The notes under the pieces are model-generated. The model did no database searches. It was not told where the DNA came from and saw nothing but the letters and a program-made list of their open reading frames with translations. 45,749 nucleotides of DNA, taken from positions 1 to 45,749 of IMG/VR virus record IMGVR_UViG_3300010158_000114; one strand, given 5' to 3'. Shown in pieces: positions 1-45,749 of this stretch; within the stretch, counting starts at the first letter, position 1, and each line of letters opens with the position of its first letter. Origin of the DNA: a virus. The translations under genes and the position numbers were made by a program.

Positions 1-130
1 CTACGCTTACTATACTCTTCATCCAAGCACCCATAATATCTCTTCTTCCGAACAATACATTCCATATTGACATATCAGCATCCCAGATTTCTTTTGGCAC
101 TTCTACTTTAATAACTTGTCTATTCTTCAT
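1..130 (-). CDS. Hypothetical protein, 3' part cut by window edge
   Basis: An open frame of 43 codons starts at an ATG at 128-130 and runs off the left edge. The visible N-terminus reads MKNRQVIKVEVPKEIWDADM and continues with tryptophan-rich sequence. I do not recognise the family. It leads the minus-strand run of small genes that continues to 4.46 kb. Confidence 0.5.
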   Translation of the reverse strand, partial: MKNRQVIKVEVPKEIWDADMSIWNVLFGRRDIMGAWMKSIVSV

Positions 131-189
131 ATTTTTTATTCATAACTTTCTATTGTTATAGTTTTTTTAACCCTTATAAGTTTTGGTAA

Positions 190-321
190 TTAACCCATGA
201 GTGTACTAGTAGACTTAATTCCTACGCTTGCAAGTGCTTTCTCAATATCAGTCTTAATCTGACAGTCAATTTGTGCTGCCATATATCCTTTCAACCAATA
301 AATAAATTGTTCGTTTGTCAT
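190..321 (-). CDS. Small hypothetical phage protein (43 aa)
   Basis: A complete 43-residue frame starting MTNEQFIYWLKGYMAAQ and ending before a TAA at 190-192. Short phage proteins with an F-x-Y-W-L-K/Q-G-Y/F core are common in phages of marine and Bacteroidetes hosts, which supports a real gene. No function is known to me. The opposite-strand frame at 271-501 is taken as a shadow. Confidence 0.5.
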   Translation of the reverse strand: MTNEQFIYWLKGYMAAQIDCQIKTDIEKALASVGIKSTSTLMG

Positions 322-327
322 AACTTT

Positions 328-588
328 CTATTGTTTTTGTGTTATTGTTATTGGGTTATTTTTCCAAAATTCTCTACCTTCCTTACTATTATTAAAGAAC
401 ATAAAAAATTCTCCATACTTACTTTTTACGTTTTCCATTTTTTGAATGTTGATTTCATCGCTATCTTTAAAACTAATATGAATACTAGCAAATGGATGTA
501 ACACGCCTTCAAAATCTTTGTATGTGTATCTTAATAGTGCGACCGGTAATTCACATTCGCTCTTAATTTGTTGATAAAGTTCATTCAT
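328..588 (-). CDS. Hypothetical protein (86 aa)
   Basis: Starts MNELYQQIKSECELP and is soluble-looking, with mixed charged and aromatic residues and no membrane segment. It sits 4 bp from its upstream neighbour (593-799) in an apparent minus-strand operon. Family not recognised. The plus-strand frame covering the same bases is cysteine- and phenylalanine-rich and looks like antisense noise. Confidence 0.55.
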   Translation of the reverse strand: MNELYQQIKSECELPVALLRYTYKDFEGVLHPFASIHISFKDSDEINIQKMENVKSKYGEFFMFFNNSKEGREFWKNNPITITQKQ

Positions 589-592
589 AATC

Positions 593-799
593 TTATTTTT
601 TTAACTCTTCTCTACATCCATTACCCCACCGCTCATTAAACTTATCATCAGTTAATATCTTATCCTTGAACTCCTCAAAATTAAACTCCTCATAGTCAAT
701 CCAACTCTTCTTGAGATTATGTTTAATAAAATCAGAAGTCCAAGTTTCTGTATCTCTACAATATCTGTAATAGTTTTTATACGCCTCCTGTGGTGTCAT
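593..799 (-). CDS. Hypothetical protein (68 aa)
   Basis: Starts MTPQEAYKNYYRYCRDTETW. Small, charged and aromatic, likely helical, with no signal or membrane segment. It is packed 2 bp from the next upstream gene, as is typical of phage operons. Function unknown. Confidence 0.6.
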   Translation of the reverse strand: MTPQEAYKNYYRYCRDTETWTSDFIKHNLKKSWIDYEEFNFEEFKDKILTDDKFNERWGNGCREELKK

Positions 800-801
800 T
801 T

Positions 802-990
802 TTAATTATTTAATCCAACCTTTGTATCAAAAAAACCAATACCTAATAATAACCAAATTATTAGTGAAACGACTAATATTGTTATTACTCCAATTTTAAT
901 ATTATTCCACAAGTCTTCAATTCTTCTGGCTTCTTTTGGGTGTAATCTATAGCCCTTAATCCAGTGTTTTAACGCTTTTAATGTTTTCAT
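802..990 (-). CDS. Small single-pass membrane protein (62 aa)
   Basis: An N-terminal basic amphipathic stretch (about residues 1-30, with LHPKEARRIEDLW) is followed by one strongly hydrophobic helix at about residues 33-53 and a short tail. Topology is likely inner-membrane with a cytoplasmic N-terminus. No family recognised. It lies between the phosphoesterase and the small soluble genes of the same strand. Confidence 0.6.
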   Translation of the reverse strand: MKTLKALKHWIKGYRLHPKEARRIEDLWNNIKIGVITILVVSLIIWLLLGIGFFDTKVGLNN

Positions 991-1001
991 TTTAATTTTT
1001 T

Positions 1002-1688
1002 TTAAATGTAATCAAATAATTTGGTGTTTTCATCAAAATTAACAACAATAGGTTTGTTTTCGTGTTCATATCTTTCATTAAGAACGGAAGCATTTATAAA
1101 ATCAACATCATTAAAACTCTTTTGTCCGTAAGCCCAATGGATGTGCCCGCACGCGTGAATTTTTGGTTGAATTTCCATAATTCTGTTAAATAAATCTTCA
1201 TCCCCAACCATTTGCCCACTTATGGTGTGGTCTAACATTCTAAATGATGGTCCGTGAGTTATAAGAATATCAGTATTACCCGGTATTTTAGCCCACTTTT
1301 CAGCAAGTTTTTCTCCTCTTGGAAGATTAAACGCCCAATCATAAAATTCAGGTTGCCAAGGACTACCATAAAATTTTATCCCATCAATTTCAACACTACT
1401 ATCAAAAAGGTAATGAACACCTTTCTCAATATATTCAGGTGCAATTGTATCTGCATATTGGAATCCAAAATCGTGGTTTCCTGCGATAAATACCTTGTGA
1501 GTAAATGGAGTATTACTAAACCAATCTAAAAATTCCTTGATTTCGTGACTTCTTCCCATATTAGTTACATCTCCGCAGTGAATTAAAATATCGCCACTAC
1601 CTAAAATGTTTCCCATACCCTTACTTGTGAGATATTCGTGTTTTCCGTGAGTATCACTTATGAATTTTATAGTCTTCATCTTCTTCAA
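1002..1688 (-). CDS. Calcineurin-like metallophosphoesterase
   Basis: The metal-binding motifs of the calcineurin-like phosphoesterase superfamily appear in order: SDTHG near residue 11, ILIHCGDVTNMG near 35, FIAGNHDFGF near 68, ILITHGPS near 143 and HACGHIHWAYG near 178. These provide the Asp, His and Asn ligands for two metal ions. Length (228 aa) fits the single-domain class. The substrate (nucleotide, nucleic-acid end or phosphoprotein) cannot be told from sequence. The start overlaps the 3' end of the upstream small gene; an alternative ATG three codons later (1679) is equally plausible. A second, distinct member lies at 19317-19973. Confidence 0.88.
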   Translation of the reverse strand: MKKMKTIKFISDTHGKHEYLTSKGMGNILGSGDILIHCGDVTNMGRSHEIKEFLDWFSNTPFTHKVFIAGNHDFGFQYADTIAPEYIEKGVHYLFDSSVEIDGIKFYGSPWQPEFYDWAFNLPRGEKLAEKWAKIPGNTDILITHGPSFRMLDHTISGQMVGDEDLFNRIMEIQPKIHACGHIHWAYGQKSFNDVDFINASVLNERYEHENKPIVVNFDENTKLFDYI

Positions 1689-1809
1689 AATTTAAAAAGT
1701 CATCACCCTTATAGTCAGGGTGTTTATCCTTCATTTTATCAATCCCTATTGTCCAAAGATAGGAAATAATTGCTGTAATAACAAATATTACTAAATATAT
1801 TTTCCACAT
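1654..1809 (-). CDS. Small membrane protein (51 aa)
   Basis: I chose the ATG at 1807-1809 (MWKIYLVIFVITAIISYLW). The open frame extends further upstream but overlaps the next gene, and that extension is not membrane-like. One N-terminal transmembrane helix (about residues 2-20) is followed by an acidic tail ending EEDEDYKIHK. The 3' end overlaps the phosphoesterase start by 35 bp, suggesting translational coupling. Confidence 0.5.
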   Translation of the reverse strand: MWKIYLVIFVITAIISYLWTIGIDKMKDKHPDYKGDDFLNFEEDEDYKIHK

Positions 1810-1828
1810 ATTATAAATTTTTTTAATA

Positions 1829-2341
1829 TTAATCCCACCATCCGCGGGCTCCCGTCCCGTCAAACCAATCATTCCAATCTTGTTTTTTAGGTTTATATTT
1901 GGAATTATCTTGTCCTTTGAATATCTCCCAAAGTTCCGTCCACTCTTGTTCTTCTATTTCACGAGCTCTTGCATAAACTTTATTATTATGTTCTTTTTGT
2001 TCAGGTTTTTTATTATCAACTAATTCAAATGAACCGGGATGCGATTCAGATGGTTTAAATTGAAATGGTTCAATATGTAATTCACCAAGTTCTTTTTCTG
2101 CCATTTCAATATGTTGAACACCCTTCATATTATTCATAATCTCAATTGCTCTTCTCATTTTGGCAACTTTTTTAATTCTCGGTTCATCAACTTCAATACC
2201 CTTTGTTTCAAGATTGTCGGACATCTCTTTCAAACACACTTTTAATACATCCAAAGTGAAATAGTAATCCCACCACCTGAAATTCCAAATTACTTTTCTA
2301 AAAGTCCAAAAATTCGTTAAAGATTTTATAAATTTTCTCAT
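1829..2341 (-). CDS. Hypothetical protein (170 aa)
   Basis: A tryptophan-rich N-terminus (about residues 10-30) precedes a charged helical body and a C-terminal segment ending DWFDGTGARGWWD. The composition recalls conserved hypothetical proteins of large phages that lie beside DNA-metabolism genes, but I cannot name the family. The neighbour at 2346 starts only 4 bp upstream. Confidence 0.65.
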   Translation of the reverse strand: MRKFIKSLTNFWTFRKVIWNFRWWDYYFTLDVLKVCLKEMSDNLETKGIEVDEPRIKKVAKMRRAIEIMNNMKGVQHIEMAEKELGELHIEPFQFKPSESHPGSFELVDNKKPEQKEHNNKVYARAREIEEQEWTELWEIFKGQDNSKYKPKKQDWNDWFDGTGARGWWD

Positions 2342-2345
2342 AAGT

Positions 2346-3236
2346 TTAATTATTTAATTGTTGATATTCTTTTTCCCAATCACTTGAAATTTGAGTAGTA
2401 TCTATTTTAATTGTGTCTATTTTATTAAGTGAATCAAGATAATATGGTTGATAATTAATATTAAATGTTTCGGTTACAGGTGTGTCCTGATTATAATCTT
2501 TTATTGTATAAGTAGGGTTATATTTTTTATCTCTTCCTGTCCATTTATCATACGTATCAACAAAAAAATTAAAAGTCCTATCAATAAGTGTTACTTTTTT
2601 TCCTGTATTTTTATAATCAACCTTAAAGTAATAACCTGAAATAATAAGTCCCGCAATTAATAAAATAATAAGTACTGGTTTAAAATTATCCATAAATTTC
2701 TCATATCTTCTAAAATCAGATGGGTCCATATCAATACCGAATAATCCATTAAAAAAAACTTTAGAAAAACTCATTCTACTTCTTTTCTTATTCCACCCTT
2801 CAGGTTTTTCAAAATTAAAGGTAATCGGCTTTTCCGTTTGTTTTGGAGTTTCAACCTTAACTTCTTCTTTAACAGGTTCAGGTTCAATTACTTCCTCTTC
2901 TTTTACAGGTTCAATAGTTGGGGTTACAGAGGGAGTTGAATTTACAGGTATAGAGGGCGTGACTTTCATCGTAAATTCCAAATTAAATTCTTTCGCAAAT
3001 TTTTTCATAAATTCTAACTTTTCATCATATGAAAGTTCATCAATAGTTGGTTCCACAACCTTTTCGGGTTCCGTAAATTCTTGTGTTTTATCTTGTTTTA
3101 ATGTTTCCTCGACAACTTTCTCACCAAGTTCTGTCTTAAACATATCCTCAAACTCATTCATCCAAGAATCTTTTGCTCCTCCAGTATTTTGTTCACCCGT
3201 GTGGTAAATGTTGGTTGGTTTTTGTAATAATGGCAT
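2346..3236 (-). CDS. Hypothetical membrane protein with Glu/Pro/Val-rich region (296 aa)
   Basis: The N-terminal half is soluble with a Glu/Pro/Val-rich low-complexity stretch (about residues 95-140, containing EPVKEE repeats). One transmembrane helix follows near residues 190-206 (VLIILLIAGLIISGYYF), then a polar C-terminal domain. Such a layout suggests a membrane-anchored protein with a flexible linker. It is preceded by a host-type TATCTTTG promoter on the minus strand (3255-3262), so it probably heads the operon running down to position 1. Confidence 0.65.
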   Translation of the reverse strand: MPLLQKPTNIYHTGEQNTGGAKDSWMNEFEDMFKTELGEKVVEETLKQDKTQEFTEPEKVVEPTIDELSYDEKLEFMKKFAKEFNLEFTMKVTPSIPVNSTPSVTPTIEPVKEEEVIEPEPVKEEVKVETPKQTEKPITFNFEKPEGWNKKRSRMSFSKVFFNGLFGIDMDPSDFRRYEKFMDNFKPVLIILLIAGLIISGYYFKVDYKNTGKKVTLIDRTFNFFVDTYDKWTGRDKKYNPTYTIKDYNQDTPVTETFNINYQPYYLDSLNKIDTIKIDTTQISSDWEKEYQQLNN

Positions 3237-3254
3237 ATAAAATTTATTTTACAA

Positions 3255-3262
3255 CAAAGATA
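3255..3262 (-). promoter_or_regulatory. Bacteroidetes-type promoter element TATCTTTG
   Basis: Read on the minus strand the bases are TATCTTTG, an exact match to the TAnnTTTG -7 element of Bacteroidetes housekeeping promoters. It lies 18 bp upstream of the start at 3236. The -33 element is obscured by the neighbouring A-run. Confidence 0.55.
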
Positions 3263-3270
3263 AGAAAAAA

Positions 3271-3307
3271 AAAAGACTCGTCAAAATTATTTTTTTGCGA
3301 GTCTTTT
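3271..3307 (-). terminator. Terminator after endolysin gene
   Basis: Minus strand: AAAAGACTCG pairs with CGAGTCTTTT across a 17-base loop and is followed by a long T-run. It is placed to stop transcripts coming from the endolysin gene or from a short element at 3271-3358. Confidence 0.55.
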
Positions 3308-3385
3308 AGGATTGATATATGAGACACTCTCAAAAAGGAGTGATGTAAGAAATAAATATCACATTTTTTTTATAAAATCAAGTTT

Positions 3386-4201
3386 TTACTTTAAAAGGAA
3401 GTAAAATTGGTTAAAATATTCAAGTCTATCATCCAAACCATTAGTTCCACCGTTTACACATTTTGTTACACCAATAACAGCATCTTTTGTTGCTCCTACA
3501 TCACATTTTGTTAAACATCTTTGAAAGAACCAAGCAGCTGAAAGTAATGGATATTTTGAGGCAACTAAATCCGGATTAGAAATAATATCCTCATTTATAG
3601 ATTGCCCAAATGATTTATAATTATCTTTACCAGTTAATTGTATATAACCTCGGCCACGGAATTTATACCCTTCTTTTGTAGTTTCATCACCATTTCCCAT
3701 TCTTGCACCATAAACTTTTGATGCAATTTTTTCAGGTTGTTTTGCGTATGATTCTGCGAGAGTACCAGGAAAATATTTTGTAAAAGTTTTTCTTAAACCA
3801 TCAGCAGAATAGTTAAGATTTTCCTCTGTAATTTTAAATTTACCTGATTCGTGAGCACACTGTGATAAAAAGTGTGCAAGTCTTAAAGGTGTGTTAATTT
3901 GAAATTTTGTAATTGTATCGGGAATTTGTGCCAATACATTTGCAGGTATGTAATCTCTTAAATTTTCGAATTTTAATGTTCCAGATGATACTGGTGCAGG
4001 TGCGGGTGGGGCAACTACCTTTGGAAACATCTTGTCCCAAGTGTTTACACCAATAACACCATCATTAATCAATCCGTTTTGTGATTGCCAAGTTTTTACC
4101 GCTTGCTCGGTTCCTGCGCCGAATATTCCATCGGCAACCAAACCCAACTTTTGTTGAATTTTTTTAACTTCTTCGCCTTGTGAGCCTTTTTTTAATAACA
4201 T
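3386..4201 (-). CDS. Endolysin: peptidoglycan-binding domain plus GH19 chitinase-like domain
   Basis: Residues 1-60 form a peptidoglycan-binding (PGBD-1) repeat: QGEEVKKIQQKLG, then DGIFGAGTEQAVKTWQ and DGVIGVNTWDKMF. A Pro/Ala linker (61-72) leads to a GH19 catalytic domain with FLSQCAHESGKF (catalytic Glu118), a second acid in ITEEN (126/127) and the hallmark FRGRGYIQLTGKDNY near 181-195. GH19 phage enzymes cut the glycan strand of peptidoglycan. There is no signal peptide, so it would need the holin. A holin gene is 17 kb away (21079-21249). Confidence 0.9.
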   Translation of the reverse strand: MLLKKGSQGEEVKKIQQKLGLVADGIFGAGTEQAVKTWQSQNGLINDGVIGVNTWDKMFPKVVAPPAPAPVSSGTLKFENLRDYIPANVLAQIPDTITKFQINTPLRLAHFLSQCAHESGKFKITEENLNYSADGLRKTFTKYFPGTLAESYAKQPEKIASKVYGARMGNGDETTKEGYKFRGRGYIQLTGKDNYKSFGQSINEDIISNPDLVASKYPLLSAAWFFQRCLTKCDVGATKDAVIGVTKCVNGGTNGLDDRLEYFNQFYFLLK

Positions 4202-4259
4202 TTTCGTATATTTGCTTTGTTTATTTACTAATAAGTATTTAAGTTATTAAAAGGAGATA

Positions 4260-4457
4260 CTAATTTTTTTTTATTCTCTCAATTTCAACAGATTGTCCCC
4301 CAATCCATATATCAAATATCAAAAGGACAACATATACATCAATTTCACTAATATTGTGTAGTTCGGGTGCGGAAAATTTTAAGAATACCCACCACATTAT
4401 TCTCGCACCTAAATAAATTTTACCAATTAGGACTAATAAGACAAAAAATGATTTCAT
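4260..4457 (-). CDS. Small membrane protein (65 aa)
   Basis: Two hydrophobic segments are visible: residues 3-28 (FFVLLVLIGKIYLGARIMWWVF) and about 42-53 (VYVVLLIFDIWIGG). The first could act as a signal anchor. It lies just upstream of the endolysin, so a role as a lysis accessory is possible, but nothing in the sequence proves it. Confidence 0.5.
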   Translation of the reverse strand: MKSFFVLLVLIGKIYLGARIMWWVFLKFSAPELHNISEIDVYVVLLIFDIWIGGQSVEIERIKKN

Positions 4458-4497
4458 ATTGTGAAATATAGAAGTATTTATTTAGAAAATACACTAT

Positions 4498-4890
4498 ATG
4501 GAGAATTTAAAGTTTATTATTAGAGAAGCGTTAAATAATATAATTAAAGAAAGAGAAAATATCATATATGAAGATGAGTATGGTTCTGTGGAAATAACAG
4601 ATTTTATCGCTGATGATAATAATTTGAATGAGGCGGAATATAAAGGTAGAAAAGTTCAGTTGGGTAAGGTTATGCAGGGCGATGTTAAAAAATCGAAAGT
4701 GTATGTTAAGAACGACAAAGGAAATGTAGTCAAAGTTAATTTCGGGTTTGGTGGTAAATCAGCACACGGAAAAAGAATGACTATTAAAAAGAACAATCCT
4801 GCAAGAAGAAAGTCATTTAGGGCGAGAATGAATTGTGATAACCCCGGACCTCGCTGGAAAGCAAGATATTGGGCTTGTAGAACTTGGTAA
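4498..4890 (+). CDS. Conserved phage protein with basic cysteine-containing C-terminus (130 aa)
   Basis: The N-terminal 45 residues form an amphipathic, capsid-targeting-like helix (MENLKFIIREALNNIIKERE). The C-terminal half carries a conserved block I recognise from many marine and T4-like phages: KKNNPARRKSFRARMNC, then DNPGPRWKARYW and CRTW. This block is often the C-terminal module of proteins of unknown function. A TATTTATTT motif lies 24 bp upstream of the ATG. Confidence 0.7.
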   Translation: MENLKFIIREALNNIIKERENIIYEDEYGSVEITDFIADDNNLNEAEYKGRKVQLGKVMQGDVKKSKVYVKNDKGNVVKVNFGFGGKSAHGKRMTIKKNNPARRKSFRARMNCDNPGPRWKARYWACRTW

Positions 4891-4892
4891 TT

Positions 4893-5192
4893 ATGGAAAT
4901 TAGTAAATTAAAAAAATATTTGAAAATTTATTTGGATACTGTGATTACTCCAAAAGTTAATAGACATTTTGCGTCACAAGAAGGGTACGAACCAGTCACT
5001 ATTTCAATATACGATATAAAACCAAAAGAACATTTACCAATGGAGATGTCTATATTTTTAGATATTGACCCCGATTTACCTAGTGGTTATTATGTTTCTA
5101 AAACTATTAGTAAAGATATTAAAGACTTTATTAATAGTTTAGGTGTTAAAAAACTTATTAGTATTCAATTTAACAGTCGTCCGCTATATTAA
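4893..5192 (+). CDS. Hypothetical protein (99 aa)
   Basis: I chose the ATG at 4893 (MEISKLKKYLKIYLDTVITP), directly after the stop of the previous gene; an in-frame TTG nine bases earlier overlaps that gene. It is small, mixed alpha/beta and soluble. The coupling suggests it is co-expressed with 4498-4890. Family not recognised. Confidence 0.65.
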   Translation: MEISKLKKYLKIYLDTVITPKVNRHFASQEGYEPVTISIYDIKPKEHLPMEMSIFLDIDPDLPSGYYVSKTISKDIKDFINSLGVKKLISIQFNSRPLY

Positions 5193-5213
5193 GCCAATTA
5201 ATAAAAACAAATA

Positions 5214-5486
5214 TTGATTGGCTTGGAAAATAAAATAAAAAATATAGGTTATTACAAATACTACCCCACCAATCCTAATATTGCCGATTGCATTAGGGAA
5301 TATCCAATTACAGAGGAGATTTTAAAATACATTAAAAAAACGGGACAATATAAATTGGAATATCAAAATTCCAAACCAAAAACTATTAACGGAAAATTTG
5401 ATTGGATTAATATAACTTATCCAATCCAAACTTTTTGGCGAAAGCACCGAATGAATCTTTATAAGATGTTTGAGTTTCATCAGTAA
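5214..5486 (+). CDS. Doubtful hypothetical protein (90 aa), overlaps convergent gene
   Basis: Opens at a TTG and reads LENKIKNIGYYKYYPTNPN, which looks like genuine protein sequence. Its last 27 codons are antisense to the 3' end of the flavodoxin-like gene at 5407-6174. Either the genes overlap tail to tail by 80 bp, or this is a gene whose original end was lost. It has no ATG start. Confidence 0.4.
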   Translation: MIGLENKIKNIGYYKYYPTNPNIADCIREYPITEEILKYIKKTGQYKLEYQNSKPKTINGKFDWINITYPIQTFWRKHRMNLYKMFEFHQ

Positions 5487-6174
5487 CTTTACTTGTGTAT
5501 TGCCAATTCCAATAAAACTTATCGTTAGGTTTGAAACCATAAAAAGAATGAACTTTTCTTTGAGTTTCAACAACATCTAACCCGTGCCAGTTTTGTCCTG
5601 TGCAGATAAAACCACTCTCAATATCTTTAATTATATTTGATTCACCAAGAGTGTCGTGTCTATTTTCAATCCAAGTTAATCTCTCAATAAGTTTTTGGTA
5701 GAACATACTTGCTTGTCCCCATCTTACGGAAGTAAAAAATATAACTGCGTTTGATTCAAATAATTCTTTTGAAATTCTCCAAAGTTCGTCATCGCTATTA
5801 TTAAGACTAGCCCAACATCTGTGAAATCCCGATGGATTTTTTTTATCATCTTTAAGTAACGCTTTTTTCAATCCACAGGAGTTACCATCTTTTCTTGAAA
5901 CATTTCCTTCACAAGGGTGAATGGTTAATTCAGGAACATCTATTAGAGTTGCTTTATCTCCAAGAGCTTCCTGAATTATCATAGCGAGAATTGTTGATTT
6001 TGGTATATCAACGTCATCCTTATTCCAATTATATCTGTTGGAGCAGGCGAGTAATAACACCTTGTCTAACTTATCTAATTCAGTTATTGTTTTTTCAAGT
6101 CGGGATAAATTACCTGTTGATATGTTTTTTTCCGTTACTTGGTATTTGTCGTATAGCTCTTGCAGATTTTGCAT
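5407..6174 (-). CDS. NAD(P)H-dependent FMN reductase / flavodoxin-fold oxidoreductase
   Basis: The flavodoxin-like fold of the NADPH-dependent FMN reductase family is suggested by a first strand and phosphate-binding loop LLLACSNRYNWN (residues 40-51) with a following STILAMIIQEAL helix. Next come IDVPELTIHPCEGN and the family block AVIFFTSVRWGQASMFYQKLIERLTW around residue 150. Relatives (WrbA-like and iron-sulfur flavoproteins) reduce flavin or quinones. Several cysteines (CEGNVS..CG) could be redox-active. Length is 255 aa. A TATTTATTT motif precedes its ATG on the minus strand. Its role in a phage is unclear, perhaps redox or nucleotide metabolism. Confidence 0.72.
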   Translation of the reverse strand: MQNLQELYDKYQVTEKNISTGNLSRLEKTITELDKLDKVLLLACSNRYNWNKDDVDIPKSTILAMIIQEALGDKATLIDVPELTIHPCEGNVSRKDGNSCGLKKALLKDDKKNPSGFHRCWASLNNSDDELWRISKELFESNAVIFFTSVRWGQASMFYQKLIERLTWIENRHDTLGESNIIKDIESGFICTGQNWHGLDVVETQRKVHSFYGFKPNDKFYWNWQYTSKVTDETQTSYKDSFGAFAKKFGLDKLY

Positions 6175-6203
6175 ATGAAATAAATATCTGGTAAAATTAA
6201 AAC

Positions 6204-7292
6204 TTATGCACTTGTTAATTGAACTTCGCCATTATCTGTCCTTGTTATTCTAAATTGATTTGGGTTACCGTATACTATGTAATCACCTGCTGGTCGTATA
6301 AGAGTTGCCGTCGATACTTCAACGTCTCCAACAACCTCCTCATATTCGTAATCATCGGGATAAGGGGGATGATTAATTGTTAGAGTATTATTAGCATTAT
6401 TGGCATATCTCATAGTAATACCCGCCACCGGTTGCATAGGCCCTTCTGCCAAATCTATTCCTTCCACCAAACTGCTTTTGTATAAAAAATATTTACAATC
6501 AACTAAAACTTTATCTAAATCATCAGGATGCAACATCTCACTATTCTTTATCTTACAAGTCGCCAAGTTTTTAATAATTGGTAATAGATATGAGTCAATA
6601 TCTAATTGTAAAAAATCAACTCTTGTGTCTTCAGCGTTCCAAAATGAAATTTCATTATCTATATCATAAACTTCGCTATATAATGCGAATTTATAACCTG
6701 TAATTTTATTGATAAAATAAACCAACACACCTCTTGAAAAATATTTTGCAAAATATTCTTTTTCTTTTTTGTATGTGGTGCACCATTTGGTGGATGCCCC
6801 GTATTTTGCAGACGCTTCAAATGAAAGTGGCCTAACCGCAATCCAAGTATCATCTTCAAACTCTTTATGAATTTGATTTTGAAGTTCTTTTGAGTATAAT
6901 TTTAAGGTTGCGGATGATACTGCGGCTCTAACATCTTCCATATTTTTATATGTTAAAATATCCTTATTATCAATAACCCCCCTTTCCATATACTCCATAA
7001 ATTCTCTCATAATATCCCAATCTCTTGAAGTAACATAATCTAATATGAGATATGAGACAATAATTTCATACTCATTCAGTCCCTTATAATCAAATCCATA
7101 TTCCTCACATCTTGATTTTACAGAATCTAACTCACTTCTGTGCTCAACCCTTTTTTTTAATGATTCATTAACCATATGTGATATTACTGGCATATATTTA
7201 CCTGATTTTGAAATATCTAACCTCCTGAAAATATCAAAATAATTTATGTTAAATTGTGGGTGTTGTTTTTTTAATTCATCTATTCTCGACAT
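6204..7292 (-). CDS. KWCTT-motif phage protein, paralogue 1 (362 aa)
   Basis: The central motif VRPLSFEASAKYGASTKWCTT (roughly residues 153-173) is nearly the same as one in the protein at 23671-25134. Both are followed by a beta-rich stretch and a W-x-A-x-D block (FWNAEDTRV here). I have seen the YGAxTKWCTT signature in uncharacterised proteins of large phages. The conserved Trp-Cys-Thr suggests a catalytic or metal site, but the activity is unknown. The C-terminus (about 290-362) is a separate, polar, beta-rich extension. Confidence 0.7.
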   Translation of the reverse strand: MSRIDELKKQHPQFNINYFDIFRRLDISKSGKYMPVISHMVNESLKKRVEHRSELDSVKSRCEEYGFDYKGLNEYEIIVSYLILDYVTSRDWDIMREFMEYMERGVIDNKDILTYKNMEDVRAAVSSATLKLYSKELQNQIHKEFEDDTWIAVRPLSFEASAKYGASTKWCTTYKKEKEYFAKYFSRGVLVYFINKITGYKFALYSEVYDIDNEISFWNAEDTRVDFLQLDIDSYLLPIIKNLATCKIKNSEMLHPDDLDKVLVDCKYFLYKSSLVEGIDLAEGPMQPVAGITMRYANNANNTLTINHPPYPDDYEYEEVVGDVEVSTATLIRPAGDYIVYGNPNQFRITRTDNGEVQLTSA

Positions 7293-7361
7293 ACAATATA
7301 TTTTTTAAAAAAGTAAGAAAATTAAAAATCTCAATCAACTAAAACACTTATTATTTTTTCG

Positions 7362-7370
7362 GTATTTATA
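7362..7370 (+). promoter_or_regulatory. TATTTATA motif upstream of metalloprotease gene
   Basis: GTATTTATA ends 5 bases before the ATG at 7376. It is one of about two dozen TATTTATWA motifs placed just ahead of phage genes, and a candidate phage-specific promoter or start-site signal. Confidence 0.5.
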
Positions 7371-7375
7371 GTGAT

Positions 7376-8371
7376 ATGGAAAATGAATTTTCACAAGATA
7401 AGTTATTGGCAAGAGTTAATAAATTCCTTAAAACTCACACATTTAGTGTTAATTATCCTTTGATTGATAATTTTTATCCAATAACAATCAAAATTGAATT
7501 AACAGATTTTAGGAGTTTAATTAGGAGGGGGGAATATGTTAAATATCTTATGTATACAATCTACATAGTTCCATCGGGAGATGCGGATACTGATAAAGTT
7601 ATGAAAAATCTAATACCCGGTGAAAAAGTTATTAACAATCCAAGCTCAATTAACCAATCCACTTTTTATTTGAGATTATCTAATGATGTTGATGTAATTT
7701 TAGAAAATTTTTTACAATATTGGGGGCAAGATTATTTGGTATTTTGTAATAAAGTTGTAAATTTGTACCCTGAACAAGAAACTATGAACGAAAATTTAAT
7801 TGTTGAAGGTAAATTAGACAGCGTTGTTAGAAAAATAACCGCAGATATTATACAATTTTTAAAGTTTGGACAAGAAGGAGAATTTTCCTTACCCGAAGAT
7901 GTAAGTGGTGGAGATATGTTATATAGTTTTACGCAATTAGATACAGAATTTTCAGTTGAATTAAATATTATTGAAGATGAATCTATTTCGGGATATGAAT
8001 TGGACGCAGATTATTATAGAGATGAAGATATTATTAAAATTACAATAACAATCAATCCAAATGAAGGCAGAGAATACCTACAAGATTTAACAGGTGAATT
8101 AAATGAAACCCTTACTCACGAATTAACACATATGGTTCAACACGAAAGTGGTTATGAATTTCCTGAAGACCCAGAAAAACCATATGATTATTATACTCAA
8201 CAACACGAATTAGAAGCTCAATACAACGGATTTATGAGAAGAGCAAGAGCAGAAAAAAGAAGTTTGGAATCTGTGATGGATGAATGGTTTAGAAAAAATA
8301 AAAAAAATCACAGATTAAAACAAAAACATATTGATAAGTTAAAAAAGAAAATTGCCAATTTTGGAAATTAA
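7376..8371 (+). CDS. Zinc metalloprotease-like protein (HExxH)
   Basis: A zincin motif HELTHMVQHE lies at residues 248-257 (His248, catalytic Glu249, His252). A downstream QQHELEAQYN block about 22 residues later supplies a possible third ligand. The N-terminal 135 residues form a separate beta-rich domain. An internal MNENLIVEGKLDS at 137 resembles the N-termini of neighbouring phage proteins, so the enzyme may be a fusion of two modules. The substrate is unknown; possibilities are virion maturation, host protein cleavage or cell-wall access. The gene converges with 8368-8988, overlapping by 4 bp. Confidence 0.75.
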   Translation: MENEFSQDKLLARVNKFLKTHTFSVNYPLIDNFYPITIKIELTDFRSLIRRGEYVKYLMYTIYIVPSGDADTDKVMKNLIPGEKVINNPSSINQSTFYLRLSNDVDVILENFLQYWGQDYLVFCNKVVNLYPEQETMNENLIVEGKLDSVVRKITADIIQFLKFGQEGEFSLPEDVSGGDMLYSFTQLDTEFSVELNIIEDESISGYELDADYYRDEDIIKITITINPNEGREYLQDLTGELNETLTHELTHMVQHESGYEFPEDPEKPYDYYTQQHELEAQYNGFMRRARAEKRSLESVMDEWFRKNKKNHRLKQKHIDKLKKKIANFGN

Positions 8372-8988
8372 GATAATCTTTTTAATATTTTATTCAATAT
8401 CGATATAAGGGCGGCAGAACTAATCAAAATCAAACCCGAAGCACCCATTCTTTCACCAATTAAAGTTGCCGTTTTAGTTAAGTCAGCACTTCTTGCAATC
8501 ATACTTTGAATATCAGGAATAATTGGTAATAAAAATGCGTAAGATAATATTTCAGATGCACTATTGATTGTAACATTTAAAGATTCAATAAATGTTGTGA
8601 AAGCATATTTCAAATCCTTTCCTTTACGTAAAACCGCTTTAAAAGCGTCCTCAATACCCTCTTCTTTAATTTTTTTAACCAATTCCCTCATTAAAGGTTT
8701 ATTATCAAAAAATAATGTGGCAGCCGCTCCACATAATATTAATGCAATTTGATTATCATCCAAATTAAATTCACCCGTTCTAATAAAATTATCAAGTGGC
8801 ATAACAAGTCCACCAACCGCCGGACCCCAAGTAGTTAATAATCTTAAATTAAGTCCGTATTTTTTCCCAACCTTATTAACCATTCTATTTGTGAATGAAT
8901 TCATCTTTCTCAAAGATTCAACGACCCTTGGACTTGAAATTCCTTCAACTAAAAATTTTAATTGTGTTTCTGTTATTAAAAAGTTCAT
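8368..8988 (-). CDS. Membrane protein with capsid-targeting-like N-terminus (206 aa)
   Basis: The N-terminus MNFLITETQLKFLVEG shows the F-L-I-T-E pattern shared with several other proteins here. The body has hydrophobic stretches near residues 80-92, 140-155 and 180-197, and lysine-rich helices between them. This could be an internal virion protein that inserts into the host membrane on injection, but that is inference. A TATTTATAT motif (9001-8993) lies directly upstream on the minus strand. Confidence 0.6.
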   Translation of the reverse strand: MNFLITETQLKFLVEGISSPRVVESLRKMNSFTNRMVNKVGKKYGLNLRLLTTWGPAVGGLVMPLDNFIRTGEFNLDDNQIALILCGAAATLFFDNKPLMRELVKKIKEEGIEDAFKAVLRKGKDLKYAFTTFIESLNVTINSASEILSYAFLLPIIPDIQSMIARSADLTKTATLIGERMGASGLILISSAALISILNKILKRLS

Positions 8989-8992
8989 ATTT

Positions 8993-9019
8993 ATATAAAT
9001 ATAATTATAATATTTATTG
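8993..9019. promoter_or_regulatory. Divergent TATTTAT motifs between 8368-8988 and 9022-9609
   Basis: Minus strand: TATTTATAT at 9001-8993, ending 4 bases before the ATG at 8988. Plus strand: TATTTATTG at 9011-9019, ending 2 bases before the ATG at 9022. The 33-bp gap between divergent starts holds essentially only these two motifs. Confidence 0.55.
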
Positions 9020-9021
9020 TT

Positions 9022-9609
9022 ATGAAAAGTGCAAAAAATCCTGAATTAAACCTTGGAGATAGAATTATTCTATACCATATGGAAGGCGAGACAACTGTTA
9101 ACCCCGGTACAGAAGGAACTGTTACACATATCGCAAATGACCCATTTGAGGATGGTAATAAAATTCTCACCGTAAAATGGGACAACGGAAGTAGTTTATC
9201 TATCTTATCAAACTACGATGTTTGGAAACACGTAAAAAAAAAGAACATAGATGAGTCCGCAGAAGATTGGTTAAGGGATAATGGAGATTTATTAAAATAT
9301 TTTAAACATAGAGATGTAAGAGATTTTCTTATGAAAGTTAGAGAAAGTGGAATTACTAATATGTTTGCGGCGTCTCCATTACTTTATGCAGGTAGGGAAC
9401 ATATTGATAGATACTACGGCGAAAATCCACCCGATAAAGAAGCGTTTGAACAAGTTTTAGATATGGCTGACAGTGTTAAAAGTATGATGATTAGAGGCAC
9501 TATGAAATATCTGGAATCGAAGGGAAAAGAAGTTTCAGTTGATAATGTTAATTCTAATATTAGAAAATTGGCAATTAAAATGTGGGATTTTTACGGAAAT
9601 TTCATCTAA
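9022..9609 (+). CDS. Hypothetical protein with SH3-like (DUF4314-like) N-terminal domain (195 aa)
   Basis: Residues 8-70 look like a small beta-barrel of the DUF4314 kind: LNLGDRIILYHME, then PGTEGTVTHI, and LTVKWDNGSSLSIL. Such domains occur in phage and plasmid proteins that may bind nucleic acid. The C-terminal 120 residues are helical and unrecognised. No membrane segment is seen. Confidence 0.62.
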   Translation: MKSAKNPELNLGDRIILYHMEGETTVNPGTEGTVTHIANDPFEDGNKILTVKWDNGSSLSILSNYDVWKHVKKKNIDESAEDWLRDNGDLLKYFKHRDVRDFLMKVRESGITNMFAASPLLYAGREHIDRYYGENPPDKEAFEQVLDMADSVKSMMIRGTMKYLESKGKEVSVDNVNSNIRKLAIKMWDFYGNFI

Positions 9610-9788
9610 TATAATTCCTTAATTATTTTTTCTTTTAATTCTGCGGAAATATCAAAAGAAAGAAGGGATTCTAAAGCCTCTACTTTACCAATTTCATATG
9701 AAATTTTGAGAGCTTTTAAAATCCCATCTCTATCAAGAATCATACTGTGAGAGATATTCTCATTCAATATTTTTTCAAAGTTCGGCAT
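9606..9788 (-). CDS. Hypothetical protein (60 aa)
   Basis: Starts MPNFEKILNENISHSMILDR. Soluble, helical and acidic. Its start overlaps the stop of the upstream gene (9788-10018) by one base, so the two are translationally coupled. Function unknown. Confidence 0.55.
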   Translation of the reverse strand: MPNFEKILNENISHSMILDRDGILKALKISYEIGKVEALESLLSFDISAELKEKIIKELY

Positions 9789-10018
9789 TATTTTTCAATA
9801 AGCATATTTGTATTAGCGATAGGGAATCTTGCGATTGGAAGACTTCTTTCTTCGGAAGTCATCATATCAATACCTTTTTGAATAACTTCATAATACTGTC
9901 CTTCTTCTTTTACTTTTACTGTTGGAATGTTACCAAATTGATAAAGAATTTTTGATTCTGTATCCGTCTCATAGACTTTAACTGTCTTTAATGTTGTGTC
10001 AAATACTAATGTTTGCAT
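9788..10018 (-). CDS. Hypothetical protein (76 aa)
   Basis: Starts MQTLVFDTTLKTVKVYETDT. A small beta-rich protein with no signal peptide. Proteins beginning this way occur in phage replication or late regions, but I do not know their role. It is preceded by a host-type TATCTTTG element at 10130-10137 on the minus strand. Confidence 0.6.
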   Translation of the reverse strand: MQTLVFDTTLKTVKVYETDTESKILYQFGNIPTVKVKEEGQYYEVIQKGIDMMTSEERSLPIARFPIANTNMLIEK

Positions 10019-10129
10019 CGTTTTGTAATTTTGTTAATGTTTAAATTTAAAAAAACAAGTGAATTCAAATTAGTTCTCTAGTAAACTACCAATAAACTAT
10101 CAGAAAAAAAAGAATTCAACTTGTTTCCA

Positions 10130-10137
10130 CAAAGATA
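10130..10137 (-). promoter_or_regulatory. Bacteroidetes-type promoter element TATCTTTG
   Basis: An exact TAnnTTTG match on the minus strand with TTG triplets about 13-20 bases upstream. It drives the 10018 to 9606 gene pair with a leader of about 110 bases. Confidence 0.55.
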
Positions 10138-10180
10138 AAAGAAATAAAATCAATAATCAATAATTTCTCAAATAAGAATG

Positions 10181-10194
10181 TATTTATTATAAAA
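10181..10194 (+). promoter_or_regulatory. TATTTATTATAAAA motif
   Basis: The extended form of the recurrent motif, ending 9 bases upstream of the ATG at 10204. It opens the plus-strand late-looking block 10.2-15.8 kb. Confidence 0.5.
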
Positions 10195-10203
10195 TAATAT
10201 ATT

Positions 10204-10974
10204 ATGAGATTTTATACTTTAGGACAATTATCAAATGATGAGAAGTCAGACATTTTAGGTAAACACAGAGAAGTTTATAACGGATACAAAAGAATGCAGA
10301 ACGAAGTTCAAAACGAACAACCACTTTACGTTCAAGATTTTGCAAACGATAAAGAAGGCATTACCGTTAATGGTTCAGGCGAAGTTAGTTCATATAACAA
10401 TAAAATTTATATGAAAGAATCAAAAGAAGTATGTTCTGAATGTGGTTCACCATTAATGGAAGGAGAATGTATGGAATGTGGAAGAGGATATATGGAAGAA
10501 GATATGGAAGAAGAAGGGATTTATGATGTTGCAAAACCATTTAATAAATCAAAAAATAAATTTGATTACACAGACGAAGAAGTTGAATACGAACAAATGG
10601 AATCTGCATTTTCTGATGAGTTAGATGAAATTTCAGGACCAAGTCCATTATATTCTGATATTGATTTTGAGGCGTATGATTTTAAATCTGATGGGCCTAA
10701 TCAAGCTCAAGGACCATATACTCGTAATGAGCAAGAAATGGAAGAAGGTTTTTATGATACAAATGATTATGATGATTTTACAGATTATAGCGATAAATTT
10801 TATGATTTAGTAGATTACGGAGAAAGAGACACAGCACCAAAAAGAATGAAAAGAAAAATGGGTGATGTTGAAGATATTGATTGGGAAGAAATTGATGAAG
10901 ATATTAAAGAATCATTTATCACACAAAAAACAAAGATAAATGAGATGTTCAACCGAATGAATAGATATAATTAA
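10204..10974 (+). CDS. Acidic protein with a small zinc ribbon (256 aa)
   Basis: The N-terminal helix (FYTLGQLSNDEKSDILGKHR) resembles those of other late proteins in this block. A compact CxxC-x8-CxxC zinc ribbon sits at residues 77-92 (CSECGSP, CMECGRGY). The rest is very rich in Asp, Glu and Tyr and probably disordered (residues 93-235), with a basic patch near 218-222. Late expression and composition suggest a structural or scaffold-associated protein. Function unknown. Confidence 0.65.
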   Translation: MRFYTLGQLSNDEKSDILGKHREVYNGYKRMQNEVQNEQPLYVQDFANDKEGITVNGSGEVSSYNNKIYMKESKEVCSECGSPLMEGECMECGRGYMEEDMEEEGIYDVAKPFNKSKNKFDYTDEEVEYEQMESAFSDELDEISGPSPLYSDIDFEAYDFKSDGPNQAQGPYTRNEQEMEEGFYDTNDYDDFTDYSDKFYDLVDYGERDTAPKRMKRKMGDVEDIDWEEIDEDIKESFITQKTKINEMFNRMNRYN

Positions 10975-10980
10975 AAAATT

Positions 10981-11006
10981 AACCCTCCAAAACGGAGGGT
11001 TTTTTT
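10981..11006 (+). terminator. Rho-independent terminator
   Basis: AACCCTCC and GGAGGGTT pair across a 5-base loop, followed by seven T. It closes the 10204 gene. Confidence 0.85.
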
Positions 11007-11060
11007 ATGCAAATATAGATTTTCATATATTTTGTGATATTTCTTTATAAAACAAACCAT

Positions 11061-11357
11061 ATGGAAATTAAAGAAATAATATCTTACTTCCTCAATACAG
11101 ATTCAAATATATTAGAAGTAAGTTTCAGAACAATAGATGATAACGAGGATGTTTTAAGAAACGACCAAATTGACTACACATTAGCAGAAGAATACGGATA
11201 TGAATTAGAGACAGAATCATTTGATTTTTTTGAAGACGATGACGAAGATGAACCTACTACAGATGAAACTGAATTAGATGAAGACATATTAATATCTTTC
11301 TTAAATGAATATTATACAATAAATTCTAAATCAATACCGAAATCCGAATTTTACTGA
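11061..11357 (+). CDS. Acidic hypothetical protein (98 aa)
   Basis: I chose the ATG at 11061 (MEIKEIISYFLNTDSNILEV) over a GTG at 11034 that lies inside the A/T-rich leader. About a third of the residues from 48 to 82 are Asp or Glu (FFEDDDEDEP). This could be a disordered acidic or DNA-mimic-like protein, but there is no real evidence of function. Confidence 0.6.
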   Translation: MEIKEIISYFLNTDSNILEVSFRTIDDNEDVLRNDQIDYTLAEEYGYELETESFDFFEDDDEDEPTTDETELDEDILISFLNEYYTINSKSIPKSEFY

Positions 11358-11366
11358 TATTTATAA
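11358..11366 (+). promoter_or_regulatory. TATTTATAA motif
   Basis: Overlaps the stop region of the previous gene and ends 3 bases before the ATG at 11370. An instance of the recurrent upstream motif. Confidence 0.5.
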
Positions 11367-11369
11367 GTT

Positions 11370-11612
11370 ATGAATTTAGACGTAGATTTTTTAATCAAAT
11401 TTTATAAAAATAATACTAAATCTGAAAGTAAAGAAGAATTTACTGAACAGGATGCGGCGGCTGCCGGAGCTTCGGCACCAAGCGGAGGAAGTGGAAAAAC
11501 ACCTAAAAAGTGGGAATCAGGAAGAAAATTTGGTAAAACATATATGAATGATGTTAAATACGTTTGGAATTCTGACGTTCAAAGAGGTCACGCAAATTCA
11601 CTGTTTTATTAA
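11370..11612 (+). CDS. Small conserved phage protein (80 aa)
   Basis: Starts MNLDVDFLIKFYKNNTKSES, has a Gly/Ala/Ser-rich linker at 28-45 and ends with KKWESGRKFGKTYMND followed by a VWNSDVQRGHANSL stretch. The C-terminal block recalls the short GxxxGPANP-like tails of T4-like phage proteins. Function unknown; probably virion-associated from its position. Confidence 0.55.
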   Translation: MNLDVDFLIKFYKNNTKSESKEEFTEQDAAAAGASAPSGGSGKTPKKWESGRKFGKTYMNDVKYVWNSDVQRGHANSLFY

Positions 11613-11661
11613 CAATTGATATATTTATAAATAAAAAAACTTAAGAAGAGTTAAAATACTA

Positions 11662-12081
11662 ATGGGAAAATTTTTTATAACTGAAGGAGAAAAAAGAAAT
11701 ATACAACAAATGTATGGTGTACAAAAACATCATGCAGTTTTGGAAACCATTACTGATGAAACTTCTGATTTTGTTATTAAAGAATGGCTTTCACCTGATG
11801 AAAATTTTTGTATTTTTTTAGATGAATTATATGATATTAGAAATAAAACCAAATTAGGTAATATTTTTGAAAATTTTGAAAACTTTAAGTTTTTTTTAAA
11901 ACATTCTTTTGAATCTGTATCAGGCATTTCGAAACAAATAAAAGAAAGTGTTTTAAATGATTTGGATAAGTTAATAATAACTGAATCAATTCAAGATATT
12001 TCTTTTCTTAAGGAATCCGTAAGAGAAATTATAAAAGAAAATTGGTTAGGAGATGCTTGGGATGCAACAAAAACGCTGTAA
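11662..12081 (+). CDS. N-terminal part of a probable frameshifted late protein (139 aa in frame 0)
   Basis: The N-terminus MGKFFITEGEKRNIQQMYG matches the F-I-T/S-E pattern of its neighbours. The frame is helical and ends at a TAA at 12079-12081, directly after a run of five A. Sliding back one base there joins it to the open frame 12072-12944 and gives continuous sequence (WDATK, then NAVKGFGDWTV). I therefore read 11662-12944 as one protein of about 427 residues made by a -1 shift, or as one gene broken by an assembly error. A TATTTATAA motif precedes it at 11622. Confidence 0.65.
   Translation: MGKFFITEGEKRNIQQMYGVQKHHAVLETITDETSDFVIKEWLSPDENFCIFLDELYDIRNKTKLGNIFENFENFKFFLKHSFESVSGISKQIKESVLNDLDKLIITESIQDISFLKESVREIIKENWLGDAWDATKTL
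12069..12075 (+). other. Candidate -1 frameshift site
   Basis: In frame 0 the codons are ACA AAA ACG CTG TAA. Slippage on the five-A run changes the reading to AAA then AAC GCT GTA, entering the long open frame to 12944. The canonical A_AAA_AAY heptamer is not perfect, so an indel error remains possible. Confidence 0.45.
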
Positions 12082-12944
12082 AGGGTTTTGGTGATTGGAC
12101 AGTTAAAAAAGGTGAGGAAGCGGTTAGTGGAGTTAAAACTTTTGTATCAAAAGCGTATTCAGGTGGAAAACAATTAGTTTCCGCAATTTCTAATGGAGAA
12201 TGGACTAAAATACTTGATATAATAGGTAAAGGTGTTATATATCTTGCTCGTAGTATCAGAAGTGCTATGTATCACCCTGTCGGTATGATTTTAGATGGTA
12301 TTTTGGTTGCGTCGGGAATTGGTAAAGCGGTTCAGTGGATACCTTGGGCAATAATTGTGGCTCTTGATATCTACGAAATTGCAACTAATAATTACGAAGA
12401 AGAAATGCCGTTATGGTTAAGAATACTTATGGTTGGTTGTGATGCTTTAGGTTTAGTTGTTGCAGGTGTTACCGCAGTTGGTGCTAGAAAAGCTATTCAA
12501 GCGGGAACTGCAGGTTTAAAAAGTACCGAGCAATTAGCCGCAGCGATGGCGAAAAATCCTGAGTTGAAATCAACTATTATAACGATGGAGAAAAATATAG
12601 ATAAAGTTCCTGGATTCCTTCAAAAAGCAATTGATTATCTTAAACCAAGATTTCCAAGTGGTGCAAAATTTATTGAGGGAATAATGGGAAATGTATCTTC
12701 TTTTATACAAAAAGTCAAATCTTCATTACCAACGGTCGCAGGAACAAAACAATTTGCAAAAGTTGCAGGAAAAGAAACTTTAAAAACTGCTGGTATTGTT
12801 TATGGTTTGGAAACAGGAATAAAAAAAGGTGCTCAGATGTATTATGGTATTGGTGATGATGAAATGAAACTAGCGGAACTATCACAACCATCAATAAAAA
12901 ATTATGAAGAAAAATACGGTAGTTTTGCAGATGGATGGGGTTAA
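12072..12944 (+). CDS. C-terminal part of the frameshifted late protein; membrane-active-looking
   Basis: There is no good independent start; the open frame begins at a TTG at 12042 inside the upstream gene. The product has a Gly/Lys amphipathic N-part (about 40 residues) and hydrophobic segments around ILDGILVASGIG, IPWAIIVALDIY and LGLVVAGVTAVG. A C-terminal helical stretch with further alternating hydrophobic and lysine residues follows. This is what one expects of an ejection or pore-forming internal protein, but no family is recognised. Confidence 0.62.
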   Translation, partial: NAVKGFGDWTVKKGEEAVSGVKTFVSKAYSGGKQLVSAISNGEWTKILDIIGKGVIYLARSIRSAMYHPVGMILDGILVASGIGKAVQWIPWAIIVALDIYEIATNNYEEEMPLWLRILMVGCDALGLVVAGVTAVGARKAIQAGTAGLKSTEQLAAAMAKNPELKSTIITMEKNIDKVPGFLQKAIDYLKPRFPSGAKFIEGIMGNVSSFIQKVKSSLPTVAGTKQFAKVAGKETLKTAGIVYGLETGIKKGAQMYYGIGDDEMKLAELSQPSIKNYEEKYGSFADGWG

Positions 12945-12967
12945 AAATTAAATAAAATAAACACAAT

Positions 12968-13933
12968 ATGAAACAAACATTAAAAGAACAACTGGAAAGA
13001 TATTTAACTCTTTCAAGTTATAATACAAAATTAACATTATCTGAAAATTTAAAAAATGTTGAAAATAGTTTAAATGAGGCGGGTCCTTCTCCAGCCGCAA
13101 CATTAAGAGATGTTGAGGCAGCATTCAAATCCGTTGAATCATTAAGAAATGAGATGAAGATTACAAAAGAAATTGATGAAATTGCAAAATTACTTAAGAT
13201 GGATGCTAAAAGTTTTGAAAAACAATTAGCAAAGGCTTTTGAGGAAGATATAAAAAATGGGTTTCCTAAAGGAACACTTGGTCCTGCAGCTAAAGATGTG
13301 TCTAAAGTAGATGCATTAAGAAAAATTGCTGCGGATAGTAAAATAAAGGGAGGTCCTTTAACTGCGGATGAAGTTAAGGTAATTAAAGATGATATCACCG
13401 CAACAAATAAATTAAAAGCTGCTAAATTTGAACCAAAAGCACCACGAACGCAAAAAGATATTGATGACGGAGGAAAAGGAATTAAACAATTGCCACCTGA
13501 AGGTAAAAACTGGAATTGGAAAAAAATGTTAAAATGGGGCGCAGGAATAGGACTATCTATCGCGGCTGTTTCTTGGATTTGGACTAAACTACACGGAGAA
13601 GAACCACCACCACCTCCACCAGATGTTACACCAGTACCTCAGCCAAGTCAATATAAATCTTGTCCTGATACTTTCCCAATTGCTATGTATTGTAAAAATG
13701 AAACAATTAGAAAAGTTCAAGGATGTTTAGGTGTTGCATCAGATAGTGCGTTTGGACCTAAAACACAAGCAGCTTTAGAAGCCAAAGGACTTACAGGAAC
13801 AGAAATTACACAAGATACTGTAGATAAAGTTTGTGGTGGTGGAACAACACCATCTCCATTTCAAGATGATAATGAGGAAGATACTACTTCAAATCAATCA
13901 ACACAATCGGCGGATGATGCTGATGAGGCTTAA
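12968..13933 (+). CDS. Late protein with one transmembrane helix and peptidoglycan-binding-like domain (321 aa)
   Basis: Residues 1-180 are helical and charged, with a targeting-like N-terminus. A hydrophobic helix at about 190-208 (WGAGIGLSIAAVSWIWTKL) is followed by a proline-rich linker (EEPPPPPPDVTPVPQPS). A PGBD-like module follows at about 240-285 (IRKVQGCLGVASDSAFGPKT, then QAALEAKG). Four cysteines near the module may form disulfides. The layout fits a virion protein that contacts the cell wall while anchored in a membrane. Confidence 0.68.
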   Translation: MKQTLKEQLERYLTLSSYNTKLTLSENLKNVENSLNEAGPSPAATLRDVEAAFKSVESLRNEMKITKEIDEIAKLLKMDAKSFEKQLAKAFEEDIKNGFPKGTLGPAAKDVSKVDALRKIAADSKIKGGPLTADEVKVIKDDITATNKLKAAKFEPKAPRTQKDIDDGGKGIKQLPPEGKNWNWKKMLKWGAGIGLSIAAVSWIWTKLHGEEPPPPPPDVTPVPQPSQYKSCPDTFPIAMYCKNETIRKVQGCLGVASDSAFGPKTQAALEAKGLTGTEITQDTVDKVCGGGTTPSPFQDDNEEDTTSNQSTQSADDADEA

Positions 13934-13947
13934 AATATAAGAAAAAA

Positions 13948-15087
13948 ATGAAAAAATTTATAATTTCAGAAACAGAAAAAAAAGAAATATTAGATAAACA
14001 TAAAAGTTTTAAATCTATTTTAGAAAATAGATTAAAAAATAAATTAGTTTTATCCGAGCAGATAACCGCACCAACAGGTGACGACCTTATCAAAAAAGCC
14101 AAAAATGTTTGTCCCACATTAAAAAATGGTGCTTTTGTTAGAGTAAGTGGAAGTCGTGCAATTAAGATTACCGCAGCCAAAGACGGCCCGTTAAGTGCTG
14201 TTACCAACAAACCAAAATATGTTACAGGTGATGTTCTTGTATATAAAAGTGATATGACTTATGATGTATATGATGGAACAAAGGCAGCAAATAATAATTG
14301 GGTTAAAAAAGGAACATATAAGTGGAAATGTGCGGGATTAACTGCACAGGCGGATGATTTTAGTGCGACTGCAGGTAAACAAGAAGTTGACGCAGGTGGT
14401 TGGATGACGTATGATGAGGCCAAAGCTGCGGGTATAAACCTTACTGACCCTAAATTCTACGAGCAAAAGACAATTAATGGTGTACAATATTTCAAAAAGA
14501 AAGGAATTACTGTAGGTGGTGCTGGCTCACAAGAACAAACTGAGGTTATTGATTTTTTAACCAATAGATACGGAGCAAGATTCCAAAGAAAATTAAAACA
14601 ACCATCACAAGGTTTTTGTTGGGCATTCCAAGGAGAAGAGCCTTTGAGTGAGCCGAAATGGTCTTTAGAAAATGTTGTTGGAGGTGCAGAATATGGTGTG
14701 ACAGAAGGGTTAAAAATATTTGTTAGTCCTGAATGTTTAAGTAAAATTAGACAAGCATCAAAAGATGTTGTTAGTACTGAATCAGGATATAGAAAAATTG
14801 ATAATGACACCTGTAAAGACTTTTTAAAGAATTATATGGAAGCATATGAAAATGGTGTAGACGCAACAACAACCGCATTTACTCAAATGAAAAAAGACGT
14901 TCAATCTTGTAAGAGAAAATTCTGTTCTAAAAACATTTCAAAAACTCAAGGAAAATGTCAAGGTAGTTGGAAATTAGGTCTTATGGGTGGTTCAAGAAAA
15001 ATGGACGACATTATTGATTTCTTCTCAGGGGAAAATAATTCAATCGGTACTTCACCTGAAAGAACTAATCCATATAGAATAACATAA
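13948..15087 (+). CDS. Late protein with capsid-targeting-like N-terminus (379 aa)
   Basis: The N-terminus MKKFIISETEKKEILDKHKS carries the shared F-I-I-S-E pattern, then a second I/L-x-E site (LVLSEQ near residue 38), where a gp21-type protease might cut. The body is mixed alpha/beta with cysteines scattered in the last third (FCSKNISKTQGKCQGSW). No enzyme motif is recognised. It lies 14 bp after the previous gene and 10 bp before the next. Confidence 0.65.
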   Translation: MKKFIISETEKKEILDKHKSFKSILENRLKNKLVLSEQITAPTGDDLIKKAKNVCPTLKNGAFVRVSGSRAIKITAAKDGPLSAVTNKPKYVTGDVLVYKSDMTYDVYDGTKAANNNWVKKGTYKWKCAGLTAQADDFSATAGKQEVDAGGWMTYDEAKAAGINLTDPKFYEQKTINGVQYFKKKGITVGGAGSQEQTEVIDFLTNRYGARFQRKLKQPSQGFCWAFQGEEPLSEPKWSLENVVGGAEYGVTEGLKIFVSPECLSKIRQASKDVVSTESGYRKIDNDTCKDFLKNYMEAYENGVDATTTAFTQMKKDVQSCKRKFCSKNISKTQGKCQGSWKLGLMGGSRKMDDIIDFFSGENNSIGTSPERTNPYRIT

Positions 15088-15097
15088 CAATATTTTT

Positions 15098-15781
15098 ATG
15101 AAAAAACAAATTAGAAAAGCAATAATTGAGGCTAAAGAAAAAAAAGACACTCTTTTAATTGAAGAAAAAATAATTAAAAGTAGATTATTGGTAATATTTG
15201 AAAATACCGATAATATTAAAAACTTTAATTCACTTTCAGAGAAAAAGAAACTCAATATGAGTTTCAGATTGATGAATGAAATAAACTATTTACAACAAAC
15301 TGGTTTAATTAAAGAAGATTTTGATTTAACAGGAATGTTTAAAGGTTTATTTGGTAATATAATTGGTGGGGGTGTTGAAACTTTTGTGGAACCTTTTGTT
15401 AATTCTTTTTTAAGTTCAATTGGTTTATCTGGATATTGGAAAAATGTTATTATTTCATTTGTTACAAGAAACCCTGCAAGAATTGTTAAAGCTTTCAGTA
15501 ATTGTAAAGAAATGACAAAAATTTTGGCAGAAGCTCTTGTTGAGGGAGTAGTTATGACTTTCCAAAAAGAAAAGGGTTTAGGTGGTTTTGGTTTTGATTT
15601 AATTAGAAATACTTTATTAGACACAATAAATGAAAGTCCTTTAGCTCAAAAACTTGAAGGGGGTTTGGCTGAGACTGTTTGTGGTTTATTTGGTAAAATT
15701 GGTGATAACGCTAAAAAAGTTTCTGCAAGTTTGGGTGGACTCAAAAATGCTGAGCCTCAACCCGCAGTTGCAACAAGTTAA
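15098..15781 (+). CDS. Late protein with glycine-rich hydrophobic centre (227 aa)
   Basis: A charged N-terminal helix (MKKQIRKAIIEAKEKKDTLL) with a candidate I-x-E processing site precedes a hydrophobic, glycine-rich middle (about residues 75-125, LFGNIIGGGVETF and SSIGLSGYWKNVIISF). The C-terminus is Gly/Ala-rich. The pattern resembles the other possible membrane-active proteins of the block. It is the last gene before a strong terminator. Confidence 0.62.
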   Translation: MKKQIRKAIIEAKEKKDTLLIEEKIIKSRLLVIFENTDNIKNFNSLSEKKKLNMSFRLMNEINYLQQTGLIKEDFDLTGMFKGLFGNIIGGGVETFVEPFVNSFLSSIGLSGYWKNVIISFVTRNPARIVKAFSNCKEMTKILAEALVEGVVMTFQKEKGLGGFGFDLIRNTLLDTINESPLAQKLEGGLAETVCGLFGKIGDNAKKVSASLGGLKNAEPQPAVATS

Positions 15782-15854
15782 TCTATAGAGGTAAAACTCT
15801 TTAGTATAAACGGTGATTCTTAAAAAAAAGGGGGTGTTCCAAAATCTAAAAGGA

Positions 15855-15880
15855 GGGTGTCGAAAGACACCCTTTTTTTT
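15855..15880 (+). terminator. Rho-independent terminator
   Basis: A perfect GGGTGTC-GAAA-GACACCC hairpin with a GNRA loop and eight T. It separates the plus-strand late block from the convergent clpP gene. Confidence 0.9.
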
Positions 15881-15881
15881 G

Positions 15882-16556
15882 TTACTTCTTTTTGGTTTTA
15901 ACAATTTCATCAATAATACCATAATCTAAAGATTCCTGACTATCTAACCATAAATCCCTTGAGGCATCTTTCATAACTTGTTTTGCGGGTTTACCACAAT
16001 ATTCACCAAGAAGTTCAAAAAGAGTATTGTTAATTTTGTACCACTCCTTCATATCAATCTCGGCATCCTGAATATTTCCGTGGAAACCACCTGATGATTG
16101 GTGAAGCATCGTTCTTGAAAATCTTAAAGAACTTCTCTTACCTTTTGTACCCGCACCTAGCAATACTGAACCCATAGAAGCCGCCATTCCTGTGTTTACT
16201 GTCCTGATATCGCATCCGATGTAATTCATCACATCAACCATAGAAAGACCTGATTTAACCGAGCCTCCACCGGAGTCAATATGCATAGTAATATCAGTTT
16301 TATCCGTATTATCCAAGAACATAAGTTGTGCCTGAACAATAGTAGACATTCTATCATCAACAGGACCGGCAACCCATAGTATCCTATCGCGCATAAGCCT
16401 CGAAAAAATATCAATTTGTGTTGCCCTCATTTCCCGTTCTTCAAGGATATAAGGAGTCATAGATGATTCAATTTGATTACCATAGTTGTGTAAATCTAAT
16501 GAACCTTTACCCAAATGTTTGGTGTAATAACTTGTAAATTCTTGTCCGATATTCAT
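15882..16556 (-). CDS. clpP: ClpP-like serine protease
   Basis: A clear S14 family protein (224 aa). The triad is visible: Ser127 in NTGMAASMGS, His152 in RTMLHQSSGG and Asp201 in DASRDLWL, and the oxyanion strand is MHIDSGGGSV (usual Pro replaced by Gly). ClpP forms tetradecamers that degrade proteins fed by Clp unfoldases. The N-terminal 45 residues are longer than a mature ClpP and may be a propeptide. The phage also encodes a Clp ATPase with a ClpP-docking loop (28157-30214) and a tmRNA (25188-25581), so a complete phage protease is plausible. ClpP-like prohead proteases exist, but a separate gp21-like protease is present here. Confidence 0.92.
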   Translation of the reverse strand: MNIGQEFTSYYTKHLGKGSLDLHNYGNQIESSMTPYILEEREMRATQIDIFSRLMRDRILWVAGPVDDRMSTIVQAQLMFLDNTDKTDITMHIDSGGGSVKSGLSMVDVMNYIGCDIRTVNTGMAASMGSVLLGAGTKGKRSSLRFSRTMLHQSSGGFHGNIQDAEIDMKEWYKINNTLFELLGEYCGKPAKQVMKDASRDLWLDSQESLDYGIIDEIVKTKKK

Positions 16557-16566
16557 ATATTATATT

Positions 16567-16878
16567 TTATTCTGTGTAGTGTCCTAAATAGTATTCATAT
16601 TCTTGTCCAACTTTTGGGTTTTTTAAAAATACTTCTTGTCTCGTCATTTCGTGTCTGTATAATTCCATTTCCATAATGATGTTATCACTAACTAAACTAT
16701 CATTAATCATTTTTAAGCTATCTGATTCTTTTCTTAATTGTTTGTTTTCAATTGATTGAAGATGATATAGTTTTTTCTCACTACTTTGTGTGATGGTATT
16801 AATGAATAAAAGCAAAGATAAGGAAACAATTAGAATTTCACGACTAAAATAAGTCAAATGTTTAATAATTTTTTTCAT
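16567..16878 (-). CDS. Membrane-anchored coiled-coil protein (103 aa)
   Basis: An N-terminal hydrophobic helix (about residues 10-28, FSREILIVSLSLLLFINTI) is followed by a charged coiled-coil segment (31-70) and a tail ending EYEYYLGHYTE. It resembles spanin-like or small inner-membrane phage proteins in size, but there is no lipobox partner beside it. It lies 11 bp upstream of clpP on the same strand and may be co-transcribed. Confidence 0.55.
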   Translation of the reverse strand: MKKIIKHLTYFSREILIVSLSLLLFINTITQSSEKKLYHLQSIENKQLRKESDSLKMINDSLVSDNIIMEMELYRHEMTRQEVFLKNPKVGQEYEYYLGHYTE

Positions 16879-16909
16879 AGTATTTTATTTTGTTCAAACA
16901 TACTAAAAA

Positions 16910-16934
16910 TAAAAATGGGAGTCAAATGACTCCC
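16910..16934 (-). terminator. Terminator of a short minus-strand transcript
   Basis: GGGAGTC and GACTCCC pair across AAAT/ATTT; on the minus strand the hairpin is followed by ATTTTTATTTTT. It lies downstream of the 23-codon frame at 16956-17027, not after any long gene. Confidence 0.65.
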
Positions 16935-16955
16935 GATTTCCTCTATAAATTGATT

Positions 16956-17027
16956 TTAGAATTTTATGGTTTGAGATATATCACGTCTCGTACTAACCAA
17001 TTTCTCATATATTATCCCAAAAGACAT
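16956..17027 (-). CDS. Possible 23-residue peptide or small RNA gene
   Basis: Starts MSFGIIYEKLVSTRRDISQT. The frame itself proves little, but it sits 16 bp after a TATTTATAG motif (17051-17043) and 22 bp before a terminator, a full transcription unit of about 140 bases. It could equally be a small RNA. The remainder of the 16879-17097 gap shows nothing else. Confidence 0.35.
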   Translation of the reverse strand: MSFGIIYEKLVSTRRDISQTIKF

Positions 17028-17097
17028 TCTTTTGAAGATATACTATAAATATCAAAAAAAAGTTTGTAATATCAAATATTTTTACTAATTTTATTTT

Positions 17098-17436
17098 ATG
17101 AATAACTTATTTTTTGGTGTGTTATATGGATTGTTTGGACAGATAGGTAGTTTTTTGCAGTTACAGGGTAATGTAAAATATGGTTGGTATGAGAAACATC
17201 CGTATATATTATTATTGGTGAGTATACCAATAAGTTGGTTATATATTCAATCTGTAAAAAGTTTAGTTTTATATTTTGGAGGTGAAATTTGGCAATCAAG
17301 ATTTATAGGTTTTGGAATAGGTATTATTGTTTTTAGTATAATGAGTTCACTTTTATTTAAAGAACCATTTACAATTAAAACATTAATTTCAATACTTTTG
17401 GCTATAATAATAATTTTAATACAAATAATTAAATAA
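17098..17436 (+). CDS. Small multi-pass membrane protein (112 aa)
   Basis: Four hydrophobic helices are visible, at about 2-20, 34-52, 66-84 and 92-111. Size and helix spacing resemble small multidrug-resistance/EamA half-proteins, but the hallmark glutamate of SMR proteins is not evident. Similar four-helix proteins occur in large phages. Function unknown. Confidence 0.62.
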   Translation: MNNLFFGVLYGLFGQIGSFLQLQGNVKYGWYEKHPYILLLVSIPISWLYIQSVKSLVLYFGGEIWQSRFIGFGIGIIVFSIMSSLLFKEPFTIKTLISILLAIIIILIQIIK

Positions 17437-17437
17437 T

Positions 17438-17617
17438 ATGTGGATAATAATTAAAAAAATGGAATTAACCGAAAAGGGTGTTAAAGTACCTGTAGTAATA
17501 ATAGATACACACGGAGAGGTGTTAGATTTTGAAGATTACGCCGAAGCTGAAAAAACAAGATTGTTGTTTCAATCAAACTCCGATTCTGCTCACGAATACA
17601 TACTTAAAGAAATATAA
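17438..17617 (+). CDS. Small hypothetical protein (59 aa)
   Basis: Begins 1 bp after the previous stop, reads MWIIIKKMELTEKGVKVPVV, and ends just before the ATG at 17619. It is a compact protein with a central VVIIDTHGEVLDF beta segment. The tight packing on both sides is good evidence for a real gene. Function unknown. Confidence 0.55.
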   Translation: MWIIIKKMELTEKGVKVPVVIIDTHGEVLDFEDYAEAEKTRLLFQSNSDSAHEYILKEI

Positions 17618-17618
17618 T

Positions 17619-17972
17619 ATGGCTCATCCAAATTTACACGCGAAGAGTTCCGCCAAGAAATTTGGTGGGAAATGGGAAGATTATATTCATCTGCACGAAT
17701 GGCTTGATGAAACCAAAGGATGGTTTGGAGATTCTTTACATAGAATGTTTAGACATCACAGCGAAGGTATATTTGAAATGGAACAGAGGTTTGGTACGGA
17801 ATTTAAAAACTCTGATGGGAAAACGGTATATACAAGATATGTTGGGGAACAACACGTCAAGGAAGATTGTAATGGATATATTCCTTCTGCCAAAGAGTGG
17901 GTTAATAACATTTCATCAAATGAAAGACCTCTTTGGATGATAAAAGTTTTAAAATTAGAATTTGAAGATTAA
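17619..17972 (+). CDS. DUF6915-like protein (117 aa)
   Basis: I chose the ATG at 17619; the frame is open 90 bases further but that overlaps the previous gene. MAHPNLHAKSSAKKFGG, then IHLHEWLDETKGWFGDSLHR, RHHSEGIFEMEQRFG and YVGEQHVKED match the pattern of a conserved family (DUF6915) found in bacteria and phages. The many conserved His residues suggest metal binding. Function unknown. Confidence 0.72.
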   Translation: MAHPNLHAKSSAKKFGGKWEDYIHLHEWLDETKGWFGDSLHRMFRHHSEGIFEMEQRFGTEFKNSDGKTVYTRYVGEQHVKEDCNGYIPSAKEWVNNISSNERPLWMIKVLKLEFED

Positions 17973-17977
17973 AGAGA

Positions 17978-17986
17978 TATTTATAG
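17978..17986 (+). promoter_or_regulatory. TATTTATAG motif
   Basis: Ends 3 bases before the ATG at 17990, in the 17-bp gap between two genes. An instance of the recurrent upstream motif. Confidence 0.5.
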
Positions 17987-17989
17987 TTT

Positions 17990-18709
17990 ATGGAACAAAG
18001 TATATCAATTTTAACACCCGAAGATAAAAAATACCTTAGAAAAGTTTCAAGATATTTGCAATCATATGGATTACAACGAGGAGATATTGAACTTCTTGAA
18101 CTTGAAGATGGTTATGAAATTTATGAAATTTCTGATATTAGATTCGATAGAGTTACAAATTTTTCAAATAATTATTCTGTTGAAGTACCTGAAGGATTAA
18201 TACCAATTCTTGAGAAGATTATGGTTGCAGGACAAAAAAGACAAGATGATATAGATTTTCCCGATTATGTTAATTATGGTAGAATTGAAATTGAAATTGA
18301 TTGTGTAAGTAATGAAATTACGTTAATTCATTATATTACATATATTGAAGCAGGTAATGGAAGAAATTTAGAATTCTCCGCAGAAAATGATGAAATTGGT
18401 ATGGAGGTATTTAATTCAATTAGAGAATACTGTACTGAAGTTGAACCTATTATGGAATTAAAATATAATGGTTCAGGTGATAGCGGTTATTTGGAAGATA
18501 GATTTGAAAATGGTGAACCAGTACCAGGTCCTGTTGAAAATTGGTGTGAAATACAATTATCAAGAAATTTTGGAAGTTGGGGAGATAACGAAGGGTCTGA
18601 AGGTAATTTTATATTTAATATGGAAAATAACACGGCAGAATTAAATCATACGTGGAATGAACAAAATAGTACAACAACAACACTATTTGAAGGGGAATTT
18701 GGAAAATAA
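17990..18709 (+). CDS. Hypothetical protein (239 aa)
   Basis: Starts MEQSISILTPEDKKYLRKVS. Acidic and beta-rich, with an Asn/Gly/Thr-rich C-terminus. No enzyme motifs, signal peptide or membrane segments are visible. It is flanked by a TATTTATAG motif and a terminator, so it looks like a single-gene transcript. Confidence 0.62.
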   Translation: MEQSISILTPEDKKYLRKVSRYLQSYGLQRGDIELLELEDGYEIYEISDIRFDRVTNFSNNYSVEVPEGLIPILEKIMVAGQKRQDDIDFPDYVNYGRIEIEIDCVSNEITLIHYITYIEAGNGRNLEFSAENDEIGMEVFNSIREYCTEVEPIMELKYNGSGDSGYLEDRFENGEPVPGPVENWCEIQLSRNFGSWGDNEGSEGNFIFNMENNTAELNHTWNEQNSTTTTLFEGEFGK

Positions 18710-18728
18710 AATAATTTGAAAAAAGATT

Positions 18729-18756
18729 AACCCGGACTTTGGTAGTTCGGGTTTTT
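18729..18756 (+). terminator. Rho-independent terminator
   Basis: AACCCGGACT pairs with AGTTCGGGTT (one G-T pair) around a 5-base loop, followed by six T. Confidence 0.85.
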
Positions 18757-18760
18757 TATT

Positions 18761-18768
18761 TATATTTG
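18761..18768 (+). promoter_or_regulatory. Bacteroidetes-type promoter element TATATTTG
   Basis: A TAnnTTTG match directly after a terminator and 20 bp before the ATG at 18789. It suggests independent host-polymerase expression of the secreted protein. Confidence 0.5.
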
Positions 18769-18788
18769 TTTATTAACATTAAAACAAT

Positions 18789-19169
18789 ATGAAAAAAGTA
18801 ACACTCATAGTAGTCAGTCTACTCCTAACTTTATTTAGTTATTCACAAGATTTTAATAGAGTTATTGTTGCCAGTAAAAGTGAATGGAATGGTACCGAAT
18901 GGAAGGTAACATCATCAAGTAAACCCACAGATATGTTTGTAATTATGAAAGATTGGGACATTACAATTGGAACATATAAGTTTAAAACTTATGATGACCC
19001 TGAAAAAACAACATATGAAAGTCACGTATGTTATACTTGGAAGTGTGTAAACGGAAATGGTGATAAATGCGTTTTTATGATGAAAAAATTTAAACCCGAA
19101 GTATCAAGTCATATGTTATACTCAATTCTTTATGATACGGGTGTTATGTACGAATACGAATGTGAATAA
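18789..19169 (+). CDS. Secreted protein with signal peptide (126 aa)
   Basis: A signal peptide MKKVTLIVVSLLLTLFSYSQ is followed by a mature part with three cysteines and beta-rich sequence. The FSYSQ cleavage context is typical of Flavobacteria exported proteins. It has its own promoter and terminator and looks like an accessory (moron) gene possibly taken from a host. Possible roles are envelope alteration or superinfection exclusion; neither is shown. Confidence 0.68.
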   Translation: MKKVTLIVVSLLLTLFSYSQDFNRVIVASKSEWNGTEWKVTSSSKPTDMFVIMKDWDITIGTYKFKTYDDPEKTTYESHVCYTWKCVNGNGDKCVFMMKKFKPEVSSHMLYSILYDTGVMYEYECE

Positions 19170-19177
19170 ATAATAGG

Positions 19178-19285
19178 TTGATTGGGAAACCCGAAAGGGT
19201 GAGGAGGGGAGAAATCTCAAGTAAAGCCAATTGTAAAAACAGATGTCCACTCGCCCATCTTCTGTTTTCCTTAAAATATTTTTTG
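19178..19285 (+). other. Structured intergenic element, probable RNA
   Basis: Between two genes lie an ACCC-GAAA-GGGT hairpin with a GNRA loop, a GAG/CTC mini-helix and an outer ATTGG/CCAAT pairing. A long terminator-like hairpin follows (AAAACAGATG and its partner in CATCTTCTGTTTT). The open frame covering it is improbable. It could be a small RNA or a leader element. I see no convincing match to a known riboswitch. Confidence 0.4.
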
Positions 19286-19304
19286 GTAATTAAAAAAAGT
19301 TTCG

Positions 19305-19312
19305 TATCTTTG
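19305..19312 (+). promoter_or_regulatory. Bacteroidetes-type promoter element TATCTTTG
   Basis: An exact TAnnTTTG, with a TTG 19 bases upstream. It ends only 4 bases before the ATG at 19317, implying a leaderless or nearly leaderless mRNA. Confidence 0.6.
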
Positions 19313-19316
19313 TCCT

Positions 19317-19973
19317 ATGATAAAAATAGATACAAATACAAATGTTTGGGTGACAAGTGATTCTCACTTCTCTCACAAAAATATATGTCGTGGTGTGACT
19401 AATTGGAGACTACCTAATGGTGAAATTCCTGTGGGACAAACAAGGGATTTTACAACTATTGAAAAGATGAATACCGCAATTGTTAATAACATTAACGAAG
19501 TTGTGGGACAGGATGATATTCTTATTCACCTTGGGGATTGGAGTTTTGGTGGTTACGAACAAATCAGAGAATTTTGGGATAGATTAGTTTGTAAAAACAT
19601 TCACCTTATACTTGGAAATCACGACCACCACATAGATAGAAATAGAGATGGTTCACAAGGATTGTTCCAAAGTGTTTCTCACTACAATACAGTTGAAATA
19701 GGAGATTATAAATTCCAATTGATGCACTATCCCATTTCGAGCTGGGATGGGTTAAATAAGGGTGTAATGCACTTACACGGACACTGTCACCTTCCTACTA
19801 ATAGAAGATTTGGTGTGGGTAAAAGAATGGATGTTGGAATGGACGGACATCCTGAGTTCAGACCTTATAACTTAATAAGAGAAGTTGTTCCATTATTAAA
19901 GAAAAGACCGATTAAATCGGAAATTGGTGAAGACCACCACACAGATGATATTGTAAATAAAGATAAAGGATAA
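19317..19973 (+). CDS. Calcineurin-like metallophosphoesterase (second copy)
   Basis: Motifs in order: TSDSHFSHKNI near residue 13, ILIHLGDWSFGG near 64, LILGNHDHH near 96, LMHYP near 138 and HLHGHCHLP near 155. These are the metal ligands of the superfamily, in the arrangement of the phage- and bacterial-type single-domain phosphoesterases that begin WVTSDSHFSH. It differs clearly from the enzyme at 1002-1688. It is followed by a small gene, a P-loop kinase and tRNA genes, so a role in end-processing of nucleic acid (paired phosphatase and kinase) is a fair hypothesis. Confidence 0.88.
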   Translation: MIKIDTNTNVWVTSDSHFSHKNICRGVTNWRLPNGEIPVGQTRDFTTIEKMNTAIVNNINEVVGQDDILIHLGDWSFGGYEQIREFWDRLVCKNIHLILGNHDHHIDRNRDGSQGLFQSVSHYNTVEIGDYKFQLMHYPISSWDGLNKGVMHLHGHCHLPTNRRFGVGKRMDVGMDGHPEFRPYNLIREVVPLLKKRPIKSEIGEDHHTDDIVNKDKG

Positions 19974-19978
19974 AATAT

Positions 19979-20188
19979 ATGAAAAATAAAGTTTGGATTA
20001 AAACAGAGATTACAACACACACAGAACAAGATATAAGGATTCAGCCAACACCTGAATTTGATGGAATTACGTTGGAGTTTAAAGATGTTGATGATGCGGA
20101 TTATAAAACTAGATTGTATTTGAACACAGAAAGTTTGGAGGCGTTAATAGCCAAATTGAGAGAGACAATGGATTACGTTAAACAATAA
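19979..20188 (+). CDS. Hypothetical protein (69 aa)
   Basis: Starts MKNKVWIKTEITTHTEQDIR. A small beta-rich acidic protein between the phosphoesterase and the kinase, with gaps of 5 and 3 bp, so clearly in the same operon. Function unknown. Confidence 0.62.
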   Translation: MKNKVWIKTEITTHTEQDIRIQPTPEFDGITLEFKDVDDADYKTRLYLNTESLEALIAKLRETMDYVKQ

Positions 20189-20191
20189 ATT

Positions 20192-20575
20192 ATGAAAGAA
20201 TTAATACTATTAAGAGGATTACCCGGAAGTGGTAAATCAACATTAGCAAAAACATTAGGTGGACCAGTATTTGAAGCCGACAATTTTTTTATGTTTGAGG
20301 GTGAATACAAGTTTAATCCGTCATTATTAAGTAATGCCCATAGTCATTGTCAAAACCAAACACAAATTGCGATGTTGGATGAACACGAAAAAATAATTGT
20401 TTCCAATACATTCACTCAAGAGTGGGAGATGAAATCGTACTATGAATTAGCCAAAAAATACGGGTATAGAGTTCATTCTATCATAGTGGAGAATAGACAC
20501 GGAGGAGTAAACGAACACGGAGTTCCTGAAGATAAGTTAGTATTTATGAAAAATAGATTTGAAGTTAAATTGTAA
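20192..20575 (+). CDS. P-loop kinase, polynucleotide-kinase-like (127 aa)
   Basis: Walker A RGLPGSGKST (residues 8-17) is followed by an FEADNFFMF block, HSHCQNQ, and an IIVSNTFTQEWEM strand. The NRHGGVNEHGVP and KNRFE elements are typical of the NEDD4BP2/T4-PNK-like 5'-kinase group. Those enzymes phosphorylate nucleic-acid 5' ends; the substrate here is not proven. It lies 8 bp upstream of the tRNA genes. Confidence 0.78.
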   Translation: MKELILLRGLPGSGKSTLAKTLGGPVFEADNFFMFEGEYKFNPSLLSNAHSHCQNQTQIAMLDEHEKIIVSNTFTQEWEMKSYYELAKKYGYRVHSIIVENRHGGVNEHGVPEDKLVFMKNRFEVKL

Positions 20576-20582
20576 ATAAAAT

Positions 20583-20655
20583 GCGTGCGTAGTTCAATTG
20601 GTAGAACATCGGTCTCCAAAACCGAAGATGGTAGGTTCGAGTCCTCACGTGCGTG
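20583..20655 (+). tRNA. tRNA-Trp (CCA anticodon)
   Basis: Cloverleaf by eye: acceptor GCGTGCG/CGTGCGT with three G-T pairs, D-arm GTTC/GAAC, anticodon stem TCGGT/ACCGA with loop CTCCAAA (anticodon CCA) and T-loop TTCGAGT. Only the inner three T-stem pairs form. The 3' CCA is not encoded in full. Confidence 0.85.
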
Positions 20656-20661
20656 CAGAAT

Positions 20662-20733
20662 GCCGCGGTGGTCAAGGGGTTAAGACGCTTCCCTTTCACG
20701 GAAGAGTCACGGGTTCAATTCCCGTCCGGGGTA
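20662..20733 (+). tRNA. tRNA-Glu (TTC anticodon)
   Basis: Acceptor GCCGCGG/CCGGGGT with one mismatch, anticodon stem CTTCC/GGAAG with loop CTTTCAC (anticodon TTC) and T-stem ACGGG/CCCGT with loop TTCAATT. It follows the Trp tRNA by 6 bases. CCA is not encoded. Confidence 0.85.
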
Positions 20734-20741
20734 CAATTTTT

Positions 20742-20882
20742 TAGTTGGGCAGTGGGAGGTTCCCTCATAGCAATCATCGGTGCTTTAGGTATGGAAGAGG
20801 CCGAATAGATACATCCGATAGAGTATCAAATAAGGTTGATTCCTGATTCAAATCCTAACAGGTTCGATTCCTGTACCAACTA
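20742..20882 (+). ncRNA. tRNA-like RNA, too long for a tRNA
   Basis: The ends pair as an acceptor-like helix (TAGTTGG at 20742-20748 with CCAACTA at 20876-20882). Just inside the 3' strand is a perfect T-arm, ACAGG-TTCGATT-CCTGT. The interior, however, is about 110 bases where a tRNA has about 40-45. Internal hairpins include GATAC/GTATC and TCGG/CCGA. A GATTC-CTGATTC-AAATC arm at 20838-20854 could present anticodon GAT, but no D-arm is found. It may be an interrupted tRNA or a tRNA-mimicking RNA. The insert is too small for an ordinary group I intron. Confidence 0.55.
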
Positions 20883-20890
20883 AACAATTA

Positions 20891-21025
20891 AACCGAGTAG
20901 AAATGCGTAGATGAGTTATCTGGGAGAACAGAGACGCAAGGGTACACACTTAGTAATTCTCTTATGGTGTGTGAAGTGGTTAAACGTGAGCCGACGGGAT
21001 ACCTGATAAAACTTATCACTCGGTT
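20891..21025 (+). ncRNA. Structured non-coding RNA of unknown class
   Basis: The ends pair perfectly (AACCGAGT with ACTCGGTT). Inside are AGAT/ATCT enclosed by GCGT/ACGC, a six-pair ACACAC/GTGTGT helix, GGTT/AGCC and a TGATA/TATCA hairpin. That makes a five-helix junction-like fold. A strong terminator begins 9 bases downstream. No family recognised. Confidence 0.5.
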
Positions 21026-21033
21026 ATAAAAAA

Positions 21034-21058
21034 AGGTCAGATTAATCTGACCTTTTTC
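21034..21058. terminator. Bidirectional terminator between RNA cluster and holin gene
   Basis: A palindrome AGGTCAGAT/ATCTGACCT with T-runs on both sides. It serves the RNA cluster on the plus strand and the holin on the minus strand. Confidence 0.85.
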
Positions 21059-21078
21059 TTTTTTAGAACTATTAAAAC

Positions 21079-21249
21079 TTAAGCAGTTTTCTTTGATAAG
21101 ATTGACCAAATTGAGCCAACCAATGTCATTACACCACCGATAATATCAACAGATACTGATTCAGTGATGAGTCCTTTAGCGATTAGAAGACCACCAGCAA
21201 ATGTTAGTGCGTGTCTAATCAAACCTAAAACTTGTTCTTTTACAATCAT
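21079..21249 (-). CDS. Holin-like protein (56 aa)
   Basis: Starts MIVKEQVLGLIRHALTFAGG and ends IWSILSKKTA. Two hydrophobic helices (about residues 10-25 and 34-51) are separated by LITESVSVD. The pattern, including the RHALTFAGG start, matches small holins of Bacteroidetes and proteobacterial phages as I remember them. Holins open the inner membrane at lysis so the endolysin (3386-4201) reaches the wall. Confidence 0.75.
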   Translation of the reverse strand: MIVKEQVLGLIRHALTFAGGLLIAKGLITESVSVDIIGGVMTLVGSIWSILSKKTA

Positions 21250-21314
21250 TTTTAAAAAATTTTAAAAGTTTATTTATTAATAAATATCTTTTTTTTAAAA
21301 AAAATTCCAAATCA

Positions 21315-21346
21315 TTTGACACTTGTCCAATATTTGTGTATATTTA
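21315..21346 (+). promoter_or_regulatory. Host-type promoter for the lipoprotein gene
   Basis: TTTG at 21315-21318 and TATATTTA at 21339-21346, spaced 20 bases, approximate the Bacteroidetes TTTG-N19-TAnnTTTG promoter. The ATG is 29 bases further on. Confidence 0.45.
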
Positions 21347-21375
21347 TGTACAGAAATAAATTAAAAAACACAATT

Positions 21376-21564
21376 ATGAAAAAAGTAATCGCAATTCTTT
21401 CTATCGTAGCATTAGCATCTTGCGGCGGTGGACAATCAACTGAGACCCCAACTACAGACTCAACTAAAGTATGTATGGACTCTACTTCTTGTGACTCAAC
21501 TAAAGTTGTTGTAGATACTACAACTACTCCTGTTGATACCACAAAAGCTGTAGAAATGAAATAA
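21376..21564 (+). CDS. Small lipoprotein (62 aa)
   Basis: I chose the ATG at 21376; the frame upstream is leader. The signal sequence MKKVIAILSIVALASCGGG has a canonical lipobox (ALASC), so Cys16 would be lipidated. The mature part is Thr/Ser/Asp-rich and low in complexity (DSTK and VDTT repeats), with two more cysteines. It carries its own promoter and terminator. A role in superinfection exclusion or as an outer-membrane spanin component is possible but unproven. Confidence 0.75.
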   Translation: MKKVIAILSIVALASCGGGQSTETPTTDSTKVCMDSTSCDSTKVVVDTTTTPVDTTKAVEMK

Positions 21565-21584
21565 TTTTTCTACCGAAAAAGAAG

Positions 21585-21611
21585 AACCCACCTTTTTAGG
21601 TGGGTTTTTTT
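21585..21611. terminator. Terminator between lipoprotein and convergent peptidase
   Basis: AACCCACCT and AGGTGGGTT pair around TTTT and are followed by T-run on the plus strand. Confidence 0.85.
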
Positions 21612-22839
21612 ATTTAAGTAATTTTTTTATTCTTTCTATATTCTCGTTAATTTTTTCATCTTCTTTATCCACCTCTTTTTCTTTATATGTGGGACTCATT
21701 TTTGTTAACCAATTAGGTGTTGGTTGTTCTTTGTCAGTTGCTCTTGCCCATCTTTTTTCAATCCTTTCACCTGTTTTTTTATCGTATTTGTCTTTAAATG
21801 GATTTAATAACTTGAAAGGCGCTTGTATTAATGCAGCCATTAATGGGTCTTTGTATGTTTTAGATTTTTTATATTCTTTTTCTTTATCGTCATCTTTGTC
21901 TTTATCATCGTCTGTATCTACGTTAAGATATTTTGTTATTGATACCTTATCATAAGTAGAGTTGTAAAGTGAAATAATAACATCATCATTTGTTTCACCT
22001 ATTATTTTTCCTTTACGTACTTTTTCACCATCAGAAACGTAAGGTTTGGTTATATTGCAAAATTCTAAATAATATTTTTTCTCTTTAATAAGATGTTGAA
22101 TTACAATTTTATTAACACAAGACGTACTAGAATCTTTTTTATTATTTACAATACCATCGACAGGACTTTTAATTTGTGAATTACTATTTTTTGGTAATTT
22201 AATTGTGCCCGAACTTAAAACTTTATCTTTACCGAATTCTGAATATATTTTTTCTTCTTTTAAACCAAATGAAGCACCTATAGATTTTATAAAATTTCTT
22301 TCTATATCATCTGTAGGAGTACTTCCTGATTGTGATGTTGCAAAGTCTTTTGAAGGTGAGAGAGGTTCTGAAATTGGGGTATCTTGTTTTTCTGTTGGGG
22401 TACCTGTTGTATTTGAAACGTGAACGTGATTATCGTGACCGGGAAATCCAAAAGTTAATACTGCTTTAGGGTTACCAGATTCTCTATTTTTAGTATAACC
22501 CATTTTTATCAATTCACCTACAAGTTTGTCGGCGTCTCCTCTATTTGAGTTACTAACTGCTTTACCATTAATTATTGCAATATCAACCGCATTACCTGTT
22601 GTATGTCTTGATTTACCTGTTTTGTGTCCTGAAACTGCTGTCGTGACATCAACCTTTACATTAGCTCTTTCAGCTGCAGTTTGAACATCCTTTAAAAGTG
22701 CGACATTAATATTATCTTTAGATGGTGTACTACTACCTACGACTCTATCTTTAAAATCAACATTTGCGTATACATCATCCGCCTCTGAAATATTCATAAG
22801 TGTTTTTAACCTAGTAATATTTTCATTTAATTTTTTCAT
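21610..22839 (-). CDS. Peptidoglycan peptidase-like protein: M15-like domain plus degenerate M23-like domain (409 aa)
   Basis: Residues 60-142 look like an M15 D,D-peptidase core: SRHTTGNAVDIAI (His79, Asp86) and FPGHDNHVHVS (His138/His140), the expected zinc ligands. Residues 210-300 resemble an M23/LytM barrel (IKSPVDGIV, IVIQHLIKEKKYYLEF, KVRKGKIIG), but the catalytic histidines are not evident, so this part may bind rather than cut. The C-terminal 100 residues are Lys/Asp/Glu-rich. Targeting-like ends occur at both N- and C-termini (LNENITRLKTLM and INENIERIKKLL). A virion-associated wall hydrolase is likely. Confidence 0.72.
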   Translation of the reverse strand: MKKLNENITRLKTLMNISEADDVYANVDFKDRVVGSSTPSKDNINVALLKDVQTAAERANVKVDVTTAVSGHKTGKSRHTTGNAVDIAIINGKAVSNSNRGDADKLVGELIKMGYTKNRESGNPKAVLTFGFPGHDNHVHVSNTTGTPTEKQDTPISEPLSPSKDFATSQSGSTPTDDIERNFIKSIGASFGLKEEKIYSEFGKDKVLSSGTIKLPKNSNSQIKSPVDGIVNNKKDSSTSCVNKIVIQHLIKEKKYYLEFCNITKPYVSDGEKVRKGKIIGETNDDVIISLYNSTYDKVSITKYLNVDTDDDKDKDDDKEKEYKKSKTYKDPLMAALIQAPFKLLNPFKDKYDKKTGERIEKRWARATDKEQPTPNWLTKMSPTYKEKEVDKEDEKINENIERIKKLLK

Positions 22840-22851
22840 ACTAATAAATAC

Positions 22852-23043
22852 TTAAATTTCAGGAAAATTCCTGTTGTTAAGTTCTTTAATTGATAATGTG
22901 TTATTTTTCCATTCTTTCCAAGTATCAAAGACTTTAAGTTCTTCTAATGCGCCTTCAGTAATCAATATAAATCCATCAGGGGCGATGCCATCATACTTTT
23001 TCATCGGGCCTCCTTCTTCTAAAATTTTTTTAATATCTATCAT
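22852..23043 (-). CDS. Hypothetical protein (63 aa)
   Basis: Starts MIDIKKILEEGGPMKKYDGI. Small and soluble, with a central GFILITEGALEELK segment that again shows the I-T-E pattern. Function unknown. Confidence 0.5.
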   Translation of the reverse strand: MIDIKKILEEGGPMKKYDGIAPDGFILITEGALEELKVFDTWKEWKNNTLSIKELNNRNFPEI

Positions 23044-23115
23044 ATTCTAATATTTATTTAAATATAATAAAATTTAGTCATTAAGACATAAATTTAAAAT
23101 TTAACCCTATGGCTG

Positions 23116-23340
23116 ATGCAGATAAACAGAAAAACTTGGAGAGCCACGTTTCAAGACAATCTCTCCCAAATATTTTTAATGTTGGCATTATTTTTCAATC
23201 CTTTTGGGTTCGATGCCGTTCAGTATTCTCTGATGTTATGGACAGGAAGTTTATGGAAAGCCAACTTCGTTATGTATTGTATTGCGGGAGTATTCTTTGG
23301 ATTATATATCTACTTTCGCAGGCTTTCTAAGAAAAACTAA
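23116..23340 (+). CDS. Small conserved membrane protein (74 aa)
   Basis: I preferred this frame (MQINRKTWRATFQDNLSQIF) over the overlapping one at 23109. Its sequence (ALFFNPFGFDAVQYSLMLWT, two membrane helices, basic end) matches a protein type I recall from other T4-like phages. It converges with 23337-23669 by 4 bp. Function unknown. Confidence 0.62.
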   Translation: MQINRKTWRATFQDNLSQIFLMLALFFNPFGFDAVQYSLMLWTGSLWKANFVMYCIAGVFFGLYIYFRRLSKKN

Positions 23341-23669
23341 TATAGAATATCTACAAACTTATTTTCATAAGAAAATTTCTTACCTGGCATTATTTTGGGT
23401 AATTCAATGTATGCCCAATCAGTTAAAAAATCATATAATTGGTATACATCCATACCAAGAGCTTCCATCATAGTTTGATATAATGCGGGATATATTCTTA
23501 TTTCTTCTTCATCAACAAGAACCATCGCACCATCATACTTATCATTTTTTGTAATATCAAAAAAACCCTGATGATATTCCCAACTACGAAATCTTCCACG
23601 CCCCAATTCTTTATTAAGTAAATTGAAAACTAATTTTTTAAATCTTTCGTTTGAGAGTTTATATTTCAT
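23337..23669 (-). CDS. Hypothetical protein (110 aa)
   Basis: Starts MKYKLSNERFKKLVFNLLNK. Soluble, aromatic-rich, with an acidic EEEIRIYPALY segment. It lies 1 bp after the larger minus-strand gene 23671-25134 and is probably co-transcribed with it. Family not recognised. Confidence 0.6.
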   Translation of the reverse strand: MKYKLSNERFKKLVFNLLNKELGRGRFRSWEYHQGFFDITKNDKYDGAMVLVDEEEIRIYPALYQTMMEALGMDVYQLYDFLTDWAYIELPKIMPGKKFSYENKFVDILY

Positions 23670-23670
23670 A

Positions 23671-25134
23671 TTAAAGCGGGACTAAATTACCTTCTTTGAA
23701 ATCATCAAAGTTAGGGCCTTTTGTTAAAATATTTTTTTTATTTTTTCTTTCGTAATTTAATATTCCGGCGTTTCTTGCAGATGCGAAAAACGCACTAAAA
23801 TATCCTTTTGGTTGTATATGACCTCTTTTTCCAATATATTTTTTTGTTCCGTCAGGGTTGACTAAAATTCTAACAACTTTTGCGTCTTCCAAGAAATCTA
23901 TTGCATTTCCTTCTTTTCCACTATCTATATAATCAACTAATTTATTGATTAAACCACCCTTTCTTTCAAAGGTAAATCCATAACTACTTCTATTTGGACT
24001 CCAACTTTTTTTACCACCTAAAACAAATTTTTGTAAGTTTTTATCATATTCAAGCCTTCTCCAAATTTGAGAATTCAATATATTACAAACTTGTTTAAAT
24101 GGGGGAATAGTGCTTTGCGTTAGGTTTAATCCAAAATTGGCATCCATATGCCACAAAGTAGTAAGTTCGGCAGGCGGTTCAAAGTTATCATCGGGTTCAT
24201 AACCAACATCAAAAGAATATGAATCATTTCCAGGTAGTTTATTATAAGAAATTTTTAAAGTTCCCTGTTCAATTATCTGTTCATTATCTTCCCAACCTAA
24301 ATAAACAATTAAATCCATTTCCGCAAATCCTGCACCTTCATTAGATATTTGAGGATTTTTAAATTCAAGTGTTAATGGTTTTTTTGAATTAAAGAGGTCA
24401 TAGGTGGCAACTACGTGGTCGTGATTTTTTGGATTAAAAAGTTCTTTAATTATTTTGTTTTTGTTCTCATTAAAATCATCATCAATTGCCTTTGTTGCTT
24501 TTTTTCCTAATCCCACTTTTAATACATCAACTTCTCTTGGAGGCATCGGTGTATCTTTTGCATCATACCAAGTATCTTGATTATTATCTCTATGTAATGC
24601 GATTTTATAAAACTTATTGCTAATATCAAACTCTTTCATTATTATATAATAAAGTCCCTGATTACCTGATGTATGTTTGTCGTAATATCCTGGTGAAGTT
24701 TCTGTTGTGCACCATTTGGTTCCGGCACCATATTTACAAGACGCTTTATGAGATAAAGGTTTCACAATAAGAACTCTACCATCCTCATATATTTTTTTTG
24801 CGTCAGAGTCAATCTTTTTTTCTTGAGATTTTGAACTATAAGATTGTATAACGCCCATTAGTTCTGCAACATCAGGATATTGATTGATGTCTTTTTTTTC
24901 TAAATTCTTACCTATCCTATCAAAGTCTTTAACTAATTGTAAAACTTCTAATGCGTGTGTGGTGGAAGCAAAATCTAAATGATTAAAAATCCAATCAACA
25001 TATTTGTAATTTGTTGCTTTTGTAAATTCATCATTTAAAATCGCATCTAAGGTTTGCATATCATACTCACCCATATACTTTTTAAGTAATGTTTCTCTTC
25101 TACCTTCAGATAGGACAAATTCAGAAAATTTCAT
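23671..25134 (-). CDS. KWCTT-motif phage protein, paralogue 2 (487 aa)
   Basis: The motif KPLSHKASCKYGAGTKWCTT at about residues 125-144 matches the protein at 6204-7292, and WYDAKDTPM matches its FWNAEDTRV. The N-terminus MKFSEFVLSEGRRETLLKKY has the I/L-x-E pattern of the late proteins. The C-terminal 250 residues are unique to this copy and mixed alpha/beta. Two paralogues in one window suggest a family important to the phage. Activity unknown. A TATTTATCA motif (25145-25137) lies just upstream. Confidence 0.68.
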   Translation of the reverse strand: MKFSEFVLSEGRRETLLKKYMGEYDMQTLDAILNDEFTKATNYKYVDWIFNHLDFASTTHALEVLQLVKDFDRIGKNLEKKDINQYPDVAELMGVIQSYSSKSQEKKIDSDAKKIYEDGRVLIVKPLSHKASCKYGAGTKWCTTETSPGYYDKHTSGNQGLYYIIMKEFDISNKFYKIALHRDNNQDTWYDAKDTPMPPREVDVLKVGLGKKATKAIDDDFNENKNKIIKELFNPKNHDHVVATYDLFNSKKPLTLEFKNPQISNEGAGFAEMDLIVYLGWEDNEQIIEQGTLKISYNKLPGNDSYSFDVGYEPDDNFEPPAELTTLWHMDANFGLNLTQSTIPPFKQVCNILNSQIWRRLEYDKNLQKFVLGGKKSWSPNRSSYGFTFERKGGLINKLVDYIDSGKEGNAIDFLEDAKVVRILVNPDGTKKYIGKRGHIQPKGYFSAFFASARNAGILNYERKNKKNILTKGPNFDDFKEGNLVPL

Positions 25135-25154
25135 AATGATAAATATACTATAAA

Positions 25155-25183
25155 TTAAAAAACCCTCCTTTATGGGGAGGGTT
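25155..25183 (-). terminator. Terminator of tmRNA gene
   Basis: Minus strand: AACCCTCCCC and GGAGGGTT pair around ATAAA and are followed by TTTTTTAATTT. It starts 4 bases after the tmRNA 3' CCA. Confidence 0.85.
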
Positions 25184-25187
25184 AATT

Positions 25188-25581
25188 TGGTGGAGGTGTC
25201 GGCGTCGAAGCCGAGTCTTGTTCGCCATAAAATCAGATGACTACACGTTTAGTACAACATTAATTCTCAACGTTACGAAATATCAGGTTTGATGTATGTG
25301 AGAAACCTACCTGCAAACAACTTGGTCTCAGAATTATTTTAAACGAGCTCTGACCTGTGACCCGTACAACGGACTTCTGTTGCAAGGTGTATGTCCTAAC
25401 CGACCCCAATGTCGTACTCTACTAATTAAGCAGCTACAACGCTTTCTTCTCTGATAAGACCAAGAGTAGAAAGTTTAGAAATGGTTTTGCCATTTACGTT
25501 TTAAATCAGTTTTTAAGGAGTTAATTCAGCTCCTACGTGCCATCTAACCCTATAAACGCCAATCAATTCCATTTCACCCCC
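25188..25581 (-). ncRNA. ssrA: tmRNA (one-piece, ssrA)
   Basis: Both ends of a tRNA-like domain are visible on the minus strand: 5' GGGGGTG pairs with 3' CACCTCC (one G-U pair), and the encoded discriminator and CCA follow. The 3' T-arm reads GACTCGGCTTCGACGCCGAC. The length of 394 bases is normal for tmRNA. A tag frame lies at about 25495-25426: after a GTA or GGC resume codon it reads NGKTISKLST, then LGLIREES and VVAA, then TAA. The Ala-Ala end with preceding hydrophobics is the classic proteolysis degron. At 21-23 residues the tag is about twice the usual 8-12. tmRNA rescues stalled ribosomes with SmpB, which is not seen here, and marks the product for Clp proteases. Confidence 0.9.
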
Positions 25582-25601
25582 ATAATTTCAAATAACTTTT
25601 G

Positions 25602-25609
25602 TAAAGGTA
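25602..25609 (-). promoter_or_regulatory. Possible tmRNA promoter (TACCTTTA)
   Basis: Minus strand TACCTTTA resembles TAnnTTTG with a G-to-A change. It lies 20 bases upstream of the mature 5' end, leaving a short leader for RNase P removal. Confidence 0.35.
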
Positions 25610-25641
25610 AGAATAAATATTCAATATTCAAAACAAAAGAA

Positions 25642-25650
25642 TATTTATTA
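25642..25650 (+). promoter_or_regulatory. TATTTATTA motif
   Basis: Ends 11 bases before the GTG start at 25662; it supports that start for a gene with no nearby ATG. Confidence 0.45.
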
Positions 25651-25661
25651 ATAAAATTTCT

Positions 25662-26780
25662 GTGAGATTTATATTAGAAGAAGATGATGAAGACATAACC
25701 CTATATAAAGCGTTAAGATTATATACAAGGGGTAAAATTGATGAGGATGAACTTGATGGTGCCGATAAAGACATCTATAGAATCTCCCGTGCAAGTAATC
25801 CTGCACAATCAGAAATCACATTTGAATTTAGTGATGATGAAAAAATATTTGAATTATTGGGATTAGATGAAGATGACGGATGGTTTGCGAGAAGGGTTAT
25901 GGATTCATACTCAAATATTGATATTGAAGCTTATGATAGTATGTATGATGATTTTATTCAGGGGTACGGCTCACTTTTTTATAACTTTAATAAAGAGAAT
26001 TTGAAAAAACTACAAGAAATTTCACAAATGATTATTGGAAAAAAAATTGAATTAAGTATCGAATCGGACAACTCTCTTTTGGCGAAAACATTAGATGAAC
26101 TTTTTAGAAATGAAGCGAGTAATATGATTGATTATTTTCATACATATCTTAATGAAGAAATTAGAATAACCGCCAAAGAGTCAATCAGTACAGAATTAAA
26201 CGACTTTTTAAATAAAATTGGTTTTAAATTATACAGGAATTTTGATATGCTCATATCAACCCCCGCAAATCTTTTAATGTGGTATTTGAGACTTAATGAG
26301 AAAGATTTAGATTTTGAAGATTTATTTACCAAAATTTGTGAATTTACAATGAGTGATTCAAGAGGAAGAGAAAGACTTGGTGGATGGAATGAAAACCAAT
26401 ATGAGTTTAGAGACTCCGACAATTTTGATGATGTTGCATTTAATAGAGGAATTGAAACCCAACTTGATAGAATAATTGAAAAACTTGAGGAAGATGAAGA
26501 TACTCTTAGAGTTAGTCAGATTTATAAGCAAATATTTGAGATGGGGTATGATTTACAAAGGTGGGAAGAACTACCGAAAGATAATAAATATAAATTTAGA
26601 ATTGAAAGCGTTGATAGAGACACATTAAAAATAAGAGTTAAGTTGTCTCAAACTCCTTATGATTGGAATGATGAGGGAACACTTAGGAGCGTTGATATTG
26701 AAGGATTAAAATTACTATTAAATCACCCCGAATTATTCAAATTGCAAGAAAATATAATTAAAAAATTAAGAAAGTTTTAA
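25662..26780 (+). CDS. Acidic hypothetical protein (372 aa)
   Basis: Starts at GTG (VRFILEEDDEDITLYKALRL), with a TATTTATTA motif upstream and no earlier ATG. Strongly acidic in the first 110 residues, then helical. No catalytic motif or membrane segment is visible. Gene context (tmRNA and peptidase) gives no clear hint. Function unknown. Confidence 0.6.
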   Translation: MRFILEEDDEDITLYKALRLYTRGKIDEDELDGADKDIYRISRASNPAQSEITFEFSDDEKIFELLGLDEDDGWFARRVMDSYSNIDIEAYDSMYDDFIQGYGSLFYNFNKENLKKLQEISQMIIGKKIELSIESDNSLLAKTLDELFRNEASNMIDYFHTYLNEEIRITAKESISTELNDFLNKIGFKLYRNFDMLISTPANLLMWYLRLNEKDLDFEDLFTKICEFTMSDSRGRERLGGWNENQYEFRDSDNFDDVAFNRGIETQLDRIIEKLEEDEDTLRVSQIYKQIFEMGYDLQRWEELPKDNKYKFRIESVDRDTLKIRVKLSQTPYDWNDEGTLRSVDIEGLKLLLNHPELFKLQENIIKKLRKF

Positions 26781-26798
26781 TTATTCACATTTTTTACC

Positions 26799-26806
26799 TA
26801 TCTTTG
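26799..26806 (+). promoter_or_regulatory. Bacteroidetes-type promoter element TATCTTTG
   Basis: An exact TAnnTTTG 17 bp before the ATG at 26824. Confidence 0.6.
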
Positions 26807-26823
26807 TATCAAACAAATATTAA

Positions 26824-27663
26824 ATGATACAAAATTTAGAATTATTAAAAGAGGTTCTTTCAGTTCCCACCAAAACATATAAAGAAGAAAAGATGATTAT
26901 CTATCTGTTAAATTGGTTAACGGAAAATAACATCAACCATTATATGGATGATTATGGTAATGTTTATGCGACCAAGAAGGAACAAGAAGTTTCAGATGAC
27001 TTTTATTTTCCTTGTGTAATTTCCCACACAGATACTGTTCACAATCTTGATACAATAAATGTTAGAGAAGAGATGTTAAAAAATGCTCAAGGTGAATTAA
27101 AACCATCTTTTAAGGCGTATAATGATAATAATGTTCCAACAGGAATTGGTGGTGATGATAAATGTGGTGTATTTGCCTGTCTAACACTTTTACAAGAATT
27201 ACCATATGTGAAAGCAGCGTTTTTTGTTTCAGAAGAAACGGGATGTCACGGCTCACGAATGGCAGACCCAACTTTTTTTGAAAATGTTGGATATGGTATT
27301 CAATTTGATGCACCTGAAAATTGGATGATTACTGAACAGTGTTTTGGAAATGTCCTTTTTGATAGAGATTCTGACTTTTTTGAGAAATGTGATAAGGTAT
27401 TAACCGAAGGAATGGATAATGATAGAATGAGATATATGGTTCATCCTTATACTGATGTTTATGCTTTATCAGACAAATTTGATTTTGCTTGTATCAACTT
27501 CTCAATTGGATATTATGACTATCATACAAGAAATGAATATGTGGTGATTGAGGATGTTTATAACGGAATTGAGATAGGTAAACAGATGATTGAATCTCTC
27601 GGATATGTTAAACACAAAAAACGACAGGACGAGAAGAAAAGAACTTACAGTTCAATATTTTAA
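26824..27663 (+). CDS. M20-type metallopeptidase (peptidase T / aminoacylase fold) lacking the lid domain
   Basis: Metal-site motifs in order: VISHTDT (His68, Asp70), GIGGDDKCG (Asp111/112), VSEETGCHGS (catalytic Glu137, Glu138), IQFDAPE (Asp162) and YDYHTRNEYV (His234). These are the zinc ligands and base of M20/M42-type enzymes such as tripeptidase T. At 279 aa it is much shorter than the usual 370-420, and the dimerisation/lid domain between the two ligand groups is nearly missing. It could trim peptides released by the phage ClpP. It has a host-type promoter and its own terminator. Confidence 0.85.
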   Translation: MIQNLELLKEVLSVPTKTYKEEKMIIYLLNWLTENNINHYMDDYGNVYATKKEQEVSDDFYFPCVISHTDTVHNLDTINVREEMLKNAQGELKPSFKAYNDNNVPTGIGGDDKCGVFACLTLLQELPYVKAAFFVSEETGCHGSRMADPTFFENVGYGIQFDAPENWMITEQCFGNVLFDRDSDFFEKCDKVLTEGMDNDRMRYMVHPYTDVYALSDKFDFACINFSIGYYDYHTRNEYVVIEDVYNGIEIGKQMIESLGYVKHKKRQDEKKRTYSSIF

Positions 27664-27668
27664 TTTAA

Positions 27669-27702
27669 ATCCCCACTCTTATTAGAAGGTGGGGTTTTTT
27701 AT
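27669..27702 (+). terminator. Rho-independent terminator
   Basis: CCCCAC pairs with GTGGGG around a 12-base loop and is followed by six T. It closes the M20 peptidase gene. Confidence 0.8.
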
Positions 27703-28098
27703 TTCTTTCAAAAGATTTAAAAGATTATCGTCACCATATTTTATTATTAATTTTTTAAAAAGCTTGTAAGATTTAGTATTTATTATCTTTTTTTTAGATA
27801 AATTATCAAATTTAGTCACCCATTCTAAATTTTCTAATCTATTGTCGGCAACATTCCAGTTAATATGATTAACCTCCATATTTTTAATATCTTCAATTTC
27901 ATTAAAACAGGATAATACTAATCTGTGTAACTCAAAATAATACATATTTTTTTTATATGTTATTGTTATTCTCATATAACCTGTTTTTTTATGTAGTCTT
28001 GGTTTTAAAATTCTACCGGTTTTATTATTTTTAACTCTGCCCAAATTTGATACCGAATAGAGATTATCTAATTTTTTTATTTCAATCCATTTTTCCAT
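27682..28098 (-). CDS. HNH homing endonuclease with NUMOD4 domain (138 aa)
   Basis: NUMOD4 motif at the N-terminus (WIEIKKLDNLYSVSNLGRVK), then KPRLHKKTGYMRI, HRLVLSCF and an HNH core VNHINWNVADNRLENLEWVT. Such free-standing nucleases are mobile selfish genes common in T4-like phages. It has a TATTTATAA motif upstream and lies between the M20 peptidase and Clp ATPase genes, suggesting recent insertion. Confidence 0.88.
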   Translation of the reverse strand: MEKWIEIKKLDNLYSVSNLGRVKNNKTGRILKPRLHKKTGYMRITITYKKNMYYFELHRLVLSCFNEIEDIKNMEVNHINWNVADNRLENLEWVTKFDNLSKKKIINTKSYKLFKKLIIKYGDDNLLNLLKEIKNPTF

Positions 28099-28120
28099 AT
28101 TTATAAATATCTTAAAATAT

Positions 28121-28146
28121 AAAAAAAGGGGAACATTTGTTCCCCT
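28121..28146 (-). terminator. Terminator of the Clp ATPase gene
   Basis: A perfect AGGGGAACA/TGTTCCCCT hairpin with T-run on the minus strand. Confidence 0.85.
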
Positions 28147-28156
28147 GATAAAAAAA

Positions 28157-30214
28157 TTAATCTACTTTCTTTTTTCTACTAACTCTTTTTGGTTTTTCCT
28201 CAACAACCAACTCTTCATTTATATTGACTTGTTCTTCTGAAACACTCAACATATAAGTTTTGTCCTCAAATACTTTACCAAGTAACACCTCCTCTGATAA
28301 GAAATCCTCAACTTTGTCTTGGATTGCTCTTTTGAGTGGTCTTGCACCAAATGCCTCATCATAACCAACCTTGGTGAGATAATCAACAAGCGTATCGTCA
28401 TATTTGATAACATATTTCATATCCAACAAACGAGTCATCAGTTTATCCAACTCAATTCGGGTGATTTTCTTAATGTCGTCAGGAGACAACGTGTTGAAGA
28501 CAATCGTGTCATCAATCCTGTTGATAAATTCAGGTGCGAAAAACGCTTTCATTTCTTTCATCAACATTTGTTTTTTGGCTTCTTCGTTGCTATAAGCATT
28601 TGAACTAAAACCAATACCTGTTCCGAAGTCCTGAAGTTTTTTAACCCCAAGGTTTGATGTAAGGATAATCAAGGTGTTTTTGAAGTTGATTTTTCTACCC
28701 AAACTATCTGTTACGTGTCCATCATCAAGTATTTGAAGTAGAACCGTAAACACGTCCTTATGAGCTTTCTCAACTTCATCAAACAAGATTACCGAATATG
28801 GTTTATTTTTAACTTTTTCGGTTAAAAGTCCACCTTCTTCATATCCAACATAACCCGGAGGTGCTCCTACTAATTTAGATACAGTATGTTTCTCTTGGTA
28901 TTCAGACATATCAACTCTGATAAGTGAATCCTCACTACCAAAAATCTCTTTTGCCAGTTGCTTTGCCAGATAGGTCTTACCAACACCTGTTGAACCAAGA
29001 AATACAAATGAACCAATTGGACGATTTGGGTCTTTGATACCTAATCTGTTTCTTTTGATAGATTTCGCAATCTTAATAACCGCATTATTCTGTCCAATAA
29101 CCTTATCAATTAAGGATTTATCAAGATTTATAAGTGCCTTGTTATCGTCAACATTCATTTTACTCACAGGAATATTAGTCATAGTCGATACAACAGAATA
29201 GACATCTTCAACAGATATTTTTTGTTTATCTTTTTGCATTTGTTCTTCAAACTTCTTTTTTTCGGCGTCTAACTTGGTTATAAGTTTTTTCTCTTTGTCT
29301 CTTAACTCTGCAGCTTTCTCGTATTGTTGTCTTTTAACAACGTCAACTTTTAATTGTTTCAATTCCGCAGCTTGTTTTTTCAATACCTCAATTTCTTCAG
29401 GAACTTTTAGTTCGGTTTGCATTCTCGCCCCAACTTCATCCAAAATATCAAATGCTTTATCAGGAAAACCTCTATCCGTGATATATCTATCGGCAAGTTT
29501 AACACAAGCTTCAATTACTTCATCACTATAATTCACCTTGTGATAGGTTTCATATTTTTCTCTTATGTTTTTGAGAATCTCAATTGTTTCCTTAACTGAT
29601 GAAGGTTCAACAATTATTTTTTGGAATCTGCGCTCTAATGCACCATCTTTTTCAATATTCTTTCTGAACTCATTTAATGTGGTTGCACCGATGCATTGGA
29701 GCTCACCACGAGCAAGAGCAGGTTTAAAGATGTTGGAGCCGTCCATAGAACCTGAAGAGTTTCCAGAACCAACCAAAGTATGAATCTCGTCAATAAAGAC
29801 AATAATGTTTGGATTGTTGTGGAGTTCTTCCATAATAACTTTCAATCTTTCCTCAAATTGTCCTCTGTATTTTGTACCAGCAACAACGGAAGTCAAATCA
29901 AGTTCAACAATTCTTTTATCAACCAAATTTCTCGGGCAATCACCATTATAGATTTTAATTGCCAATCCCTCAACAATTGCAGTCTTACCACAACCTGGGT
30001 CACCAATAATAATCGGGTTATTTTTCTTTCTGCGAGATAAAATCTGTGCGATACGTAGGATTTCTTTTTCTCTACCAATAACAGGGTCTAATTTACCTTG
30101 TTCGGCAAGTTTAATTAAATCTCTACTGAAATTATCTAACACAGGTGTATCACTTTCTGATGAGGTTTTTTTCTTACTCATCATTTTTTCGTCATCATCC
30201 ATTAGTTCATTCAT
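28157..30214 (-). CDS. Clp/Hsp100 unfoldase, ClpC/ClpA-like, without N-domain
   Basis: Two AAA+ modules. The first has Walker A GDPGCGKT (71-78) and Walker [10 protein letters not shown] (137-145). The second has Walker A GSTGVGKT (407-414), the pore loop PPGYVGY (452-458) and Walker [11 protein letters not shown] (476-485). A short middle segment with a UVR-like [14 protein letters not shown] (296-309) points to ClpC rather than ClpB, which has a long coiled coil. FGTGIGFSS carries an IGF tripeptide (534-536), the loop that docks Clp ATPases on ClpP and is absent in ClpB. The usual 140-residue substrate-binding N-domain is replaced by about 25 polar residues. The C-terminus is Lys/Arg-rich. 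It divergently faces hsp20. Confidence 0.93.
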
Positions 30215-30229
30215 AATTTATAATTTTTA

Positions 30230-30237
30230 CAAAGGTT
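30230..30237 (-). promoter_or_regulatory. Possible clp promoter AACCTTTG
   Basis: A minus-strand AACCTTTG, one base off TAnnTTTG, 16 bp upstream of the ATG, with TTTG about 20 bases further upstream. Confidence 0.4.
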
Positions 30238-30264
30238 CATCAAATTTTGGACATTACCAAACTT

Positions 30265-30338
30265 TTTGTCAAATTGTCCTGAAAATTTTCTATGTATGTC
30301 ATTTTGTCATAATATGTTCTGTTGGCACATAACTTGAC
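30265..30338 (+). promoter_or_regulatory. Sigma-54-like promoter and TGTC repeats ahead of hsp20
   Basis: TGGCAC at 30323-30328 and TTGA after exactly 5 bases match the -24/-12 sigma-54 consensus (TGGCAC-N5-TTGC) except for the last base. Upstream are two pairs of TGTC half-sites (30266-30278 and 30297-30310), as would suit an activator or heat-shock regulator. Predicted transcription start is about 30348. Confidence 0.45.
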
Positions 30339-30384
30339 TAATCAAAGATAATTAAATAAATTTAAAAAACAAAACAAAAAAATT

Positions 30385-30771
30385 ATGATTTACTTGAATT
30401 CACATTTCGACAAATTTTTTGATGGGTTTTTCGCACAACCTACTTATAGTAATATGGTTGTTAAAAATTCAGATAAAGAACCTTATGAGGTAAACTACAC
30501 CAAAGACGGAGCTTACTTATTCTTTGATGTTCCTGGCTTTAATAAGTCAAATTTAAAAGTAGAAATGGAAGGGGGAGTTCTTTACCTTGATGGTAAAAGA
30601 ACATATAAATTAAATGGTGAAGACACAGAAAAAGTTATTTCACAAAAATTTAGAATCGGACAAGAATATAACCCCGACAACATCGAAGCAACAATTGAAG
30701 ATGGTATACTTACCGTATTTGTTGCAAACTACAAGAAAACGGAAAAGAAAAAAAGAATAAGTTTGTTGTAA
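30385..30771 (+). CDS. Small heat-shock protein (Hsp20/alpha-crystallin)
   Basis: An alpha-crystallin domain spans about residues 32-120 (AYLFFDVPGFNKSNLKVEME, LYLDGKRTY, KFRIGQEYNPDNIEATIEDG) and ends in ILTVFVANYKK with an IxL-like tail (RISLL). Hsp20 holds unfolded proteins for refolding or degradation. At 128 aa it is of normal minimal size. It is divergent to the Clp ATPase with a shared 170-bp regulatory region. Confidence 0.92.
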   Translation: MIYLNSHFDKFFDGFFAQPTYSNMVVKNSDKEPYEVNYTKDGAYLFFDVPGFNKSNLKVEMEGGVLYLDGKRTYKLNGEDTEKVISQKFRIGQEYNPDNIEATIEDGILTVFVANYKKTEKKKRISLL

Positions 30772-30776
30772 TCATT

Positions 30777-30799
30777 AACCCCCTTAAATGGGGGTTTTT
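30777..30799 (+). terminator. Rho-independent terminator after hsp20
   Basis: AACCCCC and GGGGGTT pair around TTAAAT, followed by five T. Confidence 0.85.
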
Positions 30800-30811
30800 A
30801 ATTTTATGGGG

Positions 30812-30825
30812 TATTTATTATAAAA
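30812..30825 (+). promoter_or_regulatory. TATTTATTATAAAA motif
   Basis: Directly after the hsp20 terminator and ending 6 bases before the ATG at 30832. It is a strong candidate start point for the late cluster to the right. Confidence 0.55.
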
Positions 30826-30831
30826 AATGTT

Positions 30832-31335
30832 ATGGCAAGGATAATAAGAATAACAGAAAATGATTTAGTAAAAATTGTTAAAAGAGTAATAAAAGAACAA
30901 CCTGGTCTTTTTGATGTTGCTTCAGACCCAGCTTTAGCGGGTGTTATCTTTACTCCAGGAATAGAGAAAGGAGGATGTAAAAAAGAAAATCCTGCAAAAA
31001 ATAAATTAAGTCAACTTCTTACTTATTGCGGTAAAATTCAACCTGATTCAAATACTACTAAAATAAAGGCGTGGAATGACAGATTATACAAGTCTATGAA
31101 AGGGAGAGGAACAAATGAAGATTTTATTAAAGTATTAGATGAAATTAAAACGGTTAATGAATTATCAGCAATTTGGAAAACATTTAAATATGATAATCAA
31201 AATCTTTGGCGATGGATGGAAGGTGAGATGAAGTATAATTGGGATGACACTTGGAATCGATTAAAAAAATTCCAAACAATTGCTAAAATACCAACTTGTT
31301 TAGAATATAATAAAAATACGACAACAAACTCATAA
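30832..31335 (+). CDS. Late protein with targeting-like N-terminus and annexin-like stretch (167 aa)
   Basis: The N-terminus ARIIRITENDLVKIVKRVIK is of a type I have often seen at the start of unrelated proteins in uncultured marine phages. A later stretch, LYKSMKGRGTNEDFIKVLDE followed by ELSAIWKTF, resembles an annexin/endonexin repeat (GxGT then helices), which may be coincidence. Two cysteine pairs are present. Probably a virion-packaged protein. Confidence 0.6.
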   Translation: MARIIRITENDLVKIVKRVIKEQPGLFDVASDPALAGVIFTPGIEKGGCKKENPAKNKLSQLLTYCGKIQPDSNTTKIKAWNDRLYKSMKGRGTNEDFIKVLDEIKTVNELSAIWKTFKYDNQNLWRWMEGEMKYNWDDTWNRLKKFQTIAKIPTCLEYNKNTTTNS

Positions 31336-31344
31336 TATAGTAAG

Positions 31345-31680
31345 ATGAAACTAAAACCATTTGAGAAATTTTTAAAGTATAGTGATTTTGATAAAAAATT
31401 CCTCTCAATTTACAAAGAGTTAAGGGAATTATTTCAAAGATACGAATGGAGTGAAAAAGATTTGGAGAAACCTCCATTTTATACAGAAGAATTGATGAGG
31501 TTGCATCACACTATGCAAAATGAAAAATTGACTTTATTTAACGACTTAAAATCTTATTTTGATATTACTTGGGAAGAATTTGAAGAATATATGATTCCAA
31601 AGTTAAAACAAATAAACGAATTAACACCTTTAAAAGATGGCAGTAAAAAGAGAGATGATAGATGGGACGAAGATTATTAA
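31345..31680 (+). CDS. Hypothetical protein (111 aa)
   Basis: Starts MKLKPFEKFLKYSDFDKKFL. Helical, highly charged, no membrane segment. The 3' end overlaps the KTSC gene by 44 bp. Function unknown. Confidence 0.58.
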   Translation: MKLKPFEKFLKYSDFDKKFLSIYKELRELFQRYEWSEKDLEKPPFYTEELMRLHHTMQNEKLTLFNDLKSYFDITWEEFEEYMIPKLKQINELTPLKDGSKKRDDRWDEDY

Positions 31681-31879
31681 TGAAATTGAGTCCTCAAACA
31701 TTAAAAAAACAACATTTGATACAGAGACAAAATCACTTATTACAGAATTTAATAACGGGTTAGTTTATGAGTATGAAAATGTCCCCCACCAAATCTACAC
31801 AAAATTTAGAACCGCAGAATCTCAAGGAAAATTTTTTATGGCTGAAATAGCAAAAAAATACAAATATAAAAAACTCTAA
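31637..31879 (+). CDS. KTSC-domain protein (80 aa)
   Basis: IESSNIKKTTFDTETKSLIT, then LVYEYENVPHQIYTKF and ESQGKFF match the KTSC domain, a short beta-rich module found alone or fused to other domains in bacteria and phages. Its function is not established. An alternative ATG at 31655 would reduce the overlap with the upstream gene. Confidence 0.78.
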   Translation: MAVKREMIDGTKIINEIESSNIKKTTFDTETKSLITEFNNGLVYEYENVPHQIYTKFRTAESQGKFFMAEIAKKYKYKKL

Positions 31880-31888
31880 TTATCCAAC

Positions 31889-31897
31889 TATTTATTA
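31889..31897 (+). promoter_or_regulatory. TATTTATTA motif
   Basis: Ends 3 bases before the ATG at 31901; an instance of the recurrent upstream motif. Confidence 0.5.
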
Positions 31898-31900
31898 TTA

Positions 31901-32641
31901 ATGAAAGATTTTCAAAAAATATTGAATAGTTTTGAAGTTAGGGATACTCTAAATCCCAAAGTTTGGGAAAATTCCGCAGAACCAAAAAAAGCAAAACTTA
32001 AAAATAATATTAGAACAAAATTATTAAAAATTGCTGATGAATTTTCTGATGAATTGGGTGAAGATGTATTCATAGTAGATATTCATTTAATGGGTTCATT
32101 AGCCAATTTTAATTGGTCGGAATATTCAGATTTTGACTTACACCTTTTAGTTGATTTTGAAGGTTTAGATAATCCTGAGCTTTATAAAGAAATGTTTGAT
32201 TTGAAAAAAGATGCATTTAATGATAAACATGATATAAAAATTTATGGTTTTGATGTTGAGGTTTACGCCCAAGATGCAAAAGATGAAAAATTTAGTGAAG
32301 GTATATATTCTGTAATGTATGATGAGTGGGTTAATGTTCCGCCAAAAAAACATAAGAATATTGATATGGAATTATTAAAAACCAAAATTAAAACTTGGAC
32401 ATCAAAGATAGATAAGGCTCTTGAAGAAGCCAAAGAGGGAAATGATGGGAAAAAATTAAAAGACTTAAAAGAAAAGATTAAAGAATATAGACAATCAGGT
32501 TTAGAAAAAGAAGGGGAACTTTCTTATGAAAATTTGGTTTTTAAGTATTTGAGACGTTCAGGGTATATCGGTAGGTTATTTGAACTTAAAACAAAACTTA
32601 AAGATAAAGAATTATCTATTGAAAGAAAAACGATAGAATAA
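31901..32641 (+). CDS. Nucleotidyltransferase-fold protein (246 aa)
   Basis: HLMGSLANFNWSEYSDFDLH near residues 65-84 is the G-S-x-N ... D-x-D signature of the DNA polymerase beta-like nucleotidyltransferase superfamily. VEVYAQD near 125 offers the third acid. The C-terminal 110 residues are charged helices. Members transfer nucleotides to RNA, drugs or proteins (including toxins); the acceptor here is unknown. It lies in the head-gene run, where such a protein is unexpected. Confidence 0.78.
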   Translation: MKDFQKILNSFEVRDTLNPKVWENSAEPKKAKLKNNIRTKLLKIADEFSDELGEDVFIVDIHLMGSLANFNWSEYSDFDLHLLVDFEGLDNPELYKEMFDLKKDAFNDKHDIKIYGFDVEVYAQDAKDEKFSEGIYSVMYDEWVNVPPKKHKNIDMELLKTKIKTWTSKIDKALEEAKEGNDGKKLKDLKEKIKEYRQSGLEKEGELSYENLVFKYLRRSGYIGRLFELKTKLKDKELSIERKTIE

Positions 32642-32661
32642 AATATTTACTATTTATTGTA

Positions 32662-32670
32662 TATTTATAA
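32662..32670 (+). promoter_or_regulatory. TATTTATAA motif
   Basis: Preceded by a second TATTTATTG at about 32651; the pair sits 33-52 bases upstream of the ATG at 32703. Confidence 0.45.
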
Positions 32671-32702
32671 AGAAAAATTAAAATAATTTAAAAACTCAAA
32701 AT

Positions 32703-33932
32703 ATGGGAGACTTAAAACCGCTCGGAAGTGAAAAATTGGAAGGGCAAGAAAAAATCAAGAGAATAATTGAACTCTCAAGATATAATGAAAATAGACCATC
32801 CAACATCAACGAAACATCTAGGTCAGAATATGGGATTAGTTTAGCAGATGGAAATAACTATGAAATTGTAAAAGAAAAACAGGGTTATATCATCAAAAAA
32901 ACAATTTCTGAATCTGCGACTGATTATATTGAACCTATGAAAAACAGAAAGTATTATTCTTCGTATTCTCAGGCTCTAAAAAGATTAAATCTTTTAACAA
33001 AAGAAGTTAATAGATTGACTGAGAATGAAGAAGGTACTTCTTTATTTGGAGAACAAAAAAAGTTTGTTTTAAAAACTCCAAAATCTGCTCCGGCAGGAGA
33101 TGAACCTATTGCGGAACTTCCTCCACCATCAGAACCACCAGCAGTACCAACACCTGAATTACCAGCTTCACCTGATGCAACACCTCCTTCACCTGAAGGG
33201 GCTGAAATACCAACAGGAGATATGGAAGGAGGAGATATGCCTGATATGGGTGATATGGGAGGCGATGAAGGAATGCCTGATATGGGTGAAAAAGAAGAAG
33301 AAGTTACATTCAAATCAATTCAAAAACTTACAGGTAAATTAACCCAGAAAATGAGAGAATTTGATAATGAAAAAGGATTAACATCTGAGAATATTAAGTA
33401 CGTTATTAATATGGTTTTATCTGCCGCTGATTTGAAAAATTTATCAGAAGAAGATAAGGAAGATATTATTTCAAAATTTGACGAAGAAGAAGGGATGGAA
33501 GATATGGGCGGAGAAGAAGAAATACCTGATATTCCTGATATGGGCGGAGAAGATACGGGAGGTGAAATGCCTGATATGGGTACAGAACCTGAAGGAGAGA
33601 TGGGTGAAATGTATCATTCAATAATTGATAGCATTTTTGGTGAGTCAAAAATTGATAAAGTTATTTCAAAATATTTCCAAGTTTCAGATAAAGAACAAAG
33701 AATGATTAAAGAAAGTCAACAAAAAAGAAAATTAGTTACTAAATCTGATGCAAAAAGAAAAATGAAAGACGTTATCAAATTAAGTGAAACTATTGAACAA
33801 GAACTTGCATCACAAAAATTTTTAGAAGAAAATCGTACCTTTGTTTTTGTTGGTAAAACAAATAAGAAAAATTTGGTTTTTGAAAATAAAGATAAACAAA
33901 TTAAAATTTCACCTGAAGGACTTGTTCTATGA
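32703..33932 (+). CDS. Acidic late structural-cluster protein with Met/Asp/Gly repeats (409 aa)
   Basis: The N-terminal 115 residues (GSEKLEGQEKIKRIIELSRY and onward) form a folded-looking domain. A Pro-rich segment follows (about 140-170), then DMPDMGDMGGDE-type repeats broken by a helical block (about 200-260) and a basic C-terminal domain. Disordered acidic segments of this kind occur in prohead core components. Its stop overlaps the next start (ATGA). Function unknown. Confidence 0.65.
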   Translation: MGDLKPLGSEKLEGQEKIKRIIELSRYNENRPSNINETSRSEYGISLADGNNYEIVKEKQGYIIKKTISESATDYIEPMKNRKYYSSYSQALKRLNLLTKEVNRLTENEEGTSLFGEQKKFVLKTPKSAPAGDEPIAELPPPSEPPAVPTPELPASPDATPPSPEGAEIPTGDMEGGDMPDMGDMGGDEGMPDMGEKEEEVTFKSIQKLTGKLTQKMREFDNEKGLTSENIKYVINMVLSAADLKNLSEEDKEDIISKFDEEEGMEDMGGEEEIPDIPDMGGEDTGGEMPDMGTEPEGEMGEMYHSIIDSIFGESKIDKVISKYFQVSDKEQRMIKESQQKRKLVTKSDAKRKMKDVIKLSETIEQELASQKFLEENRTFVFVGKTNKKNLVFENKDKQIKISPEGLVL

Positions 33933-34324
33933 GTTATCTAATTTATGTTAATGGTTTGGGACCAAACTTTAAAGGTGATAACATTTATGAATTTATTTTT
34001 TCGGATGAACAAGAAGTTTGGGGAGATGGATGGGATAGTAAACCTTGTAATGGTTACCCTTTACCACCTGAACTAAAATATATTACAAAAGTAGGAGTTT
34101 TGAGGGACACTAACATAAAGTTGGAGTTAATTCAAAACTCCGATTATTTTTCGATGATTGATGCTGTTGATGGGGTTGTCGCTTTAGCGTGGGAAGAGGA
34201 TGATACGGTTAAACAACCGAGAATGGTTTTTAGGTTTAATGATACAGAACAAAAAATAAAAGATTTATTATACGAAAAGGATTTAATCCTTGAGTTTGAA
34301 AAAAAAGTTGTATATGAAAAATAA
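33929..34324 (+). CDS. Hypothetical phage protein (131 aa)
   Basis: Starts with ATGA overlapping the previous stop. YVNGLGPNFKGDNIYEFIF and EVWGDGWDSKPCNGYP lead a compact alpha/beta protein that I have seen as an uncharacterised gene beside T4-like head genes. No motif for activity. Confidence 0.65.
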   Translation: MSYLIYVNGLGPNFKGDNIYEFIFSDEQEVWGDGWDSKPCNGYPLPPELKYITKVGVLRDTNIKLELIQNSDYFSMIDAVDGVVALAWEEDDTVKQPRMVFRFNDTEQKIKDLLYEKDLILEFEKKVVYEK

Positions 34325-35087
34325 TATAAAGGCACTTCAACTGATAAAATCAGGATTATCATCCAAGACTGTTTCAAAGTTAACAGAATCTCAAATTGAT
34401 GAGTTACATAGTAAAATGATTGGTGAACAAATTACCACATTACCATCTCAACCGTCTTATAAAGTTGGAGATAAAGGGGGGACACTACCTGCTAGTGATA
34501 AAGGTTACGCAATTAAAAAAAATCCTTTAGATAACTCCATAACCGCAACAAAAATGGAAGGAGAAATGGAGGAGGGTAAAAATAAAGTTAAAAAATCTGA
34601 ACCTAATCCTTGGGCAATATGTCACTCTCAAGTTGGACCTAAAAAAACAAGAAAATTTGAAAGATGCGTTCAAGCAGTAAAAAAAAGTTTGAAAGAAGGA
34701 AAAAATCCTGTATCTTTGTTTTTAGAAAACGAAATTATGAGAATAGTAGAAAAACATATACCACCAAGAATCAGTAAAGGTGATTTATTACAATATCTTT
34801 CAGAAGATACAACAACCGCACCTACAAAACCGGTGACAAAACCTACAACTAGACCAAGACCAATAAGTCCCGGTCAAAATCCAAATCCTGGTGAGAAAGA
34901 AGCTCCAAGGGCGAATACAACAACTGCACCAACAAAACCAATAACAAAACCTACAACTAGACCAAGACCAATAAGTCCCGGTCAAAATCCAAATCCTGGT
35001 GAGAAAGAAGCTCCAAGAGCAATTTCACCTGAAAGAGCAAAAACTGAAGTAATTAACGCAATAATGAAAATTTTAGACAATGAATAA
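34314..35087 (+). CDS. Late protein with tandem proline-rich repeats (257 aa)
   Basis: I chose the ATG at 34314 (MKNNIKALQLIKSGLSSKTV), overlapping the previous gene by 11 bp. A conserved phage block, EPNPWAICHSQVGPKKTRKF then ERCVQAVKKS, occupies about residues 96-125. It is followed by two near-identical 36-residue repeats (TTTAPTKPxTKPTTRPRPIS and onward) at about 166-237. The repeats look like a flexible linker. Virion or core component likely. Confidence 0.65.
   Translation: MKNNIKALQLIKSGLSSKTVSKLTESQIDELHSKMIGEQITTLPSQPSYKVGDKGGTLPASDKGYAIKKNPLDNSITATKMEGEMEEGKNKVKKSEPNPWAICHSQVGPKKTRKFERCVQAVKKSLKEGKNPVSLFLENEIMRIVEKHIPPRISKGDLLQYLSEDTTTAPTKPVTKPTTRPRPISPGQNPNPGEKEAPRANTTTAPTKPITKPTTRPRPISPGQNPNPGEKEAPRAISPERAKTEVINAIMKILDNE
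34809..35024 (+). repeat. Two tandem 108-bp direct repeats
   Basis: Units at 34809-34916 and 34917-35024 are almost identical and keep the reading frame, adding one 36-residue proline/threonine-rich unit each. Confidence 0.9.
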
Positions 35088-36420
35088 AAAAAGAATAAAA
35101 GAACAGATTGATTACGGCGGTAGACCTGAAAGAATGGACCCAAATTTGGAAAGAAAATTGGGTGACCCCGAAAGTTTATACGCTAAAAATCCGGCTTTAA
35201 AAGGTGGAGTACAAGACGTACAAAAACTTGTTTCATCAAGATTTGGAAAAGTTGTTGATAAACTAAAAGAAGTTACAGGTATTCAAGATTTAAGTGCTGG
35301 ACAAGTTAAGCAAATGCTTATGGGTGAAATGATGAGAAAAGCCCAAGAAGTTATGAATTTAGAATCAAGAGTAAAAGAACCTCTTAAAGATTTGGCTGTT
35401 GAAATTTGTTTAGATGAAACTGAAGCTGACCCAAGTTGGTATATTATTGACCCTCGTTTAGGGGAACAAATCGACGTTTCAAATTTTAGATACTCTCCCG
35501 AAGAACCAAAAGATGATGATGAAGAGGATGAAGAAGAAGGCGATAAAAAACCAAAGTTAGAAATACCATCTTTTGATATTGAAGATTTAACACCTGAAGA
35601 AGAATTTGAGTTAGAAAAACACAAAAGAAATATTATAAACGCACTTATTCAAGGTGCCGCAAAAAAAGGACACTACGTATTTCAAAAACCTGAAGTTAAA
35701 AGAAGATTAGACGCAATCAATCCAAGATTATATCCTAATTATTTAACAATAATGGCTATTAATGATTTCTTCTATTTTAGTATGGAACAAATGATTGAAA
35801 TGATGTCTGAAACAGGACAAGGTGTTGCCGGTAAAGTAGAATTAGACGAACCTGACGAGGAAGATTTAGATAATTTTGAAGAACAAGGTGGAGATAGAGA
35901 AGAGGCACCCGATACAAAAATTGTTGCTACAGGAGCATTTTTCCCAATCTTATGTCACGAAATTATTAAAGGAATTGAAGCGTCTAAAGGTAGGCACGGA
36001 TTACCAAAAGAACCAAGTATGAGAGCAAATGTGATGGGACAAACTGATACTTTGGCAAATGAGCCGATGCAATTGAGAATTGGACCTGAAATTTATGAAA
36101 AATTAAGATTTACATTACCTGATGAAATGTTTGATGAAGACAATAAAGGTTTAATAAATTGGTTCCATATTCAACTTTACCAAATTCCAGCTCAAGAGTT
36201 TTTGCAGATAATGGGTGATGTAATTTCAACTGATGAGAAAAAAAATAAGAAAGCAACCTCAAGATTTGAAGAAATTATGCGTGAAGCTCAAGATTTAAAA
36301 TCTGAATATGATAATTGGAAAAAAGAAGAAAAAGGTGAAGAACCTTCTAATGATGGTGAAGATGACGACGATGATTTGGATGATTTTTTAAGTGGTTTAG
36401 GTATATCGATGCCAAAATAA
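35080..36420 (+). CDS. Large acidic phage protein upstream of terminase (446 aa)
   Basis: The N-terminal domain is helical (about residues 1-110). A highly acidic linker (EPKDDDEEDEEEGDKKPK) follows near 145-165. A larger folded part runs to about 400 and the tail is acidic again (EDDDDDLDDFLSGLG). The position between late structural genes and the large terminase suggests a structural or packaging role, but I do not recognise the family. The gene starts 8 bp before the end of the upstream one. Confidence 0.65.
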   Translation: MNKKRIKEQIDYGGRPERMDPNLERKLGDPESLYAKNPALKGGVQDVQKLVSSRFGKVVDKLKEVTGIQDLSAGQVKQMLMGEMMRKAQEVMNLESRVKEPLKDLAVEICLDETEADPSWYIIDPRLGEQIDVSNFRYSPEEPKDDDEEDEEEGDKKPKLEIPSFDIEDLTPEEEFELEKHKRNIINALIQGAAKKGHYVFQKPEVKRRLDAINPRLYPNYLTIMAINDFFYFSMEQMIEMMSETGQGVAGKVELDEPDEEDLDNFEEQGGDREEAPDTKIVATGAFFPILCHEIIKGIEASKGRHGLPKEPSMRANVMGQTDTLANEPMQLRIGPEIYEKLRFTLPDEMFDEDNKGLINWFHIQLYQIPAQEFLQIMGDVISTDEKKNKKATSRFEEIMREAQDLKSEYDNWKKEEKGEEPSNDGEDDDDDLDDFLSGLGISMPK

Positions 36421-36437
36421 AATAACATAATAATATT

Positions 36438-36472
36438 AAAACCCTCCCTTAGGCGACTATTGGAGGGTTTTT
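36438..36472 (+). terminator. Terminator upstream of terminase
   Basis: AAACCCTCC pairs with GGAGGGTTT around a 15-base loop and is followed by T-run. A TATTTATAA motif follows immediately. Confidence 0.75.
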
Positions 36473-36474
36473 AC

Positions 36475-36483
36475 TATTTATAA
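36475..36483 (+). promoter_or_regulatory. TATTTATAA motif
   Basis: Sits between the terminator and the terminase ATG at 36488, with only 4 bases to the start codon. Confidence 0.55.
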
Positions 36484-36487
36484 TAAT

Positions 36488-38251
36488 ATGACGAAAGAAC
36501 AATTAATAATTGAAGTTACAAAGTGTATGAGAGATACTCCATATGCGTTAAGAACGTATTTACAAACTTTTGATAATACAAAATCAAAGTATGTACCATT
36601 AGACCTATTTCCAGACCAAATTAGTCTTATTGAGGACTACGAAAAATACAACGAGAATATCGCCCTAAAATACAGGCAGGCGGGTGTTTCTACGGTAACT
36701 GCGGCGTGGGCCTCAAAAAAACTTGCGTTTGCTAAAAAAAGCAAACCTGAAAAAGTTTTGATTATTGCAAACAAACTTGATACGTCAGTTGAGATGGCAA
36801 ATAAAATAAGAGCCTTTACAGAACAATGGCCGTCTTGGGTTGGTATTGGATTTTCGGCCGAAAAGAACGCCGCAAGACATTTTAAGTTAAATAATGATTG
36901 TGAGGTAAAGGCGGTTGCAACATCAAAAGATGCTCTTCGTGGTTATACACCTACTATCCTTATTTTTGATGAAGCGGCGTTTATTGATGCGGATTCAGAC
37001 TTTTGGGCGGCTTGTATGGCATCACTATCTACGGGTGGTAAGGTTATTGTAGTATCAACACCAAACGGACAGGACCCGATTTATTACGAGATTTACGACC
37101 AAGCATTAAGAAGTATGAATGACTTCAAGATTTCTGAAATGTTTTGGTATAAAGACCCGAGATATACAAAAGATTTGTATATGGTTAAAACAACCGATTT
37201 GGTTCATTTCTTACTTAATATAGAAGAATATCCAAAAGATGCAATTGTTGATTTAAGTGTTGATAATCCATATGAAAGAGACCACGAAATTACAAAAGAT
37301 TATATTGAACAGGGATATAAACCTTGTTCTGATTGGTTTGAGAAAATGGTTAAAAAACTTAAATTTGATAGGAGAAAAGTGGCTCAGGAGTTGGAATGTA
37401 ACTTTTTAAGTTCGGGTGATAACGTGTTTGACTCCGAAACATTACAAAGAATTAAAAATAATACAATACAGGAGCCTAAGGCAAAACTTATGGGTAATGC
37501 TTTATGGATTTTTGATGAACCTGAAGCGGGACATAAATATGTTATGGGTATTGACGTTTCAAGGGGAGATTCTGAAGATTTCTCTTGTATTCAAATAATT
37601 GATTTTGATGAAAGAAAACAGGTATTAGAATATGTTGGAAAAGTACCACCCGATATTGTTGCAGAAATAGCCTATAAATGGGGTACGATGTATAATGCTT
37701 ACTGTGTTACGGATTTAACAGGAGGAATGGGTGTTGCAACTGCAAGGAAGTTACAGGAGATGAATTATAAGGGTGGTATGTACGTAGATAACGTGGATAC
37801 TCAAAATAAATGGAAATGGGACCCAAAAATGGCTGAAAAAATACCAGGAATTAATTTTAACTCCAAAAGAGTTCAAATTATTGCCTCTTTTGAAGAAGCA
37901 ATTAGACATAATTTTGCGGTTCGTTCAAACCGACTCCATAATGAAATGAATGGGTTTGTTTATATTAATGGAAGACCTGACCACCAAAAAAACGGACACG
38001 ATGATTGTATTATGTCTATTTCTATGGCAATCTATGTTGGCGAAAAATCATTTCAACAATTAGAGAAAAATGTTAACCAAACAAAGGCTATGATTAATTC
38101 GTGGGCAACATCAGTTAATGAAGATAGAAACTCTTCAAACTTCTTTAACCCTTTAGTACCTCAAGCAGCACCAAAAATGGGACATTTCCCAAGTCAAGGA
38201 CCTGGTATGGAAGACTATAAAAAATATGGTTGGTTATTTGGTGGTAGATAA
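36488..38251 (+). CDS. terL: Terminase large subunit (gp17-like)
   Basis: ATPase motifs: a deviant Walker A RQAGVST (63-69), Walker B ILIFDEAA (157-164) and motif III VVSTPNG (188-194). The RNase H-like nuclease follows, with acids in MGIDVSRGDS (Asp356), CVTDLTGG (Asp409) and HDDCIMS near 503. Length 587 aa is close to T4 gp17. This motor packages DNA into proheads through the portal encoded next door. No small terminase gene was recognised nearby. Confidence 0.95.
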   Translation: MTKEQLIIEVTKCMRDTPYALRTYLQTFDNTKSKYVPLDLFPDQISLIEDYEKYNENIALKYRQAGVSTVTAAWASKKLAFAKKSKPEKVLIIANKLDTSVEMANKIRAFTEQWPSWVGIGFSAEKNAARHFKLNNDCEVKAVATSKDALRGYTPTILIFDEAAFIDADSDFWAACMASLSTGGKVIVVSTPNGQDPIYYEIYDQALRSMNDFKISEMFWYKDPRYTKDLYMVKTTDLVHFLLNIEEYPKDAIVDLSVDNPYERDHEITKDYIEQGYKPCSDWFEKMVKKLKFDRRKVAQELECNFLSSGDNVFDSETLQRIKNNTIQEPKAKLMGNALWIFDEPEAGHKYVMGIDVSRGDSEDFSCIQIIDFDERKQVLEYVGKVPPDIVAEIAYKWGTMYNAYCVTDLTGGMGVATARKLQEMNYKGGMYVDNVDTQNKWKWDPKMAEKIPGINFNSKRVQIIASFEEAIRHNFAVRSNRLHNEMNGFVYINGRPDHQKNGHDDCIMSISMAIYVGEKSFQQLEKNVNQTKAMINSWATSVNEDRNSSNFFNPLVPQAAPKMGHFPSQGPGMEDYKKYGWLFGGR

Positions 38252-38252
38252 G

Positions 38253-38261
38253 TATTTATAA
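38253..38261 (+). promoter_or_regulatory. TATTTATAA motif
   Basis: Overlaps the stop region of the terminase and lies 28 bases before the portal ATG. Confidence 0.45.
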
Positions 38262-38289
38262 TATTGATTACTTCAATTAAATTTATTAT

Positions 38290-40146
38290 ATGGCTGAAAA
38301 TAACAATTTAACGGTATGGCAGAGGCTCGGTAAGACATTCGGACCCAATTCTTTGCTAGGACAAGACTACCCCCAATTTAAACTTGATAAAACAGAATTA
38401 TTAAGAACTAAAGATAAGGGAGAATACGAAAGAGAAAAACTACAGGCTCAACAAACATTTTATTTAGCACAACAGTGGGCTAAAGTAGAGAATAATTTAT
38501 ACTCTCAAGCAATTTATTACGAACCAACAAGATTATCTTCTGTTTATGATTATGAATCTATGGAGTACACTCCCGAAATTTCCGCAGCGTTAGACATATA
38601 TGCAGAAGAATCTACAACAGTTAATGAAGATGGATTTATGTTACAGATTTATTCCGAATCAAAAAGGATTAAGTCTGTATTGGCGGATTTGTTTAATAAT
38701 GTTTTAGATATTAATACAAACTTACCGATGTGGACAAGAAATACTTGTAAATTTGGTGATAATTTTGTTTACTTAAAATTAGACCCTGAAAAGGGTGTTG
38801 TTGGTTGCCAACAGTTACCTAATATTGAAATTGAAAGACACGAAGTTGGTATGGGTGATAAACACCCTGTAGATTTAGGTAAGACTGAAGCTAAAAAGGC
38901 GTTAACTTTTACTTGGAAACAAAAAGCAATTACATTCCAATCTTGGGAAATTGCTCACTTTAGATTATTAGGTGACGATAGAAAACTTCCTTATGGTACT
39001 TCTATGTTGGAAAAGGCTAGAAGAATTTGGAAACAATTATTATTATCTGAAGATGCGATGTTAATTTATCGTACCTCAAGAGCACCTGAAAGAAGAATTT
39101 TTAAAGTGTTTGTTGGTAATATGAATGATGAAGATGTTGAACCTTACGTAAACCGTGTTGCCGATAAGTTTAAAAGACAACAAGTGGTGGATAAAAATAC
39201 AGGTAATGTGGATATGAGATTTAATCAAATGGCGGTTGACCAAGATTATTTTGTACCTGTTCGTGACCCAGCCTCACCGAGTCCAATTGAGACATTACCG
39301 GGAGCAACAAACCTATCAGAAATTGCGGATATCGAATATATCCAAAAGAAATTATTAACGGCTCTTCGTGTTCCTAAAGCATTTTTGGGTTTTGAGGAAG
39401 TTGTAGGTGACGGTAAAAATTTATCATTACAGGATATTCGTTTTGCAAGAACAATCAATAGAATTCAAAAAAGTATGATTCAAGAGTTAAATAAAGTTGC
39501 AATTGTGCATTTATTTTTACTTGGATTTGAAGATGAATTATCAAATTTCACTTTAGGTTTAACTAACCCGTCTACTCAGGCGGACTTGCTTAAAATTGAT
39601 GTTTATAAAGAAAAAATTCTTTTATATAAAGATTTGGTTTCAGACCCAGGAAATGGTATTCAAGCAGTTTCTTCCACTTGGGCTAAAAAACATATTTTTG
39701 GTTTTTCAGATGAAGAAATTAGAGTTGATTTATTACAACAAAGATTTGAGAAGGCAGTGGGAGAAGAACTTAAATCAACAGCAACAGTTATTACTAAAAC
39801 AGGTTTATTTGATACTATCGATAAGCTTTATGGTAACAACGCAAGTGGTGGAACATCTACTGCAGGTGCTGAACCTGCGGGTGAAGAAACTTCAGCACCA
39901 CCTGATTTAGGGGGAGGGGGAGCTCCACCACCTGAAGGAGGCGATTTAGGGGCACCGCCACCACCTCCACCAGGAGGAGAAGCACCACCTGAAGGAGGGG
40001 GAATAACTCCTGAATCAAGAAAGAATAACTTAAATATTTTAGTTGAAAAAAGGTTTATAGAGGGTTCGGTAATACTAGATGTTGAAACCGGTATAGATTC
40101 ACTTAATGAAATGGATATAGAATTAGATAAGTTATTAAATTCGTAA
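38290..40146 (+). CDS. Portal protein (gp20-like)
   Basis: The T4 portal family shows in YTPEISAALDIYAEESTTVN (near 95), HFRLLGDDRKLPYGTSMLE, YRTSRAPERRIFKVFVGNM and DIEYIQKKLLTALRVPKAFL. Length 618 aa includes a Gly/Pro/Glu-rich low-complexity segment (about 520-575) and a short helical tail, longer than T4 gp20 (524 aa). It forms the dodecameric entry ring for DNA and head assembly. Confidence 0.94.
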   Translation: MAENNNLTVWQRLGKTFGPNSLLGQDYPQFKLDKTELLRTKDKGEYEREKLQAQQTFYLAQQWAKVENNLYSQAIYYEPTRLSSVYDYESMEYTPEISAALDIYAEESTTVNEDGFMLQIYSESKRIKSVLADLFNNVLDINTNLPMWTRNTCKFGDNFVYLKLDPEKGVVGCQQLPNIEIERHEVGMGDKHPVDLGKTEAKKALTFTWKQKAITFQSWEIAHFRLLGDDRKLPYGTSMLEKARRIWKQLLLSEDAMLIYRTSRAPERRIFKVFVGNMNDEDVEPYVNRVADKFKRQQVVDKNTGNVDMRFNQMAVDQDYFVPVRDPASPSPIETLPGATNLSEIADIEYIQKKLLTALRVPKAFLGFEEVVGDGKNLSLQDIRFARTINRIQKSMIQELNKVAIVHLFLLGFEDELSNFTLGLTNPSTQADLLKIDVYKEKILLYKDLVSDPGNGIQAVSSTWAKKHIFGFSDEEIRVDLLQQRFEKAVGEELKSTATVITKTGLFDTIDKLYGNNASGGTSTAGAEPAGEETSAPPDLGGGGAPPPEGGDLGAPPPPPPGGEAPPEGGGITPESRKNNLNILVEKRFIEGSVILDVETGIDSLNEMDIELDKLLNS

Positions 40147-40160
40147 TATTTATTATAAAA
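40147..40160 (+). promoter_or_regulatory. TATTTATTATAAAA motif
   Basis: Starts right at the portal stop codon and ends 9 bases before the ATG at 40170. Confidence 0.5.
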
Positions 40161-40169
40161 TATATTAAA

Positions 40170-40862
40170 ATGACTTTTGGACAAATTAAAACATACGTAG
40201 ATAATCAATTACTTGAATCTTATTCAGATAAGAAAAGTTTCAAAAAATCTTTACTTGGATTTAAAGAAGATGTTTTGGAAAATAAAAGTATCGCAAAGTT
40301 GTATTCTCTGTATGAGGAGTTATCTACACCTCAAGGATTATCAGAACGTGATGCGGTTGAATTTGTAAACGAAGGGATTAATTTAATTCAAAAATTAATT
40401 GAAAATATAAGTTTGCCAAATGAAAAATTTGGTAATGATAATAACTACAAGGTTATTGATAATTTAGTATATAATTCAACATCAATTAAAGAAAGAGTAG
40501 AGAGTAAAAAAGAATTAGTTAAAGTTTTAACTCTGGAAAAAACAAAAATTAAAGAATCTGTAAATATTCCTATTAGTTCGATGGTTAAAATTGCAAATCA
40601 AACTATTAAAAATTTTATTCAAACTTTAGACGAAACATCTAAAAAAGAATTGGAAACTATTATAAGTGAAGATACAAAATCTTTAAAGATTAAGTTCAAT
40701 TCATTAAAGGATGACGCAGCAATTAAATTAAATTCATTAATTGAAAAAGAATCAGACCAAGAAACAAAGTCAAAAATTTCAGAAACAATACTTAAAATAC
40801 AAAATGAAAAATTTGACCAATTAAGTTATTTTAAACTTAAAAAATTGGTGGAGTCTCTTTAA
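40170..40862 (+). CDS. Probable prohead core or head protein (230 aa)
   Basis: Highly helical and Lys/Glu-rich, with a targeting-like N-terminus (MTFGQIKTYVDNQLLESYSD). It occupies the place between portal and prohead protease where T4 has the core proteins gp67 and gp68. I do not see sequence identity to those, so the role rests on position and composition. Confidence 0.6.
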   Translation: MTFGQIKTYVDNQLLESYSDKKSFKKSLLGFKEDVLENKSIAKLYSLYEELSTPQGLSERDAVEFVNEGINLIQKLIENISLPNEKFGNDNNYKVIDNLVYNSTSIKERVESKKELVKVLTLEKTKIKESVNIPISSMVKIANQTIKNFIQTLDETSKKELETIISEDTKSLKIKFNSLKDDAAIKLNSLIEKESDQETKSKISETILKIQNEKFDQLSYFKLKKLVESL

Positions 40863-41044
40863 GATTTTTTTCTTTGTTCATTATATTTCGCCTTTAGTAT
40901 TTCGGCTCTTCGGGACACAGATTTTTTCACATATTCCTTTCTTTTAGTAAGTGATTGATTTTGTTTAGTTTTAATCACTTTAGATTTCAAGGTTTTCAGC
41001 GCCTTCTCAATATTTTCTCCATTTTTTAGTTGTACTATTAACAT
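40859..41044 (-). CDS. rpsU: Ribosomal protein bS21
   Basis: At 61 aa it is a full bS21: MLIVQLKNGENIEKALKTLK, then a basic linker and the conserved RRAEILKAKYNEQRKK end. bS21 sits at the mRNA exit side of the 30S subunit near the anti-Shine-Dalgarno sequence. In Bacteroidetes ribosomes bS21 helps cover that sequence, with a C-terminal tyrosine at about position 54; Tyr54 is present here. Phage-encoded bS21 is known in some large phages and is thought to replace the host copy. It lies on the strand opposite to the whole head cluster, overlapping the previous gene's end by 4 bp. Confidence 0.9.
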   Translation of the reverse strand: MLIVQLKNGENIEKALKTLKSKVIKTKQNQSLTKRKEYVKKSVSRRAEILKAKYNEQRKKS

Positions 41045-41130
41045 ATTACCTAATATATATTAAAAAATTTGATATTACACATAATTACTTCTATTTTTAT
41101 AAAAAATAAACAAATTAATTATGGAACTTA

Positions 41131-41559
41131 ATGAAAAAAGGGAAAAGTGTAAAATTGAATTTATCTAATTCATTTAAATCGGTCTATGGAACCGTGGATT
41201 CTAAAAATCTAAAATCTGTATATATAAACATTCAATCTTGGGTATCCCCAAAAGAAGAATTAGAAAATTGGAACAGAATAGTTTGTAATTTTAGTAGAGA
41301 ACTTAAACATACGGTATTTGATTCAATTGATTCATCACTATTCACACCAAAATCAATCGTTGATTTAGATTTAAGAACAAGTGGAATTTTCTTTGGAAAA
41401 AAATCTTTTTTAAATTTAGAAATTAACCTTTTTACAGAAAAAGAATTAGATTTTAAATCAAACGATTTAAAAAATTCAATAAAAAAGATTGTAAATAATA
41501 TCCAAGATTATAACATTACCTCCAACAAATACTTTGATTTTACCCTCACAAAAAAATAA
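41131..41559 (+). CDS. Hypothetical head-cluster protein (142 aa)
   Basis: Starts MKKGKSVKLNLSNSFKSVYG. Beta-rich with a central ELENWNRIVCNFSRELKH and a lysine-rich end. Just upstream is another ATG (41121) in a short frame that soon stops. The family is one I have seen between portal and protease genes in T4-like phages without a named function. Confidence 0.6.
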   Translation: MKKGKSVKLNLSNSFKSVYGTVDSKNLKSVYINIQSWVSPKEELENWNRIVCNFSRELKHTVFDSIDSSLFTPKSIVDLDLRTSGIFFGKKSFLNLEINLFTEKELDFKSNDLKNSIKKIVNNIQDYNITSNKYFDFTLTKK

Positions 41560-41573
41560 CTCATTATTTGCAA

Positions 41574-41587
41574 TATTTATCTTAAAA
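41574..41587 (+). promoter_or_regulatory. TATTTATCTTAAAA motif
   Basis: Ends 7 bases before the prohead protease ATG at 41595. Confidence 0.45.
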
Positions 41588-41594
41588 GAAATAA

Positions 41595-42308
41595 ATGAAA
41601 GAATTAAGACTTTTAGAAGCAAACGAGTTAGGATTTGGTATTCTTGTTGAAATGGATGCGGGATACATATCACCAAGAGATAGTTTTAACGAAAAATTTT
41701 TACAAGAACAAAAACTTATGGATTATAGAAATCCATTTGAATTTTATGCCGTTCTACAAAAATACAACACACCAAATAGAAATGGTAGATTTTATCCTGA
41801 ACCAATCTTAAAAAGAGAGGCAGATAAGTATAAAACAACTATTCAAAAAGGTTTATCAACTTCAGAATTAAATCATCCAGAATCGTCTTTAATTGATTTG
41901 GATAGAGTGTCTCATTTGATTACCGATATTTGGTGGGATAAGAATATCTTAATGGGTAAATTAAAACTATTAACATCACCAGGATTTCACGAAAGAGGTA
42001 TAGTATCAACTAAAGGAGATATTGCGGCCAATCTTATGAGACAAGGTGTTACTCTTGGTATATCATCAAGGGGTGTTGGTTCACTTAAAAAAGTTGGTGA
42101 AAGAAATGAAGTTCAAGATGATTTTGAATTGATTTGTTTTGATTTAGTTTCATCTCCATCTACACCAGGTGCTTATTTATTCTCTGATAAAAATGATAGA
42201 GAAAAGTATGAGGAGAATTTGGAAGAAGAAAAAAAATTAAAATCTGGCGGAGATGTTGACCACTCTATTGATTTAATGAGAAAATTATCCGATTATTTAG
42301 GAAAATAA
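41595..42308 (+). CDS. Prohead core protease (gp21-like)
   Basis: The T4 gp21 (S80) pattern is clear: NTPNRNGRFYPEPIL near 58-72, ELNHP with catalytic His94, RVSHLITDIWWD, and LGISSRGVGS with catalytic Ser157/158. It is followed by DFELICFDLVSSPSTPGAY. Length 237 aa fits. It cleaves scaffold, capsid and internal proteins after I/L-x-E sites during head maturation. The capsid protein here has such a site (FLINE then A). Confidence 0.93.
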   Translation: MKELRLLEANELGFGILVEMDAGYISPRDSFNEKFLQEQKLMDYRNPFEFYAVLQKYNTPNRNGRFYPEPILKREADKYKTTIQKGLSTSELNHPESSLIDLDRVSHLITDIWWDKNILMGKLKLLTSPGFHERGIVSTKGDIAANLMRQGVTLGISSRGVGSLKKVGERNEVQDDFELICFDLVSSPSTPGAYLFSDKNDREKYEENLEEEKKLKSGGDVDHSIDLMRKLSDYLGK

Positions 42309-42314
42309 ATAATT

Positions 42315-42533
42315 ATGGAAATGGATGAAAAGTATTTTGTAGCAAAAATTCAGTACGATTTACCTGATGACCAAACAGGTAAAATTAAAAAAATTAGAGA
42401 AGAAAAATTGGTAAAAGGGTTCTCAGTAACCGATGTTGAAGCTAAAGTAACAAAAAGATACGAAGGTTTCTCAAACGATTGGAGAATAACTTCAGTTTCA
42501 GAAAGTAAAATTGATGAAGTTATTGAAGACTAA
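42315..42533 (+). CDS. DUF4494-like small protein (72 aa)
   Basis: YFVAKIQYDLPDDQTGKIKK, then KLVKGFSVTDVEAKVTKRYE resembles the first half of DUF4494 proteins of Bacteroidetes and their phages. Function unknown. It is inserted between protease and scaffold genes and ends with a terminator, so it closes a transcript. Confidence 0.6.
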   Translation: MEMDEKYFVAKIQYDLPDDQTGKIKKIREEKLVKGFSVTDVEAKVTKRYEGFSNDWRITSVSESKIDEVIED

Positions 42534-42552
42534 ATTTATTAGGTTTATTTAA

Positions 42553-42578
42553 AAGGTGAGTATTAACTCACCTTTTTT
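42553..42578 (+). terminator. Rho-independent terminator
   Basis: AAAAGGTGAGT pairs with ACTCACCTTTT around ATTA and is followed by T-run. Confidence 0.85.
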
Positions 42579-42590
42579 GTTTTTATACAC

Positions 42591-42681
42591 TATTTATTAC
42601 TACGGAAGTCCTTTCCCATAAAAAAATAATCACTCACAACTGAAAAAATTAAACTTTTTTCATTTTTGATACTATTTATTA
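42591..42681 (+). promoter_or_regulatory. Two TATTTATTA motifs upstream of the scaffold gene
   Basis: TATTTATTA at 42591-42599 and again at 42673-42681, the second 22 bases before the ATG at 42703. Two tandem copies suggest strong expression of the scaffold and capsid genes. The 170-bp gap otherwise holds no gene. Confidence 0.5.
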
Positions 42682-42702
42682 GTTAAAATAAATAAATTTT
42701 CT

Positions 42703-44181
42703 ATGCAAGAAAACAAAAACTTAGTTGAAGAGGCACTTATTCAAATGAAAAATGTTGAAGAAGCTATAGCCGAAAATGCAAAAGGAATACTTGCTTCTAC
42801 AATGAAGGAAGAAATCAATCAATTAGTAAAAGAATCCCTTTCTGAGCAAGATGACGAAGAAGAGGACGTTGTTGGCGCAGATGTTGATACAGACACAGAT
42901 ACTGACGTAGATGTAGATGTTGATACTGATAACGACGATGAAGTTGATATGGACGTAGATACTGACACCGATATGGATGACGTAGATATGGACGTAAATA
43001 TGGATTCTGATGAAACTCCAATTGATTTAACCGGTGCGTCTGATGAAGAAATCCTTAAAGTTTTTAAAGCTATGGGTGAAGAAGACGGAATTATTATCAA
43101 AAAAGATGGTTCTGATGTAACCCTTAAAGATAATAACACAGATTCTGAATATCTTATCAGATTAGGAGAATCAGTTGAGGAAGAATACGAAAACGAAATG
43201 TACGAAACAGAAATGGACGACACAGAAACTGACGACATCATCGCACAAATTTTTGGTAACGAAGAAATGGAAGAAGATGTTATGTATGAAATCCAAATGG
43301 ACGAAGAAATGGACGAAGAAATGGAAGAAGAAATGGAAGAAGAAATGGATGAATCTGAAATGGAAGAAACAATCTATGAAATCTCTATGGACGAAGAAAT
43401 GGACGAAGAAATGGACGAAGAATTCACGGAATCTCGTCATCATGAAGATGATGAAGAAGAAGATGAATCTTGGCAAATGGATGAAGCATACAGTCACAAG
43501 AAAGCAAAAAAAGGTATGAAACCTAAAGGACTCGGAATCGGTAAACCTAAATTCCAATACAAGAAAACTTCTGGCGGTTTTAAAGAAGACAAGAAAGAAG
43601 GACCAAAATCTGTTGGAACAGGTAAACCAAAATTTGAGTACAAAAAAGGTGAAAACATGGGCGGTAAAAACCAAATGGTTAAGAAAACCGAAACTAAAGA
43701 AGCTGCTAGAACGATGGGTATGGGCCCAAGAAAAGGCGGTGGACTTAGAAAAGGAATCACACCTAATAGAAACCTTAAAGAGGAAACTCTATCACAAGAA
43801 GTTGGTATGTTGAGAGAAAAAAATGAAGAATACAGAAAAGCTCTGAATACGTTCAGAGAAAAGTTAAATGAAGTTGCAATTTTCAACTCAAATTTAGCTT
43901 ACGCTACAAGATTGTTCACAGAACACTCAACTACTAAGAAAGAAAAAATAAACATCCTCAGAAGATTCGACGATGTTGAGACTTTAAAAGAATCTAAAAA
44001 TCTTTATAAGTCAATCAAAGACGAATTAGGAAAGGTTGAAAGTAAACCAATGAACGAATCAGTTGAAACTAAATTAAATAAAAATGTTTCTACAGGTTCT
44101 TCAACAACACTTATTGAATCAAAAACTTACGAAAATCCTCAATTTTTGAGAATCAAAGATTTGATGGGTAAGATGTTGTAA
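42703..44181 (+). CDS. Prohead scaffold/core protein (gp22-like)
   Basis: Position between protease and capsid genes, extreme acidity and coiled-coil ends all fit the main scaffold. Order: an N-terminal helix (1-45); Asp/Val/Thr repeats (about 50-100, DVDTDTD type); a small folded part (105-150); Glu/Met/Asp repeats (165-250); a basic segment with two GxGKPKFxYKK units (about 270-315); and a helical C-terminal domain (LREKNEEYRKALNTFREKLN, then VAIFNSNLAYATRLF). The last block matches the usual C-terminus of gp22-type scaffolds. It would be destroyed by gp21 in maturation. Confidence 0.82.
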   Translation: MQENKNLVEEALIQMKNVEEAIAENAKGILASTMKEEINQLVKESLSEQDDEEEDVVGADVDTDTDTDVDVDVDTDNDDEVDMDVDTDTDMDDVDMDVNMDSDETPIDLTGASDEEILKVFKAMGEEDGIIIKKDGSDVTLKDNNTDSEYLIRLGESVEEEYENEMYETEMDDTETDDIIAQIFGNEEMEEDVMYEIQMDEEMDEEMEEEMEEEMDESEMEETIYEISMDEEMDEEMDEEFTESRHHEDDEEEDESWQMDEAYSHKKAKKGMKPKGLGIGKPKFQYKKTSGGFKEDKKEGPKSVGTGKPKFEYKKGENMGGKNQMVKKTETKEAARTMGMGPRKGGGLRKGITPNRNLKEETLSQEVGMLREKNEEYRKALNTFREKLNEVAIFNSNLAYATRLFTEHSTTKKEKINILRRFDDVETLKESKNLYKSIKDELGKVESKPMNESVETKLNKNVSTGSSTTLIESKTYENPQFLRIKDLMGKML

Positions 44182-44218
44182 ACAATAATAATAAACTAAA
44201 AACAAAAAACCAATAAAA

Positions 44219-45749
44219 ATGGGAGCATTATTAGAATCAGGTCTCGTTGGTAACATCGGTCTTAAGCACCTTAAAGTTATCAAAGAAGATACTATTAGCA
44301 AATGGGACAAATTAGGGTTCCTTGAAGGTCTTAAAGGCCACCTAAAAGAAAATGTTGCACAGTTATATGAAAACCAAGCATCATTCTTGATAAACGAAGC
44401 ATCATCAACATCTGATACAGGTGCATTTGAAACAGTTGTTTTCCCAATCGTACGTAGAGTATTCTCTAAGTTGTTGGCGAATGATATCGTTTCTGTACAA
44501 GCTATGAACTTACCAATTGGTAAATTGTTCTACTTTGTACCTAACATTCAGTCTTACGAAAGTGGAGACGGTATTGTAGGTGGTACACATTATTCACCTT
44601 ATGGAGCACCAGGCGCAACTCAAGGTGTAAATGCAGGTTTTGATTTTAACACTGACAAGAGTTTGTATGACAGATTCTATGAAGGTAATGAACCAGCATT
44701 AGACCCTCCAGGTTTATTTGATTACTCAAAAGGACAATTTTCTGCCGTTAGTGCTAGTGCGACTACTGTTTTATGGACAAATGGACAAATGTTACCAGGT
44801 GCATATACAATCGCAGCACAACCTGCTGAAGGTTATAGAAAAGCAATTGTTGTTTTATCAGGTTTCACAAATAACGGAGCGGGTAAATTAATTGGTCCTG
44901 ATGGTCAAGTAATGGATAATGAAGCTTTCTTGTCTGATTTGACAGTTAAATCTGTTAGTACAGGTGCTTTCTCAGGAACAGGTACGGGTAATTTATTATT
45001 CAGATTAGTAACTCAGAAATACGGTAGAGGTATTGTTCAATATGGTAATATTAATGCGACTACTTCATTCCCTTCAACAGGTAATGGTGGTACATACGAT
45101 AACCTTTGTGATGCTGATGGTAAAATCTATATTGAAGTTGATTTACAAACACCTTGTACTGTAAATTCAAATTCACTTGATGGATATTCTGGTAGAACCA
45201 TTACAGTTGATGGTACTGCAGCAGTAAACAGTCAATTTAGTGCAACTTACAGAGTTTACAAAACAATGGAGTTTGAAGATAAAATTGGTGAAGTTTCTTT
45301 TGACCTTCAATCTGTTACAGTTTCTGTTACTGAAAGAAAATTAAGAGCTCAATGGTCACCTGAAATGGCTCAAGACGTTGCAGCATTCCACAACATTGAC
45401 GCTGAAGCTGAATTAACGGCTTTATTGTCTGAACAAGTTGCGGCTGAAATCGACCGTGAAATCCTTCGTGATTTACGTAAAGGTGCAGCTTGGAACTTAC
45501 GTTGGGATTACAACGGTTGGAAGAGATTAGGAAGTCAAGCAGTTCCATACACTCAAAAAGATTGGAACCAAACTTTGATTACCGCAATCAACCAAATTTC
45601 TGCACAAATTCATAAGTCTACCTTAAGAGGTGGTGCTAACTGGATTGTTGTTTCTTCTGAAATCAGTGCAATTTTTGATGATTTGGAATATTTCCACGTA
45701 TCAAACGCAGCTCCTGAGCAAGACCAATACAACATGGGTATTGAAAGAG
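44219..45749 (+). CDS. Major capsid protein (gp23-like), 3' end cut by window
   Basis: The frame opens at ATG 44219 (MGALLESGLVGNIGLKHLKV) and stays open for 510 codons to the edge. The gp23 core appears: VVFPIVRRVFSKLLANDIVS then VQAMNLPIGKLFY near residues 72-105, and VTERKLRAQWSPEMAQDVAA with NIDAEAELTALLSEQV near 370-405. FLINE at 56-60 followed by Ala-Ser-Ser lies where T4 gp23 is cut after FLTE by gp21, so the mature shell protein should begin at Ala61. Residues about 125-330 form a larger insertion domain than in T4. It carries no membrane or signal segment. Confidence 0.95.
   Translation, partial: MGALLESGLVGNIGLKHLKVIKEDTISKWDKLGFLEGLKGHLKENVAQLYENQASFLINEASSTSDTGAFETVVFPIVRRVFSKLLANDIVSVQAMNLPIGKLFYFVPNIQSYESGDGIVGGTHYSPYGAPGATQGVNAGFDFNTDKSLYDRFYEGNEPALDPPGLFDYSKGQFSAVSASATTVLWTNGQMLPGAYTIAAQPAEGYRKAIVVLSGFTNNGAGKLIGPDGQVMDNEAFLSDLTVKSVSTGAFSGTGTGNLLFRLVTQKYGRGIVQYGNINATTSFPSTGNGGTYDNLCDADGKIYIEVDLQTPCTVNSNSLDGYSGRTITVDGTAAVNSQFSATYRVYKTMEFEDKIGEVSFDLQSVTVSVTERKLRAQWSPEMAQDVAAFHNIDAEAELTALLSEQVAAEIDREILRDLRKGAAWNLRWDYNGWKRLGSQAVPYTQKDWNQTLITAINQISAQIHKSTLRGGANWIVVSSEISAIFDDLEYFHVSNAAPEQDQYNMGIER

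Follow-up and report, generated by a model that had tools for sequence, protein, structure and literature searches.

A conserved long tmRNA tag and a phage-owned ClpC-like protease: evidence for a plausible tagging-degradation pathway in a family of phages

Introduction

In the described bacterial trans-translation systems (ssrA/smpB with ClpXP or ClpAP), SsrA-tagged proteins are degraded by ClpXP, ClpAP and Lon, according to the accessible part of the source (PMC8012679). Phage-encoded tmRNAs have been known for years and no demonstrated job for them was found in the literature; a published survey, available in part, counts tmRNA in 402 of 18,146 phage genomes (PMC9004378). The OM43 phage Melnitz, likewise a marine phage with a tmRNA, and one for which tagging of host proteins for recycling has already been proposed, differs in its two-piece tmRNA with a glutamine riboswitch, and the available text of its description mentions no Clp protease (PMC9004378). 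The Sinorhizobium jumbo phage AP-J-162, as far as its published description shows, carries a tmRNA, Hsp20 and six Clp ORFs, clpX being named among them, and additionally gathers GroES and DnaJ; its host is a Rhizobium, and the accessible part of the source holds no pathway or tag analysis (PMC11242549).

Large phages offer further comparisons. ClpP-family proteins were present in all seven Lak and huge-phage records considered (three Lak, LR756504, LR745206, LR756502 and LR756508), that of LR756508 being divergent (57 bits, Asn at the Asp column of the triad), and five of these records also have a tmRNA that scores above the cut-off. In the other two, LR745206 and LR756502, ATPase and ClpP occur without such a tmRNA; a tmRNA near their ATPase was rejected, the only trace being a 22.8-bit fragment in LR745206. 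SmpB is carried by all of the seven except LR756508, ClpX by Lak-B1, Lak-C1 and LR756504 (Lak-A1 and LR756508 lay outside that search), and ClpS by LR745206, LR756502 and LR756504. In the Lak megaphages, which infect Prevotella, the ClpC-like ATPase gave 16-bit matches at most, and the tag has 10 residues (DDEI[DE]FRMAA). The four parts tmRNA, SmpB, ClpP and a Clp unfoldase occur together in Lak, in LR756504 and in a 254-kb phage-like contig (G039:C291), with differing tags.

The combination of tmRNA and Clp parts in one phage genome is therefore not unique, and the suggestion of an earlier note on the DNA studied here that the presence of the whole set in a single genome is something special is not supported by comparison with AP-J-162 and with huge phages that hold as much or more. 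The novelty is the long conserved tag, paired with a phage-owned protease. Literature searches for phage-encoded tmRNA, phage ClpP, and phage ClpP with Hsp20 as auxiliary genes matched nothing, and one for tmRNA, phage, ClpP and SmpB jointly, judged superficially, gave nothing apparent on the subject.

Results

Gene content and arrangement of the locus

The window, that is, the whole stretch of DNA analysed (45,749 bases), is one entire IMG/VR record and probably a fragment, larger relatives reaching 321 kb; absences were therefore checked in larger relatives. The earlier note had read five parts of a degradation pathway between 15882 and 30771 (tmRNA, ClpP, Clp ATPase, Hsp20 and M20 peptidase), and family or covariance models confirmed all five, each of which looks intact. 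The genes are:

15882-16556, minus strand: ClpP peptidase of Bacteroidota type (PF00574, 188 bits; triad intact)
25188-25581, minus strand: one-piece tmRNA gene, ssrA (RF00023; encoded 3' CCA; G3-U70 in the acceptor stem)
25662-26780, plus strand: 372-residue protein between M20 and tmRNA (relative in 56/64 loci)
26824-27663, plus strand: minimal M20 metallopeptidase, PepT-like (PF01546, fold search, ligand residues)
27682-28098, minus strand: NUMOD4/HNH endonuclease, an insertion between ATPase and M20
28157-30214, minus strand: ClpC-like double-AAA unfoldase with no N-domain, a UVR-type middle segment and a GIGF loop
30385-30771, plus strand: Hsp20 (PF00011, 49 bits), divergent from the ATPase

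A block of ATPase, M20 and tmRNA is conserved in 64 related viral loci, with its order kept. M20 adjoins the ATPase in 59/64 loci, the other five ending at most 703 bases past the ATPase match, and the tag is present in 52/64 loci and in the window; it also occurs in the loci of L010, L022 and L028, whose records fall under the Rfam cut-off. In all 16 records in which both gave a hit, ClpP lies 5.9-26.4 kb downstream of the tmRNA on the same strand; in one family record it was not found in the 27.8 kb available downstream of the tmRNA. Hsp20, which stands beside the ATPase in 25/64 loci, is an optional neighbour and was rejected as a pathway member on that count. The proposal that the parts belong together is supported for ATPase, M20, tmRNA and ClpP, which recur jointly in the family, and not supported for Hsp20 as a constant member. 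The five genes are not one operon: those for M20 and Hsp20 lie on the plus strand and the other three on the minus strand, with other genes interspersed. Mixed strands and an optional Hsp20 would suit auxiliary genes that a jumbo phage keeps each for a reason of its own, with tmRNA and protease lacking any mutual action; the available texts describe huge phages as collecting translation genes generally (PMC7162821) and AP-J-162 as likewise collecting GroES, DnaJ and Hsp20 (PMC11242549). We judge such independence clearly unlikely, given the constancy of the M20-ATPase neighbourhood and of the tag across the loci, and the recurrence of tmRNA, ClpP and Clp unfoldase in Lak, LR756504 and G039:C291.

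SmpB was found neither in the window nor in any of 38 related records, three of them of 317-321 kb (any of which may be incomplete), and ClpX and ClpS were not found in the 10 family records searched. Host SmpB would thus be needed, as had been anticipated, and the description of the pathway as autonomous is not supported.

The tmRNA and its conserved tag

The window tmRNA matches RF00023 over its full length (model positions 1-374) with 78.3 bits (E 7e-29; gathering score 47), in agreement with the claim of a complete tmRNA, and its folding beats 100/100 shuffles (z -2.3). The model scored above the cut-off in 33 of the 38 related records. The tRNA-like end is intact: all 7 acceptor-stem pairs are standard in 24/24 distinct family tmRNAs, among which pairs 4-7 show two-sided (compensatory) changes, and G3-U70, which we take to be the alanine identity determinant of tmRNA, is kept in every one. 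Three elements accompany the gene:

25603-25631, minus strand: promoter-like TTG-N19-TAnnTTT of Bacteroidota type, starting 50 nt before the tmRNA
25426-25491, minus strand: tag reading frame and stop, GKTISKLSTLGLIREESVVAA (same peptide read by ARAGORN in L002 and L003)
25157-25182, minus strand: terminator-like hairpin with a T run, directly after the tmRNA, from sequence reading

The promoter-like site was matched to what we assume to be the Bacteroidota-type consensus; such sites, with spacers of 17-21, stand upstream of 22/34 family tmRNAs (24 distinct sequences) and are absent from 12.

The phage family shares with bacterial trans-translation the anatomy of the tmRNA and G3-U70, and its tag begins with Gly, as in seven Bacteroidota tmRNAs (GGC where the codon is shown). 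In those seven genomes the host-type tag has 9 residues, G-[ED]-x-N-Y-A-[LM]-A-A, ending MAA or LAA, whereas the phage tag has 21-22 (GKTISKLSTLGLIREESVVAA in the window) and a relaxed C-terminus. Among 21 distinct family peptides, Lys6, Gly11 and Leu12 are unchanged within an inner motif G-N-x-[FLI]-x-K-[ML]-x-x-[LIV]-G-L (positions 1-2 being the commonest residues). Endings are VA in 8/21 and AA in 7/21, VAA or VVA being common, and some lineages end TI, VS or AV.

Purifying selection acts on the tag frame as protein. pN/pS was 0.64 in frame and higher, at 0.75 and 0.96, when the frame was shifted; along spanning-tree edges 77.5/202 changes were synonymous vs 0.26 expected (p 5e-5), and for 22-residue tags 12/15 (p 1e-5). 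An alternative frame from GCA, AKPFLNFLLLVLSEKKAL, was rejected in favour of the GGC frame, which the relatives conserve and in which ARAGORN reads their tags. Apart from the tmRNA tags, a search with the tag motif matched nothing at E below 1 in any reading frame of G005 (321 kb), of the 64 loci or of the window, and a degradation signal shared by the tag and another phage protein was accordingly rejected.

The constant Lys6, Gly11 and Leu12, together with the relaxed C-termini, suggest that whatever reads the tag recognises its inner part. Ribosome rescue with host SmpB might instead send the tagged chains to host ClpXP, leaving phage ClpCP to serve otherwise, e.g. in the removal of host regulators or misfolded virion proteins. 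Such a division of labour would fit the small residue that ends most tags, the kilobases between ClpP and tmRNA and the different tags of other ClpC-bearing phages; we nevertheless consider it unlikely, since some lineages depart from the host MAA/LAA and the three internal residues never vary in the family. The relaxed endings of some lineages would also fit the idea that the phage tmRNA competes for SmpB merely to replace the label, phage chains then evading host ClpXP with rescue as the sole gain. Two points from the available parts of the sources also favour it: for mycobacteriophage DS6A, a tmRNA-like RNA that lacks a tag is discussed as a tmRNA inhibitor (PMC4131195, PMC11915505), and survival with a degradation-deficient tag rests on resolving stalled complexes, not on degradation (PMC8012679). 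A pure decoy, however, would require no peptide conservation along 21 residues and no conserved protease in the neighbourhood, and we regard this idea as very unlikely.

The phage protease

The PF00574 score of the window ClpP exceeds that family's cut-off and its Ser-His-Asp triad is present, as had been reported; with the ClpP model NF011091 it reaches 231 bits, below a strict curated cut-off of 361. Its best PHROG is a head-maturation family (phrog_94, 118 bits). By family score the protein is nevertheless a genuine ClpP. A role as head maturation protease was rejected, the ClpP-related head-maturation model NF045542 giving 59.9 bits (cut-off 120) and the window encoding a separate enzyme, taken as a T4 gp21-type protease:

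41595-42308, plus strand: separate head maturation protease (phrog_207, E 6.8e-43)

The closest cellular ClpPs are those of Flavobacteriaceae, and a Bacteroidota origin is therefore favoured. At most of the positions that we take to form the hydrophobic pocket for the IGF loop, phage and cellular Flavobacteriaceae ClpP agree. Position 62, which we also assign to the pocket, is His in 18/19 ClpP rows that share 58% identity or more with the window (the partial sequence L143 alone has Tyr) and Tyr in 6/6 cellular Bacteroidota rows, and His62 could weaken docking to the ATPase. Loss of the pocket through polar residues at 92 and 112 (presumably Met92 and Phe112 in E. coli ClpP numbering) was also considered, and was dropped because cellular Flavobacteriaceae ClpPs carry the same or similar residues (Thr92, Ser/Thr112).

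The closest solved relative of the Clp ATPase is ClpC, and its GIGF sequence corresponds to the ClpP-docking loop of the earlier reading; an IGF or VGF loop is present in 61/64 related ATPases, the remaining three being truncated or unreadable. The UVR match of the middle segment is weak (18.5 bits vs a cut-off of 21.5), and the NCBIfam ClpB and ClpA models stay under their cut-offs. Clp_N was not matched among the 25 best of 31 Pfam families, consistently with a short N-terminus in 64/64 related ATPases; unlike the bacterial system, the phage family combines an unfoldase without N-domain with no found SmpB or ClpX. The sole match of the ClpX model in ten family records was this ClpC-like ATPase, so that one Clp unfoldase is recognised in the family (the search covered the Clp type; Lon, FtsH and HslU were outside it).

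M20 peptidase and other neighbours

M20 barely passes the PF01546 cut-off (26.4 bits vs 24.6), and its candidate metal-ligand residues, by what we presume to be the correct assignment, are constant in 17/17 aligned sequences, window included. Its predicted fold best matches PepT tripeptidases (3gb0, E 7e-11, TM 0.69 by query length), although it lies far under the cut-offs of the NCBIfam PepT models. The claim of a minimal M20 peptidase is thereby upheld; likeness to a tripeptidase fits the peptide trimming also proposed for it, an activity that the enzyme may have. A fold search with the 372-residue neighbour (model mean pLDDT 87) gave no match (best E 0.09). The HNH insertion is limited to the window and 1/64 relatives (L047).

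Discussion

We consider it plausible that phage tmRNA, phage tag and phage ClpCP act as one tagging-degradation pathway with host SmpB, and we see the chances for and against it as about even. The phage would make its own tmRNA inside infected cells, probably of Bacteroidota; host alanyl-tRNA synthetase would charge it, host SmpB would deliver it to stalled ribosomes, and the ribosome would add the phage-specific 21-22-residue tag in place of the host 9-residue tag. The N-domain-less ClpC-like unfoldase, docked on phage ClpP, would take in and degrade the tagged chains, and the PepT-like M20 peptidase would trim the products. Ribosomes would thus be released, amino acids regained and broken chains removed, all under phage control.

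That the phage protease recognises the phage tag is a candidate step. Against the pathway stand the missing SmpB, the mixed strands with interspersed genes, the record in which no ClpP was found, the lack of a tmRNA above the cut-off in LR745206 and LR756502, and His62; host ClpXP could also read family tags ending VAA or VVA, and the inner motif is not common to other phages with ClpC-like ATPases: LR756504, LR756508 and G039:C291, each with a related ATPase, have tags of 24, 36 and 24 residues that did not match the family tag profile. More tentatively, and on balance somewhat unlikely, both label and reader may have been replaced, the inner motif being recognised by the phage ClpC-like unfoldase with phage ClpP (His62); such a tag-protease pair would be orthogonal to host ClpXP and would take over quality control during infection while borrowing host SmpB.

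With a lineage-specific conserved tag near a phage protease, the question of a phage tmRNA's purpose becomes a two-protein, one-peptide assay and a testable case of a virus substituting the host quality-control label; should the pair prove orthogonal to the proteases of the host, it would also offer a natural degradation tag for laboratory use.

In the few cases at hand, tag type agrees with unfoldase type, though their number is too small to test the link: ClpC-bearing phages have tags of 21-36 residues, and the three Lak records, with ClpX in the two that were searched and without a ClpC-like ATPase, have tags of 10 residues that end in MAA. The window tmRNA, found by RF00023, was missed by ARAGORN, which recovered the tmRNA in 10 of 26 family loci and the whole tag in 7; such systems are thus readily overlooked.

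All five predicted parts are present, and three lie in a conserved gene order

The window is an entire IMG/VR record of 45,749 bases, presumably from a large T4-like phage. Gene calls and Rfam and Pfam searches found all five parts named by the earlier note (tmRNA, ClpP, ClpC-like Clp ATPase, Hsp20 and M20 peptidase) where it had placed them, and its observation holds.

Features of the window
25188-25581 (minus strand): tmRNA
25662-26780: 372-residue protein, between the M20 peptidase and the tmRNA
27682-28098: NUMOD4/HNH endonuclease gene
36.5-42.3 kb: terminase, portal and head maturation protease

We compared the window with 64 IMG/VR loci encoding a close relative of its ATPase, collected by a search method biased to close relatives; whole-record searches covered the records of 38 of these loci (three of 317-321 kb, none known as complete). 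The conserved order was ATPase, M20 (opposite strand), 372-residue protein (opposite strand) and tmRNA, with M20 in 59/64 loci (the remaining five end at most 703 bases past the ATPase match) and a relative of the 372-residue protein in 56/64. Hsp20 adjoined the ATPase in 25/64 loci, and the HNH gene was present only in the window and one locus (L047). The tmRNA scored above the Rfam cut-off in 33 of the 38 related records and ClpP was present in 18; in 16/16 records with matches to both, the two genes shared a strand, ClpP lying 5.9-26.4 kb past the tmRNA. Seventeen records had a tmRNA without ClpP, and in 16 of them the sequence stops no more than about 21.5 kb from the tmRNA; in record G028 ClpP was not found despite 27.8 kb remaining past the tmRNA.

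The nearest solved protein to the window ATPase was ClpC. All 64 related ATPases had a short N-terminus without the N-domain, and 61 kept an IGF or VGF loop, the others being truncated (L055, L061) or missed by the search pattern (L031). Candidate ligands of M20 were invariant (17/17), and its predicted model (mean pLDDT 78) was closest to PepT tripeptidases. The 372-residue protein evolves fast, with 23-42% identity to the window in 19 of 20 aligned relatives and 70% in the nearest; its model was confident, and a PDB fold search returned no match. Between the ATPase and Hsp20 starts, a single site at 30322-30338, TTGGCACATAACTTGAC, resembles a sigma-54 site.

The window encodes a true ClpP with a distinctive residue at position 62

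By score the window protein is a true ClpP, with 231 bits against NF011091. Its identification as the head maturation protease was rejected, since it reached only 59.9 bits against the head-maturation model (cut-off 120) and a separate gene of the window encodes that protease; as a counter-indication, PHROGs assigns it to the head-maturation family phrog_94. Identity to Flavobacteriaceae ClpP was 46-47%, and at the positions that we presume to form the docking pocket the window protein resembled Flavobacteriaceae ClpP, with position 62 as the chief exception. This position was His in 18 of the 19 ClpP rows that share 58% identity or more with the window (L143, a partial sequence from a MAG, has Tyr) and Tyr in 6/6 cellular Bacteroidota rows; all 38 rows comprised 18 His, 18 Tyr, one Trp and one Lys. 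One His62 row (L117) came from the huge phage LR745206, and three came from cellular assemblies, which we take as phage contigs binned into them.

His62 ClpP rows from cellular assemblies
L134 (CAIWBA010000291.1): 254-kb contig, Bacteroidetes MAG; 73% identical to window ClpP
L135: 84-kb contig, Prochlorococcus single-cell genome; 66% identical
L136: short contig, Flavobacteriaceae MAG; 59% identical

The tmRNA is conserved in a family without detected SmpB

The window tmRNA matched Rfam RF00023 end to end (78.3 bits), was missed by ARAGORN, and has a terminator-like hairpin and T run on its 3' side. Judged from 24 distinct family sequences, the tmRNA is constrained as an RNA: all seven acceptor-stem pairs were standard in 24/24, with two-sided changes at pairs 4-7, G3-U70 was invariant, and 14 encoded the full CCA. 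T-stem pairing per position, counted in a fixed 17-base frame, ranged from 18 to 24 of 24, the misses arising, by eye, because the T-arm is one base shorter in six sequences, the window among them.

A tag profile matched the window and 52/64 loci, among them L010, L022 and L028, from three records in which the tmRNA score stayed under the Rfam cut-off. In the 12 tag-less loci the sequence past the ATPase match is no longer than 3,650 bases; the minimum ATPase-to-tag-frame spacing seen was 2,209 bases, so truncation certainly explains the absence in seven, and it is the likely cause in L019, L033, L035, L036 and L042. On 26 family loci ARAGORN gave the same full tag in 7 and another reading in 3 (in two of these a shortened tag from the same frame), and missed 16. 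In four loci (L020, L021, L031, L062), as in the tmRNAs of the Lak megaphages, the tag begins with GAC (Asp) instead of the GGC (Gly) resume codon.

The absence of SmpB that the earlier note reported for the window extends to all 38 related records. Searches of ten family records for ClpS and ClpX found no ClpS, and the ClpX model matched only the ClpC-like ATPase itself.

The inner part of the tag is conserved and its end relaxed

The window tag is GKTISKLSTLGLIREESVVAA. The 27 distinct nucleotide tags compared encode 21 distinct peptides, all with Lys, Gly and Leu at positions 6, 11 and 12, and with the last two residues VA in 8, AA in 7 and other in 6 (EA, VS, TA, TI, AV, KA). For 21-residue tags, pN/pS was 0.64 in the tag frame vs 0.75 and 0.96 in the other two frames, with 0.55 for codons 1-12 and 0.77 for codons 13-21. 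The tag frame holds an excess of synonymous changes, counted on minimum-spanning-tree edges with no transition-bias term: 77.5 of 202 changes vs 0.26 expected in 21-residue tags (p 5e-5), and 12/15 in 22-residue tags (p 1e-5).

Host-type tags from seven Bacteroidota genomes had 9 residues (GENNYAMAA three times; GDNNYAMAA, GEGNYALAA, GENNYALAA and GEANYAMAA once each); in an eighth genome, from a Prochlorococcus single cell, the tag-reading rule used found none. The commonest tag length is 10 in a 97,179-sequence database (PMC11915505), and one review puts the range at 8 to 35 (PMC8012679); thus tag length alone is not new. Among the tags read, the inner motif occurred in this family only.

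The most informative fact is this conserved inner part with a relaxed end, which is the pattern expected from a change of reader. Relaxed selection on the end could produce an identical pattern, as could a tolerant ClpXP, and a further point against a change of reader is that related ATPases of other phages coexist with other tags. The earlier note's reading of the parts as one pathway is plausible, hinging on a putative key step in which the phage protease recognises the phage tag, and is now more constrained than that note could know.

tmRNA and Clp protease recur in giant Bacteroidota phages

Among GenBank phages, the closest ATPase (58.7%) and ClpP (62.2%) were both in LR745206. Eight further records had a tmRNA above cut-off in 5/8, SmpB in 6/8 and a ClpP-family protein in 7/8; only Flavobacterium phage immuto 13-6C lacked all three. 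A ClpX search of five of these records gave LR756504 and Lak-B1 above cut-off; in Lak-C1 (MK250029.1, W05:C1:60453-62603) ClpX is one 740-residue frame in two halves around a ~314-residue insertion, perhaps an intein. LR745206 and LR756502 gave only ATPase cross-matches, apart from one 16.5-bit match in LR745206. The Lak phages differ from the window's family in their 10-residue tags (DDEI[DE]FRMAA) and in having no ClpC-like ATPase match above the 16-bit level; the Lak-B1 tmRNA barely passed its cut-off (47.3 vs 47). A 254-kb contig of a Bacteroidetes MAG (G039:C291), equal in length to the L134 contig, carried tmRNA, SmpB, ClpP and ClpC-like ATPase together, with a 24-residue tag different from the family's; the LR756504 tag also has 24 residues. 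These surveys indicate that tmRNA with Clp protease is recurrent in giant Bacteroidota phages, the window's family being the version without SmpB and ClpX.

Published work describes huge phages with phage tmRNA and SmpB (PMC7162821), one tmRNA in the 656-kb marine Mar_Mega_1 (PMC9723777), tmRNA, six Clp ORFs and Hsp20 in AP-J-162 (PMC11242549), and the Melnitz authors' proposal that host proteins are tagged for recycling (PMC9004378). A word search of the main text of two Lak phage papers gave no tmRNA, Clp or SmpB, and phage tmRNA and phage Clp as a single system was not found in the literature covered, which excludes most subscription journals.

The LR756508 tag (W03:C1:92434-92880), GVNNADYESAGFTAEDFAQMDGESLYHGSERKPAAV, has 36 residues, just above the 8-35 range of one review (PMC8012679). 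GOLLD RNAs (RF02032) lie ~2 kb before the ClpC-like ATPase in LR745206 (L082:7532-7937, 287 bits) and ~6 kb before it in LR756502 (L083:4004-4410, 275 bits), phages of 635-642 kb.

Further features of the window

A KWCT motif is common to two window proteins, 6204-7292 (phrog_17056) and 23671-25134 (phrog_28193), one of which adjoins the tmRNA; in some relatives a related stretch separates the 372-residue protein from the tmRNA. Six apparently unrelated ORFs (8368-8988, 10204-10974, 11662-12081, 13948-15087, 21610-22839, 30832-31335) begin, by eye, with loosely alike peptides, e.g. MKKFIISETEKKEIL and MGKFFITEGEKRNIQ, reminiscent of the capsid-targeting sequences of T4, and possibly encode packaged proteins.
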